From contig JAFCMP010000185.1 of assembly GCA_017506865.1 (NCBI GenBank), forward strand, positions 35,866 to 99,865: 64,000 bases of DNA, read 5' to 3'. The DNA is from Tribonema minus (lineage: Eukaryota; Sar; Xanthophyceae; Tribonematales; Tribonemataceae). The notes beneath the pieces are model-generated. The model made no database searches, had not been told where the DNA came from, and was given only the letters and a program-made list of their open reading frames with translations. Shown here piece after piece: positions 1 through 64,000 of the stretch. Each line of letters begins with the position of its first letter. The first letter of the stretch is position 1. A program made the translations under genes and the position numbers.

Positions 1-3000
1 GCAACACCCCCCCATACCCGTTGCTGTGGTGCAGCATACATCCTGCAAGCACCAGACCTTGTACCCACACCTTTGTGCATCAATGCAGCATAACACGTAC
101 CACAAGCGCAGAAAGACAGGCCCACACCGACAGTCACACATTACTATTTCGAAGTACATCACATGCACCCCAAGCACAAACCATATACATGCACCCATAC
201 ATACATACCTTGGTCGCGTCCAGCACGTTGTTGGAGAACTTTGTGCTCAGCTCCGCCAGCTCCAGCTGGATAGCATTGAACTTCTCCTTTGCCTCGCCCT
301 GAAGCCCCACGCCGCTCAGCTCCATCTAGGGTTAGGGTCAGGGTAAGGGTGAGAGTTAGGGTTAGGATTGCGGCTATGGGGCGGCCGTCAGCATCAATCG
401 CATCATCTAGGCTAAAGGTTCATTTTAGGATAATGACATCTGTCAGCATATAGAGCTCTGGGGTTGTAGTTGGGGTTAAGGCTTGGCATTGAACTTCTCC
501 TTGGCCTCGCCCTGCAGTCCCACGCCACTCAGCTCCATCTGGGGCAGAGTTAGGGTTGCATAGGGGGTTAGAGATAGGGTTCGGTTGGTTAGGGTGCAAG
601 TGGGGGCAGCCGTCAGCATCGAATGCATCATCTAGGCTTGCGGCTTACTTTGGGATGATAAATTCTGACAGCATGCAGCTTTAGGGTCAGGCTAAGGGCA
701 GCTATCAGCCTGGAGCGCAGCTGACCTGCATCTAGGGTTGAGATCAGGGTTGAAGCATCCTGTACGAATAGGTTTAGGGTTGAAGCATCTGTCACTGGTG
801 TCCATCATCATCAAAGTAGACTTTCACGTCACGGAAACATTCAGCCTTGCACATGGGGTGAGCCCTAGCCGTAACCCTCACCCTTACGCAATGTGCTACC
901 ATCTGCATCTGTTCAACAGTTCATGAATATGTACCCTCCAAACCTGACCCGACCTCAACTTGAGTTTCCAAAGCGCCCCAACCTGCCCCCCCCCCCCCCC
1001 CCCCCCCAGCTGCGCACCTGCTTGACGGCGCCGTCGATGATGCGCCACTGCGCACGCTCCACTGGTCTCATCTTGTCGAGTCCCCCTAACACTGGTCTCA
1101 TCTTGTTGAGGCCCCCTAACAATACATCCATCTCCAACTTCAACAGAACAGTACAGCCCCTCCCCCCCCCCCCCCCCCCTTATACCAACACTGCCTACCT
1201 GCTTGACGGTGCCATCGATGATGCGGCACTGCGCCTCCGTGAGGTCCTTGCGGCCGACAGGCTTCTGCCATGTACTCTGCGGCACTGTGCATGTGTTGAA
1301 GTTGACTCTTGAAGTTGACTCTTGAGAGCAACACACGGACAACCCCTCCCCCCCCCCCCCCCTCCTGCGGCAAAACTGCTTACCTGCTTGACGGCGCCGT
1401 CGATGATGCGGCACTGCGCCTCCGTCAGGTCCTTGCGGCCGACAGGCTTCTGCAGGAACTTGAGCGCCGCGTACACGGCCGCGCTCTGCCCCACCGCCTG
1501 GAACGCCTGCACGACCGCCGGCTGCATCGCTTGGTACGCCTCGCGCAGCGCGTCGCTGTTCTTCACACTGCGGAATGACCGCACGAGTGGAGCGGCATGT
1601 GTGGCACGTAAGCGGTGCGAAACGGTGAAGACTGTGTGTGCAGCATTGCTCAACACCTGCACGACCGCCAGCTGCATCGCTTGGTACGCCTCGCGCAGCG
1701 CGTCGCTGTTCTTGACACTGCGGCGCATGCGCGCGCGCGGGAGTGGGGCGGCGTGCGTGGTGCGTAAGCCGTGCGTAAAGTGAGGAAGGGCACCAGTGTG
1801 CAGCATTGCTCAACGCCTGCACATGACTGTGAGCTGCACTGCTTGCTGTGGCGTGCGCGCGCGGTGCGCAGTAAGCGTGGCAGTTTGAACAGCGGTGCGG
1901 AAAGTGAAGGGGGGCAGCGCTGTGCAGCACTGTGCTGCGTATTGCTCAACGCCTGCGCAGCACGTCGCCGTGCTCTGCGCTGCGGCGGGGGCGCGGCACG
2001 CGCGTTGCATTGCACATGTGGCATATCAGCAGTGCAGACGATGATGACATGCAGCAGATTGTGCTGTTGCACTCGATGCTTGCGTCAAGCAAGCAGTTGA
2101 AGAGATGAACTTCCCATTGCTGTGCTCTATGTGGATGAGACACGAAGCGCGGTGCTCTCCCCTCCAGGCATGTTTGCAAGTGCACAAGACACGACGTACA
2201 GCGGTGCTGATGTGTTGAGGTGCATGGCAGCGCTCATATTTGAGGTGCGCCCCATCACCCCCTTGCAAATGCATACCTTGAGAAATGAGCGATTTCTAAA
2301 GTATTCACATATACTTGCATACTGTGCGCGAGCGCCAACCCATTGTGGTGCCCCACCGCCCCAAGCGTACGTATATCATGCTTATTTCAAATGCTGAACA
2401 CATGAATATACAGATGTACTGCGCGCAGCAGCGCTCACCCATTGACGTGCTGCAACACCCCCCATGCGCATGTATATTATGCTTCGATATAGAAGTATAC
2501 TACTGCAATATATATATACATGCATGCAGCGTGCGGCAGCGCTCACCCGTTGAGGTGCACCACCACCCACCACAGCCATGTATATCCTGATCCTCTGAAC
2601 TCCTACCTATACACAATACATGCGTACTGCGTGCGGCAGCACTCACCCCCACACGCACGTATACCATGCTTTCCTGCAGCACTACATATACACATATACA
2701 TCATACTGTTTACAGCAGCGCTCACCCGTTGAGGTGCCCCACGACCCCCACACGCAGTTACATCATGAGTCTCTGAAGTAGTTCACGCAATACATACATA
2801 CTGTGCGCTGAAATATCATGTACACAGACATACTGTACAGAGCTGCGCTCACCCGTTGAGGTCCCCACATGTACATACATCAAGATGCTTACATATGCTA
2901 CTTCCTACATACAAACTGTACGTTGCAGCGCTCACCCGTTGAGTTCTTGTGTATACTACGATCATACATATACATACATACTGTGCTCACCGATTGAGGT

Positions 3001-4872
3001 GCTCCACCACCCCCCACGCGCATGTATATCATGCTTCTTATATTGCTAGTTTGTATACATGTGTAAATGCACACTGTTCGCAGCAGCGCTCACCGTTGAA
3101 GTGCCCCACCACCCCCCACGTGTACGTAAATCATCCTTCTTTGAAGAATACTTCTGTACACATATGTACTTCTACATACATGCTGTTCGCAGCAGTGCTC
3201 ACCCGTTAAGGTGCCCCACCACCCCCCACGCGTACTCCAGCGGCGCCCTGATCTGCTCCATCCTGTCAATCACCATGCTGTAGTCGTACTTCATGCGCTT
3301 CTTGCCCCACGCCTCGCCCGCCTCGGGGTTCTCCAGCGTCGCCTGCCAACACCAAAGTGTAGCCGGCAGTGTTTAGACACAAGGTGAGGGCGTGCATACA
3401 TTCAGACATGCAGAGATGAAGGATAACAGTACCATGATGTATGTGTATGTATGCGTGTATGCGCATTGTGCGCTTCTTCCCCCGCGCCTCGCCGGCATTG
3501 GGCTTCTCCAGCGTTGCCTGCCGACAGCCAACATGACATGTGGCAGGCAGTGTATATGCAGACACAAGGTGAGGGCGCGCATGCACTAAAAAATGCATAC
3601 TTCTGAATAACATTAACATGTGATAGGTATGTACTTCATGCGCTTCTTCCCCCACGCCTCGCCCGTCTCAGGGTTCTCCAGCGTCGCCTACCGATCGCCA
3701 ACATGCAGGCATTGATTGTAGAGACGTATGACAACGTGAGGGCGTGCATACATTGAAAAATGCAGAGGTAACATTGACAATAGGCTATAACCAGAACGTT
3801 CCACACACATGATAACCATATGAGAGAGGTAAGGGGTTGATGGCGCGCATGCATTGGGGTTGGTGTTTGGGTTAGGATGCAGATACTCCGCCCCCCTCGC
3901 CGCAGCCCCATTCTCCCCTTTACGCTGGCGCTCTGCTGAGTTACAGACGCCACCGTGTTGAGACGTGCCACACAACAGGCGTCTGGTCCCCGTGCCACCC
4001 CACAAGCGAAGTGCGAACGTACGATGCCAGAACACAATCGGCGACGTCTTAGCTTTCTCGGCTGCACCGACCCCTTTCCCACCAAACAGGTGCAGCGGCC
4101 ATAATAATCAACAGCTGAAGACACAGTTGAAGACCGTCCTCAAAGATGCATCATGTTAGCTGCCTGGTAGTAACAAAATCGTGTTGGAGGTAGCTGCTGC
4201 CAACATGGCGTGCCCGCAGCAAACGCACACAGGGTGATCTCTCCGCCAAATACACGTGTCCTCAAAAGCGACTGTACAGCGACAACTTGCTGCAGGAAAG
4301 ACTAACAATGCGATCGCAGTAGAAGTCTGGACATGCACGTGCTGCGATGTTGATTTCAACTGCTTCTGCAGACCTCAAGGGCATCCTGTGCGGTGAAAGA
4401 AGAATAAAGGACACTTCATCACGCGCACCTCTAGCTCCTCAAACTCCTTCCGCATGCGGGCCACCAGATGTTCGATGGCGGGCACCACGCTCTCGGGGCC
4501 GATGCTCTCAAACTTTGGCAGGCCGCTCTGCTGCAGCAGGGGATTGTTGCTCACGACGGCGGGGTCCGACGCATCGCCTGACGCGGCAGCCGGAGCGGCA
4601 GCAGGTGCCTCTGCACTAGCAGCGGACACGCCAGCTGCTGCGCTCATGCACATCCCCCCCGCGACGGCATGCTTAGTGGAGAGAGGGCGGTTCGTCCATC
4701 CGAAGGCCAAGCTACGAGTCGTCGCAGCGCAGCGAGGCAAATGCTGCGCTGGCTGACGACGCAGCAGTGCCTGCACAAAGGCGGGGCGGGCTCTGGAGCC
4801 AGCGGAACGAAGAGCGACGCCCTGTCTTGCAGCCAGCAGGGCGATCATGAGAAGCAGGGATCGGGACGTCAT
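1..4872 (-). CDS. M3-family oligopeptidase (oligopeptidase A / thimet oligopeptidase-like), N-terminal part
   Basis: Zinc metallopeptidase of the M3 family, which cleaves short peptides such as leftover targeting peptides in organelles. Four minus-strand exons fit in phase: 4429-4872, 3203-3342, 1384-1567 and 209-325, about 295 codons in all. The first exon has a hydrophobic signal-like start (LLLMIALLA), then an Arg/Ala-rich stretch and the family start [18 protein letters not shown]. Later exons give [20 protein letters not shown], then [19 protein letters not shown], then [17 protein letters not shown] and [14 protein letters not shown], all strongly typical of oligopeptidase A. The HEXXH zinc site lies off the left edge, so the gene is cut by the window and not shown to be broken. 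The leader suggests plastid or other organelle import (inference). Donors and acceptors are all GT-AG. Confidence 0.9.
483..545 (-). repeat. Echo of the acceptor edge of peptidase exon 4
   Basis: A decayed copy of the first ~60 bases of exon 209-325, with its acceptor-like end, lies upstream of that exon on the coding strand. It still reads [17 protein letters not shown]. It is surrounded by degenerate TTAGGG-like sequence. Confidence 0.8.
1016..1290 (-). repeat. Echoes of the donor edge of peptidase exon 3
   Basis: Two copies of the 3-prime edge of exon 1384-1567 with its donor lie downstream in the coding sense, at about 1196-1275 and 1016-1055. Both still read close to RIIDGAVKQ followed by a GT donor. 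Each is followed by a run of G on the coding strand (C on the plus strand). Confidence 0.85.
1645..1990 (-). repeat. Echoes of the acceptor edge of peptidase exon 3
   Basis: Copies of the 5-prime edge of exon 1384-1567 with its acceptor lie upstream in the coding sense. The copy at about 1645-1722 is very close to the exon ([13 protein letters not shown]). Those at about 1810-1850 and 1950-1990 are much more decayed. Confidence 0.8.
2327..3124 (-). repeat. Array of about nine donor-edge echoes of peptidase exon 2
   Basis: The 3-prime edge of exon 3203-3342 (coding GVVGHLNG plus its gtgagc donor) recurs at about 3086-3124, 2985-3022, 2928-2945, 2843-2866, 2712-2757, 2636-2662, 2532-2572, 2432-2466 and 2327-2370. 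Copies are spaced roughly 60-110 bp apart and separated by AT-rich intron sequence with ATACATAC runs. This is the longest echo array in the window. Confidence 0.85.
3466..3695 (-). repeat. Two acceptor-edge echoes of peptidase exon 2
   Basis: The 5-prime edge of exon 3203-3342 recurs upstream in the coding sense at about 3466-3522 and 3640-3695. The first still reads [16 protein letters not shown] against the exon's [16 protein letters not shown]. Confidence 0.85.
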
Positions 4873-5069
4873 GTGGCGCTCCCAAACAGATGTGTGTCGG
4901 TCAGAGAACTTCAGTCAGGACTTCAAGTTCACGTTGAAGATCGTGAAGATCTGATCTGAGAGTGAGCACCTGGTCTGCTCGCGGCAGCTGCTTCTGCAAC
5001 CCGGTGCAAGCACCTGCTCCTGCACACAGCGCAGCTCTGTGAGGAAGGCGATCTGCTACAGCAGCAGCA
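4873..5069. promoter_or_regulatory. Short divergent intergenic region, probable shared promoter
   Basis: Only 197 bp separate the start codons of the minus-strand peptidase and the plus-strand isomerase. Both proteins have organelle-type leaders, so co-regulation from a bidirectional promoter is plausible. No TATA box or other named motif is clear. The segment contains two copies of the CTTCAA / TTGAAG motif that is common in introns here. Confidence 0.4.
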
Positions 5070-6533
5070 ATGCGGTTGCTGTGGACATTCGTGCTGTGGT
5101 CCCAGTCCTGCTGTTGCTGTGCTGCCTTGAAACATGCCAGCAGCATACCTGCGGCTACAGCTGCGGCAGCAAGGTCCCAACAATCCTCGCAGCCAGCGGG
5201 CGTGCCGATATCAAGGCAGACGCTCGTGAGCGCTGCTGTGCAGGCAGCAGCAGCGGGAACCGCGATGGTGGCGTGCCTCTCCAAGGCAGCCCCTGCTGCC
5301 GCTGCTGTCACGGCTGCTGGAAAAGCGCCAACGGCCACAGCTGCAGCATACATGGACGTGCGGATGATGGAGCCGCTGACGGAAGCAAATGGGTACAGCA
5401 GCGCGTCCGCTCCGACAGGAAAACTGGTGTTGGAGTTGTTCGGAACGGAGGCGCCTAAGACCGTGGAGGCCTTTCTGTCTTACATTACGCCAGAGCCCGT
5501 CAAGCTGCAGCAGGACGGCGATGAGGTACGCGTGCCGCTGCGGGATGTAGTCAGCGTTGTATGCAATCAGCAGTCAGATTTGCTGGGTTCAAAGTATCGC
5601 TTAGGCTGCGGCAACATGCTCTGACGTTGTTGATCTGGCCCAGTATGCATGGCCGGCATCCTTTGAGCATAGTTTTGAATCAAAAGACGCTACGCGCGCA
5701 CCAGTCAAGTCAGCCTCTGTCATGCTATGTTCTCAATCAGCAAATTCCATCTACAACACCAAGGCAGCAACACCAAGCTCCTTCGATTCAATTGGCATCA
5801 TGATGTGATGCACAGTGCCATGCATTCTTTCTCTGATGTGGTGCGCCGACGCTGCTGCTGTTGTAGCTGCCACTGCAAACCACATTGCATTGACTCTGTG
5901 TGCACTGCTGGGTATTGCCAAATTTCTTCTCGCGATCACTCAGTGTGGCACAAGCGCGCGTCGACCAGCGACTGCGGCAGCCGCAGCCGGCATACACGGC
6001 CATTACATGTAACTTCCGTTGAAGTTGCTGGCAGGCACGCCCGTTCCACGACATGAAACTGTCGCTTCACTCCTTCAACTGCAGCCATATCAGAATTGCG
6101 CCGCGTCATCTTGCAATCTCTCGCAATCTTCAACACTGTATCGTTCGGCCCTGCCTATTGCAGGCCGGTGAGGCAGAGTCGGGCCCGTCGTACGCCAGCT
6201 CCCTCTTCAAGCGGCACGACCAACTCTCACAAACTTCAACATTGCATCATTTTCGCCCCGCTCACATTGCAGACGGGTGAGGCGGAGTCGGGCCCGTTGT
6301 ATGCAAGCTCTCTCTTCACGCATCTCTCACAAACTTCAACACTATACTGTTCGGCTCTGCCCGTTGCAGGTGGGTGAGGCGGAGTCGGCCCAATCGTACG
6401 TGAGCTCCCTCTTCACGCGGCGCGACCAACACTCCACAACTTCAACATTGTATCATTTTGCCCCGCTTTGCAGGCCGGTGAGGCGGAGTCGGGCCCATCG
6501 CATGCAAGCGCCCTCTTCACGCGGCACGACCAC

Positions 6534-6570
<37 letters not shown>

Positions 6571-9484
6571 AAACTTTCACAAACTTGAACAGGGTATCAT
6601 TTTGCCGCGCGCATTGCAGGCCGGTGAGGCGGACTCGGGCCCATCATATGCGAGCTCTCTCTTCACGCGGCTGGTGCCGGGGCGGCAGCTTGATGGGGGC
6701 AGGATCTCAGGGCTCAACCAGATCTCGCTGGCGGGGTCCTCGCAGCTGCAGGTGAGCCGCGGCAGCAGTGCTCAGCGAAGCTCGCTTGCTGGCAGCAGTG
6801 GCCAGATATAGCTCGCTGGCAGCAGTGACCGGAGGTACCGCATACACGTGCGCGTCACGCTGGCAGCAACGACCAATGACAGCAGGTGCTGCGTCCATTT
6901 GTCTTGCTGATTCTTGCTGGGAGCGCGAAGCAGCCTGGATGATCCAGCAAGCGCCGCACTTCCTCAATTAGGTACACTCAGTATTTACTCGATGTATTCA
7001 ATGGCATACACTCGTATTAACCCGCCCGCACTCAGTTCTACAGGCGCATCTTACTGGCGATGCCAAGCTTTGAGAGCAATAATGTGCTGCAACACTCAAG
7101 TACTTCGAAATTATGCTTCCTCTAGATTACACTTCTTCTAGAAATTATACTTCTACTGATTTTGAAAGTGATGTATGCTGCAAGTACATACATTTGCAAA
7201 ATCCGCTCCACTCTCAGTACTACGGGCGCATGTGCACGGCGATGCCGAGCTTTGAGAGCAACAATGTGCTACACTACTTTGAAGTAATCATACTGCTGTT
7301 TGAACTTGATGTACGCACGTACGTTGTATATACTTTCACCCCCCCCCACCTTCCGCTGCTCCCAGTACTTTGGGCGCATCTTCCCGGCGACGCCGAGCTT
7401 CGAGAGCAACGCGCTGCGGCACGACTGCCGCGGCCTGCTCACCAAGAGCAAACTTGAAGCTGGCCCAGAGTTCACCATCACGCTGGGGCCGTGCCCAGAG
7501 TTGGACGCTAGCAACGTGGTATTTGGGCGCGTGGTCGAGGGGGAGGAGACGCTGCGGGCGCTGGAGCAGGTGCCGCTGTACTCCAGGTGCGTCGCCTCTG
7601 CATGAACTTCAATTTGAAGTTGTACATTCTGAGTCTGATGCCATGATGTTGGGGGAGTGTGTACTGTCGCTGGCAGTCCAGCTTTGGCTGTGTCGGGAGC
7701 TAGACGCGAGCAACGTGGTGTTCGGGCGCGTGGTTGAGGGAGAGGAGACCCTGCGGGCGCTGGAGCAGGTGCCCCAGTACTTCAGGTGCGTCAAACACCT
7801 CTGCAGTAAATGTCTATCTTGAAGGTAAGGTGTGCAGTGGTTGGTGCGCACTGATCACGAGCGACGTGGTATTTTGGCGCGTGGCGGAGGGGGAAGAGAT
7901 GCTGCGGGCACTGGAGCAGGTGCCGCTGTACTCCACGTGTGTCACCTCTGCAGTATGAAGTGCAACTGGTAGTCAAGATGTTGGGGGAGCGTGTCATCAC
8001 AGCTGTCAGTAGTTGGTTGTGTCCGGGGCTGGACGCGAGCAACGTGGTATTTGTGCGCAGGGCGGAGGGGGTGGAGACGATGCGGGCGCTGGAGCAGGTG
8101 CCGCTGTACTCCAGGTGCGTCGGCTCTGCAGTATGAACTTCAACTTATGTGCACAAATCATGAGCAACATGGTGTGGTGGAGGGGAGGGGAGGCTGCGGG
8201 CGCTGGAGCAGGTGCCTCTGTACTCCAGGTGCGTCACCTCTGCAGTATGAACTTCAAGTTAAAGACAAGATGTGCAGCTGACATCACGTTGGGATCTTGA
8301 CGCAAGCAATGTAGTGCTCGGGCATACGGCGGAGATGGAGACACTGTAGGTGCTGGAACACGTGCGTTGCCTGCGTGTGCTCTTGAAGTTGAAGTGCGTG
8401 CATGGCTTACCACATTGTGGTAAGCAACCACACGCACCACACCACCACCACCACCACCAGCAAACACTTCGGTTGTGTTGAGTGTTGATGCCAATCTGAG
8501 CACCTGGGTCGCATGATGATTATTGGCATGACTTTGTTGTTGTTGGTCCTATTGTTGCATGCAGTTACTTCCAGGTACATAGCTCTGCTGCAGCTGTCAT
8601 GGCAACAGTGACAAGAATGCATTCAATCGCCACACTATTAAGTCCTGCTGAAGACAGTGACATGAGACTGCACAACATGGCAGTACAGACCACAAAGACA
8701 GGACACTGAATCATATGACAATATGCAGCATAGCCTGGCGCATTTGTGTTCATTCGCCATGCACTGCGTTCAATGCGCAGTCACCACGCTGTCGAATTGC
8801 TGCGGCGGCAGGTAATTATAAGAATGATCACACGCCAGCAGCAGTATTACGCGCAGCACCGTGCTGATGGGCTCTGTCGTGTGCGGCACAGCGCATTGCA
8901 CCGTATTTCTGCAGGCACGCCAACTGTTCAAATCATGTGTAATGCAGGAACAGAACTCTGAGAGGCACGTTCTGTCTGCTGCACAGGGCCTGATGTAGCC
9001 TTGCACAAGGTGGGCGAGGACAGAAGCGACCAGACGTTGTGGGTCTGCAGTGAGAATGTTCTGACAGTATGATTGGTGAGAGTTCACACAACGTGTGATG
9101 CGCGGTGTGGCTGCAGCCATCAACAAAGGCCTCTCGACAATATAAACACTGTGTGGTACAGTTCATGACAATCTGTACAGAGCTGACTCTCGCTGACAAA
9201 GCCCGGCAGGATGCCTCCAGTATGGGATGCCCCCTTGCCGAGTCACCGCAACACACTCACCGCAACGGTACCAGCCTCTAATCCGATTCCGCTCCCGCCT
9301 CCGCCGCCGCCGCCTCAGCGGCAGCACGCAGGAGGAGGGGTCCGTGGCGGACAACTGGTACCGCGCGCAGCGCTCCGCGTCGCTGTTCGTCGGGCGCAAC
9401 GTCCTGCGCGACGAGCGCGCCGTGGACAGGACGGGAACGTTCCTGCGGCGCGTGGACGTCGTGCGCTGCGGCCGCCTCAAGTAG
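5070..9484 (+). CDS. Cyclophilin-type peptidyl-prolyl cis-trans isomerase, divergent, organelle-targeted
   Basis: Cyclophilin-fold protein; the family isomerises proline peptide bonds during folding. Four exons fit in phase: 5070-5525, 6620-6751, 7366-7586 and 9319-9484 (stop TAG), giving about 324 residues. Exon 1 codes for a hydrophobic Cys/Ala-rich signal, a Ser/Ala/Arg stretch and a second hydrophobic Ala-rich segment, then the domain start GKLVLELFGTEAPKTVEAF. Exon 3 carries the later core: EFTITLGPCPELDASNVVFG then RVVEGEETLRALEQVP. The usual FHRV and QGGD motifs of active cyclophilins are not seen, so activity is uncertain. The double hydrophobic leader resembles thylakoid-lumen targeting through a complex plastid (inference). 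The C-terminal exon adds an Arg-rich tail of unknown role. Confidence 0.85.
6165..6530 (+). repeat. Four acceptor-edge echoes of isomerase exon 2
   Basis: Copies of the 5-prime edge of exon 6620-6751 with a preceding CAG acceptor lie at about 6165-6216, 6270-6322, 6365-6420 and 6473-6530, roughly 100 bp apart. They code close variants of GEAESGPSYASSLFTR. The intron stretch between them, with ACAAACTTCAACA near the acceptor, is copied as well. Confidence 0.9.
6534..6570 (-). repeat. Interstitial telomere-like array (CCCTAA)n
   Basis: About six near-perfect CCCTAA units lie inside the second intron array of the isomerase gene, between two exon-edge echoes. Confidence 0.9.
7030..7275 (+). repeat. 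Two acceptor-edge echoes of isomerase exon 3
   Basis: The 5-prime edge of exon 7366-7586 (GRIFPATPSFESNALRH) recurs at about 7030-7080 and 7215-7275. Both retain the tyrosine-Gly/Arg-Arg start and PSFESNNVL but are otherwise decayed. Confidence 0.85.
7696..8365 (+). repeat. Five donor-edge echoes of isomerase exon 3
   Basis: Copies of the 3-prime exon edge plus donor plus about 30 bp of intron begin near 7696, 7856, 8028, 8165 and 8288. The first still codes LDASNVVFGRVVEGEETLRA without interruption; the last is heavily decayed. The intron start after each donor (CTCTGCAGTATGAACTTCAA or close) is shared too, which shows that the duplicated unit spans the splice site. Confidence 0.9.
8366..9318 (+). 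other. Rest of isomerase intron 3
   Basis: About 950 bp of intron with no recognisable gene or element beyond a CAC triplet run near 8436-8460. It ends in a CCG/CCT-rich pyrimidine tract before the last acceptor. Confidence 0.6.
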
Positions 9485-10230
9485 CACGGCTTGGAGGAAA
9501 GTTTGAAGGAGAGCGATGGCTGCAAGCAAGCGCGCTGTGTGCACTGCGCGCCGCGCGCATTGTTAGTGGCGCGGCGTGCGGCCGCGACGGTCGGTGTGCC
9601 CGGCGCGACAGCAGTGCTCCGCTGCCATGGAGTTGCCCGGTGATCAGGGCGAGGTTGGGTGCAGCCCGCAGGGGTGATGGAAGAAAACACAATACGCTTG
9701 TCCACGTTGCGGCAGTCACGGTTTGCTATAACTTTCACCCTCGGCATGCCGCCGCAAGGTCTATGGTGACGTGTGGCAGATACCTGCCTTCATTGAAGTT
9801 GGAATTTTGGGGCCCACCACACAAGTAGTAGACACACACTTCATCTTCATGGCCGTTCAACCACACATGTGCGCACACAACGTGTGATCACTTGACCCCA
9901 GGGGGCATGCACATAAAGTAAGTAGATCAGTATCCATACTATTCAATAAATAACTTACATATATTCTCCTTCAAGCCCTGGCAAGGGCGTGGTGCTGCTG
10001 CTGGTAGTTGTGACTGCAATGCTACCTGCACAAGTGCTGATGCCGACAATGGACAAGGGAGCTTTTCTTGTTGAACGTTCCACGTTCTCGGGGGAACCGA
10101 AAGTTCCCTGATTCCATGGACTGTTGTCGGCTGAAGCTCTCACACACACGTTCTCACACACACGCGCACAGGCAACACATTCCGACGACAACACAGTACT
10201 CCCAACTTTCGAATCAACCTTCACGACATC
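9485..10230. other. Intergenic, nothing identified
   Basis: No convincing coding sequence. A short CA-rich stretch lies at about 10138-10170, just before the next gene. Reading frames here are shadows of biased sequence. Confidence 0.6.
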
Positions 10231-10485
10231 ATGGGCTTCGGCATGATGCTTAGACGCATGATGGCAAGGCACAGGATGAAGCGTCGCCCCATGGGCGCCG
10301 GCATGGGCGGCGGCAGGGGCATGGCGGGCGGGCCTATGGGCGGCGGCGGCATGGGAGGTGGCGGCATGGGAGGCGGCGGCATGGGCGGCGGCCGCATGGG
10401 CGGCGGCATGGGCGGCATGGGCCGCAGGAGGATGGGCGGCGGTGGTGTTCGCACCAGGAGGCGCCGTCACTTCTTCGTCATCTAA
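10231..10485 (+). CDS. Small Gly/Met-rich basic protein, unknown function
   Basis: An 84-residue single-exon reading frame. The N-terminus MGFGMMLRRMMARHRMKR is basic and Met-rich. The middle is repeats of MGGG and GGGM with a few Arg, and the C-terminus is Arg-rich ending in HFFVI. The repeats are encoded by GGC/GGA plus ATG. No family is recognised; low-complexity composition means it could be a structural, RNA-binding or metal-binding peptide, or even non-coding repeat. It has the same plan as the His/Gly-rich protein at 43091-43318: an RRMM start, a low-complexity Gly core and an Arg plus aromatic end. Confidence 0.55.
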   Translation: MGFGMMLRRMMARHRMKRRPMGAGMGGGRGMAGGPMGGGGMGGGGMGGGGMGGGRMGGGMGGMGRRRMGGGGVRTRRRRHFFVI

Positions 10486-12330
10486 GACAGGACCTGCCGC
10501 GCCTTCGCCGCCAGGACACCACCGACGATAGATCAGCACGGGGGACGTACTGTAGTTGTGGCATTCGGGCCCCGACTTCGCTTGTTTGACGTGACAAATG
10601 TCGGGGTTTTTGTGAGCATCGATTGATCTCACCTCCATAGAGTGTTACAGAACGCACACGCCGTGTATGGGGCGGTCAACTGCACTTCTCTAGTGCACAG
10701 TTCTAGATTGATGATGATGTATGTGGGTGGTGCTGGTCTGGTTCAACAGTTGCAGACCTGGCGCTATACACGGACGCTCCTGTGTGCAGTTCTGGTTGTT
10801 CGATAGGGGTCAGCAGGTGGTGTTCAGCTACTTTGGTATACATTAGTGTTGTACAAAGACAAAAGATGCGCTGGAGCCGTCAAATGAAATATGGCCAGCA
10901 ACATTCAATCCTTTGCTGGCTTGACTTTCCCTTTTGATTCTGTGCTGTGTCCTATGCGCTGTGTATCATGTGCACGTGATGGTGCTTGTGATCTCATCGT
11001 TCGGTCCTGCTGTAGCACCAACAGGTTGTTGCATTGACAGCATGTTGCGAAGTATCTCTGGCAGAGTAATGTGTTGACTGTTATTCACAGTATTCACGCT
11101 TAAGCATGACAATTGTGCATGTAAACTTTGGAAAGCATCGCACGACAAATCCACGTGACATGTCCTCCCTTGGGCGTTTGTCCACTGCCCATGCCATAGT
11201 TATGATAGTTATCCTAGCGACGGATGTACACTTGCTGGCAGGCAGTTGTCAAAGGTACCACACAGCTCACTTCAGGACGTTGTCAACATGAAGGGAATCT
11301 GCACTAGTAGCCTGCCTAGCGTTGCAACATAGGTGCGGCGCATGACCCACACTCTCATGAAAGACTTCAGTCTGGTCTGCCATGCAGTCTATGGCAATGT
11401 GGTCATGTCAGCGTTTAGGTTTTCTATGCAACTGCTGCTACTTTTCAGAGTTGTTACATAATATAGTGCACGAGAGTTTGGCAGACATTATGCGTAGTTC
11501 ACTACTGCTGAATGTGCTATTCAATGTTTGCTCTGACATGCATGTCAACTTCATGCTGCCACTTGTACTTAAGTGACAATTGTTATTGTTTGTCGCTTGG
11601 TGCACGACAAACGTCAGTTGCTGGATTTTCAGCTTACAATCGGAGTCTACATGTAACATTACTTTTTGATTGTGCACACCTTGAAAGTGTCTCATTACGC
11701 ATGCCGATCACTTATAAGCAACATTGCCAAACAGCACCCCCCCCCCCTCAAAGTCCTCGTCCATTTTGGGGCCTTTCCACTTCATCATGTGCCTCATAGC
11801 ACATACAGAGTACGCCATGTGGAGTGCTGCCAAAAGAGCTGAGCGGATGCGCGCCAGTGCTATGCCTTTTAGGAGTAGATGACTGGCTGCTCCGGTGTGC
11901 ACCGTCATGTTGTTTGCATTCTCCATGGCGACAGTCTCCAGCAACTCCCAGGTGGCAAATTCTAGGGTCACTAGGGTCGCAGTGACCAGATCAGTGAATC
12001 AGTGATACTTTCTATCAATTCTCGCTTGGGGCGAAACAGCCCCGATGGTGGTGGATGGCAAGCTTGCTACCAGAATTAGCAAATTTTGTCGAACTGTCAG
12101 GAAAGTGTCCCAACGCGCTGTTGTCATTTTCGCTCCATGATTTGAATTTGCTGTACCTACGGAATGCGGTTTTGCCAACCCTGAACACTCCTGGTTTGTG
12201 CTGCTGGTATTGGCCCCTGCTGTACATACCCCGACATGAGTTTTCAGTTGACAGTTCGGTCCCGCAGGTGCAGGCAGAGTAGAAAGAAATGATGATTTTA
12301 GCAACGTATTGAAATACGGTCATCAGAAAG

Positions 12331-12364
<34 letters not shown>

Positions 12365-12534
12365 GCCAAAGTGTTTTTCACGATCATGAATGAAGGATCA
12401 CGTTCATGAAGCGTGAAACCCTTGTCCTAGGTCCTGTGAGCCTCGCAGTTACATCGGCAGAGGGGACACAGAGTGTCAGCTGAGGGAGGGGCAGGAAGGC
12501 GGACCTGGCGGCAGCAGTACGCCCCGCCTGGCTC
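10486..12534. other. Intergenic, nothing identified except a poly-C run
   Basis: About 2 kb of mixed sequence with no recognisable gene on either strand. A 31-base C run lies near its right end, before the kinase start. Confidence 0.6.
12332..12362 (+). repeat. Poly-C tract, about 31 bases
   Basis: This is the longest of several pure C runs in the window; others lie at about 986-1007, 28344-28364, 38582-38606 and 40637-40657. It is about 170 bp before the predicted kinase start codon. Confidence 0.95.
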
Positions 12535-15500
12535 ATGACGGCGGCCATGGAGCTTGGCGCGGCGCACAGGACTGCTCTGTCGGATGTCAAGGAGGAACCC
12601 AATCTTGTGCAGGACATCGACATCGAGCTGGACAGCAGCGCAGGAGGCGACAGGAGCTCCAGAGGGGGGGGCGCCAATAGCCTGGCGAGGATCGGATCTC
12701 CTTCAATGACTATGACCAGCGTCATAGGCGACAAGCAGCTCAAGGGGTGAGTGGTGTGCCTCTGCGTATAGGTTGCCGAATCTGTGCCAAGCTCCGAGGA
12801 TTTGCACTGCCGCCAGCGACGATTACTGGCAGGTCCTGGGCTAGGCAGCCAGGTGCACGTTTCATTTAGTCAACTGTGATGGCTGTATGCATCCATGCAC
12901 CAGTTCAGATGTTGTCTGACAGTCAGTTGTCGACTGTTGCTGAGGTGCTAGTATTTCTATGCCACCGCTGGTGCTGCTCTTGCTGCTGCAGAATATTTGA
13001 GAAGCTGATTGACCAGAGGGGGAATCTGGACATGCGCAATGTGACGACGCTGATCTGGCTCAACAGGAGAAACAAGCAGCTGGTGAGTGGATTGAGGCAG
13101 CTGCTTAGATAGTGTGTTGTATTGAAAAACTCTGAGGCAACGTGATATTTATAAACGTGACAGAGTGTGACACACATCTTGAACCTCAAGCACTAGACAA
13201 CATCATAGACATAGGAGAACCGATTGCACCGCCCAGTGAGGCGCTTGAGGTGCTCTCACGTGACCCCTTTTCAAGTGAGCGCGGTTTATTTTGTACAAGT
13301 CCCTGTCAAACGCGACAAGGCCATTGAGCTTGGCCGAAGGAGGTTGCAGCAATGCAGTTGGCAGAGCACTTGAGCAGGCCTTGGGCGCACGCGAATTCAC
13401 TCCCGGTCAATCGCCGTCACGTGCACCTAGCAGTGCTCAGAAAAATCCGACGTCGACCGCGCACGTACGTAGCTTTCTGTTGCATCGAATCCTATTGTTA
13501 TCTTGAGGCAGAGCTGCATTCTACAGTACTCCAAGGTAGACGTTTTGGCTTGTGGACTTGCACGCGAGCCCCGCCCTGACTGATCATGAGCTCTCTACAG
13601 TGACCCGACCCATGCGCAGCTGCGCAACTGTCGCAGTTACAACCGCAGCACCAGCGCCCTCACTCGATTCTGCAGTGGCACGTATTGCGCGAGGCAGCTG
13701 CGCAAGCGTCGGGCCGCCACACCAGTGCGCGCGGTCTCGCTGCTTATATAAGTATAGGCTACTGTATAGACGTCGCGCATGCAGGCGGCGGCAGGCGTGC
13801 CCGTAGCGTGAACTTGCCTGCACACCAACTTGAAGTAAACAGCAGGTCGCGCTCACGTGAGCCTGCGGCGCTGGGGACCCCCTATGCGGAGGCTCCGCAT
13901 AGGGCCGGGCAGCAGACGAAGTGTCGCCAGACACGTCTTGCATGCAGGCGGCGGCAGGCGTGCCAGGAGCGCCGTAGCATGCGCTTGCCTGAACATCAAC
14001 TTGAAGCAAACTGCCGCTGCCGCACGTTTTGGAGTCGCTGCCGACAGCTGCCTTGCATGTCGGCGATGGCAGGCATGACAAGAGCGTCGTAGCGTGAAGT
14101 TGCCTGAACATCAAGGTGAAGTAAACTGCAGCTGGCGCGCTCACATCTTGTGCGTGAGCCCACGGTATTGGGACTGCAGGCATGACAGAAGCGTCGTAAC
14201 ATCAACGTGCTTGTGCTTCAACCCGTAGTAAACAAAATGTCGCGCTCACATCTTGTGCTTGAGCCCGCGGCGGCGTCGACACCCTGTGCGGAGGCTGCGC
14301 GCAGCTCTGAGGAGCGGAGCACGTGTCACCGCATCGCGTTATGCGTGTGCCGCGCAACAAAACACCCAGTTGAAGAGAGGCCGCATGTTGACAAGCAGCA
14401 GAGCACGTTCAGCTCGATCCATTGTGTGTTGCCGCGTCATTGCGGGAGGCTGGCTGGGGGGGGGGGGGGGGAGCGGCTGCACGGAGCAGGGGGCAGGGGG
14501 GCGGGGGCAGTGGCAGCGCTCAGCATTGGCAGAGGCACAGCGCCAGTGCAGCGCTGCTCAGAACGCATGCCTAACATGGGCCTGGCGCCTTGAGCTCGTG
14601 CAAGGGGCGCCATACACTGCCACAGACTGGTGTGGGGGGCGGAGCGATAATGAGGAGCGCGCTGCGTCGCGCGGCTGTTCGGGTTAGGGTTAGGTGCGGA
14701 GGGGTGCACTGCGGAGGCAGCGCTGCTCAGACGCATACCTATTTTGGGCCTGGAGCTTTCGGCGTATCTGAAGGGCGCCATAACCTTGCCGACCGGTGTG
14801 GGGAGCGGAGCAATGTCGGGGCTGCGGCGCGGAGAAAGAAAAAGGGGGGAGAGCACTGCCGAGGCGGGCTGCCTATACGCGTGCTATGGGCTTGGGGCTT
14901 GCGGCGTATGCCCCCCGGGCAGCGGGCAGCGGGGCATACGACGCAAGCCCCAAGCTCATAAAACGTGCATTGGCATTGCACACCAGTTTGAGGAGTGGAG
15001 TGATGTTGAGGCATCACATCTGCCCTGCTATGCAGCGTCACGCCTCCAGAGTGGGCAAGTCAGCGAGTGCATGAGTACACAAGTCAAGTAAGTTGGGACC
15101 CTACCGCACTCTGCATTTTGAGCCCTCATACCGTAAAGTGTGTACCGGCACGCTCATCGCTGACTCGATCTGCCGCTGCGGGCTCAATTTGCCGCTGACC
15201 GTGATGCATAACTGCGCCTTGGACCCGCACGCGCCGCCACAGGTGCAGACGATTGCGGAGCACCTTATTGCCAACAGCAACGAGCGCACCGTGTTCAACG
15301 GCATTGAGTTCTACCTGCCGCAGCTGGCGCACATGATCATACACCTGGATGTGGACCTGTCCAGCACGGCGCTGGAGCAGTTCTCTCTGGTGGTGAGTCA
15401 CCTACTTCGACTTCAATGTATGTTCTCGCGGAAGTGCAACAAGTGACGTGCCTGGCAAGCACGGCGCGCTAAAGCAGTATCTCTGGTGGTGCGTCACCTA

Positions 15501-17777
15501 CCTCGACTTCAATGTATGTTTTGCTGGAAGCGCACGAAATGACGTGGACCTGTCGAGAACGGCGCTGGAGCAATTCTCTCTGGTGGTGACTCACCTACTT
15601 CAACTTGTGCATATCTGAAAAATGTAACAAGCAACGCGAGCACGGCGCTGGAGGTTCTCTCTGGTGGCGAGTCACCTACTTCAACTTGTACACATTTGAA
15701 GAATGTCACAAGCAATATTCCTGTCGAGCACGGCGCTGGAGCTCGTCCTGGTGGTGAGTCACCTACTTGAAATGTTGAGTCACCCATTCCAAATGTATGA
15801 AAAACGAATTAAAAAGATTGTTGAGCTCTAGGTGACAAGGGATGGTTAGCCGCAAGTGCCTTCCACCAATAATAGTATGTATGTTTCCCTGGAAGCGCAA
15901 CTAGCGACGTGCCTGTCTAGCACGGCACAGAATAGCTCTTCGTGGTGGTGAGTCGACTCTTTTGTTTACACATATCGGGAACTGTAACCAGCGACATGCC
16001 TATCGAGCACTGCTGGAGCAGTTCTCCCTGATGGTGAGTCACCTGCTTTGAGTTTCCCTGTAAGCACAACAAGCGACGTGCCTGTGTAGCGCGGCCGCGG
16101 ACAGCTCTCCGTGGTGGTGAGTCAACTACAGCGACTTATTTTCCCATCAAAGTACAACAAGTGACGTACGTACCCAGCCGTGACTTGGCGGCGCAACCTA
16201 CTGCAGCTTGATCTCAAGTATCAACTGCCTGACAGGACACAGGGACTGTGTACCCCCTGAACCCCCTGTTTGAACCCCCTGTCAACACCGTTGCGGCGGA
16301 GCGCATTCGCTATATTGCAGGCGATGCCTCAGGGCGTTGTAAACAGAGCTGGGGGAGGGGGTGGGGCTGCGCCAGCCAGAACGGGGAGCTGTTTCGAACA
16401 CTTCAACTTGAAGTTTTCTTGTGCCGGCATTCCCAGGCAGCGCCGCAGGCGTCCGCGACATTGTGCTGAGCGCTGCAGCACTGGCTGAGCGATGAAAGCT
16501 GAGCGCTGACGTGACACATCAGCGTTGCTGAGCGCTGCAGCAGTGGCTGAGCGCTGATGTGACACACCGTTGCTGAGCGCTGCAGCAGTGGCTGAGCGAT
16601 GACAGCGCGTTGCTGAGCGATGACGTGACAGCGTTGCTGAGTGATGCCAGCGTGTCCGCAGCGAGCCATGCAGTCCCCTCGTGTCCGTCCCCCCTCATGT
16701 CCGTTCCCCCTCGTGTCCGTTCCAAGGTCTGAAGTTGAAGAAAGGGTCTGAATGGCCACCTCTGATACTCACCGACTCTGCCTCACTCGTGTCGCCTCAT
16801 GCGCCCCCCCCCCCACAAAATGCAGGTGTGCCAGCAGAGCCTGCACGTTGCGCTGCAGCTGAACTGGATACTCGTGGCGGCGCTGGAGGACTATCAGCCG
16901 GAGTCCCCTGACGGCGGCCTGAACCCCAAGTCCAACCCCACCTACTTCAGCCGCTGCATCAAGCTGCTGCAGAATGTGGAGCGCATTGTCGCGCTGGGCA
17001 GCCCAGGGTGAGATTGATGTAATGATACATACCTTACATGTAGTTGTCATTGCACCCCTAAAATGCTGGGTTTCAACTTCAACCCGGGTGCTACTTCAGC
17101 CGCTGCATCAAGCTGCTGCAGAACGTGGAGCGCATTGTCGCGCTGGGCTGCCCGGGGTGAGGTTCATTAACTTCAATAGTAGACCTCACTAGTATTCCAG
17201 ATCCGAACCCTAGATGCTGGCACGGATACTAACTCTAATGCAAGTTTAGCCGCTATCGTTGTGCAAGTTTAGCCGCTATCGTTATGCAAGTGTAGCCGCT
17301 ACGTTGAGCCGCTGCAGAACGTTGAGCGCATTGTCGCGCTGGGCAGCCCAGGGTGAGATCGATATCACCAGTAATGAACCGTTAATGCTTCGAGGTGCAT
17401 GAAGTCTGCGTGCAGGCTGCGTGGCGTGAAGCCATAACCCTGACCGCAACTTTTGTTTTGATTTCAACCCCTGTGTATTGCACACGCGCCCACGCTCGTG
17501 CGTAGCATCAAGCCACCTAGGGTCAGGGTTAGGGTTAGGGTTGGGCGGCCACACAGGCGCACCGTGGCATCCGCTCGTTTAAAATCTTGTCTGCAGAAAG
17601 AGCTTCTGGTCGTGTGCAAGCGGTTGAAACACGACTGCATGCGTGACAACGGCCACCAGCGATCGTATTGCCGATGCTGCTCTGGTGACACAACATCGTC
17701 GCATGTTTCTTCAGACCCATGATTTGAAACTCGCAACTCGTCACTCATGTGCGGCCCGCTCCTCACCCTCATGCCGC

Positions 17778-17818
<41 letters not shown>

Positions 17819-20800
17819 GCCGCTGCTGCTGCTGCTGCCGCCGCTGCTGCTGCCGCCGCTGCTGCTGCTGCTGAATACGCTGCGCGCTGCTGCAGGGACG
17901 ACTCGCTGCTCGGGGGCCCGCAGTCAGAGGTGAGCCGCGCTTTGAATCTCCACAGTGCTCCGCCATGTGGCTTTGGACGCATCAGCTCTGTCGCTCCGCT
18001 CAGCCATGGTACTTCACATTGGTCAGCAGTGCTCAGCTGATGTCATCAGTGCTCAGCCACGAAGACTTGCGGAATTCAGCGGTGTAGTGGGATGCAATGC
18101 ACGATCAGCACCAGTGGTTCAAGGCGGTGTACGGTAGTTGACCAGTTCCTAGAATACCACAGGCTCTTCGCAAGTGAGGTAGTGCATTAAATGTTAACCC
18201 AGGATGACATTGTGCGGAGGCATGACGCAACTAGCTAGGTTGCGCTGGAACTCGGCGGTGCCCAGCCGTTGTCATTCGCATTGCTCGGTTGTGTGCTCCA
18301 AACCTCTGTAGTGGTCAGCCATGCTCGCTGGATCTCTCAACACTGCTTGGCCATGATGCGCCGGAGCTCATCAGCAATACTCAATGTCAGTGTACACGTA
18401 CACATTCATGGAGAGAGCTCGTTGCGAACTCCCCTCTGTTCTGTGTAACTGTAACTGCAGAGGGCGCTCATCAAGCCGCGTGCAGAGCTCATTCCAGTGC
18501 CAGTACGCTCGCTGTCCTCATTCTCCCCACGTACATACATCAAGTATACTGCAATCACAAACACCTGTGGAGAGAGCTCAAGTATAATGACGCCTCCTGG
18601 CTGTCCTCTGCTCTGTGTGACCACGGAGGGAGCTGACGTACTTTATGTCATCTATCTGTCCATGCAGCCAGCTCATTCTGGTGATGCCTGTTGTCTGTCA
18701 CGTAACCGTTCTGCGTAACTGTAACTGCAGAGGGAGCTCATCAAGCTGCGCGCCGAGCAGGCCAAGCACGTCATCACGTCGCCCAACAAGCACTGCAGGC
18801 ACCTCACCAAGCCCCCGGAGGGGTACCTGTGGCACAAGCGCTGGACGCACAGGTACAGTACACTGTGCTCTTCACTCAGTACACTGTACCCTTTGCTGTA
18901 CTCTTGACGCACACCTCTGTAAGCCGCTGTACTGAGCCCCCGGAGGGGTACCTGTGGCACAAGTCGCTGGACACACAGGTACAGTATGCTGTACCCTTTG
19001 CTGTATGCTGTACTCTTCACTGTACTAACGGCGCACACTTCTATACGCCGCTGTACTGAGCCCCCAGAGTTGTACCCATAGCACAAGCGCTGGACGCACA
19101 GGTACATTACGCTGTACTCTTCGCTGTACTCTCGGCGCACACCTCTGTACACCGTCGTACTGTACGCTGAGACACCTGTATCGCGCCTGATAGCAGGGCT
19201 TTGTCGTGCCCCCCTTTTCATCGCCCCGCTTCGCAGCAATGGCGTCCAGCGCTTTGTCATCCGAGATCATCGCTTGCTGTACTGTAGCTGTACTGCGCCT
19301 GAGCAGCAGCGCTCACCACACATCTACTTGTCTCCTTGGTTGTGATCACCCAGGAAGGGTGTCCATCGGCATCGCTGGACCCGTTGGTGCCTCTCGCTCA
19401 TGCTGTACCGCACCTGTACCGCACCTGTACTGTAGCTGGACTGCACCTAAGCAGCAACGCTCATCATCCCCTGTCAACCCCCCTTCTTTAGTTATTCTCT
19501 CAGGAAGGGCGTCCACCGGCATCACTGGATCCGGCGGTGCTTCTTGCTCGTGGACTGCATGCTGTACTGTAGCTGTACTGCACATTTACTGTAGATGTAC
19601 TGTACCTGTACTGTATTCATATTGCACTCTAAGCAGCAGCGCTCATCACGCCCCCATCTCCTTGCTTCTCTCTGTACGGTCATGCAGGAAGGGCGTCCAC
19701 CGGCATCGCTGGATTCGGCGGTGGTTCTCGCTGGTGGATCGCGTGCTGTACTGCCGCAGGGGGCAGCCAGACGAGTCCGCGGGGAGCGCTGCCACGCCCT
19801 ACAGGGCAGGCCTGAAACGCGCCATGGTGCTGCACCACGCAGCCGTGCAGCACGAGCCGTCGACTTACAAGGACGGCAAGGTAGGCGTGCATGTCTCCAC
19901 TGTACTCTGCGGGAGCTGTTGACAAGCGAGTTCAACGCCAACTTCAAATGCAACCACGCCGCCGTGCAGCACAAGCCGTTGCCCCACAAGTTGCCCTACA
20001 AAGTGTCATGCATGAATCCCGCTATTGCACTCGGTGTTCATGAACACACTGTACAAGTCCATCTATTCAAATTTCAACTTCAATTGCACCTGCAAGTGTG
20101 TGGTGCTGCACCACGTTGGAGAGCCCGATGGGCACCAAGAAACTTAAACTTCAACTCATGCCAATCTTCAGTTTGCAATGAAACTGTTTTTGATTCCGAC
20201 CGCTGCGCAGTATGCGTACTACTTCACCGTGGAGAGCCCGATGGGAATCAACATACTTCAACTTCCGCTCATAATTTGAAAGTTGCTGTTTTCAAATCCT
20301 GCTGTGTGCACAGTACGCGTACTACTTCACGGTGGAGCGCCCGATGGGCATCAACATGCTTGAATTTCAACTCATAATCGCTCTTCAATGTGCAATGAAA
20401 CTGTTTTTTATTCCGCTTGTGCAGTACGCGTACTACTTCACGGTGGAGAGCCCAATGGGGCGGTGGCGGCTGCGCGCGGACACGGCGAGCGATGCTGACA
20501 TGTGGGTGCAGGCGTTGCAGGCAGCGGCGGGGGCGCCGCCGGTGATCCTCAGCATCAAACAGGTGATTTGCAAGTGTTGACATGAGTTTTATGGAAAGAA
20601 GTATACAGCGCCAAGCACGTGTTTTATGTATACCAGTGACTCTATAAGTATGTTGAGCGATTTTGCTGACATGTGGGTGCAGGCGTTGCAGGCATTCGGG
20701 GGCGCCTCAGGTAATTCTCAGCATCAAACAGGTGAATTACTGATGGCGCATTTTAGTATCCACGGCGCCATAACTTGAAGTCAATGCTCGAAGTACACTG

Positions 20801-23800
20801 TCGAATATGCTGGCGGTGACGCTCCTCGCACCAGGCCAACATGCTCAAGACCAACCTGCTCAATACCAACATGCGCGGCATGGCATGCACTTGATGTCAT
20901 CATCTCAAGTTCAAACTGGTGGCTGTCCTCTTCCAAAGTCTTGCTCAGAGGCCTGGCACCGTAACTTGAAGTCATTGCTTGAAGTACAGCATGCTGACGG
21001 TGACGCTCCTCGTGCCAGGCTGTGAAAGAGCTGGAGGCCAACGTGCTCAAGACCGACAGGCGCAACGTGGCATGCATTTGATGCCATGATCTGACGAGCA
21101 ATGTTATGGTTGTCCTCTGATTAAAGTCAATGTTTGAAGGCCTGCTACACTGTCAACGGTGGTGACGCTCCTCTCAGGCAGAGGAGCTGGAGGCCAACGT
21201 GCTTGAGGCCAACGTGCTTGAGACCAGCAGGCGCGGCGTGGCATGCACTTGATTTCATCGGTCTGCAGCTCAAGCTGGTGGCTGCCCTTTTTTCAACAAG
21301 AAATTGATCGCTCGGAGGCCTGGCATTAACTCAAGTCGCTGTTCGAAGTACGGCATGCTGATGGTGACGCTCCTCGCGCCAGGCTGAGGAGCTGGACGTC
21401 AACGTGCTCAAGACCAACACTCGCGCATAGTGCTGTTCTGTCGCAAGAGAGGACACCTTATCATCCACGCAGGATGTGCCTCTTGGCCTAACTGAACCTT
21501 GCCTCTATTCTGTAACTTCAAATCACACAAATAACAACAAGGTGGTCATTCTCCATGTGGCAGGCTGAGGAGCTGGAGGCCAACGTGCTCAAGACCAACA
21601 GGCGCGGCCCTCTCAAGGCCGTGCGGGAGCAGGATTCCTTCGCGAGCATCGCCTCGGACCCGCAGAGCGGCTCCGGACCGCAGGTATGCATCAAATTTGC
21701 GGGGACGTACATCAAGTACTGTGTACATCAAGTTGTGTACTTCAAGTATATATGAGCACGACTCAAATTGCGAGCATTGCCTCGGATCCGCAGGGGAGTT
21801 CTGGGCCGCAGGTATGTTTTACATTTGCGGGATATGAACCTCAAGTACAATGTATGAGCAGGACTCCTTTGTGCGAGATTGCCTTAACCCCGCAGGGCGG
21901 CGGCTCCCCACCGCAGGTATGTATCACATTTGCGGGGTCTGTACGTATCTATGTACACCTGCAAGTGCGTGCAGCATGTGCTTCTATATATGTGCGTCCA
22001 TTCTACCTCTCTTCAAAGCATGCATCTGATACTTGAGATATGTATCAGCCGTCATTCTGCGCCTCGCCACTAAAGTCATGTTGCCCAATTCATCGTTGCC
22101 GCTTCCGCAGCGCTAGGAGGATGCATCTGATGCAGGCGGACTCTTCACATACTTGAAGTTGCCCATGTCTTTCAAAGCACGAACTGCACTAAACTTCAAG
22201 GAATCTGCTTCATGGATTCACATCTCCAAAGTATGCACATGTACCTGGTACTCTGGGGTATGCATCAGCCGTCGTGCCAACGCCGCAAACATCATGTCCG
22301 CGAATCCACCACTGCCGCGGAGGACGTGTCGCATCACACTCAGAGAGCGTGCATATGATACTTAAGGTATGTATTAGCCGTCAGTCTGTGCCTTGCCACT
22401 GAAAGTCATGCTGTCAAATTCATCACCAATTCATCGTCACCGCCCCGCAGCGCTCGGAGGACGCGTCGAATCACGCAATCTGAGTATGCATCTGATACTC
22501 TGGGTATGTATCAGCCGTCATTCTGCGTCTCTAAGACATATTGTCAAATTCATCACAAAATCATGTTCACCGCCCCCGCAGCGCTCGGAGGACGCGTCGA
22601 ATCACGACGTGACTGCGTCCTCCCAGGACTACGCTGAGTACCTGCAGCTTGACGGGGATCAGGCCAAGAGGTATGTATGTACAAAGCATGCATGTGTACA
22701 GTGTACTTTGCACGTACACTGTGTACTGTGCTGAGTCCCTCAGCTCGACGGAGGTCAGGCCAAGAGGTATGTATGTACACGTGTGTGTACAGTGCCCTTG
22801 CGCTGCTCTCCTCTCGTGCATGCTACTGGAAACCTGGTTTTTGGGCGTGTTGTCATGCCATTGTGTTGTTTCACTTCTCTCCGCTCGTATGTAAACAGAC
22901 ACGACAAGGTAATCTAACTTTTATCCACCACTATTTGCTGAGAGCACCAGAGTGCAGGCAGCTAGCTGTGCACAGCGTACGGCTCCTCGAAACGGTGCGC
23001 CAGGGTGCCTGCAGCTCAGCGGAGACTGCATTTTGCATGGGAATGTGTGCATGCATATTGTCCTGACCCCCCTACCAACCTGCCTATGCCAAACATAGCT
23101 ATAAGTGCGAAGAACACGTTGGGTGCTGCGAAACCTGTTGCATCCTGAGGCCATGCGGCAATTCAGAGGCTGCTGCACGAACTGCCGGTACGATTTGGGT
23201 GCGTGAACTTCAACAAAGCGGAAACGCGGTGTCGCACCAGCCATAAATTTGCAATGTATGCCTGCTTTCACACCAACTGACACCAGTTTCCCATGTGTGA
23301 CTGCCATGTAACCGCCAGGTACGAGTTCTTCAACGCGGAGCGCGAATTCGTGCGGTGTCTCACCGACATCTGCGAGGAGCTGCGGTTCATACCGAACCGG
23401 GAGGACAGGGGACCCCTGTTGGAGCGCCGCCTGCAGGTGCGTGTGCATACGCCCAGTGCCGTCGCCTACTCTCAAACATTGTATATCAATGTGCTTTCTG
23501 AGAGCGTGTATGTATAACCTGTAAAACCTGTTGGAGGGTGCCTTCAGGTGCGTGCGCACACGCACGGTTCCATCATCTGTTCTCAAATAGACTTACGATG
23601 TTTTTTTTACTGCAACCCATGTATGTACAACTTGTACAACCTGTACAACCTGCTGGAGCGCCGCCTGCAGGTGCGTGCGCATATGCGCGGTGCCATTGCT
23701 ATTCTCAAAACATCTTCAAAATATTTTCTAAAACCATATACAACCAAATACTGCGGTTTGCTTGCCGGTTCCTTGCGCGGTGTGACCGTCAATCTGTGTG

Positions 23801-26800
23801 AGGGTAGTGGCTGACGGCTGACACTGCCCGCTCGATGCAATGTGATTCGCACATCTTTTCGTGATGGTTTGCCAAATCTGGCTTTGATGTCTCCAATACC
23901 GTATCAAAGTACTTTAATGAATGCTCGCCTCAGGGGCGCAACGTTCCGTGTGCGCACGCTGTGCATGCGCCAAGGTTTGTGTTTGGGTCAGGCACAAAGC
24001 AGGGGGGCAGACGCACGCCGCGGCATTCCAGCAGGGTACCGCGCCCCCCTCATTTGAAGTGGTCGCTATCGGTTGAAGTTGAAGTACAACCACCCATGCA
24101 GAGTGCCCCGCCCTCCAAACTGTCTGCAAACGGGTTGCAAACTAGAGGCAATCCGCTTTCTATCTGAAGCAGGCTACCATGTTATGCTTGTCATAACTGC
24201 TAACTAGCAAGCTGATGTGAGAAAAGTCACTTTCCGTTGTTGAAGTACAACCGCCCCCATGCAAAGTGATCGTAAACGAGCATTGAGACAGGATGCCCCA
24301 CCCTCTAGGCAAAGTATCAAAGCTCTAAGAGCATTAAATGGCGGAGTGTGTCAGCGCCAATCATCGTTGGCCAACCGCTGCCAGGGTGGGCGCGTATGAT
24401 CGTCGCCATCGCCGCAGCAATTGCCTTGTCGATTGTGAGCTCCACAGTATCAAGACTGTCACGGCCAGTGTCGGCGAGGATGATGATAACGCAATCCAGC
24501 GGGAGCTCGTGGCGGGGCCTTAGGGTTAGGGTTAGGGTTAGGTATGAAGACAGCAGTTAGTGTGTGTAACATCTTCATGGCTGTCTGGTGCTGTCTTGTG
24601 AAGACAGCAATGTCTCCATTGCTGTCTTCACACCGTCTTTTAGCTCTTGTCCTGTGAAGACGGCAATACCTTCATTGCTGCCTTCACATCGGCTTCAGGC
24701 CCCGCCATCAGAGCTAGCTGCCGCGGAAAATTGCGTCACCATGGTCCTTGTCAACACTGGCCGTAACAGTCTTGACGGATCTCACGTCCTGATCGACAAA
24801 GCGATCGCTGCGGTGGTTGCGGCAATAACACGTGCCCAGTCTGGCAGCGGTTGGCCGACGATGGTTGGCCCGACCGCCAGTGCAACATGTGTACATGGCA
24901 GCGCATGGCGCATGACCCGCACCACCAAATGCGGGTGTAGTGGCGTGCTTCAACCCCGTGTGCAAGCCCCACCGCCTGCCTTGTCATGTCATGGCCCTAC
25001 GGTTAGGGTTAGGGCTAGGGTTAAGGTTAGGGTTAGGGTTAGGCTCAGAAGTGCCGCTGGCCAAAGCGTCTTCTCAAGCGCGCTGACACACTGGCAGCCA
25101 ACACATTGTAGAAAAAGAAAAGGTAGAGTGATTGCCAAGTTTAGGCCAGAGCTAGCCAGTTCTGCAAGGGGGAACAATCATACGCAAGCAGGCATCGGAG
25201 AGTACGAAGGCAGCTGCTGGTATTGAAAACACATTTCTGAGAGCACATATGAAAGCCCGTATAAAAGCACAAAGCAAGTTTGATCGTGATACCTGTTATC
25301 TTGCAGCATGCACTGCAGCTGTGTAATCAGTACAGAGTCATCAGCGGCGTGCAACTTGTGTACTCGCTTCAAGTAGGTCAGTGTTGCTGGCATCACTGGT
25401 GTCAAGCACTCACATGTAGAGCTGCAAGCGCCTCCCTGGTCCACTCTGTCAGGGACTCACTTCAAGTAGACCAGCATTGCTGACATCACTGGTGTCAAAT
25501 GCTCACATGTAGAGCTGCGAGCGCGCCCCTGATCCACTCTGTCAGGGACTTGACCGCGTCTGACACCTCACGCTGCATGCCCTGCACAAGCGGACCGCAA
25601 CGTGCGAAGACATTTTTGTTTGCGTTGAGATGTGCTCTTTGCACAAAGCGCGTTGCGGCCGTGGTGTGCATGTGTTTTTCCTGGCACGGTGTGCGTGGTG
25701 CTGAACCCTAACCATAACCCTACACGTGACACGCGTGGCGCGGCGCCTAACCCTAGCCCTACCTGTATGTGCGGCACACGGGCGCGGAGCTTCACCCGCT
25801 GCACTGACCTCTTGCGGCCATGTCGAGCAATGCAAATGTTGGCACTCGCGCCTAAACACAGCCCTAATCCTAATAGCCATGCCTCACCCTAGCCATAACT
25901 AGCCATGACCCTACATGCGCGCGCGCGCGCAGAGCGTGCGCATCCCGGAGGTGGCATACTTGCCATGCTGAGCAATGCGGTCCTTGACGCGTGTGCTGGC
26001 GCCTAAACCCTAGCCGCAACCCTACTCGTCATGCCTAACCCTAACCCTACATGCGGCATACTTGCCGCTGGTCAAGAGCACGGACCTCTTTTCGTGGCCG
26101 TGTTGAGACCTAGACCTAGCCCTAACCCTACTAGCCATGCCTAACTCTAACCCTACCAGCCCTACCCGTGGCGCACATCACATGCAGAGCATCCCGGAAG
26201 TGCCATACTTGCCGCTGGTCGAGAGCACAGATCTGTTCCGTCGCGTCCAGCTGCACCCCTGCTTTGTGCCCAACCCTTGCCCTATCCCTACCCGTGGCGC
26301 TGCGCCTAACCCTAACACTAAGTCTACCCGTGTCACACGCGCAGAGCGTGCGCATCCCGGAAGTGGCATACTTGCCGCTGGTCAAGAGCACGGACCTCTT
26401 CCGCCGCGTCCTGCGCATCACGCCGGACGAGTCCACGCCTTTCAGCACCAAGGCGCGCGTGCCGGCGCTGGTCACCTTTGAGACTGCGGCGCAGGTATGT
26501 ACGTAGGTACACGCGCACATACAGTATACATACATGCCTAGAGGGGCAGCATTCGCTGATCGTCATCACCTTTGAGACCGCGGCGCAGGCATGTAGGTAC
26601 ACACGTATATGCATACATACATACCAAGGCGCCCAGCGCTGGTCACCTCTGAGACAGCGGCGCAGGTATTCAGGTACATGTGCATGTATGGGAATCGAAT
26701 CAAAGGATCGTAGAGCTCTAGGTGACAAGGAGCGGTTAGCCGCAAGTGCTTTCTACCAGTAATGTGTATACTTCAAGAAGTACATACCAAGCCGCGCGTG

Positions 26801-29800
26801 CCGGCGCTGATCATCTTTGAGACCGCGGCGCAGGCATGTAGGTACATACTATGCCCCTGTACATACATGCCTAGTGGGGCATTTGCTGATTGTCATCACC
26901 AAAGTGTCGCAGCACCAAGCAGCGTGCCGGCGCTGGTACACGTGTATGTAAAGTATAGTCTACATGCATGCCTAGAGGGCAGATACCCTTTGCTGATCGT
27001 CATCATGTTTGAGACCGCGGCGCAGGTACGTAGGTACACATGTGTATGTATACATACATACATGCCTAGAGGAGCAGCACCATTCGCTGATCGTCATCAT
27101 CAAAGCAGTGTTGCAGCACCAAGGCCCGCGTGCCGGCGCTGGTACAAAACCTTCTTCAACTTCAACTATATATTCAACTCGACTCCTTCACGCTTTGCGC
27201 GCATGCAGTGGCTGGAGGAGGGCCCCTTGGACGACAAGGACACGGTGGACGTGGCAACCATAATTGAACTCTTACTTCGACCCTTGCGCGTTTTTCTTCT
27301 ACCTTCAACTCTATATTCAACTTCAATGTTGTACTTTGCACGTGTGCAGTGGCTGGAGGAGCACCCCTTAGACGACGAGGACCCTGTGGATGTGGCCAAC
27401 TACATGCACTGGACATACATATCCTCGAGGCAGGAGGACCTGCACGACATGAACACCTCCACCAGCGCGCTCGATGGTGAGGCTTAATATTGAGGTTAGG
27501 GTTACTATAAGGGGGGGCATATTGCCGATGATGTCCGCATTGTAGGAGGCCGTTGGCGTTTTGGCCTGCAGGTAATGACCATGTTGGCGCTCGCTTGAAC
27601 TTGAAGTTCAGGCATGACCGTTTGTGCCAGCGCGCTCGTGGTGAGTGGCGGACGCATTAATGCTCACTTGAAGTTTGCAAACCTCAAACAGACAGTGCGA
27701 CCTGCACGACATGAACACCTCCACCAGTGCGCTCGGCGGTGAGGTTTAAGGTTAGGGTTGGGGCTAGCTGCAGGTCACTCCGCGGATGTCCGCACTCACT
27801 TGAAGTTCACGCATGTCAGCGCTCAGACATTTCTGGTTGTGCCGCGCTACTAGTAGACGCGGCTGCTCTTTCAGTTGATGCAGCCTCATACTGAAGTAGG
27901 TGTGCACGACATGCACTCCTCCACCAGCGCGTGCTCGTTCGTGAGAGATAGGATTAGGGTCAGGTCATGCCGCAGACTTCACCGCTCGTGCGGGGATGAA
28001 TTCATGATATGGCAGAGGTGAATGTGGCTAGCAAACACGCACGCTTTCAGCGAGCAGCACGCGCTCTTGCGCATGCACAAAGCGGCAACGCCCCGCGCAA
28101 ATCACGAGAGTCGCCATGGCTAATGCTGATGCAACACAGAGAGCTGTTGCTCACTGCCCTGTTGCTCCACGCCGTCAGAGACAGACATCGAGGTGACCAC
28201 TGCAACAGAAGACCGACGCCAGTCGTGTGCTGCTAGAAGTGATCGTATTGCGGTCTGCGTGCCCAGGGTTAGCCCTAACCCTAGCAATGCGCATGCAACT
28301 GCCACATGCTTCTGCAAACGCTATTTACGCTGCCCACTGACCGCCCCCCCCCCCCCCCCCCCCCGTGTACCCCCCAGGCTTCCGCAACATGGACCCCGAT
28401 GAGCTGCTGGTGCAGGAAGGCGAGGGTGGCAGCGCGGCGCTCCCAACCCTAAACCTTGCTCCCCGAGCTCTCAACTGATGCGCGTTCAGCCACGAGGCGG
28501 ACTGCATATCGCGCACACAACAACACCCCCACGCAAGCAATGACCAGCGTCATGGCGCTAACATTTATTCCCCCCCCCGCCGCCCCCGTACCGCACAGGC
28601 TTCCGCAATGTGGACCCGGACGAGCTGCTGGTGCAGGAGGGCGAGGCCGGCAGCGCGGCGCGCAGCGCTGCCGCCGGCGGCATCGGCGGCGCCGGCGCCG
28701 GCGAGCGCACCGGCGACCTGAGAACGATCCTCGCGGGGGAGCGCCGTTCCTCGTTCTTCGGATCGCTCCCTAAGCCGCACCTGCCGCACATGCCGGACGT
28801 CAACATGTCGCTCAAGATGCCGAGCATCGCGGGCAAGCAGCAGCGCGCGGCGGCGGCGGCGGCACCGGGCGGCGGCGGCGGCGGCGGCGGCGCTGCGGAC
28901 GGCGTCACCCCCGCCACAGTGCCCGGCAACGCGCCGTCGCCGCCGCCGGCGGAGCAGCAGCTGCGCGGCGGCGGCAGCACCGGCGGCGGCGGCGGCGGCG
29001 CTGGGAAGGCGGAGGGGGGGGGCGGGGGCGGGGGGGCAGGGGGGGTGCGGCGGCGGCCGCTGCGGCCGAACGTGTGGCGCACGGAGCGCCCGCCGACGAC
29101 GCGGCAGGCGAGCGGCATGTTCAGCCCGTTCAGCGGGCGCGGGCTGCGGCCGCCGAGCTTCAAGGTGCCGAGGTCAGTGCTCCGCAGGGGGGGTGGGGGG
29201 GGGGGGGGTGGTAGGTACATGTGAAAGGGGGGGGGTTGCAGCTGCCGAGCGCTGAGTACAGTGGGACCGATGCGAAACGGGGTGTTGGTAGATACTAATA
29301 GGTGTCATGTAAGAAGGGGGGGGCTGGTAGGTACTAGTAGCCGAGGTCAGTGCTCCGCGCGGGGGGGGGGAGGGGGGGTGCGGGGTGAGCACACATGAGA
29401 TACGCTCTCGTGATTCTTCCTGTAATGTCAAAGCTGTGTACTGGTACGAGAAAAGCTAATAGTATTGGTCCTGCTGAGAGGGGGGGGGGGGTCGCGGCAT
29501 GAAGGCCCCGCAGCTGCCGAGCTCTTCAGTGAGGTCAATGTGCCTTGGGGTGTGTGTGTGTGTGGGGGGGGGGGGTAGGTTTCGTGGCGTGAGGGTCTCG
29601 CAGCTGCCGAGCCCTGAGTGGAGTGAGGCGAATGTGCCTCGAAGCTGCCGAGCTCTACAGTCGGGACAGTGTGCCTCAGGGTGTGTGCGTGGGGGGGAGG
29701 AGGGGGGGGGGCTGACGGTATGAGCGAGGCAAGGGGTCAAAGAAGCGGAGTGCGGCATGTTGAGCGTTGTCATACGGGCTGCTCACCCTAACGCCAACCC

Positions 29801-32800
29801 TAATGATCCTGACTTTGATCTTCCTTGGGCCAGCCAACCTTACTGAATTGAAATTCCTTGTGCTGATTCCACCGCGCTGACTTTTATATTCCTCACGCTC
29901 ATGTCTAGGGTTGTAAAAAAGCGTATTTCCCCACACAAATACGCCGTATTTAAATAAGCCGTATTTCCAGTACGTATTTGACGTATTTGGCGTATTTGGA
30001 ATATGCTGGCACACGCAGTAAGCTACAGCACACGAAATTCTTGGATTAATCGTTTATTTAACCCAAAAAAGGGGGTTTGCAACCTCAAGTTCAAGTTGAG
30101 GTTTGACGCACTGTACTATGCCGTGTTTACTAGTAGGCAGGGTTAAGGGCAGGGTTAGAATGAGGGTCAGGGTTAGGTGCAGGAGCTCGAGCAGCCACGA
30201 CGACCACGAGCCTGAGGGTGGCGTTTACACCGTGCACAAATCGTGAGGTGGCGATGGCAGACACCTCTGATGATGGCGGTAGCGGTGCTGGCGAGGCTGC
30301 TGCACTTGCAAAAATTCCTGTCGAGCGAACATTGCTGCCTGTGCGGCCATCCATCGGCTGTGTGGCCGTCCATATCGAAGAATAATGCCGTGTGCACAGA
30401 TCGAACGATCATTGTTGAAGTTCGGCTTAATTGTCGAAGGAAGGGAAGGGAAGGGCAAGGGCGGCGTGCCGACCTGTGCAGCAAGGGCAACGGCTGCGGC
30501 GTTGCCCACACTGCCTTGTCAAGCGCTCCGTGGGCATCTGCAAAGGGGTCAGGCGTGAGGTCGCTCAAAAGCATACGCGCCAGTTCCTGGTGCTGCCGTC
30601 TCGCTGCTGCTGTCAGCGACAGCAAAGGAGCGCAGTTGACACGTCTACGACAACACCGTATTTGCGGCGTATTTGCTCACACAGATACGTATTTAAATAC
30701 GTATATACGCCCCCGTACTAATGTACGCATACGGAGTTGTGCAACCCTACTCATGTCACACCTGATTTTGATGCTCAGCCCCGCAGGTACCGCTGTTTCG
30801 CGTGCTAGCGTCAGTACGGGTGCCAGGCCTAACCCCAACCCTAGGGTGCAATTGGCCTTGCCGACTTGACTCTCAGGCAGCTTTAGCCCTAGCTTCGGGT
30901 TAGGGTTAGGGTTAACCCTAAACCTACTCCTAAGCGTGCGCTCGCAGGCGCCTGACTGTCAAGCGCAGGGATCGGCCCTGGCGCTAGGGCCGCATTTGCG
31001 TTGCAGAGTATGTATGTACTTCGGAAGTATGCTTTGACCTCCGCGTGACGCCTGCTGTGTGTATGATCTTGTTCTGACTTGCGCACGAGTGCTACGCCTG
31101 CGTTCTGTCGCCTGCAAACCCTGCGTTGCTGACTGTGTCTCTCGTGTGCTTTCTCTCTCCTGGGCGCGCCGCTGCTGTTTGTTGGATCCTGGGATGCAGT
31201 TTGCAGGTCCCCAAGATGATCAGCATGCGCTGGGGCAGCGAGCATGCCTCAGGGAGCCCAAATGTGAGTCAAGTGACTCAGCCCTCGTGAATGAGTATCA
31301 ATCACTCTTGTACATGAACAAAAACAATTTGGGATGACTCTGTCGATTCGTTTTAGTGATCAGGATGCATGGGGGCGGCAAGCGCGCGTTGGAGAGCCCA
31401 AATGTGACAGAAATGAGTCGTTGTGTGTCACACGATTGTCTACACTGATTTCCCCAAGTACGTCATGATCAGCGAACCACTGCTGGTGGCTGCCCCCCGT
31501 TGAGTCGTGTTAGATCCCTCGCGCAGATAAGGTTAGGGTTAGGGTTAGGTAGGGTTAGGTTGAGGCACCCAGCAGCGGTGGCGGCGGCGGCACAGAGGCG
31601 GCAGTGGCAGGAGCAGCTCTTTACAAAGAACGTTGACAGGAAATAGCCTCAGGCTGTGCTGCCCGTCGACTGCACTATGCTGAAGCGCACAAACCCGTCC
31701 CCCACCGACTGCATGCTCTCGCGCGCGCAGCTGGGGGCCACGAGCGGCGGCGCGGAGGCGGCGGCGGTGGGCGCAGCAGCGCTCGGCGGCGGCGGCGAGG
31801 GCGCGGCGGCGGAGCGGCGGCGCACACTGAGCTGGGCGCGGCCGCGCTCCAACACGGCGGAGCAGATGTCGCCTGGCGGCGGCGGCGCCAATGTGAGAAA
31901 GAGCGTGCGGTGCCGCTGCTGCGTAGCTCGCAGAGGCAGCGCGTAGTCTGCAGAGGTCGCGCACAGCCGCCGCTGCGCAGTTCGCAGCAGTTCTCGTTCT
32001 GTCAGCGTGTATCGAGCTGTGCGACACGGCGGAGCAGATGCCGCCCGGCAGCGGCGGCGGCGGCGCCAATGTGAGGGAGCGCGCGCACCGCCGCTGCTGC
32101 CGCTGCGCAGTTCGCAGCAGCTCTCGTTTTGTCAGCGTTGGGTCAGGATTTGGGTTAGGTGGGGGTTAGGGTCAGTCCGCCTGCGCCAGTGTGAGACAGC
32201 GCGCTCCGCCGCCGCTGCGAACTTTGCAGTAGTTCGCAGCAGCTCTTTTTTGTCGGCGTTTGTCGAGCTCAGCGACTCGACGGAGCGAGCGTTGTGCGGC
32301 GGCGGCGGCGGCCGATGTGAAGGAGTGCGCGCCGCCGCCGCCGCAGCTGCGCATTTTTTAGAGTGTTTGCTTAGCGAAGAACTTCGCTGGTTGCGAGGGG
32401 CGCAAGTGTGTGTAAGCCAATGCGCAGCCCCCGGGGAGCACTGGGGCATGGTCTGGTGACGCGCGCGTGTATTAGCGTCGAGTGCTGGGGTTAGGGTTAG
32501 CTTTAGGTTTAGGCAGAGCGGTGGGGGTCCGGCTTGCCGCAGCGAGCAAGCGTACGTACGCGGCTCCAACGCACGAGCAAGGTTGCGCCGCCACTTGCAG
32601 CAGCCCACTGCATCTGCTCATCTTAGGTTACCTAACCCATATTCTAACCCTAGCCCTACCCCTGTTCATGACGCTGAAGCGGTCACACGTGTCTAACCCT
32701 AGGGTTAGGGCTGAGACCTCGGGTCCTGGCAGTATTGTGCGCCGGCGCACGCGACTCGTTGGCGGCACCGACGTGGGCGAGAACTAGGGTTAGGGTTAGC

Positions 32801-35800
32801 GGGCTAGGATTAGGATTACGCTACAGACTAGGGTCGGCGCATGCCGCCGCTGAGCGCTGCTGATCCTACCGCCACACGATGTACATAGCGGTGTGATGCG
32901 AAGACTTCAAGCGCGCATCAGGAAGAAAATGCGTGCAGCGCGGCTCACGACGGTCGCCCGCAGCAGCTGCAGCACCGCATGGCCAGCGGCCAACAATCAG
33001 TCGCCCGCCTTTAGGGTTAGGGTTAGGGTTGGGGTTAGCCACTGGCGCGCCACGCCATCCACTATCGTCACGAGCCCCGACATTCTGTAGCTGCGCATGT
33101 GTAGTGATGAGATGAGCACGTAATTAGGGTTAGGGTTTGACCCACCGCCCCAAACCCCCCACCACCACCTCAACAATCATGCACCGCTACGCACGCGACG
33201 CAGGGCACCGGCGACAGCAAAGCCGCGGCGGCAGCAGCTGCGCAGCCAGCCGAAGGCGGCGCTCAACAAACAACAGACGGCGCTGCAGCAGCGGCAGCGG
33301 CGGCGGCGGCAGCTGATGACTGCGTCGCGGTGGCGGTGGCGGATCCGCCGACCAAGGCGACGGCGGCGGCGGCAGTGCGGCCGGAGTCGCCCATTGCCGC
33401 CGATGCCTATGTGCAGGTGCGTAGGGCAAACTGAATGCATGCATGCCGTCGTGGTAGCGGTGGTTGCCGCAGGGGGGGCGAAGCGGCAGCGCGCTCGGCT
33501 GGGCATGCCAGTGACTCTCCTCGTGTACTCAGTTTCAAGATGCTGCACGGTGTATCGCACCGGGGATTTTTGCCCCCGCATGCGCAAATAAAACAGGATA
33601 CATATACATAGCTGTGAGCCCTGACCGTGCGCACGCTGGCGCGGTGACAAAAAGCAATGCTGTTCCAGACAGCAAGCGGGTCATTTGTGCACTTGTGGCG
33701 ATGTGCAGGGCCCATCCTTGTGTATACCGCCCAACGCCAGAGCAGGCATGCCTTACATCGTCCGCTGCCTCAGATGATCGCGTGGAGGTGGGCTGAGGTG
33801 GCTGAAGTGTTCTGCAGTGCATGCTGTGTCGCAAGCCAGCTGACCTGCTGTGCCTGCGTCCCAAGATCTCACTTGCCATTGCGCCGCCGCTGCTGCTGCT
33901 GCTGCTGCCACCGCTGCTGCTGCTGCTGCTGCTGCAGGGCGGGTCCCAGAGCGACGACGACGACGCACCGGAGCTCGCAGAGGACAACGCCCTTCCGGAC
34001 TTCACCCCCGCATCCTCCAGCCTGCAGGCATCTTCCCATGCCGTCAGCGGCACCCGCAGTGGCGACGGCGGTAGCGGCGAAGGGGAAGGGGGGGGGGCGA
34101 GGGGGAGGGGGGGGCGCAGGAGAGGGTGTCGGGCGCGGTGCGCGCGGTGGGGGCGGTGGAGGGGGACGCGGACGTGCTCGCGCGCGCGAATAAGTTCTTC
34201 TGCCACGGGGAGAGCCTGCAGGACACGGTGGCGCGGCTCAAGCAGGTGCGTGCGCACGCGGGGGGGGAGGGGGGGTTCACGCCTCAGCGCTCGTCAAGTA
34301 CAGTGTACTCTTTGTGAACTACAGTTGCATGTGAGTGGTGGAGGGAGATGCGGACGTGCTCGCGCGCGCGCATAAGTTCTTCTGCCACGGCGAGAGCCTG
34401 CAGGACGCGGTGGCGCGGCTCAAGCAGGTGGCTGTGCGGGACGGTGCACGCGGCAGCGCTCATGGAGTGCAGTGTACTCTTTGTGAACTATAGTTTGTCA
34501 CCATGCGGAGTCGCGACGGGGTGCAGGTGACCAGGGGCATGCAATCGTGCAGCTCTGGGTGAAGCGCGACATCTGCGCTACCATGTGCATGAAATACTTG
34601 TACTTTTCATGTTTTCATTCATCTTGCTGGCTGGATTCATCGTATTCATGGCGCTGCAGATGGTCCTTTTGCCTATGCTGCTCTGCGCAGCAGAGTGCGA
34701 TGGCCGGGGCACACGCAAGTGGGGGGTGGAGCGCATCAGCTGCACAGTGTGTCATGTTAATGTCTGGCGGGCAGGGGGCGGAGCGCATAATTTGCGCCTT
34801 TATTTTTTGTATTGATTGAATGTTTGCTGGAGTCGGTGTATCCATGGTCATTTGCAACCCTACCCCTAACCCCAAGCATTTTCTGTCGCTGGCTTGATAA
34901 CTCCTGCTTCAAAGTTGATCAAAGATCGCCATGGCACTGATGATGGTCCGCGCTTGCCACTGCTGCTAATGCTCCGCGTGCGCCTTTCTGCGCAGCAGAG
35001 CTCAGCGGCCGCCGGCACGCGCGGGTGGGGGAGCGCATAATATCTGCACATTTTTTTAAATTGCATTTTCTGTTGCTTGCTAATAACATGCTTTTGCTTC
35101 GAAGTTTCTAGCCATGGCACTGAGAATGGTTACCGCTGCTGCTGACGTCGTGTACGCCTTTCCGCGCAGCAGAGCTCAGCGGCTGCCGGCACGCGAGGGT
35201 GGGGGGTGAAACGCATAATCTGCACCATACGCTGCGTTCTGGTTTGCGCGACTCGCTGTATCATGGTGCTGACACGTGCCCACTTGCCGCTGCTGCTGAC
35301 CTCGTGCGCGCCTTTCCCTGCAGCAGAGCTCGGCAGCTGCGGGGACGCGCGGGTGGGGCGTGGAGCGCATAATCTGCAAGAGCAACGACGACCTGCGGCA
35401 GGAGGTGTTCATCATGCAGCTCATCTACTTCTACCTGGAGGTGTTCCAGAAGGAGACGCTGGATCTGTGGCTGCAGCCGTACCGCATACTGTCCACCAGC
35501 AAGTCCACGGGCTTGATACAGGTGCGTACGCGTGCATCTGCTGTAGTCATATTAAGACTGTACTGTGGGGTTATCGTAATACAAAGCTTGTGCTGTAGAA
35601 GAAGTTGTGTGATCTGCTGTGTCAGAGGTCATGTGCTTGGGACCGGCCGCTCTTTACCAGCTAGTACACGGGCTCGACACAAGTGCGCACATGTATTCGT
35701 ATACTTGAAGTTTGCACGTATATAGAAGTACTTGAAAAAGTTTTTATGCGCATCCGCCGCACTCGCGTATACACACATACTGGAGGGTCTTTGTCGCAGA

Positions 35801-38800
35801 AGAAAACGTGTGACACGCTGTGTCAGAACACATGCACTCGGGCTAGAGGTAGGCTTATGTAGGGTACACAGGGGGGTTGAGGGGGGGACTCTGACCCTCA
35901 GACCTGTGGCTGCCTTCTTCATGTTCACTACGCGATGATCGCATTCAGCTGGTCCACTAACCCTAACCTTAACCCTAACCCTATGTGGGTCAGCGGGCCC
36001 GTCAAGAGCATACACACCCCCATGTATGCTCGTGCATACATACACGTACCCCATTGGCGCGGCAGGGCTAGGGTTAGGAGCCCCACGGGTGTATGCCCTT
36101 GCACACATATGTGCCCTGTTGACGCGACAGATCAGGGTTAGGTTAGGGTTACGGCGCACGCCTCAGGGAAGGGGCGTGTTCAGAGCGTAGGTATGTATGC
36201 CTCACGCATGTATGCTCATGCACATACACGACAGGGCTAGGGTCAGGATTAGGGTTACGGTCAGGGCTCACATTTGCCGTGCATTCGCCACGCTGTGCGC
36301 CGCAAACTGCATCTGCGTGAGCTCATGCGGAATCAGCTGGCGCCGCTGCCACTGCGGTGCGGATGCAACTTTAACTTCAACTCCCCGGCTGCCGCTTCCG
36401 AGCGGGCGTCGCCAGACAATGCTAGAAGTGAGGTACTTAGGGTTAGGGTTAGGGTTAGGGTTATCGTCGATGCGTATTGAGACACTGGAATGCTTTCACA
36501 CAAGACGCCCGTAGATGATGGTAGCAGTCTAGACATCTACCATCTGGGCTTTTCCGCGCCCTAGGCAAGAATGAATGAAAAATATATAGCAAGTATGACA
36601 AACCTGTTGACATACATTGGTGTGACTCACTCACTCACTCATTCAATCACTCACTCGCCATCAGGTGCTAGACAACAGCATATCCCTGCACGGGCTCAAG
36701 AAGAACCCCGACTACCCGGGGAGCCTGGGGGGCGTGTTTGAGCAGGTCTGGGGGGCGGCTGGCTCAGAAGCGCTCAATGAGGTACGCATGTATGCATGCT
36801 AATTTCCCCATGGGTACGTATAGGTATAGTTTGAGCAGGTCTGGGGCGCGGCTGGCCCAGAACATCTAGGTACGTGCACATGCCAATTCACCGAGCATAG
36901 TGTGGGTTTATAGTTGGGCAGGTCTGGGGGTCGGCTGGCCCAGAAGCTATGCTGTATGCCATTTCACCCAGGGTAGGTATAGGTATAGTTTGAGCAGGTC
37001 TGAGGCGCGGCTGGCCCAGAACACCTAGGCACGTGCGCATGGCAATTCACCGAGCGTAGTGCGATTTATAGTTGGGCAGGTCTGGGGGGCGGCTGGCCCA
37101 GAAGCGCTCAACGAGGTACGTATGTATGCTGATTCACCCAGGGTAGGTATACGTATAGGTGGGGGTATGTACATATGCCAACTCAATGAGATAATCTGCA
37201 TGTTAACTCGCCCAGGGTAGGTATTGGTATAGTGTCAGCAGGTCTGGGGGGCGGCGGGCCTAGAAGCGCTCAGCGAGGTACATGTGTACTTCTATGCTAA
37301 TTCACCCAGGGCAGTCATAGGTATAGTTTGAGCAGGTGTGGAGGCGGCTGGCCCAGAAGCGCGCAATGAGGTGACATAAGATATTCACACAGCAGCACAG
37401 GTATAGGTGTGCCACCTTGGGGGTATGTGCGTATCGCCTATTTAAACAATGTATGTACTTCTTCTTCTTTGAAGTATGCATGCAATTTCACCAAGCGTAG
37501 TATCTTATGGTGCGGGGCGGCTACTTGTTGTGAATGCTTGCTCCAGCATGTACTTCCACGAAGATCGTGATGCATGGCATATTGCATATCGCAATGCCAT
37601 GGTGCATATGAGAAAGTCAGTCACCAATATATATACATACCTACATGCACCTCAGGCGCGGCGGCGGTTCGCGCAGAGCCTCGCGGGCTATAGCGTGGTG
37701 TCGTACCTGCTGGCCTTCAAGGACAGGCACAACGGCAACATCATGATCACCAACGAGGGGCGCCTGATCCACATTGACTTTGGGTTCGTCTTCGGGCAGG
37801 CGCCCGGCAACCAGGTACGTGTGTTCGCTGCATGACAAGATCATTGCTTACATGCATGTAGGAGGCGCCTGCATGCGTACACGCAGCAGCGCTCAGCAAG
37901 TGCTGTCAATACTCGAGCATGCGCACACGAGGACGCACCGAGCACGTGACCATTGCTGACATGCATGTAGGAGGCGCCTGCATGCGTACACGCAGCAGCG
38001 CTCAGCAAGTGCTGTCGATACTCGAGCATGCGCACACGAGGACGCACTGAGCACGTGACCACATGTTTATGCGTGCCCGTCTTTGGGCAGGCGCCGGGCA
38101 ACCAGGTACTTGTGTATACTTGCGTGCGCTGCGCGACGACACTGTGAATCTGCACGGCGCCAACAATTTCTCGAGATGCGCGCACTGAAGGATGCACGAT
38201 ACACGCAGCAGTGCTCGGCAAATGCGGACGTCAGTTGCTGACCTTGCGACGGCGCTTCACACACAGGCGAGCACGCACGGAGCACACGACTCAATGTTGA
38301 TGCATGCACGCGCAGGTAACACATTGCAGTGGCGCGCGCAGCGCCGCATCCAGCCTTACCCTTACCCTAACCCTATCCTAGCCCTAACCCTAGGTGGCGC
38401 TCACGCCGCCGCATCCAGCGACCGGAATGCAGCGCGCACTGCGCACAGGGAGCGAGCAGAGCTTTGAGGCGACGTTTCGCACCTGGGTGGTTGTTGCGTG
38501 CCTCAACACCGCTTCAGCTGCACTGGAAGCCCTTGAGCTCAGCACCGCAGTGCTCACATTATCACGACTGCCGCTTGCCTGCCCCCCCCCCCCCCCCCCC
38601 CCCCCCTCTCCCCCCCCCCTGGCTACCACAGTTCTCCATGGAAAGAGCGCACTTCAAGTTGACGCAGGAGTACGTTGACGTCCTCGGCGGCCGCGACTCC
38701 GAGATGTTCAAATACTATGTTGAGATGGTCGGCCAGGGACTTGTGGCGGTAAGTCCAAGTCAGAGTCACTTTGCCATCATGTTGTTTATTGGAGTGGCGT

Positions 38801-39791
38801 TGCTGGTGATGTTCAAACACTACATGGAGATGGTTAGCCAGGGACTTGTGGCGGTGGATACAAGTCAGACTCAATTTGCCATCAGTCGTTGTTTGGAGTG
38901 ATATTGCTGGTAATGTTTAAGCACTACATGGAGATGGTCGGCCAGGGACTTGTGGCGGTGAGTACAAGTCAGAGTCATCTTGCCAGCACGTAAGTTTTGT
39001 TTGACTCGTGGCCAATCGCCGCAATATCGGCGACCTTGGTTATTAAGGCATTCAATTTGATGGGTCGTATTGCTGGTTGTTGCTGACGACGGGGTTGCTG
39101 TTTTTCCTGGGGTGCTTTTGCGCGGCACCTGCAATCCACTTGTTTGTTGAGCCGTGAGCACCGTCACGTGGTCCTTGAAGCTGCAGCATTTGGCAAAGGG
39201 CGCCCCTCCCGACACGACATTCCAGCAACTTGCCGCACTCTGTTGCCATGTTATCGTAGCGATTGTGTGGTGACCACATGAAACCTCTGCGCACCGGCAA
39301 CTTCAAGCACATGAAGAACGTACTTTGCCCTTGCTTCGTCCCCCAGGTACGCACAGCAACCACGCGCCGGTCAAGCGTTTGCGCAAAGATCGCTTGTGAA
39401 TTGAACTGCAAGTACATGGAAGGAGATGTCGAAAACTGCCCCCGCCCCGTCCCCCCAGCCGCGCAAGTACCAATGGTCGCCTCACTTAGAACTTCAAGTA
39501 CATGAAGTATATACTAACCGCCCTCCCCCCCCCCCTCTCCACCAGGCGCGCAAGTACGCGACGGTCGCCATCACGCTCCTGGAGATCATGATGTTCCAGA
39601 GCGAGTTCCCTTGCTTTGCGGGGGGCGCCGCGCCGCGCGCGCTGCGCGCCTTCCAGCGCCGCCTCATGCGCAACCTCACGGACGACGACATCCGGCGCAA
39701 GGCGCGACAGATGGTCGACCAGTCGCTGGACCACAAGGGCACGCGCCTCTACGACCGCTTCCAGCTCTTCTCCAACGGCATACTGCCGTGA
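12535..39791 (+). CDS. Phosphatidylinositol 4-kinase, type III beta / Pik1-like, with a PH domain
   Basis: Phosphorylates phosphatidylinositol at the 4 position, typically at Golgi membranes. I model 23 exons whose phases all agree except within exon 18: 12535-12746, 12992-13082, 15243-15392, 16826-17007, 17896-17929, 18731-18852, 19688-19880, 20425-20562, 21564-21683, 22582-22670, 23319-23436, 26345-26494, 27350-27476, 28599-29172, 31200-31263, 31653-31892, 33204-33416, 33938-34245, 35327-35521, 36665-36781, 37656-37814, 38632-38748 and 39546-39791 (stop TGA). Product about 1,320 residues, longer than human PI4K beta. Order: helical region (~70-225), PH domain (~250-374), conserved linker, long low-complexity insert (~576-1040), kinase domain (~1045-1318). 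The kinase part is clearly beta type (DDLRQE, DRHNGN, HIDFGF, TKLYD-like ending). The start codon choice and small exon 5 are the least certain. Confidence 0.9.
13770..14310 (+). repeat. Tandem repeat of about four ~150 bp units in kinase intron 2
   Basis: Units share GCATGCAGGCGGCGGCAGGC, then a CATCAACTTGAAG stretch and a GCGCTCACATCTTGTGCGTG-like stretch. They decay to the right. No exon of the model matches them, so they may echo a lost exon or be ordinary minisatellite. Confidence 0.7.
13880..13904. repeat. 25 bp near-perfect palindrome
   Basis: Arms CCCTATGCGGAG and CTCCGCATAGGG flank a single central G, inside one unit of the ~150 bp tandem repeat. Confidence 0.9.
14560..15010 (+). 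repeat. Tandem repeat of about three ~120-150 bp units
   Basis: Repeated blocks carry a CGCATRCCTA start, a TGGGCCTGG or TTGGGGCTTG stretch, a GGGGCGCCATA block and a GGTGTGGGG block followed by GAGCGGAG. The third unit contains the long hairpin at 14890-14955. Confidence 0.65.
14890..14955. repeat. Long hairpin: 25 bp stem with one mismatch, 16 nt loop
   Basis: The left arm begins GCTTGGGGCTTGCGG and ends ATGCCCC at 14914. The right arm runs from 14931 (GGGGCATACG) to 14955. It lies in a kinase intron. Confidence 0.9.
15460..16130 (+). repeat. About seven donor-edge echoes of kinase exon 3
   Basis: The edge AGCACGGCGCTGGAGCAG, a TTCTCTCTGGTG block and the GTGAGTCACC donor recur near 15460, 15542, 15640, 15722, 15905, 15995 and 16075. 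The following intron words CCTACTTCAACTT and ATGTATG are shared, so the unit spans the splice site. Decay increases irregularly to the right. Confidence 0.88.
15805..15873 (-). repeat. Short dispersed repeat, copy 1 (tRNA-like)
   Basis: About 69 bp, roughly 80 percent identical to 26695-26763. The shared core is GAGCTCTAGGTGACAAGG followed by GGTTAGCCGCAAGTGC. On the minus strand the better copy has a B-box-like GATTCGATTCC, so a tRNA-derived SINE head is possible. Confidence 0.6.
17092..17350 (+). repeat. Two donor-edge echoes of kinase exon 4
   Basis: The copy at 17092-17160 repeats SRCIKLLQNVERIVALG almost exactly with its GGGTGAG donor. A shorter copy lies at about 17296-17356. Between them is a short direct repeat of GCAAGTTTAGCCGCTATCGT (about 17241 and 17264). 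Confidence 0.9.
17518..17544 (+). repeat. Interstitial telomere-like array (TTAGGG)n
   Basis: About four TTAGGG-like units in kinase intron 4. Confidence 0.85.
17779..17895 (+). repeat. (CTG)n / (CCG)n triplet tract ending at an acceptor
   Basis: Some 30 CTG-type triplets run to the CTGCTGCAG acceptor of small exon 5. The triplet tract seems to stand in for a normal pyrimidine tract. It generates long false poly-Leu, poly-Ala and poly-Gln frames. Confidence 0.85.
18731..20562 (+). other. PI4-kinase exons 6-8: PH domain
   Basis: Exon 6 ends in GYLWHKRWTHR and continues in exon 7 with KGVHRHRWIRRWFSLVDR, the classic first strands of a PH domain. Exon 8 has YAYYFTVESPMGRWRLRADT and the C-terminal helix with ADMWVQALQAA, whose Trp is the invariant PH tryptophan. 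PH domains bind phosphoinositides. PI4K beta of animals and Pik1 of yeast lack one, while the alpha type has a PH-like region, so this placement is unusual. Confidence 0.85.
18926..19560 (+). repeat. Echoes of kinase exon 6 donor edge and exon 7 acceptor edge
   Basis: Donor-edge copies of exon 6 (CCCCCGGAGGGGTACCTGTG, then the GGACACACAG-type edge) lie at about 18926-18985 and 19057-19110. Acceptor-edge copies of exon 7 (CAGGAAGGGYGTCCAYCGGC) lie at about 19346-19395 and 19500-19560. The real exon 7 starts at 19688. Upstream, 18461-18500 is an acceptor-edge echo of exon 6. Confidence 0.87.
20100..20735 (+). repeat. Echoes around kinase exon 8
   Basis: Acceptor-edge copies (TACGCGTACTACTTCACGGT, then GAGAGCCCGATGGG) lie at about 20100-20140, 20208-20250 and 20310-20360. 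One donor-edge copy (GACATGTGGGTGCAGGCGTT, then AGCATCAAACAGGTGA) lies at about 20666-20735. The real exon is 20425-20562. Confidence 0.88.
20836..21430 (+). repeat. Four acceptor-edge echoes of kinase exon 9
   Basis: Copies of GAGGAGCTGGAGGCCAACGT, then GCTCAAGACC, lie near 20836, 21016, 21177 and 21382, spaced about 160-200 bp apart. Each is preceded by GCTCCTCGCGCCAGGC-like intron sequence and followed by GCATGGCATGCACTTGAT. Confidence 0.87.
21768..21920 (+). repeat. Two donor-edge echoes of kinase exon 9
   Basis: Copies of the GCGAGCATCGCCTCGGA edge through the CCGCAGGTATG donor lie at about 21768-21814 and 21860-21920. Confidence 0.85.
22306..22775 (+). repeat. Echoes around kinase exon 10
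   Basis: Acceptor-edge copies (GCAGCGCTCGGAGGACGCGT) lie at about 22306-22340 (weak) and 22445-22480. A donor-edge copy (CTCGACGGAGGTCAGGCCAA, then GAGGTATGTATG) lies at 22738-22775. The real exon is 22582-22670. Confidence 0.8.
23526..23680 (+). repeat. Two donor-edge echoes of kinase exon 11
   Basis: GGAGCGCCGCCTGCAGGTGC-type copies with donor lie at about 23526-23560 and 23640-23680. Confidence 0.8.
24520..24542 (+). repeat. Interstitial telomere-like array (TTAGGG)n inside the fold-back
   Basis: Nearly four perfect TTAGGG units form the left part of the spacer between the inverted arms. Confidence 0.9.
24598..24687. repeat. Two successive hairpins with related sequence
   Basis: 24598-24631 has a perfect 15 bp stem (GTGAAGACAGCAATG) with a TCTC loop. 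24654-24687 is a close relative (GTGAAGACGGCAAT) whose stem needs two G-U type pairs. A half unit precedes them at about 24545-24598. Confidence 0.9.
25001..25043 (+). repeat. Interstitial telomere-like array (TTAGGG)n
   Basis: About seven TTAGGG-like units with a few changes, in kinase intron 11. Confidence 0.88.
25930..26255 (+). repeat. Three acceptor-edge echoes of kinase exon 12
   Basis: CAGAGCGTGCGCATCCCGGA-type copies lie at about 25930-25970, 26050-26090 and 26184-26255. The last still codes SIPEVPYLPLVESTDLFRRV. They are separated by CCCTAA-like words. Confidence 0.88.
26562..27150 (+). repeat. Five to six donor-edge echoes of kinase exon 12
   Basis: Copies of ACCTTTGAGACYGCGGCGCA with a GGTA or GGCATG donor-like end lie near 26562, 26627, 26788, 26910, 27006 and 27115. 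They are separated by ATACATACATGCCTAGAGG-type intron sequence that repeats with them. Confidence 0.87.
26695..26763 (-). repeat. Short dispersed repeat, copy 2 (tRNA-like)
   Basis: Second copy of the repeat at 15805-15873. Read on the minus strand it has CTGGTAGAAAGCACTTG (A-box-like) and about 40 bases later GATTCGATTCCC (B-box-like). The stems of a full tRNA are not convincing, so it is at best a tRNA-derived remnant. Confidence 0.5.
27205..27262 (+). repeat. Acceptor-edge echo of kinase exon 13
   Basis: A copy of CAGTGGCTGGAGGAG, then CCCCTTGGACGACAAGGACA, with its CAG acceptor, lies about 145 bp before the real exon at 27350. Donor-edge copies (CTGCACGACATGAACACCTC) lie at about 27695-27750 and 27900-27945. 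Confidence 0.87.
28371..28440 (+). repeat. Acceptor-edge echo of kinase exon 14
   Basis: CAGGCTTCCGCAACATGGAC then GAGCTGCTGGTGCAGGAAGG copies the start of exon 28599-29172, and is preceded by a 21-base C run. It could be read as an alternative exon. Confidence 0.87.
29906..30749. mobile_element. Non-autonomous hAT-type DNA transposon, 844 bp, with 8 bp target site duplication
   Basis: The ends are TAGGGTTG and CAACCCTA, short inverted repeats of the hAT kind, flanked by an exact 8 bp duplication CTCATGTC at 29898-29905 and 30750-30757. Subterminal CGTATTT words are numerous at both ends in both orientations (about 29925-30005 and 30655-30720), as expected of transposase binding sites. No transposase is recognised inside, so it depends on a full element elsewhere. 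It sits in kinase intron 14 and contains a TTAGGG-like patch at about 30139-30178. The intact duplication suggests a fairly recent insertion. Confidence 0.88.
30897..30926. repeat. Head-to-head telomere-like repeats
   Basis: TTAGGG units run into CCCTAA units with a shared GGTTAACC centre, a short palindromic telomere-like junction. Confidence 0.85.
31363..31405 (+). repeat. Donor-edge echo of kinase exon 15
   Basis: A decayed copy of the exon 31200-31263 edge ends GGAGAGCCCAAATGTGA, like the real GGGAGCCCAAATGTGAGT. Confidence 0.75.
31529..31560 (+). repeat. Interstitial telomere-like array
   Basis: About five TTAGGG-like units in kinase intron 15. Confidence 0.85.
32021..32320 (+). repeat. 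Donor-edge echoes of kinase exon 16
   Basis: Copies of AACACGGCGGAGCAGATG then GGCGGCGGCGCCAATGTGAG lie at about 32021-32075 and 32265-32325, with a fragment at about 32180-32200. A GTTCGCAGCAGCTCT word after each donor is also repeated. Confidence 0.82.
33011..33038 (+). repeat. Interstitial telomere-like array
   Basis: About four TTAGGG-like units in kinase intron 16. Confidence 0.85.
33888..33937 (+). repeat. (CTG)n tract ending at the exon 18 acceptor
   Basis: CTG triplets lead directly into the CTGCAG acceptor, as at 17779-17895. Confidence 0.85.
34330..34435 (+). repeat. Donor-edge echo of kinase exon 18
   Basis: A ~100 bp copy of the exon end still codes GDADVLARAHKFFCHGESLQ and ends at a CAG-GTGG donor-like site. 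It is so well preserved that use as an alternative exon cannot be excluded. Confidence 0.87.
34690..35225 (+). repeat. Three acceptor-edge echoes of kinase exon 19
   Basis: Copies of CAGCAGAGYKCRGYGGCYG, then GCACGCGGGTGGGG and GAGCGCATAATCTGCA, lie at about 34685-34780, 34990-35050 and 35165-35228. The real exon starts at 35327. Confidence 0.88.
35957..35983 (-). repeat. Interstitial telomere-like array (CCCTAA)n
   Basis: About four CCCTAA-like units in kinase intron 19. Further single units occur up to about 36262. Confidence 0.85.
36437..36462 (+). repeat. Interstitial telomere-like array (TTAGGG)n
   Basis: About four perfect TTAGGG units in kinase intron 19. Confidence 0.9.
36829..37372 (+). 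repeat. Six donor-edge echoes of kinase exon 20
   Basis: Copies of TTGAGCAGGTCTGGGGGGCG, then GCTGGCCCAGAAGCGCTCAA, with a GAGGTACG donor, lie near 36829, 36913, 36989, 37070, 37231 and 37327. The intron words AATTCACCCAGGGTAGGTAT and ATAGGTATAG repeat with them. Spacing is mostly 75-100 bp. Confidence 0.9.
37842..38059 (+). repeat. Recent 109 bp tandem duplication in kinase intron 21
   Basis: 37842-37950 and 37951-38059 are head-to-tail copies with only a few differences. A donor-edge echo of exon 21 (GGGCAGGCGCCGGGCAACCA, then GGTACTTGTG) follows at 38083-38115, showing the same process at two ages. Confidence 0.92.
38356..38392 (-). repeat. Interstitial telomere-like array (CCCTAA)n
   Basis: About six CCCTAA-like units with changes, in kinase intron 21. 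Confidence 0.85.
38582..38606 (+). repeat. Poly-C tract serving as a pyrimidine tract
   Basis: A 25-base C run followed by CTCT and nine more C leads to the exon 22 acceptor at 38631. Confidence 0.9.
38808..38960 (+). repeat. Two donor-edge echoes of kinase exon 22
   Basis: Copies at about 38805-38862 and 38910-38962, spaced about 105 bp, carry MFKHYMEMVSQGLVAV-like coding and the intron words AAGTCAGAGTCA and TTGCCATCA. Acceptor-edge echoes of exon 23 lie at about 39343-39362 and 39455-39485. Confidence 0.88.
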
Positions 39792-39824
39792 GCGCGCAGC
39801 GCTCTGCGCGGGTGCTGCCGACGG

Positions 39825-40035
39825 CGGCGGCGGCAGCAGCGGTGGCAGCGGCGGCGGCTGCGGCAGCGGCGGCGGCAGTGGCGGCGGCTGTTGCGGCAGC
39901 AGCGGCGGCGGCGTCGCGGCGGCGGCAGCGGCGGCGGCGTCGCGGCGGCGGCAGCGGCGGCGGCGGCTGTAGCGGCAGCAGCGGCGGCGGCGGCGGTGAC
40001 GGCGGCGATGGCGGCGGCAGTGGCTGCGGCGGCAT
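39825..40035. repeat. GGC/GCA triplet-rich tract after the kinase stop codon
   Basis: About 210 bp of mixed GCG, GGC, GCA and GTG triplets begins about 30 bp past the stop. It opens long poly-Ala and poly-Gly frames on both strands that are not genes. Confidence 0.85.
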
Positions 40036-41365
40036 GTAGCAGCAGCAGCAGACCGCCGCAGTTGGAGAAGCCTGTTCCAGCATTGCCATAGTGTGCGATT
40101 GCGTACAGGGGACGTGCGGGGGGGCGAGGGGGGGAGGGGCAGGGAGTGACTGAGGCTTGCGGGTGGTGGAGGCGGCCGCGCACATGCGCGCTGCTGCTGC
40201 TGCTGCGCACCTGCTTGCATGGGCCCCGCGCCTGTGAGCCGTAGCCTCGGTGGTCGACTCTCGACAGCTCAGGCAGGAACTGGCTTGTGGTTCAATTCTC
40301 TTGGGAGTATGTCTGTTTGTGAACGAACAGCGAGAGGGGGGGGGGAGGGGTGAGGGAACGGCGGAAAAGGCATCCACCCTACTACCACTACCACCGCCAC
40401 CGGCGCCCCATAGTGTTGTGTTGCGTCATCAGAGATTTGGCCGTGTGTTGGATACATTTAGCGATTTGCGCTGCATGTGCCTGCCTGTCCTCCCACCAAC
40501 ACCGCCACCGCCCCTTTGAGGCCCCCTAGCCGCTGCCGGACAGATGCTGCGGCAACCTGCCGCAGCGCCGCTGCATGTGGAGGAGAAAAGGAGAGTTGGC
40601 AGGAATTGGCAAATGCATTACGCAATGTTGTACTTGCCCCCCCCCCCCCCCCCCCCCTGGGCATTCTCCGCGGTGTTTGGGAAACTTCGCTGTGCTGCCT
40701 GCTGCCTGCTGCGCTTGCTGCGGATGCGCATGCTGTTGCGACAGAGTGCAACTGGAGTTCAGCTGCATGCCTTTACACAGTACTTCAAAACACACATTTG
40801 AAGAATTGAACTTCAGACTGCCTTGGAGCCAAAGTTACCAGTACACGAAGCACTGACACTGATAGGAGCACGTCAGTACCTACAGTCCACACATGAGTAG
40901 GCACCGGCACTTTACCATCTGCAATAGAGAAGACAAGCATCATGCGCGTTGATGCGATGTGCCGACTGAATGGCGGACACAATACATTACTGTCATTGCT
41001 GGTAGCCGTTGTCATGTAGCATGAACACATTCTTGTCAGGCCACAAAGCAGACCCTACCAATTGACATCAACGCGCAGCTGACAACCATTGCAGGGTGTA
41101 TGAAAAGCAAAGTGGGCACACACACGCATTGCATGCGGGCTATGCTACACTTCCACGCCAAATACTATGTGTGTTCGAGGTCAAACCGTAGGTGCGCTGT
41201 CTCACACCCCAAAAACACCCATGCATCTACACTTGGCAGTAGGCCAGTTTTGGGAGTTAAGTTATGGCTTCAGATGTGCCTGTCATCGGCAATATCAGCA
41301 TCTGTACCTGTAGCCTTGTTTTCATAAAGACCCTAAGGGAGGGGTGTTCCACGTCTGTACTGCTG
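40036..41365. other. Intergenic, nothing identified
   Basis: Contains a 21-base C run at about 40637-40657 and CTTCAA / TTGAA words near 40795-40815. No gene is supported on either strand. Confidence 0.55.
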
Positions 41366-41703
41366 CCCAGAGATATCGCATGCACCTTGGTGTTGACAGA
41401 AGCTGGCAATCATGAAAGGGCATCTTCACTATCTGTGTGTAACGTTGTGAAGAAATGTGGCACTATTCGCAAATGCTTTTTCCAACGTAGAAGCAGCCGG
41501 TACGCATGAATGCAGCACATCAGCTAAATGGCATCCCAGAGATATCGCATGCACCTTGGTGTTGACAGAAGCTGGCAATCATGAAAGGGCATCTTCACTA
41601 TCTGTGTGTGACGTTGTGAAGAAATGTGGCACGATTCGCAAATGCTTTTTCCAACGCAGAAGCAGCCGGTACGCATGAATGCAGCACATCAGCTAAATGG
41701 CAT
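41366..41703. repeat. Recent 169 bp tandem duplication
   Basis: 41366-41534 and 41535-41703 differ at only about three positions. The sequence has no recognised product. It directly abuts the 177 bp repeat that flanks the plastid insertion. Confidence 0.93.
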
Positions 41704-41854
41704 CCTATCATACACAAGTAGTTGCATGCATCATGATGCGTATCGCAACCATCATTTCTGGGGTTTGCATGAAAGCAAGGATGCATTTGCAAGTTTGCTG
41801 ACCACTATTGTATCATATGAAGCAAATGACGGCATGCTCAAGTACGATCAACAC
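41678..41854. repeat. 177 bp direct repeat, left copy
   Basis: Nearly identical to 42528-42704 (about two differences). It starts AATGCAGCACATCAGC and ends TACGATCAACAC. The two copies bracket the plastid-derived insert. Confidence 0.95.
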
Positions 41855-42072
41855 CTAACCCTAACCCTAACCCTGATCAAATACTGCTACAGCCTCAAAA
41901 TCTGGTGCTAACTGACCTACTTGAATTGGTTTTACCATATTATAAATAACTTAATTATTCTTTTGCAATTCAATTTTAGCCATAATTTTTATTTGTCTCC
42001 AAAGTTTTTTTAGTAAAGTAAAAATACCTTTATCTATAAGAACTTTAACATCTCAAGATATCTTAAAAATTA

Positions 42073-42249
<177 letters not shown>

Positions 42250-42279
42250 TCAATTACAACCAATTTTTGCACAATGGAT

Positions 42280-42436
42280 CCAAAATTTACACCTGCTTGC
42301 CCCGAATCAATACCTAAAATTTCTAGTTTTGAAATAGTAGTCTTCTTAGCTCCGTATTGACCAGGCATTCTTTTTCCTGGGAAAACACGACCTGGTGTTG
42401 AGCCTGGTCCAATTGAACCTGGGGCCAGCGATTCAA
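42280..42436 (-). pseudogene. rpl3: Plastid rpl3 fragment (ribosomal protein L3, C-terminal part)
   Basis: The frame reads [20 protein letters not shown], then [15 protein letters not shown], which is the conserved C-terminal region of bacterial and plastid L3. The match fades past about 42290. A truncated nuclear copy with no promoter or start, so not functional. Confidence 0.88.
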
Positions 42437-42442
42437 CCACGT

Positions 42443-42511
42443 GCATTAAGTATTACACAAGGTCGTGCTGTTGGTTTAGCACATTATTTACTTGGTGGAA
42501 TTGGTACAACT
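42443..42511 (+). pseudogene. psaA: Plastid psaA fragment (photosystem I P700 apoprotein A1, C-terminal end)
   Basis: The frame reads [19 protein letters not shown] then IGTTWA, the near-terminal helix of PsaA. It ends at the telomere-like junction. Twenty-odd codons only. Confidence 0.88.
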
Positions 42512-42527
42512 TGGGCTTAGGGTTAAA

Positions 42528-42704
42528 AATGCAGCACATCAGCTAAATGGCATCTCATCATACACAAGTAGTTGCATGCATCATGATGCGTATCGCAACC
42601 ATCATTTCTGGGGTTTGCATGAAAGCAAGGATGCATTTGCAAGTTTGCTGACCACTATTGTATCATATGAAGCAAATGACGGCATGCTCAAGTACGATCA
42701 ACAC
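42528..42704. repeat. 177 bp direct repeat, right copy
   Basis: Partner of 41678-41854. It begins immediately after the telomere-like cap and continues without a break into ordinary flanking sequence at 42705. Confidence 0.95.
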
Positions 42705-43090
42705 AAAAGAGACTGCAGTGGTGAACAACACAAGAGAGAAGTGGCAAACCAGGCACCGTTAAAAGGGAAGATGCATCTGAGTTGATGTTGGGATATTGAC
42801 CATAGGCACTTGTGTCCGGGGATGTGCGCAGCGCCGTCGCTTGCACACAGCTCATGCTTTCTATGGAAAGTCATCTTGAAAAACAAAGTGCTCCGATGCT
42901 GTGATGCAGTCTCAGGAGTGCGGTACAACCAACTGTACACGATACTGTGCACATGGCGAGCTTCTACTCTACAGCTCTGCGCTTTGCATTGCGTTTGCGT
43001 TCCCTCAACTCGAGCAATCGAAAGTGGGACGTTGGGCAGAAGCATCGCCTCTAGCTGGCGAAAGCAGCGCGAGCTGATAAACTCAAGCGC
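42705..43090. other. Intergenic, nothing identified
   Basis: About 390 bp between the plastid insertion and the 3-prime end of the small His/Gly-rich gene. No feature is supported. Confidence 0.55.
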
Positions 43091-43318
43091 TTAGAAACGG
43101 AAGCGCCTCCTCGCCTTCTTGATCGGGTTGCCGCCCCCGCCACCGTGGCCATGCCCCACTCCAGCGCCATGCCCGTGCCCGTGCCCGTGGCCGTGGCCGC
43201 CGTGCGTGTGGCCGGCGTGCTCGGCCTGGTGCACTGCCCTGTTGGCGACGTTGACGGGCTGGTGTGCCGTACGCTTGCCCTTGCGCATCATGCGGCGAAA
43301 AGTCGTCTTGAGGCTCAT
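43091..43318 (-). CDS. Small His/Gly-rich basic protein, unknown function
   Basis: 75 residues from the ATG at 43318; an in-frame ATG at 43390 would add 24 residues. The N-terminus MSLKTTFRRMMRKGKRTAHQ is basic. The middle has HTHGGHGHGHGHGHG repeats and a run of Gly, and the C-terminus is KKARRRFRF. Such HG repeats can bind Ni, Zn or Cu, so a metal-handling role is possible (inference). The plan is like the Gly/Met-rich protein at 10231-10485. No family is recognised. Confidence 0.6.
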   Translation of the reverse strand: MSLKTTFRRMMRKGKRTAHQPVNVANRAVHQAEHAGHTHGGHGHGHGHGHGAGVGHGHGGGGGNPIKKARRRFRF

Positions 43319-44395
43319 CTTGTCGCTTGACTGTCGTTGAGTTGCTCTTAGCTTGTGTGTCTGCTGACTTGCAGTTGTCTGTGAAAGCAAGTAGCTGCAG
43401 AGAGCAGAGCTCAGAACACAGATGATCGCGGACCGAGCTCAGAACACAGATGTTCGATTTCGATCGAACCCTGACTTCAAGTTGAGCTTCGACGTTGACG
43501 CTTCCACAAGATGCAGGGAACGCGACACACACATGCACATGGCATCAAGCACCTGCCGTGCGTGCGCCACCAGCGCACGCGTCAGATCGCACGCCACCGC
43601 CTTGAGCGCCAGCCGAATGCATTCGTGTACATGACCGCTTGGCAGTGGATGCGTCGCGCTTCACAGTTCAGCGTCATGCAGCAGGTCCGTGCACCATTGT
43701 AGGAAGGGCATCATCATTAATGCAGATCTTGAAAGCATACGTGAGTGCTTTCTGCAAGTACACATATATATATATACACATGTACCACCTTATCGAGGTG
43801 CGCAGCCCACCTTGACCGTGGCGGCAGCAAGCGACAGCGGCGGAAACGAGGTGAGTGCTTTTGATAGCCTTGGTTGAGCTTGTTGGCTGAGCTGCCTACG
43901 TGGCAAGGTGCCATGCGAACAGTGCTTGTGTCCGCTTCGCATCTCAGGTGAGCCTTGCATGCACTTGGTGGTATAGTTGCAATTGGCGCACCGGCGCTCA
44001 TCATACAGGTGATCTGTGTTTGGGCGCAGCGGCGGCTGGCGGCGGCGCAGCGGCGGGGGCGGGGCGGCAGCGGCGGCACAGGAATGCATGCTGTTGATTG
44101 AGTTGCGTGCTCGCATTACAGCTCCGCGCTAGGGGCGCTCAACATGGCTTGCTGTGCTGCATGAGCACATTGCTGCTGCTGCATGTCCAGCCCCTGCTAT
44201 TAGTGCTTGAAGTTGACATGCCTTTTGCTGCATGTGAGTTTGAAGTTGGCGCATTTGGGCCCTGTGCTATGCAGTATACACACTGGTGACAATCTTCAAC
44301 TTCTCATTGAACCACATGACGGTTTCCAGCATGCATGTGAGCGCTTGATATGGTCAGTCAGGTTGTTGACCATGCTTTCTATCTTCATCAGCTAG
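43319..44395. other. Mostly unassigned; possible exons of the following reading frame
   Basis: A short direct repeat (CGAGCTCAGAACACAGATG, twice near 43408-43455) lies at the likely 5-prime end of the His/Gly gene. A stretch at about 43800-43850 (LTVAAASDSGGNE, then a GTGAGT donor) could be an exon of the gene at 44396, but nothing fixes it. Confidence 0.4.
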
Positions 44396-44878
44396 GTGAT
44401 CTCCTCTGACATAAATCTGAACGTGATTGACAGATATGATGTACTTGCACTGTACATCTCAGGTGTGGGCGCGGATCGTTCTGGGCAGGCTCAGCAAGCT
44501 GCAGACAATGCCAGGCGCCTGGGGCAGAGGGACACGAGCCAAGACATAAACTACAGCAACCTGCTGCTTGAGTGCTCATTCGAGGACAGCATACGCTGGA
44601 TGTGCACTGGTGCCTGGAAGAAGGGTAGCAAGCCAACCTGCACGTGCACGGGCGTAGGGGGGGCGTTCAAACTGATGCGTGGACAGCTGGTGCTGTTGTG
44701 TCCTGAACATGGTGCTAAATCAGACATTACCGCGAAGAAGTGTAGACTCGTGAGGTGGCCGTGCGATGCGGACGGCAAGAGGCTCGAAGAGTACAAGCAT
44801 GGCGGCGTTACCTACAAGGTCATGAGCGTTGATGCTGCCAAGCGTGCAGCGCGGAGGCACAGCAGCTCTTCACCTTGA
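44396..44878 (+). CDS. Cys-rich hypothetical protein, possibly a 3-prime exon
   Basis: A 160-codon frame that may really begin at the CAG acceptor near 44462. The later part has an ordered Cys/His pattern: LLECSFEDSIRWMC, then PTCTCTG, then LCPEHG, then KKCRLVRWPC. This looks like a small zinc-binding module, but I recognise no family. The C-terminus is basic and Ser-rich (AKRAARRHSSSSP). Upstream exons are likely but not defined. Confidence 0.5.
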   Translation: MISSDINLNVIDRYDVLALYISGVGADRSGQAQQAADNARRLGQRDTSQDINYSNLLLECSFEDSIRWMCTGAWKKGSKPTCTCTGVGGAFKLMRGQLVLLCPEHGAKSDITAKKCRLVRWPCDADGKRLEEYKHGGVTYKVMSVDAAKRAARRHSSSSP

Positions 44879-47375
44879 ACCGGCACGCCCTGGCAGCAGC
44901 TGCTGCACGCCCTTCTGAGTAGAATAGTTGTGCAGCGCCAACATTTGGCCCCATGTGCACCGGAGCTGCTGATGTCCCGGACAATTCCTGCGCCAGCAGC
45001 AGCTACAGTCACCGTGTACGCATGTCAAGATTCTGATTTGATTGCTGTCAGCAGAAAAGCTACTGTAGCGCGATGGAGCACTGTCGAGAATGCAACAACA
45101 AAACATTACATATTATGCATTGCATCATCATGCAGGCTTCGGCATCACATACATCATGGCGTTGCAAGGGCCCATGGCTGACATCACGATCCGCTGCATC
45201 GTCAGACATCCCTGAGTGATGCCGATAAAATCTCACACCAAGGACACCCAAAATCTTCGGCATTGACGCACACTTGTGCTACCACAGTTGCTGCCAGCTG
45301 CTAGCTCATTGCCATACACCACACTTCGAGAGGTATATGTTGTGTCCCGAAACTGGTGTGTGCGTGGCCGCTGCCTGGCCAGCAACTGGTAACAGTCGCA
45401 CAATTCACTGTCACCGAGCCAGGTTCACAGCACTTCCAGCTGTCATTGAGAGACTCGCAGACGTCGCCATTCAATGCACGCCGAGCGTGCGCTGAACGCT
45501 TGCATACATACCCCGCCATTGCAGTTCGACACCACCGACGACAGCGAGAGTGTGCACTGCTGCGATCAAGCGTAGAGATGGTGCGCAAAGCGTGCGGTGT
45601 TGACCATCATTCACAGTGCGCGCGCCTACTCCCTTGCTGACATAAGCCGCTTGACCAGCACCATCGCATCGAATGTGCCAGGTTCCTTGCAGACTGGGTG
45701 TTGGGTGGCAGGCCTCCGTGCGCAGGTTTTGTGAACTTTGCAACTCTGACAAAAGATCAAGAAACGCCATCATGGAGTCCACAACTCAGAATACTGCTCG
45801 GCACCATCACCATGTGCTTACATCCATGTTACTGTTACTGAAACAAGCATCTCTCGCCACTACAGCCCCCCCTACTACCAGGGAATGATCCTCGTTGGTG
45901 GGCGTCACTCGCAACTGAAACTCCTAAACTAAGCAGGGCAAGCTGCGGTGAATGCTGCAGGGGGTGGATGACAATGGTATTGCGTGACGGTGTGGAGGGC
46001 ACGAGGTCATCACCTACAGTCAATCAGGCAGAATTTGATGTATTTAATGCACCACCAGCGCCATATCAGCAGGCATGTTACACCCAGGACATTGCGGTCA
46101 AGCACAGGCAGTGCACTATTGTCCTTTTTTCCAAAGGATTCGGGCATTGTGAGAGCGAAATTCACTGCAACAGCAGTGAGCAGGCCACGGTGGCACAATG
46201 CAAAGCATCATGAGGCACACATTCATGTATGCAATGGTGGGAAAGAGACTGTACCATCTGTTGCACTGCATTGGCATTGTCCAGCGTTGTCACATGCCCT
46301 GCATGCATAACCTACTTGTCCACCACGAAGGCGATAGACTTACATGATGGGCAAATATTTATGAGCATACGCATAGCCGCTCCAGGCTGTGTGAGCTTGG
46401 ACAGTTCAGGGAGACATGGTTTGAGGACCATATGACTCCCATTGCTGAAGAATGGTGGCATGATAGCACTCGATATGCGCTGTCGGTAGGGGGGGGTGGA
46501 CCTATGCATTCGCTACAGATGAAAACTGCAGGACAAACGAAAGGGGCACTGTTGTGCATAGATTGCTGGCGCTCGTCATAGGTCTCCTGCGGCCAAGCTT
46601 TTTGACCCATGTAGCAAGACTTGACTTCGTAGGAATACAAACGGTCAGAGATTTAACTCCTTTGCCAACGCTTAAACATGAGGCCTCTCGAGTAAATCTG
46701 CATGTGGTGGGAGCCCAACTTGGATGATCCGGTGATCCTACTATAGATAGTTGCCCGTGTGGGAACTGCAGATGTGCAATTTGAGGCTCCGCACGTGATT
46801 AATCTTTTAAAATCACAAGGATGAATGCGTCCACGGGTGAGGCACTGATGAAATCATTTCAATTATATTGCGACGACTTGGCAATGCATGGCTGCAGCTC
46901 TTCGCTTGGATTGCCTCTCGCGTTCGGCCACCACCCTCTGTGCACGTTGGTCCAGAGAAGCATAAACATACGAGCAGCCGCCCTAGCACGATCTGCAGCA
47001 AGTGGCTGCTCAAGGTGCTGTGGTGTCTCTCGCGCAAGTATGCGGCGTTGGCATTTACACTCTATCGCAATGCTGGCGGCCACAGGTAGCAGCAGCAGGA
47101 ACTGGTTGCGTGATTGCAGCATTCCCTACCCTGCACCCGCATTGCAACCTCCGCAGGTTTCGTCGCCAAAGTACGGCTGGTGCATTTCACTTGAGGAATT
47201 ATTACTGGTCGGCTTTTACGTGACGAGACTGGCCGGAGCAGCAGCAGCTGCAGCATCGCCCGTATGCTCACGCCACAGATGTTCTCAAGCTGCTGCACGC
47301 AATGTTCTGCAGCACACAACACAACACTCGTGTGTACCTCGCTTGAAGTTCAAAGTTCAAGTTTCGTCCTGGAAA
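44879..47375. other. Unassigned region
   Basis: No gene can be supported. Medium-length frames on both strands (for example minus 46359-46640, with YEVKSCYMGQKAW) lack recognisable motifs. The 290-codon plus frame over 46821-47693 lies opposite a more protein-like minus frame and looks like a shadow. Confidence 0.4.
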
Positions 47376-47925
47376 TCAGAAGAGACTAGCAGTAGCAGCA
47401 CTAGTGGAGCAAGTGGGGCAGACATGATGGCGTCGCCACTGTCGCCGAGCACACGCACCAATAGCAGAGATGGCCGCGTCCTTCTCCAGAAGTTCCCACA
47501 CCTCCAACCAAGCACCACGTGCCAGAAGCTGCGAGTTCCTATCAGCCACCATCTCCATAGCGTCCTTCATACCATTGATGACCACGATGCCGTGGGAATC
47601 GACACGCTCTGGCCTCCTCGAGTCCTCCCCCAGCATCTCCAGCTTGGCGAGCACAACCTTGATCTGTTGGGTATGCGTCGTCTAGGTCACTGATGGCAGC
47701 CTTGATGCAAGCTGCCCCAGCGGCCATGGTGGTGGCCGCTGGGACACCAGGCAGGTGGAATGACGTGCCCTGGAGCTTGATGAACACCGCCTGATGCACC
47801 GCAAAGAGATTCTTGGTGACGTTGACGGCACGCAATGTCCTGGCGAGCTGGCTCCTGACAAGGCGTGCTACGGGCCGCTTGCCATTGCACTGCTCCTCAG
47901 TTCTGCCGGCGCCTGTCCTTGGCAT
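47376..47925 (-). pseudogene. Probable protein-coding remnant or gene with a frame change, unknown family
   Basis: Two minus-strand stretches read like real protein. 47700-47890 gives NVTKNLFAVHQAVFIKLQGT and VPAATTMAAGAACIKAAIS. 47440-47660 gives LAKLEMLGEDSRRPERVDSH and NGMKDAMEMVADRNSQLL. They are in different frames that meet around 47660-47700 with no convincing intron, so the gene is either slightly broken or has a base-count error. Function unknown. Confidence 0.45.
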
Positions 47926-48802
47926 GCGGACGAAGGCGATAGGGCTGTTTTAAAACCCTGGCAGCGACGAGGTCGTCCACCTGCACCGGTGCACATTGAC
48001 AGGCAGCGCACTAGCGACACTCTGCGGATTGCCAACATCCCCATCGTTGGAAACGTTGACGACATGCTATTCCTGTACCACTCTCGGGTTTAGGCAATTG
48101 CTTTACACAGCTTGAAGATGCAAGGATGTTGAGAGACACGCACACAAGGGATTCAATTGACATTACTTCAAAACGGTTACTGCTGCGTTTATCTCTCCAA
48201 CCCACTTACTGCTTCAAGTCTCTGGCTTGTCATGCACCTGTGCACGCCTGCTCGCATGTCTGCAGATGTGGTGCTGGCATCCACACACACACACACCCAC
48301 ACACTGGTGGCACAGCATCCACTGGTGGCACTGATATCATGTGTGCAAATGCAGGCATTCTGCTCGTTTGAGTCAACGTGACCAACATGTCAAGGCACCA
48401 AATCCCCTCGGTTTCTCAAGTTTGCCAGTAAAAGCAGTGCTACGAGTAGGGTGAGAAACGTCACCCGCTTTCCTCTCTCTATATATAGTTATATTAATAA
48501 CATGTTGACATCTGTGTAGAATGCAGCACACAAGTGTGTGCAATGTTTTTGAATCACATTACACATGAGCTGTGGCGAACAATGCGCGCTCTTCCCATGC
48601 ATGGACAAGGAAAAAATGTCACAGCATCTGGTAACCGCTCGTCCATTCATGGGCATGTGCGCTTTGCATGTTACAACTTGAAATGGCAGCAAGCAGGAGG
48701 CACTGTAAGGTTCGAGCACACACACATACACACGATTGTGATGTATTTGCACAATTCGGAAGCTTCCAGGTCAGCAGTCCGTGCAATCAGGATGCTCTGC
48801 TT
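47926..48802. other. Intergenic, nothing identified
   Basis: Contains a CA microsatellite at about 48283-48305 and otherwise no supported feature. Confidence 0.5.
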
Positions 48803-51800
48803 TCAACGCAGGCCAGGCACCAGGGCCCTTGGCGCAGCGCGAAACACGGGCTTCGACATGGGTAGATTATGGCGCTGCTGGAGAGATCGCCCAAGAGCAC
48901 TGTCGAAGGTCTCGATGAGAACGTCGCCACACTCCTGACTGCCAGGGCAGAAAGCAGCACGCACGTTGTGGATGGCAAAAGCCATGTCTGCTTCAGCCAG
49001 TTCAGGACTTGTGTAGAGCTCGCAAGAATCAGTTGGCTCGGTCCGTGAAGGTGGCTCTGCAGACTCCAAGTCTGTCCCTGTGCTTGCGCCTCCCCCCTTT
49101 GCATCGCTGCTCGGTGGCGGTGGTGGTGCGCTGCCGCCTGCACTGCCCGATTGACCGCTGCCCCCCCCCCCAGACGCCCCTCCAAATGGCCTGCTGCTAC
49201 GAGCCCCAGCAGCTGCTGTTGCGCGTGTCTGCCTTTCGAGAACGAAGGCGCCAAGCTCGCGCGCCTTGATTGCAATCTGGTCATAAGCTACCGCCTTGTT
49301 GGGATAGCAAATCTGGCGCACAACGCTGCGATCACCGTCGCACACGAACATGAAGAAGCTGCAACGAGCGAGCACAATACAAACGTACGTCAAGTGAGAG
49401 GCTGCTGCTGCCTGGGCGTTCATTTTGCATAACGGGAATATGAGCGTATCAAGATTCAGTTTGGCTCAATTGACTAGTGACATCACAAGCCTGCCTATCA
49501 GCGGCAAAAGTTGACCCGACACACAAAAAAACAGTAATTGTGAATACTGGAGAGCGAATTGCAGCATCACCTTGATAGCAGTCACCAAGTCAACTTGCAT
49601 CAATTGTGCAAGTCACAACACGCAGCATGTCCTTATCTCCTTCGCACATGATACATGCGACCGAATACCGTTGGCAATGCGCACGTTATTCAGAAGTGCC
49701 GAATGTAACTCTTTATGAAGATTTCCGCATGTGAGACTGATTTGACAAATGCTTGGTGAACACGCCAAAAAACCGCCAAGCGCGAATTCAAAAAATAGTT
49801 GCAAGCAGTATGATGCATGTCTACCACCCTGGGCCTAACACAGTGCTGAAGTGTGCGGCGTGCGTTTGCATTGCAACGATAGGAATTTGAAGCTTGAACA
49901 GAGCGGTTACACGCACAGACTCCGTTTGCACGACAATTTCAATTACAGCAGATTGAGGTTGACGCACCTGTTCATGTCTGTCAGCAGCACTGGCAGTCCG
50001 TCTGGTGGGCGCTGTATCCCCTGCTGCTGCAGCTCAAAGTTGGCAGCCACACACTGCAGCGCAGCCGATCCCAGGCTCTTGCTATACTCGTCAGCAAGCG
50101 CTTTCGCCATTTTAGTCTCCACGATAAGCACCACGTACGGCTTGAACTGCGCCGGGGAATGCTTGACATGCGCTGCCGCATCCTTCAGAACAATGAAATA
50201 GTCAGTTTTGCCTACGATCCTGGTGCGCTTGTCACCCACCACCACGTCCACATCATACGCGATCAATGTGGTGACATCGATCAGCGCCAGCGTATCCGGC
50301 AAGTCCAACTGTTCTCTCAGCTCTCGGAGTACTGCGGCAATGGAATCTTTGTGGTCCTCATCTTGAGTCCACACAAAGTCGTCCACGCGGCGTGTCGATG
50401 TGGCCTGCGAGCACGGCAAATGAGGCAAAGGTAAAGCACTGAGGGTGCAATGCGCGCCAAGAAAGGAAGTTGACATACTGACACCATCACCTGCTCCTGA
50501 AACTACGCTGGCGGGCCCCACTGTCCGTACATGACTTACGGACATCCAACACCACAGAGTGTCGTGGCATGTGCGAGCACTTGTGTGTGTAGACCAACCG
50601 ACGTCACAGTCACGCGACCATTCCCTGACACAAGTGTGAACAATAGAAACAAGTGCGAACAATGCACGTTGTGTGAAGGGCCATGGTGGACTGAGCCCTA
50701 AGCACTGAACATCCACAGGGCACTTCAATACATGCACTGCCACACTGGTCCTGTCATTGATGCTCTCATCACGAGTTTCGTCAGATGAAAACTCCGCAAC
50801 GGCGCGTATAATTGACATGCACGCCGCACACAGACTTGAATGATCCCACGCTGATTGCTGGCTCTGCATACTACGCCAGTTCATGCAGGCTTCAACAGTG
50901 GCGCACTACGTTGAGCACAACGTGGAGCAGAGCACTCTGCAGGTGTTAGACATGTTATGCTGGCACACAAAACGTCTCCAAGAAACTCAAGGAGAACGGA
51001 AGGCGGATAACAGGTCTGATGACACCAAACAGTGAACATCACTCCATGTTGCGTGAACTTTTGCGCTTACATGATGATGATGCATTTGAAAGATTATATT
51101 GATATAGAGGCAGGACCTGCCTTCTTGTGTTCAACCAGACGTAGAGCCTGGCTGCTTGTGTTGCCATGATGGATATACTGTTCAAAAGGTGCTCTTCAAG
51201 TCGCCCAAAAAGTCTGAAGAAGTGCATATGTGTATAGTGTTGTCGATGCACCTGGGCGCACATGAGTAGTGAAAAACCCCTCTAAGGGACCAAATTGTAG
51301 TGCACTGAGGGGCACAACAAAGCCGGCCCATATGTGGTACGCTCCAGAAGCCATAGCTAATTGAATCCGCCGACTCTTTCACATAAGATCTTGTGGCTCT
51401 TCTCAGCACCATCATGTCAGTATCCTGAGTACACTGAATGATGCTGAGCATGTTCATCGATGATGCTGTCGTCTTACCCCCATAAAAGCCTCAGGAGCAT
51501 CAAAAGTCCACGCCAGCCGCTCGCCAGCGCAAACAGCCTTCGGGTACGACGCCTTTGATATGTTGAAGGTTTTGCGCCCGTCCTCAGAGCCTGTGTCACA
51601 TAGGTATGCATCATGTAATAATGTTGGTCAGTAGAAGAACAACGCATGCTTGCCTCGGCGCTGAAGACACTGTCACAGAACTGCGCCCGTCCTCAGAGCC
51701 TGTGTCACATAGGTATGCATCATGTAATGATGTTGGTCAGTAGAAGAACAACGCATGCTTGCCTCGGCGCTGAAGACACTGTCACAGAACTGCGTTGAGT

Positions 51801-52977
51801 GCATAGTTTTTCTCAGGTAGCACAGATAAATTATTGACGCCACTGGAACTACGTTACGAAGGGCCTTGCATGTAGATCAAGGAAGGCCACTGCGTGCACC
51901 CTAGCGCAGTGCACATCAAATGTAAGTGGTGACACAGGGCACTGACCTTGTGAGCTTCGCGGTTTTCGGTTCCCTGCCTCTGCACGCAAATGCACAAGTG
52001 CAGCAGATATTCGTGACTCTGTCTTCAGACCAGATAAATGCATACATGCAGTTCTGTGCATGCGTACGATTACGGTACGGTTACGGCACTAAGAGGAGTG
52101 CTGTCTACATGCCGTGGCACGGGCTAGGTTAGGCTAGTTGACGTTACTAAAAATATTGAAGCTTGTAACGAGGCTTGGACATTTAGTCTTGCACCAACAA
52201 TGCTTTTTCGTAAGCTGGATGGGATGCTAACATTGCTAGACTTGCACTGGCATTGCAACTGTGAAGTCGGAAGACACCGAGCAAGGTCAAATGCCCACAA
52301 AACTTGCATGATGACATCAAAGCATACTGTGTTGTCGGCCCTGCATAGATGTTCACTTTGGCGCTGGACTTGCACCGGGAGCCTGCTGAGACGATGTTCT
52401 GGTTGAAGAGAATCTCGCAGCTGCAGTTGCCTTCCAAATAACAAGGTCAAAGGTGGACACAATCGAAGATCGAGGTGATGAGCTACAAGCATCGCGCGCA
52501 ACACAAGGTGAATTGCAGCGTAATTGATGTGCCACGGTGGCCTACAGGTACTTCAGTACACGCAAGGCACACCATACAAGCCAAACAATGGTGTGCAGAA
52601 AAAGAGATGCTTCATCACCAACCTGGCGCAGGTGGTGGTGCCGTGTCCTTTATGGCCTTCGCTGTGAAAAGCATGTTCCTTCTCTCCAGCAGCAGCGTTT
52701 GTTTCTTCAACAACAGCGTTTCTTGGTCCGCCAGCCTGTTGAGGTACGCCTGCAGCAGTTCCTTGCTCGTCATGCCCAGGTATTCGGGCCTTTCACCCAT
52801 CAAGGTGGCCTTGACCGCCGCGCTTTCTTTTCTCGTGTTCTGGAGTTCCCGCTTCACTTCCTCAAGCTCCACCTCTACATTGGTGTCAACCTGCTGCACC
52901 ACACCACCAGCGCAGCTGCCATCTGCTGATGACGCTGAAGGCGCTGGAGCTGCTTCTGGCGCTCCTGCTGTGCTCAT
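48803..52977 (-). CDS. Crinkler-like (CRN/RHS family) protein with PD-(D/E)XK-like core
   Basis: Four exons fit in phase: 52623-52977, 51478-51590, 49968-50404 and 48803-49358, giving 486 residues and a stop. The N-terminus is Ala/Ser/Pro-rich, followed by a coiled coil (ELLQAYLNRLADQETLLLKK) of the type found in these proteins. Then come DGRKTFNISKASYPKAVCAG and the core RVDDFVWTQDEDHKDS, KTDYFIVL and VLIVETKMAKAL. The Asp and the ExK are placed as in PD-(D/E)XK nucleases, and the core ends VLLTDMNR plus FFMFVCDGD. The C-terminal half is Gly/Ser/Pro-rich. CRN/RHS proteins are common in eukaryotic algae, oomycetes and kinetoplastids, with proposed roles in conflict with other organisms or with transposons. 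Role here unknown. Confidence 0.75.
51573..51790 (-). repeat. Very young 109 bp tandem duplication across an acceptor site
   Basis: 51573-51681 and 51682-51790 are about 99 percent identical. The unit contains the first 18 nt of exon 51478-51590, its acceptor CAG and about 90 bp of upstream intron. It is an acceptor-edge echo caught at birth. Confidence 0.95.
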
Positions 52978-53338
52978 GTTGCTACTAGCCGCCGCTATGA
53001 GACCTCCCGCGAAGTTAACAACTAAAAAGTTGAAGTAGGAGGTTGTTCTACAGTGCGGGAGCGTGGGACACTACCACCGCGGATGGGCTGTTTTGCAGCG
53101 CCGGGGGGGTATTCAAGGTGCGTTGACGGAAATCTTTCGATCGCATGGGCCACCCGGCCTCCTTGCCTTTACTAGGGAATGATCTTCGGCGCGTGTCTCG
53201 ACTTTTCCAGGTCAACCTTGCTCAGCATTAAGGTTGACCAGGTTTACCAGGACCACTTTTCATGATTATTCATGCCTGTGAATTGAAGTTAGGTTTGTTG
53301 GGAAGATGCAGTGATAACCACATGCTGACCATCTGACC
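52978..53338. other. Upstream region of the Crinkler-like gene
   Basis: No gene. A hairpin lies at 53210-53239. Confidence 0.5.
53210..53239. repeat. Hairpin with perfect 10 bp stem
   Basis: GGTCAACCTT and AAGGTTGACC are separated by 10 nt. Position between a gene start and a minisatellite gives no clear role. Confidence 0.85.
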
Positions 53339-53640
53339 ATGCTGAGTACGCTGAGCACGCTGAGCACGATGACCATGCTGACCACGCTGAGTACGCTGAG
53401 TACGCTGAGTACGCTGAGTACGCTGAGCACGCTGACCACGCTGACCACGCTGAGTGCGCTGAGCACGCTGACCATGCTGAGTACGCTGAGCACGCTGAGT
53501 ATGCTGAGCACGCTGAGTACGCTGAGCACGCTGGGGGGCATGCTGGGGTATGCTACGGGTATGCTGAGCACGCTAACCACGGCGGGCACGCTGGGGGGTA
53601 TGCTGCGTATGCTGAGCATGCTGTCAGTGAGCACACTGAA
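53339..53640 (+). repeat. Minisatellite of 9 bp units (CTGAGYACG)
   Basis: About 30 units of CTGAGTACG, CTGAGCACG and CTGACCACG. The unit length is a multiple of three, so both strands stay open and give Ser-Thr-Leu and Val-Leu-Ser repeats that are probably not real protein. Confidence 0.9.
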
Positions 53641-54399
53641 AAAGACGCTATCATTCAATATCATGTGGGTAGGTGAGCACGAAGGGTGCGCTGACCATTG
53701 TTTGCAGACAAAAATTCAACTGCCAAGCTTGGCGAAGTCAGCACGAAACTTGCCAATGGCGTGTCAACGGCGAGTACTCTGAGTTTATGATCCCCGGCAG
53801 AAGTTGGGTGTGTGAAACGACCATCAAAATGGGGGCATCACTGTGTGGCAGAAAAGCACCCAAACAACAAAGCGCAAAAACCAAAAAGAAACACAATTCC
53901 ACGTACACAGGCTTGCAATTTGCCATGTTGACAATGTGCTGCTTGCTCTGGTGCAAAACACACAGAAACACCAGCCCTTCTCAGTCGGGGACGAAAACAG
54001 GGCCTATCGAGTTGTTGCGTCACCAGTACGGTGACAGGCCAGGGTGGGCCAGGGGGGGCGCCTACTGCGGGACACCACAGTGAGTGCTGGTAGATGATCA
54101 CACGTCCCCCCCAGGCCAACACGCACACATAAAAAGCTCAAGACAGCGCGCACTTGCTCTCCCTCCCAAAACCAATTGTACTCCAGGAACTGTGAGACGA
54201 TGCATTGTCATTCCATGATTGGCCGAAAGGGCTGCTGGGACAAAAAGATATGCGACACAAAAATGCTCAGGTGCCCCAGCAGCCGTCTCTGCTGTCTGCA
54301 TGGGGTGACAATGTCGGGTAACCATGTCAGCATACCACCACGCACATGAGACCGAAAGACATGCACAGAATCATGTAGCACAAAAAAGAAAACCTTGGG
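53641..54399. other. Intergenic, nothing identified
   Basis: A 136-codon plus frame (53673-54083) has no recognised motif and is not called as a gene. Confidence 0.5.
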
Positions 54400-54912
54400 A
54401 GTGCCGCACCCCCCAGACTCCCCCATGCTGGAGAACTGGGGGGGGCTTCCGCCCCCACACACCCCTCCCCCCCTCCCCCCCCCCTCCTAAGCTGCCGAAC
54501 CCCCCAGACCCCCCCTGCCGGAGAACTGGGGGGGCTGCTGACCCCCCCGACCCCCCTGCTAGATCAGTGGGTGGGCTGCCGCCCCCCCAGACCCCCCCGC
54601 TGTCTGGGGGGGCTGCTGAACCCCCGAACCCCCCCCCCTGCCGGGCTGACCCCCCAGACCCCCCCTGTCGGAGAACTGGGAGGGCTACTGCCCCCCCAGA
54701 CCCCCCTGCTAGATCAGTGGGTGGGCTGCCGCCCCCCCAGACCCCCCCGCTGTCTGGGGGGGCTGCTGAACCCCCCAACCCCCCCCTGCCGGGCTGACCC
54801 CCCAGACCCGCCCTGTCGGAGAACTGGGGGGGCAGACCCCCCTGCTAGATCACTGGGGGGGCTGCCCCCCCAGCCCCCCCGCCGATGCCTCCCCAACCCC
54901 CCCCCCCCCCTA
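54400..54912. repeat. C-rich complex tandem repeat
   Basis: Blocks of CCCCCCAGACCCCCC, then GGAGAACTGGGGGGG, GCTGCTGAACCCCC and GCTAGATCAGTGGGTGGG recur with a higher-order period of roughly 150-170 bp. It abuts the 3-prime side of the retrotransposon and could be part of its terminal region. On the minus strand the bases next to the element are a purine-rich run (CCTCTCCTCTAG preceding a long G run), like a polypurine tract. Confidence 0.85.
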
Positions 54913-55227
54913 GAGGAGAGGTTAGAGAACTGGACGAACGACTCCCTGCCGCGCCGAAAACTGAAGCCCTACGCAGTACTACTTAGGCGTGAAGGGCTGT
55001 TTGGCTTTGCGTCGCGCCGCGTCTTCTTGGCTGGCCCCCCGCCGTCGGCGCCGCCGACCCCCACCTGTGTCGAATCTTCTCCAGGACCCTCAGGAGTTGC
55101 TGCGCGCGCAGCTGCTGGCCCAAACAGCTGCTCCACCTCCCGGTGCGCGCGATTCGTTTCTGCAGCAGCCAGAAGACGATACAGATCGTTCCCCCCAGAC
55201 CCCTCCTGTAGCATCTCCATCAGCTTC

Positions 55228-58200
55228 TCATGTGGTATCCTGGCACCCCAGAAGGGGACGGCTACCCTGCCAAGTGTGCACAAGCTTGACCAAGGGCTGT
55301 TGAAGCTTGCCCAGTATGAGGTGTAGTGCGACGGCGGCCTCGCGACCAGTAGCCAGAAGGAAGGGGGTTGCGCCGGTGGCGCGGTTGTAGGCAGTGTTGT
55401 GGGCAAAACTGATATGAGGTAGCCAGTCCGCCCAATTGTTCTTGGCACTATCAACTAACATGGCGAGCATCTGGGCTAGCTCCTGCATGAAACGCTCACA
55501 CTTGCCGTTGCACTCAGGGTGGTATGCGGTAGTGGAAAGCTTCTTGACGCCCATCTGCTTGTAGACAGCTTGAGAAAGCTCTGCCATGAAGAGGCTGCCG
55601 CGGTCGCTGAGGAGCTTAGAAGGGGGACCGTGACGAGTGCTGTGCTGGTTGACTAAAACTTCAGCTGTGCCAGCAGCACTGTAGTCCCCAGGCTTGATGG
55701 GATAGCACCACACCCAGCCCGAAAACAGGCACATCACCACCAGTATGTACATGAAGCCGCCAGCACTGAGGGGTAGGGGGCCGAAGTGGTCAAGCGCTAG
55801 GCTATGAAAGGCGTAGGGGGGCCTCTCGCGCCATATAGTGGGCCAGCGAGACAGCTTGCCGGTGTGCTTGAACGCTTGGCAGGGCCAGCAATGATTAACC
55901 CAGTAGTTGACGTCTAGGGTCCAAGAGGGCCACCAGCAGTGCGCGCGGGTGCGCTCCAATGTGCGTTTAATGCCCTGGTGGCCTGCCCAAGCTGAGCCGT
56001 GCATCGCCTCAAGAACTTGATCCCTAATGGACCGGGGAATGGCAAGCTGTGGAAGCAGGGATTCGGGGGTGTTGTGCACCAAGAGCTGAGCGTTGCCGCA
56101 GACGACAAGGCTGCACTGCAAGGCCCATTTCTGTACCTGGGCTGCAAGCGCCGCGTCTGCTGGCAGTCCTGCTCCAAGCAGCATGTTGCAAATTGGCCCC
56201 AGCTGAGCATCTGCGCGCTGCTCTCGCTGCCAGTCACCAGGCGTCATGACGCCCAGTTGAGGATGCTCAGCGAAGCACTCCCATGCACCCGCCTCAGCGT
56301 CTGCCGCCTCAGCAAGCGCGGAAATCTGCTCCTCTCCCCCTCCTTGAAGCGCTGCTACCACCTCCGTGCAGATGTTGATGTACTCTGCTGTTGCAAATGC
56401 CTCCAGCCGCTGCCACTCGTGGGCCTGCAGGCAGTACGCCTCGAGCAGCCGCTCGCGCTCGCTCTCCTCTGCATCTTGTGGTGTAGCAGGGACAGGATTG
56501 CGGCTTGGCCCGTCGGCATTGCCGTGTGACGCGCCCTTCTTGTAGCGAATGGTGATGTTGAAGGCGCTGAGGAACTCGCTCCAGCGCGCGCCGCGCGCGG
56601 TGCGCTCGCGAAGGCTGTCGATGTACTGAAGAGCGCGGTGGTCGGTGTAGAGGACAAACGGCGTCCCCCACAGGATGTGTTTGAACTTCTTGATGCCGAA
56701 GACGATGGCGCCGGCTTCAAGGTCGGTAGTAGACCAGTTGCGCTCATTGGGTAGAGTCGCGCGAGATGTGAAGGCGATCGGTTGCTCCGCGCCGTCGTTG
56801 TTGGCCTGCGAGAGCACTGCGCCAAAGCCCTCCTTGCATGCGTCTGTGGCAAGGACAAAGGGGCGCTCGCCTGTGCTGGCGCGCGCGTAGTCGGGGTACT
56901 GCATGCAAGTGTGAAGCGCCAGGGCTTCGTTGACCTCGCGGATGGCTTGCTGTTGAGCACTGCCAACTATGAAGTCCACCCCCTTGGCCATCAGATGGGT
57001 GAGCGGTGCTACCAGCTTGGCCATGTTCTGAATAAATCGCCTGTAGTAGTTTGCGAGGCCAAGCCACGCACGCAGCTGAGAGATGTTGCAGGGGATGGGC
57101 ATCTCAAGTAGGGCTTGAACTTTGGATGGATCTGGCCTGATGCCATCAACGCCCACAATGTGCCCCAGGAACTTGATGTGCTTACACCCTATGTGCAGCT
57201 TGCTGGGGGCTAGCTTCATCCCATGATGCTCTAGGCGCTGAAAAAGGGCTTTGAGGTCGTCGAGGTGCTGAGCCGTGGATGTAGAGTGCACAATGACGTC
57301 GTCAATGTAGGGCTGGACGCGCTCTAGGCCGGAAAGCACCATCTGCATGAGGCGTGTAAAGTGCCCTGGCGCCCCCGCTGCCCCCTGTGGGCACCGTAGC
57401 CACTCATACAAGCCAAACGACGTGACCATGGCAGTGAGGGGGATGCTGTCTGCATCTATGGCACTAGTGAAGTACCCACTGGTAATGTCCATGGTGGTGA
57501 AGACCTTTGAGCCCCCCAAACTATTGAGAAGATCCTCTATGTTGGGAATGGGGATCTGGGGGATCTTGGTCTGGGCGTTCAGCTTCTTGTAGTTGACGGT
57601 GATTCGGGCAGTGCCATCAGGCTTGAGCACTGCCACCACTGGGGATGCCCACTCAGAGTTGGAAGGGCGGATGATGCCAGCAGCCAGCAGCTTGTCGATT
57701 TCGACCTTGACCAGAGCCGTCATTGCAGGAGAGTACCTATATGGACGGTCATGGTGCGGTGTGCTGCCCTCTTTGAGATCAAAGCGGAAGGGCAATGTGT
57801 TACAATGCCCTATGTCCCACTTGTCTTTTGAGAACATTTTGCTGCTATACTGAGCGAGCAGTAGGCACAAACACGCCACCTGATCAACGTCCCATCCCTG
57901 CAGGTCAACGCGCACTGCCAGCATGTAGTCTGGCAAGTGCTTGCGTGCCTCAGCCAAAGCAGCATTAACCTTAGGGTCTTCGTGAACGTATGACCCCAAA
58001 CTTAAGCCGCCGCTGTCAGGAATGTGTACTTTTGCGCTCCCACTAGGCTCAAAGTCAATGGCCTCACCGAGGTGTTGCTGCAGCGCCTCTCGCACGGCTG
58101 CTGCGCCCTTCGCAATAGTCGCATCAGCGCTGCTGCCGGCGTCACCCTCCGGCTCCGCCTCGCAGCGCATAATGTCAGTGCGCAGGTCCAGCACAAAGAT

Positions 58201-60426
58201 GTGCTCCTCCCTCCCAGCGCGCGCTGGCGCCGCCGCGGCGGCGCCTGCCGCGTGCGCGGGCTGCGCCGCTGTATCGCTTGTCACTGATGCTGCCGCTGCA
58301 GCATTGCTCCCACTAGCCGCTGCCGCATGCGCGGCGTCCTCAGACGCCGCTGCCGCTGCAGAGCGCTGCTGCGCCGCTGCCGCCTGTGCGGAGCTCGCCC
58401 ACTCCACTGCGGTGGCCATGTGCACTGCGACTGGTTCAGCGCCAGCATGCGCCGCTGCTGCCGCAGTGCTCTGTTGAGTTGCCACTCCATGCGCGGCGCT
58501 GGTCGGCGCCGCGGCAGAATCAGCGTATGCCGCGACAGGCGCGGCGCCCGTAGGCGCCGCTGCCACCGCAGCGCTCCGCTGCGCGTCCGCCGCTTGGGTG
58601 GCGCTCGCCGGCGCCACCGAAGAGACTGCGCGCGCTGCAGCTGGCGCGGCGCCCACAGGCGCTGCTGCTGCTGCAGCACTCCCTGGTGTCACTGGTGCGC
58701 GCGAGGCGTGCGCCGACGCAGCCGCTACACCAGCAGCACGCGCCGCGACTGGCGCGGCGCCCTCGGGCGCCGCTGCCGTCGCAGCGCTCCGTCGCGCAAC
58801 TGTTGCCTGCGCGACCTCCTTATGAGCCGCCCCTGAGGCAGCTTGGGCCGCAGCGCGCACGGTGCCAGCCGGCACCGATGCCGCCGCAGCGCCCCGGCAT
58901 GCAGCCGCTGCCTGCGCAGCAGCAGCAGTGTCGCCGTGTAGGGGGCCAGAAGACGTCTCTTTTGTCGCAGAGCTCCGCGGCGCGGCCGCTGACTGCGCGG
59001 CACCCTGCGGCGCCGCGGCAGCAGCCCGCGGCGCACTGCGCGCAATGCCTGTATATGCTGCCGCCGCAGCAGCGCTTGCCGGCTCTGCTGCAGCAGCGCT
59101 CGCCGGCGCCGCCGTCGCAGCGCTCGCCGGCGCCGCCGCAGCTGCAGCAGCTTGTGCTTGAGGGGCGCGCGCTCCGCGCGCCACACGTCTGCGCGCCTCC
59201 TGTGCAAGAGCCACTCCATACTTGCCGAAAGCGTGGTGGGTGCCAGAATTGATGAGGGTTTGTACTGGATCTGGCAGCGACGATGCCGCCGCCTGGTCCA
59301 CGACATCATGCAGCAATCCGCTCTGCAGCAGGATCCCCCCCAGTAGGTCCGCCATTTGCGGGCACACCGCGTTCGCCAGCATCTGTGAGTAGGCAGTGAC
59401 GTCAGGCGGCTCTGGAGCATCCCACTTGTACGAGGTGGGGAAGCTGTGAATGGCGCGCAGCGCATGCCAGGGTAGGTACTCCGCGCGCGCGTGCTCAGCC
59501 GGGTCCTGCGCAGCATCCTGTGGTCGCACGTCGATGTTAGGCTGCAGGTTTCGGCGGTATGTGCAGCCGCGAATGGTCGGCGCGGGGCCGTCCATAGAGT
59601 GCACCTGTTTGGCCTTAGTGTTGCGGCCAACTGTTGCAAAGAAGTCGCGCCGCTGACCGTTGGAGTCAAGCACGTCGCTGGTGACGTTGCGCACGGTGTC
59701 GTACTCAGCTTGCTGCTTGGCATATGTCAGCAACTGCACTGCCTGGTGCATAGACGCCTGCATGCGCGCGCTGTCGTGCTCGCCAGTGCCAGGTCGCCCC
59801 AGCAGCCAAAACACACGCGTGCGCGTCTGAGCAATGCGGCTGTCTGCACCAGTGATCACTAGCTCCTGCTGCACCGTGAAGCCGCCGTGTGCTGCGCAGC
59901 GCAGAAACTCCGCCAGCTCCGGTGCCGCCCTAAGGCCCGGAACATTTTCAATCTGCAGTAGTCGGCAGGTCTCTGCGCCCATTGCTACCTCCAGCATGTA
60001 GTAGAGGTGCTCCATGCCCAAAGCCGTCTCCGCCTCCCCTGCTGTTGAGAACTTCTGGCAGGGGGGGCCCCCTAATAAGACCTCGGCGCGCAGCCGCCTC
60101 ATATCTGCAATGAGCTCTGCGCGCGTAGATGGGTCCGCCATATCCCGGCGGCGGACGTCCGTATGAGGGTGATTCTCCTTGTATATCCGAAGAGCGCGCT
60201 CCTCAGAGTCAACGGCGAGCTTGACGTTCAAGTAGGGCTGGAGCCCCTCCGCCAGGCCGCCAGCGCCGCAGTAAACGTCTACCGCCGTGGCGCGCGCGTT
60301 CGGGTCTCGTTCCAGCACGCTGTCAGTTACCTCACGTAGCGGCCGCGCCTTGCCCAGCACGGTGCCACGTGGCAGCGAGACGGGCTCCCCCGCTGCTCGA
60401 GCTTGACCGGCTTGGCATGCAGCCAA
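55228..60426 (-). CDS. Retrotransposon polyprotein: DNA methyltransferase - RT - RNase H - integrase
   Basis: A 1,732-codon open frame. Residues ~45-395 are a C5-cytosine methyltransferase: motif I VDVYCGAGGLAEGL (~50), motif IV GGPPCQKFS with the catalytic Cys (~123), motif VI ENVPGL (~160), motif VIII QTRTRVFWLL (~200), motif IX region (~278-292) and motif X LANAVCPQMADLLGG (~350). All are in the usual order, with a target-recognition-sized gap between VIII and IX. Residues ~410-740 are Ala-rich repeats. RT follows (WASPVVAVLKPDG; YIDD at ~1039), then RNase H (ATDACKEGFGAVLSQ; YTDHRALQYI), then integrase (WWPSWTLDVNYWVNHCWPCQ; LALDHFGPL; LSDRGSLF; YHPECNGKCERF). Whether the methyltransferase is cleaved off as its own protein is unknown. 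Confidence 0.93.
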   Translation of the reverse strand: MAACQAGQARAAGEPVSLPRGTVLGKARPLREVTDSVLERDPNARATAVDVYCGAGGLAEGLQPYLNVKLAVDSEERALRIYKENHPHTDVRRRDMADPSTRAELIADMRRLRAEVLLGGPPCQKFSTAGEAETALGMEHLYYMLEVAMGAETCRLLQIENVPGLRAAPELAEFLRCAAHGGFTVQQELVITGADSRIAQTRTRVFWLLGRPGTGEHDSARMQASMHQAVQLLTYAKQQAEYDTVRNVTSDVLDSNGQRRDFFATVGRNTKAKQVHSMDGPAPTIRGCTYRRNLQPNIDVRPQDAAQDPAEHARAEYLPWHALRAIHSFPTSYKWDAPEPPDVTAYSQMLANAVCPQMADLLGGILLQSGLLHDVVDQAAASSLPDPVQTLINSGTHHAFGKYGVALAQEARRRVARGARAPQAQAAAAAAAPASAATAAPASAAAAEPASAAAAAAYTGIARSAPRAAAAAPQGAAQSAAAPRSSATKETSSGPLHGDTAAAAQAAAACRGAAAASVPAGTVRAAAQAASGAAHKEVAQATVARRSAATAAAPEGAAPVAARAAGVAAASAHASRAPVTPGSAAAAAAPVGAAPAAARAVSSVAPASATQAADAQRSAAVAAAPTGAAPVAAYADSAAAPTSAAHGVATQQSTAAAAAHAGAEPVAVHMATAVEWASSAQAAAAQQRSAAAAASEDAAHAAAASGSNAAAAASVTSDTAAQPAHAAGAAAAAPARAGREEHIFVLDLRTDIMRCEAEPEGDAGSSADATIAKGAAAVREALQQHLGEAIDFEPSGSAKVHIPDSGGLSLGSYVHEDPKVNAALAEARKHLPDYMLAVRVDLQGWDVDQVACLCLLLAQYSSKMFSKDKWDIGHCNTLPFRFDLKEGSTPHHDRPYRYSPAMTALVKVEIDKLLAAGIIRPSNSEWASPVVAVLKPDGTARITVNYKKLNAQTKIPQIPIPNIEDLLNSLGGSKVFTTMDITSGYFTSAIDADSIPLTAMVTSFGLYEWLRCPQGAAGAPGHFTRLMQMVLSGLERVQPYIDDVIVHSTSTAQHLDDLKALFQRLEHHGMKLAPSKLHIGCKHIKFLGHIVGVDGIRPDPSKVQALLEMPIPCNISQLRAWLGLANYYRRFIQNMAKLVAPLTHLMAKGVDFIVGSAQQQAIREVNEALALHTCMQYPDYARASTGERPFVLATDACKEGFGAVLSQANNDGAEQPIAFTSRATLPNERNWSTTDLEAGAIVFGIKKFKHILWGTPFVLYTDHRALQYIDSLRERTARGARWSEFLSAFNITIRYKKGASHGNADGPSRNPVPATPQDAEESERERLLEAYCLQAHEWQRLEAFATAEYINICTEVVAALQGGGEEQISALAEAADAEAGAWECFAEHPQLGVMTPGDWQREQRADAQLGPICNMLLGAGLPADAALAAQVQKWALQCSLVVCGNAQLLVHNTPESLLPQLAIPRSIRDQVLEAMHGSAWAGHQGIKRTLERTRAHCWWPSWTLDVNYWVNHCWPCQAFKHTGKLSRWPTIWRERPPYAFHSLALDHFGPLPLSAGGFMYILVVMCLFSGWVWCYPIKPGDYSAAGTAEVLVNQHSTRHGPPSKLLSDRGSLFMAELSQAVYKQMGVKKLSTTAYHPECNGKCERFMQELAQMLAMLVDSAKNNWADWLPHISFAHNTAYNRATGATPFLLATGREAAVALHLILGKLQQPLVKLVHTWQGSRPLLGCQDTT
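58150..59200 (-). repeat. Ala-rich coding repeat block between methyltransferase and RT
   Basis: About ten degenerate ~100 bp units on a GCGGCGCCCRHRGGCGCCGC theme, coding AAPVGAAPAAARA-type repeats. The same units occur at 61990-62790. Confidence 0.85.
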
Positions 60427-61989
60427 CCGTCAGCTCGCGTGTGTACATGTGATTCAGGAATTCCTCCGCGATGGTCACATGTGCTGTGTCCAGTTCTCCC
60501 GGGCAGGAGACGACAGGTGTGATCCCATCAGACTCCATCACTTGAACCCAAACTGTCTGCACACCATGTTCAAGGCCATCTAGCTCTGTTGCGACGCGCA
60601 CTACTGCCACCCAATCGCGTTCCTCCCCGTAGGTGTACACTGGGACTTTGGGACTGAAGCTGGGGGTGGGCTCTGCTGATGGCTCGCCATACACGTATGT
60701 GGGCCCACTGCCACTATGACTTGCATGCCACTTATGTCTGCTGATGTGGTCACGCCCAATGATGATGTCGTGTGGCAGATGTGGTACAATGAGCGCCAGC
60801 TGAGTGAAAGCTACCCCGTCTGGGCCATCAGCCTCAAAGTGAAGCGCTACAGCGTGGGTGACGCGCTGTGGCTTCTTGGATGTGTCAACACCGGCTACTG
60901 CCCTAGGTTTTGCTGAGTTGGTGGACATCCCGTTGCTCTATGGCTCCTGATGCAACTAATTTGCGGAATGCTTGCTCCCTGATGGCAGTAACTGAGGCCC
61001 CAGTGTCCCAGAGAATGTCCCTAGAAAACTTGCAACGTAGTGCGCGCGCAGAGCGTAAACGGGCCTTGAACCTAGAGTGCACGTCAGTATAGAGTTTGCC
61101 CCTTACGTTGGGCATGCTTGCCTGCTGTGGTACAGGTAGTACTGCGGCCTCCATCGCTGCCACCTCAGCGTAGTATGCCAAGACCGCCCCGTCATCAGCT
61201 CCGTCCTCCGGCGCCCACATGGCCAGTATCTCGAAGCAGCGCTCAACAGTGCGCGCCTCCTCTCCCATGGCTATCTCCACCGCTGTCAGGCCCGCCTCGC
61301 CGTCCAGCACCTCGTCGATGGCGCCAAGGGTCTCTGCCGCCGCGCCCAGCTGCGCATCCGCCGCTGCGGCTCAGGTTGAGCTGTGCCATCCACCTTGAAA
61401 GCATGAAGCCGCTGCAGAGCTATCAGCCTGCGCTGCTGCTCCGCTGCAAAGGCGGCGTCGTCGGCGGCGTGCGCCGCCGCAGCAGCGTCGCCGCCGCTGA
61501 GTGGTGCTGAAGGCGGTCTTGAGGAATGTGTGGGAGTCGCAGTTGATGTCGGAGTTGAAGTTGGTGTAGAAGATGGAGTTGTCGTGTGTCGTGTCGCAGC
61601 AGCTGCTGCAGTCGCCAAATGTGGCGCCGTTGCCGGCGCAGAAGTTGCAGTTGTAGCCGTGCTGCAGCTACTCACTGCTGGTGCTGGTGGTATCCTCACC
61701 CCCCCTTGCGATGACGCGTGCGCGCCAACTCCATGACCCGCCGCAGCATGCACGGGTCTCCATGCTGGAGTACCAAGCTCCTGAATAGGGCTGAGGGGTG
61801 CTACCGGTTGTCGAGCGCGCTGCTCCTGCTGCAGGCGCTCCGCGCGCGAGCGCGCCGTAGCCGCGCGCCGCTGGACTTACGTCGCCCCAAAATAGGCCAT
61901 CGCTGTACAGTCGTAGTTGTTGTCGCCGGCGACTGTGCAGCACCATCAGGCGCCGCCAACGCCGCCGGTCTCCATCGCGCCGTTGCTGC

Positions 61990-62790
61990 TTGAGCAGCGT
62001 TCGTGGGCGCCTCCTCAGCAGCAGCGCTCAACGGAAGCTGCGCCGTCGTAACGCTCTGCTGCGCAGCTGCTGCGTGGGCGGCGCTCGCCGCTGCTGCAGA
62101 AGCTGCATGCACTGCAGACAGCGCAGCGCCCCAAAGGTGCCGCTGCTGCCGCAGCGTTCCGTGGTGCTGCTGGGTGCGAGCGCGGCGCGTCGCGGCGCCG
62201 CCACACCAGAAGCACGCGCCGCGACTGGCGCGGCGCCCGAGGGCGCTGCTGCCATCGCAACGCCCCGCTGCGCGTCATCCTCTTGGGCGGCGCTCGACGG
62301 CGCCACTGAAGAAGCTGTGCGCGCGCCGCTTTGCACGACGTCCATAGACACCGCTGCTGCCGCAGCTCTCCGTGGTGCTGTTGGTGCGTGCGCGGCGCGC
62401 GCGCAGGCACCGCCAAACCAGCAGCACGCGCCGCGACCGGCGCGGTGCCCGAGGGCGCCGCTGCCATCGCAGCGCTTCGTTGCGCGTCAGCCGTTTGGGC
62501 GGCGCTCACCGGCACCCTGCAGAAGCCGCGCGTGCTGCAGCTTGCGCGACGTCAGTAGGCGCCGCTGCTGCCACAGCACTCCGTAGTGCCTCTGGTGCGT
62601 GCGCGGCGCGCCGCGGCGCCGCCACACCAGAAGTACGCGCTGCGACTGGCGCGGCGCCCGAGGGCGCCGCTGCCATCGCAGCGCTCCGCTGCGCGTCAGC
62701 TGCTTGGGCGGCGCTCGCCGTCGCCCCCGCAGACGTCGCGCGCACTGCAGCTTGCGCGACGCCCGCAGGCGCCGCTGCTGCCGCAGCGTC
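61990..62790 (-). repeat. Ala-rich coding repeat block between gag and protease
   Basis: About seven to eight ~100-110 bp units of the same theme as 58150-59200 (GGCGCGGCGCCCGAGGGCGC, then TGCGCGTCAGC, TTGGGCGGCGCTCGCCG). Together the two blocks bracket the protease-methyltransferase segment. Confidence 0.85.
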
Positions 62791-64000
62791 TCTGACTGTC
62801 GTCGGGGGGAGGGCGTCACTCCCCCCCCCAGTGACACTAGAGGCTCCAAGTGCTCCCCCCCAGCCAGGAGTGGGCTGGGGGTCGCACCCCTAGGTGCCCC
62901 TGTTGCCACTGTTGCCACCGGCCGCCGCGGCCGTAGCCGCCCCCGTAGCGGTTGTAGCTCCTGCCACCGCCAGCGCCACTTCCGCTTCCACCATCTGCGG
63001 AATCTCTGCCGCGCGGGCCCTGAAGCGAGGAGGCATCGCCGCTGTTGAAAGCACGTACGCGCGACCGGAGTGCCTGCCACGTCGTCTGGTTCGTAGGCGC
63101 AAATTTCTGCACCAGTGGGCGTTGTACTGCTGCCGCTGCCCAACCTGCGTGGTTGAATGCCTCCGAGCATGCGCTGAACAGGTGGATCACCGCCGCAGTT
63201 GTAGCACCCCAGCGCGTTACCCGCGCCCGCTCCGAGCTGGGTGAATTTCTCCTCCACCACTGCCAACAGAGCCATGGAGTTCAGTGTCACTGATTCACGC
63301 TGCTGCCTGCGCCTCCTGTCGCCCAGCGCGTAATCATTGGTGCCACCGCCACCATTGCCGCCACTTAGACCGCTGGCGCCTCCGCCTGAGCCCGTGCTGA
63401 GTGTCTCGGGGTATATAGAGTAGCTGGCGGGTGCGCCGCTGGCGAGATGCTGCACGGAGCGGTGCGCCTTGAGCGCCTCAAGCGCCTGGTGCATGCTGTA
63501 GCGTGTGTGGCGGTTGATGATGTCCCGAATGTGTTGTCCTGCGCGGCAATGTTGGGTATTGCCTGTTCACCAAGCCCGTAAGAGCTTGGACGCGTAGGTT
63601 GTCGTTTGTCGGGTCGATCATTGCGGACAGGTGCACTTGGACTGCATGTAGTTGAGCGCATCACGGAATGGCGTGTCTTTGCGCACCGCCACGCGTAACA
63701 GGTCCGCCGCAATGCGAGAAGGCTGACCTTGCTGGAAGTGCTCCCCCAGTTGTTCCATGAGCCACTTGTAGAGCTGCAGGTCTCTCGTGCCAGCCGCCAC
63801 TCCCCGTGCGCCCTCCGCGATCCATTGTTCTGCCTGCTCGCGCACCGTTGCTGCTGCCGGATGCGAGCCCCGTAAGGGTAGGCGGGGACACATAGGCCCG
63901 TTGGTAAAGGGGCCAGCCATTCGCAACCAAAGTCGTCCTCCTGTTGAGCACCTGCGCGCAGCTTGGCCTTCTGACGCTCGCGAGTGAGCAGGCGTGGCGC

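What the first reader, a model, noticed from the sequence alone, without database searches (positions are those of the whole stretch)
209..39791. Exon-edge echoes: nearly every exon is flanked by decayed tandem copies of its own splice edge
In all three large multi-exon genes (peptidase, isomerase, PI4-kinase) real exons are accompanied by one to nine copies of part of themselves. Copies of the 5-prime edge with its acceptor lie upstream of the exon; copies of the 3-prime edge with its donor lie downstream. Neighbouring intron words are copied too, at spacings mostly of 75-200 bp. The polarity follows directly if introns lengthen by tandem duplication of segments that span splice sites, with the outer copy decaying. 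I know of no standard name for this pattern at such density. It would also supply cryptic splice sites and alternative exons.
Basis: partly seen in the sequence, partly recalled or inferred. Interest (0 to 1): 0.9.

Follow-up and report, generated by a model that had tools for sequence, protein, structure and literature searches.

The report
Splice-edge copies scattered through alga introns
In this alga's genome many introns have grown by repeated short duplications that straddle exon borders, leaving worn-out copies of exon edges with their splice signals inside the introns, which gives an unusually readable record of how introns get longer.

Summary
In the three genes, 25 of 30 modelled exons have at least one copy of part of themselves in a neighbouring intron. 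Polarity is complete: in the window, kinesin and chaperonin sets, 66 copies of 5' edges lie upstream, 87 copies of 3' edges lie downstream, and none lies on the wrong side. The pattern is not universal: 23 of 54 kinesin and 13 of 35 chaperonin exons have a copy, and several genes have none.

The copies decay as neutral DNA. Pooled mismatch is 7.5% at codon positions 1+2 and 15.6% at position 3, ratio 2.07 (1.7-2.5 by gene set), where neutrality predicts 2. GT or AG is intact in 104 of 114 copies, as neutrality predicts.

I add a probable cause, fill-in repair of staggered breaks: a 177-bp duplication (175/177 identical) flanks a 673-bp insert of plastid-like DNA capped by telomere repeats. Duplicated units also carry unexpectedly little exon. 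Single cases are known (potato RdRp gene). My paper searches listed no report of this density, but they were narrow. No RNA data were available.

The parts
209..4872 (-). M3-type oligopeptidase gene, N-terminal part: exons 4872-4429, 3342-3203, 1567-1384, 325-209
   Evidence: exon models (e2 shortened to 3342); Pfam TOP_N E 8e-31
3469..3687 (-). two 5'-edge echoes of peptidase e2 (3631-3687, 3469-3517)
2347..3125 (-). five 3'-edge echoes of peptidase e2
   Evidence: TRF array 2985-3235 period 102
1652..1974 (-). two 5'-edge echoes of peptidase e3 (1652-1717, 1949-1974)
1018..1268 (-). two 3'-edge echoes of peptidase e3
486..538 (-). 5'-edge echo of peptidase e4
5070..7586 (+). cyclophilin-type isomerase gene: exons 5070-5525, 6620-6751, 7366-7586 (a later 3' part not modelled)
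   Evidence: Pfam Pro_isomerase E 8.7e-22
6164..6525 (+). four 5'-edge echoes of isomerase e2
6533..6570 (-). CCCTAA telomere-repeat run between the nearest echo and isomerase e2, abutting a direct duplication on both sides
7043..7262 (+). two 5'-edge echoes of isomerase e3
7686..8228 (+). four 3'-edge echoes of isomerase e3
12547..39791 (+). PI4-kinase gene, 23 modelled exons (phases between e14 and e19 uncertain)
   Evidence: PDB match; e1-e14 and e19-e23 align to protein P0001 without echo-sized insertions
15451..16033 (+). five 3'-edge echoes of PI4K e3 (15243-15392)
   Evidence: DNA 15393-15790 matches only this place in the genome
17091..17352 (+). two 3'-edge echoes of PI4K e4
18461..18488 (+). 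5'-edge echo of PI4K e6
18935..19101 (+). two 3'-edge echoes of PI4K e6
   Evidence: TRF 18810-19129 period 124
19354..19569 (+). two 5'-edge echoes of PI4K e7
19949..19990 (+). 3'-side echo of PI4K e7 (trimmed, classed interior)
20112..20348 (+). three 5'-side echoes of PI4K e8 (one trimmed)
20655..20731 (+). 3'-edge echo of PI4K e8
20848..21425 (+). five 5'-side echoes of PI4K e9
21754..21916 (+). two 3'-edge echoes of PI4K e9
22451..22475 (+). 5'-edge echo of PI4K e10
22730..22766 (+). 3'-edge echo of PI4K e10
23649..23670 (+). 3'-edge echo of PI4K e11
25933..26255 (+). three 5'-side echoes of PI4K e12
26566..27143 (+). six 3'-side echoes of PI4K e12
27209..27258 (+). 5'-edge echo of PI4K e13
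27699..27937 (+). two 3'-edge echoes of PI4K e13
28378..28440 (+). 5'-edge echo of PI4K e14
31357..31403 (+). weak 3'-edge echo of PI4K e15 (75% identity)
32024..32059 (+). 3'-edge echo of PI4K e16 (G-rich)
34337..34427 (+). 3'-edge echo of PI4K e18
34705..35224 (+). four 5'-side echoes of PI4K e19
35656..35681 (+). weak 3'-edge echo of PI4K e19
36829..37370 (+). six 3'-side echoes of PI4K e20
   Evidence: TRF 36802-37105
38078..38105 (+). 3'-edge echo of PI4K e21
38808..38957 (+). two 3'-edge echoes of PI4K e22
   Evidence: TRF 38704-38985 period 104
39460..39485 (+). weak 5'-edge echo of PI4K e23
41366..41705 (.). young tandem duplication outside the modelled genes, 169-bp unit, 98% identical
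41678..42704 (.). 177-bp duplication (41678-41854 and 42528-42704, 175 of 177 identical) flanking a 673-bp insert that starts with CCCTAA repeats, carries plastid-like AT-rich DNA and ends with a TTAGGG repeat
51573..51794 (.). young tandem duplication outside the modelled genes, 109-bp unit, 99% identical

Best explanation
The echoes are the discarded halves of short head-to-tail duplications (mostly about 90-200 bp) whose unit straddled a splice site. After such a duplication there are two identical splice sites about 150 bp apart. The protein survives only if splicing uses the site still joined to the whole exon, so the other copy becomes intron and decays freely. Repeats of this process lengthen the intron and stack copies. 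Shown here: direct orientation, mostly tandem arrangement, complete polarity, neutral decay of the copies with constraint kept on the exon, single-locus origin for the one array tested, and occurrence in unrelated genes. Inferred: each unit arises when a break with long staggered ends is filled in and rejoined, sometimes with foreign DNA (telomere repeats, plastid DNA) caught between the two copies. Also inferred: units carrying much exon are removed by selection, because their copied splice site would compete too well.
For: Direct against inverted pairs 198:4, shuffles 0. Polarity 153 of 153 edge copies over three gene sets; inverted controls 2 of 54 and 1 of 35 exons, cross controls 4 of 54 and 0 of 37. 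Homology covers at least 90% of the spacing in 48 of 68 successive pairs, though the extension is generous. Pooled codon-position mismatch 441/5869 at positions 1+2 and 453/2910 at position 3, ratio 2.07. GT/AG intact in 104 of 114, neutral expectation 97.5, P 0.11. In the window, direct-repeat coverage is 37.7% of intron bases, 4.4-12.8% in three stretches outside the modelled exon-intron spans and 0.0% in a shuffle. DNA 15393-15790 matches only its own locus. Break-repair signs: the 177-bp duplication around a telomere-capped plastid-like insert, and young filler-free duplications of similar size (169, 109, 101 bp) with 0-4 bp excess. Telomere-repeat runs abut a duplication on both sides in 8 of 98 cases against 3% of 1500 random points. 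The model protein aligns to a relative's protein without echo-sized insertions.
Against: The repair step rests on one clear insert case and a modest enrichment. In one search seven loci had been fetched because they hold telomere repeats, four runs are counted twice from overlapping loci, and three of the eight positives lie in one locus (L005). The two other plastid-like inserts that I read (L043, L044) show no telomere caps by eye. The telomere repeats at the insert point the wrong way for simple telomere addition to the chromosome ends. The codon ratio varies between sets: window 2.5, kinesin 1.7, chaperonin 2.0. Identity does not fall with distance from the exon (Spearman 0.08, P 0.52). 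Some genes have no echoes and I cannot say why (e.g. 0 of 5 exons at C235:871-877k; 0 of 2 at C268). Window exon models were hand-built, and locus edges were predicted with a splice matrix from the same 30 exons. No RNA evidence.
Confidence: 0.8

Rival explanations
1. Tandem duplications strike introns evenly, and exon edges stand out only because one copy is held constant by selection and is easy to recognise.
For: Direct repeats cover 37.7% of all intron bases in the window, deep intron included; young duplications occur outside the modelled genes too. At a strict threshold (34/40) edges (14.0%) equal intron points 60-300 bp away (13.7%).
Against: At 29/40, 56% of 50 edges (of 56; 6 dropped as low complexity) are spanned by a repeat, against 28.7% of intron points 60-300 bp from an edge and 15.1% beyond 300 bp; the last two are both intron DNA with the same detectability, although the near points include the echo arrays. 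Other loci show a weaker form: 17.5% of 120 predicted edges, then 10.3%, 6.6% and 8.6% with distance. Exon share is not uniform: 9 of 76 units are more than half exon, 34 expected, but that can be selection.
Confidence: 0.4
2. The echoes are kept by selection as decoy or alternative splice sites, or as regulators of splicing.
For: Most copies keep an intact GT or AG (104 of 114); AG is rarely lost (1 of 70 positions in window plus kinesin copies). The window alone has a codon ratio of 2.5.
Against: Retention does not differ from neutral decay (expected 97.5 of 114, P 0.11), and the pooled codon-position ratio 2.07 fits a free-running copy against a constrained exon.
Confidence: 0.07
3. Ordinary minisatellite growth by slippage or unequal exchange, seeded by chance near exons.
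For: Some stretches are regular arrays (e.g. TRF period 96, 104, 124); unequal exchange probably adds copies once two exist (inference).
Against: Spacing varies within one array (81-280 bp in PI4K e3, 77-192 in e12), and many edges have a single extra copy. It also does not explain first duplications of single-copy sequence.
Confidence: 0.15
4. Introner-like or transposable elements that carry splice sites.
For: Introns do hold a dispersed ~72-bp element.
Against: The one array tested, 15393-15790, has no match elsewhere in the genome, and the copies are of the neighbouring exon itself.
Confidence: 0.02
5. Assembly artefact.
For: None found; no independent assembly was available.
Against: Copies differ by 7.5% and 15.6% at codon positions 1+2 and 3 and occur on many contigs. 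Assembly errors do not know codon positions.
Confidence: 0.01

Closest known systems
[quoted passage not shown] also PMC2891723, abstract read)
   Same: A tandem duplication leaves duplicated splice signals, and sequence between them ends up removed by splicing
   Different: There an exonic segment (AGGT or proto-splice site) is duplicated and a new intron appears; here an existing splice site is duplicated and the existing intron gets longer, repeatedly and in several gene families
Potato RdRp gene: tandem duplication crossing an intron-exon boundary (PMC4974935, abstract read)
   Same: The unit crosses the boundary, and an exon fragment of the upstream copy becomes intronic
   Different: One event, with a new donor and a new intron; here 153 edge copies over three gene sets and no new intron claimed
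Small tandem duplications from fill-in at staggered breaks: CST/Pol-alpha in mouse and human cells (PMC8355091, abstract and passages); paired nicks in plants (Schiml 2016, seen only as a reference there, not held); rice patch-mediated repair (Vaughn and Bennetzen 2014, recalled)
   Same: Duplication at breaks with long overhangs followed by end joining
   Different: In PMC8355091 small duplications are introduced as under 100 bp; units here are mostly 90-200 bp; the repair genes of this alga were not examined
Interstitial telomeric sequences inserted at double-strand breaks in mammals (PMC2246262, abstract; PMC7215372, search listing)
   Same: Short telomere-repeat runs inside chromosomes as signs of break repair
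   Different: 31 runs of at least 14 bp in this 64-kb window, some between duplication copies, one pair capping plastid-like DNA
Direct repeats near intron borders (Rogers and Bendich 2025, PMC11782384, abstract read)
   Same: Direct repeats associated with intron borders and break repair
   Different: Those are 4-30 bp repeats around the two borders of an intron; these are tens of bp to about 100 bp of exon edge plus intron, copied inside the intron

Membership tests
[quoted passage not shown]
[quoted passage not shown]
   intron positions were not compared with relatives; nothing in the models requires a new intron
Tandem exon duplication / mutually exclusive exons | a whole exon with both splice sites is copied | tested here: not met
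   0 whole-exon copies among the hits
Introner elements | near-identical copies at many unrelated loci (feature recalled) | tested here: not met
   one array tested, no match outside its own locus
Minisatellite arrays | constant repeat unit length (feature recalled) | tested here: not met
   spacing within arrays varies, e.g. 77-192 bp; a few sub-arrays are regular
Break fill-in duplications (patch-mediated / paired-nick repair) | the duplicated target flanks captured filler DNA in some products (feature recalled) | tested here: met
   one clear case, 177 bp around 673 bp of filler; 8 of 98 telomere runs abut a duplication on both sides against 3% of random points
Break fill-in duplications (patch-mediated / paired-nick repair) | end-joining junctions with little microhomology | tested here: inconclusive
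   excess 0-4 bp in three young units, a fourth lies in an array; too few
Break fill-in duplications (patch-mediated / paired-nick repair) | dependence on end-joining and fill-in genes | not testable with these tools
   needs a genetically tractable relative

The most novel reading that the evidence does not exclude
Splice junctions are themselves hot spots of duplication: breaks form preferentially just inside introns at exon borders, perhaps because transcription or splicing exposes single strands there, so that splicing drives the growth of its own introns in a subset of genes. It would fit the edge excess over deep intron (56% against 15%), the small exon share (median 51 bp of a unit of about 155-165 bp), the lack of echoes at all three first exons and the split into echo-rich and echo-free genes. 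Selection and the easier recognition of edges can explain much of this, so it is not shown.
Probability: 0.2. Interest if true: 0.85.

Novelty: new variant of a known kind. Interest (0 to 1): 0.62.

Why it matters
How introns get long without transposons is hard to document, because the traces usually vanish. Here the exon serves as a fixed yardstick, so each duplication can be seen, oriented and roughly dated. 153 edge copies were found around the 119 exons examined; the genome-wide number was not counted but should be far larger (inference). They are natural duplicates of working splice sites that splicing seems to ignore. That makes two questions testable with RNA: how the right site is chosen, and how often decoys are used. 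It is also a practical hazard: three profile matches turned out to be echoes, not exons (C246:701357, C5:353415, C51:21979).

Tried and rejected
Rejected readings: introner or transposon, assembly artefact, selected decoys, green alga (my first guess; the PI4K and kinesin relatives are ochrophytes).

Led nowhere: a BLAST self-comparison timed out. A first extension analysis aligned overlapping windows to themselves and is void (second part; redone). A per-gene tally was overwritten by the control loop and is not used. Age ranking by distance from the exon showed no trend. Searching rbcL to name the species found two short matches with stops, read as plastid fragments in nuclear contigs. No tRNA and no Rfam match in the window. 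Correlations of repeat coverage with GC (P 0.27) and telomere repeats (P 0.10) were weak; CpG ratio and poly-C runs gave rho 0.32 (P 0.01), uncorrected and with overlapping loci. Seven word searches for the pattern listed no paper that describes it; I saw only the top rows (30 of 165, 30 of 138, 15 of 28) and the library is open-access only.

Dropped rows. A stricter complexity filter gave 16 of 54. Chaperonin: 40 of 49 matches were used, 3 with stops and 2 echoes dropped, leaving 35. With those two echo matches counted as exons the result was 15 of 37 with 2 polarity exceptions. Window codon counts leave out interior hits of e14, e16 and e17. The splice-site count uses 145 of 153 edge copies (predicted edge is AG or GT), of which 114 cross the splice site. 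One search used the 54 kinesin and 27 of the chaperonin exons.
Full report
What was checked. The window lies at G000:C185:35866-99865 of an unnamed 158-Mb genome in 554 contigs. Protein relatives place it among ochrophyte algae, with no close match by name: the PI4K N-terminal part is 56% identical to an MMETSP transcript protein and 54% to Phaeothamnion; a kinesin is 74% identical to Choristocarpus, 73% to Chrysoparadoxa and 68% to Heterosigma. I read bases 1-48000 directly and built exon models by hand for the three genes: PI4-kinase 23 exons, isomerase 3, peptidase 4. PI4K phases between e14 and e19 are uncertain, a low-complexity linker. The PI4K exons e1-e14 give one open frame. Aligned to protein P0001 they show 297 of 504 identical residues, with target-only gaps of at most 5 residues and one query-only gap of 11; e19-e23 show 198 of 277 with a single 1-residue gap. 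Against the Phaeothamnion protein P0002 the largest gaps are 13 target-only and 7 query-only residues. In neither is an echo-sized piece inserted at an exon junction.

Direct repeats at 20-1500 bp outnumber inverted ones 198 to 4, with 0 in each of three shuffles. Searching each exon in its own flanking introns (threshold 31, the 99.5% point of 600 shuffled searches) gave 87 copies; 25 of 30 exons have at least one and PI4K e12 has nine. Of the 69 copies that include an exon edge, 28 are 5' edges upstream, 41 are 3' edges downstream and none is on the wrong side; 18 more are classed interior. Controls gave 10 inverted hits, 7 of them in three low-complexity exons, and 7 cross hits in 60 searches. 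Copies follow each other at a median 158.5 bp, interquartile range 110-186, n=68.

It is genome-wide but uneven. Kinesin exons (PF00225): 23 of 54 have a copy; there are 46 edge copies, all of the expected polarity, and 12 interior ones; inverted control 2 of 54, cross control 4 of 54. Chaperonin exons (PF00118): 13 of 35; there are 38 edge copies, all of the expected polarity, and 4 interior ones; inverted control 1 of 35, cross control 0 of 37. In an earlier pass two chaperonin matches that are themselves echoes produced two apparent exceptions. Short exons are hit most: 16 of 27 kinesin exons under 250 bp, 4 of 16 at 250-500 bp, 3 of 11 at 500 bp or more. Some genes have none, for example 0 of 5 exons at C235:871-877k and 0 of 3 at C511:165-169k. 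Direct-repeat coverage over 64 loci, some overlapping, runs from 0 (18 loci) to 0.71.

Why the polarity is complete. If a unit that spans an acceptor is duplicated head to tail, the left copy of the exon head is necessarily upstream of the exon; the mirror image holds at the donor. Only splicing from the copy still attached to the whole exon keeps the protein. The polarity therefore follows from tandem duplication plus ordinary purifying selection (inference from geometry). Whole-exon copies, which would alter the mRNA, were not found.

The copies are neutral. If the exon is constrained and the copy is free, codon positions 1 and 2 should differ by one branch of neutral change and position 3 by about two. 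Pooled: 441 of 5869 (7.5%) at positions 1+2 and 453 of 2910 (15.6%) at position 3, ratio 2.07 (which adds the window counts). By set the ratio varies: window 153/2317 and 189/1154, 2.5; kinesin 153/1945 and 131/964, 1.7; chaperonin 135/1607 and 133/792, 2.0. Intron columns away from the splice site differ by 20.4%, in copies chosen to be at least 60% alike there. For the 114 of 145 copies in which the duplication crosses the splice site, GT or AG is intact in 104, four more have GC donors, and neutral decay predicts 97.5 (P 0.11). I see neither removal of these cryptic sites nor clear retention of them. Splicing apparently tolerates them, perhaps because the true exon is recognised by its two edges together, whereas a copy has only one (inference).

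Where duplications fall. In the window 37.7% of intron bases are covered by direct repeats, against 12.8%, 4.4% and 10.9% in three stretches outside the modelled exon-intron spans and 0.0% in a shuffle. These stretches are not clean baselines: the first holds the isomerase e3 echoes, the last a retroelement. A repeat spans 56% of 50 exon edges, 28.7% of intron points 60-300 bp from an edge, 15.1% beyond 300 bp and 2.0% of exon interiors at 29/40; at 34/40 edges and near intron are equal (14.0% and 13.7%). In other loci the pattern is weaker: 17.5% of 120 predicted edges, 10.3%, 6.6% and 8.6% with growing distance, and 2.6% of exon interiors. Recognition bias explains part of the edge excess but not the drop from near to deep intron. 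The duplicated unit carries little exon: median 51 bp where uniform placement gives 75, and 9 of 76 units are more than half exon where 34 are expected (lowest of 20,000 simulations 18). Either selection removes units with a large exon share, or breaks form on the intron side; the data do not decide.

How the duplications probably arise. Just outside the echo-rich gene a 177-bp sequence is present twice (41678-41854 and 42528-42704, 175 of 177 identical). Between the copies lies a 673-bp insert that begins exactly at the copy's end with CCCTAA repeats, contains AT-rich sequence that I read as plastid-like (rpl3-like and other fragments; recognised from memory), and ends with a TTAGGG repeat. 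A staggered break of about 177 bp, filled in on both sides and joined through captured DNA, gives just this. Filler-free duplications elsewhere in the window have the same size class (169 and 109 bp). Telomere-repeat runs touch a direct duplication on both sides in 8 of 98 cases against 3% of 1500 random points; seven of the loci were fetched for their telomere repeats, four runs are counted twice, and three of the eight cases share one locus. Duplications from fill-in at staggered breaks are established elsewhere (PMC8355091, abstract and passages), as is insertion of telomere repeats at breaks in mammals (PMC2246262, abstract). The orientation of the telomere repeats at this insert suggests that a fragment already capped at both ends was captured, not that telomerase healed the chromosome ends (inference).

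Known or new. Tandem genomic duplication is one of the recognised routes of intron gain (PMC3443670, passages), and a duplication crossing an intron-exon boundary is described for one potato gene (PMC4974935, abstract). Seven word searches of the open library listed no paper that describes it as a genome-wide habit; I saw only the top rows of the longer lists, so this is weak evidence of absence. I therefore call it a new variant of a known kind: the same elementary event, but repeated until it makes up much of the introns in some genes, acting on length instead of number, and leaving a datable record.

What is missing. RNA, a second strain or close relative, and a full-genome tally. The difference between echo-rich and echo-free genes is unexplained.

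Noticed in passing
window, 31 runs of at least 14 bp (e.g. 6533-6570, 25001-25043, 36437-36463): Interstitial telomere-repeat runs (TTAGGG/CCCTAA) are strikingly frequent: 31 in 64 kb, 98 over the loci held (four counted twice; seven loci were fetched for such repeats). 8 of 98 sit exactly between two copies of a direct duplication.
   Followed up: partly
window 41678-42704: A plastid-like DNA fragment capped by telomere repeats in the orientation of a free linear molecule (CCCTAA...TTAGGG) sits between two 177-bp copies of the target. Two other plastid-like inserts read (L043, L044) showed no such caps by eye.
   Followed up: partly
window 55234-60429, minus strand: One 1732-residue open frame carries a C-5 cytosine DNA methylase domain followed by reverse transcriptase, RNase H and integrase domains: a Ty3-like retroelement with a methyltransferase. 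Methyltransferase-bearing retroelements are recalled from other algae; one paper search listed three papers, none read.
   Followed up: no
window 26690-26763; a related copy near 15795-15880 seen by eye: A dispersed element of about 72 bp, with 40 scored matches among 384 candidates in the genome, inserted into echo-rich PI4K introns.
   Followed up: partly
window 12746, 5525, 4429 (3' edges of first exons): None of the three modelled first exons has an echo; too few to test.
   Followed up: no
L040 (0% repeat coverage over 10 kb) against L064 (71%): Genes fall into echo-rich and echo-free groups without a clear link to GC; CpG ratio and poly-C runs correlate weakly.
   Followed up: partly
G000 C246:701357, C5:353415, C51:21979: Some echoes keep enough open frame to be reported as separate domain matches, so automatic gene models in this genome may include false exons.
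   Followed up: partly
window introns generally: Intron stretches are rich in ACTTCAACTT/AAGTTGAAGT-like words and in long poly-C runs (by eye); meaning unknown.
   Followed up: no
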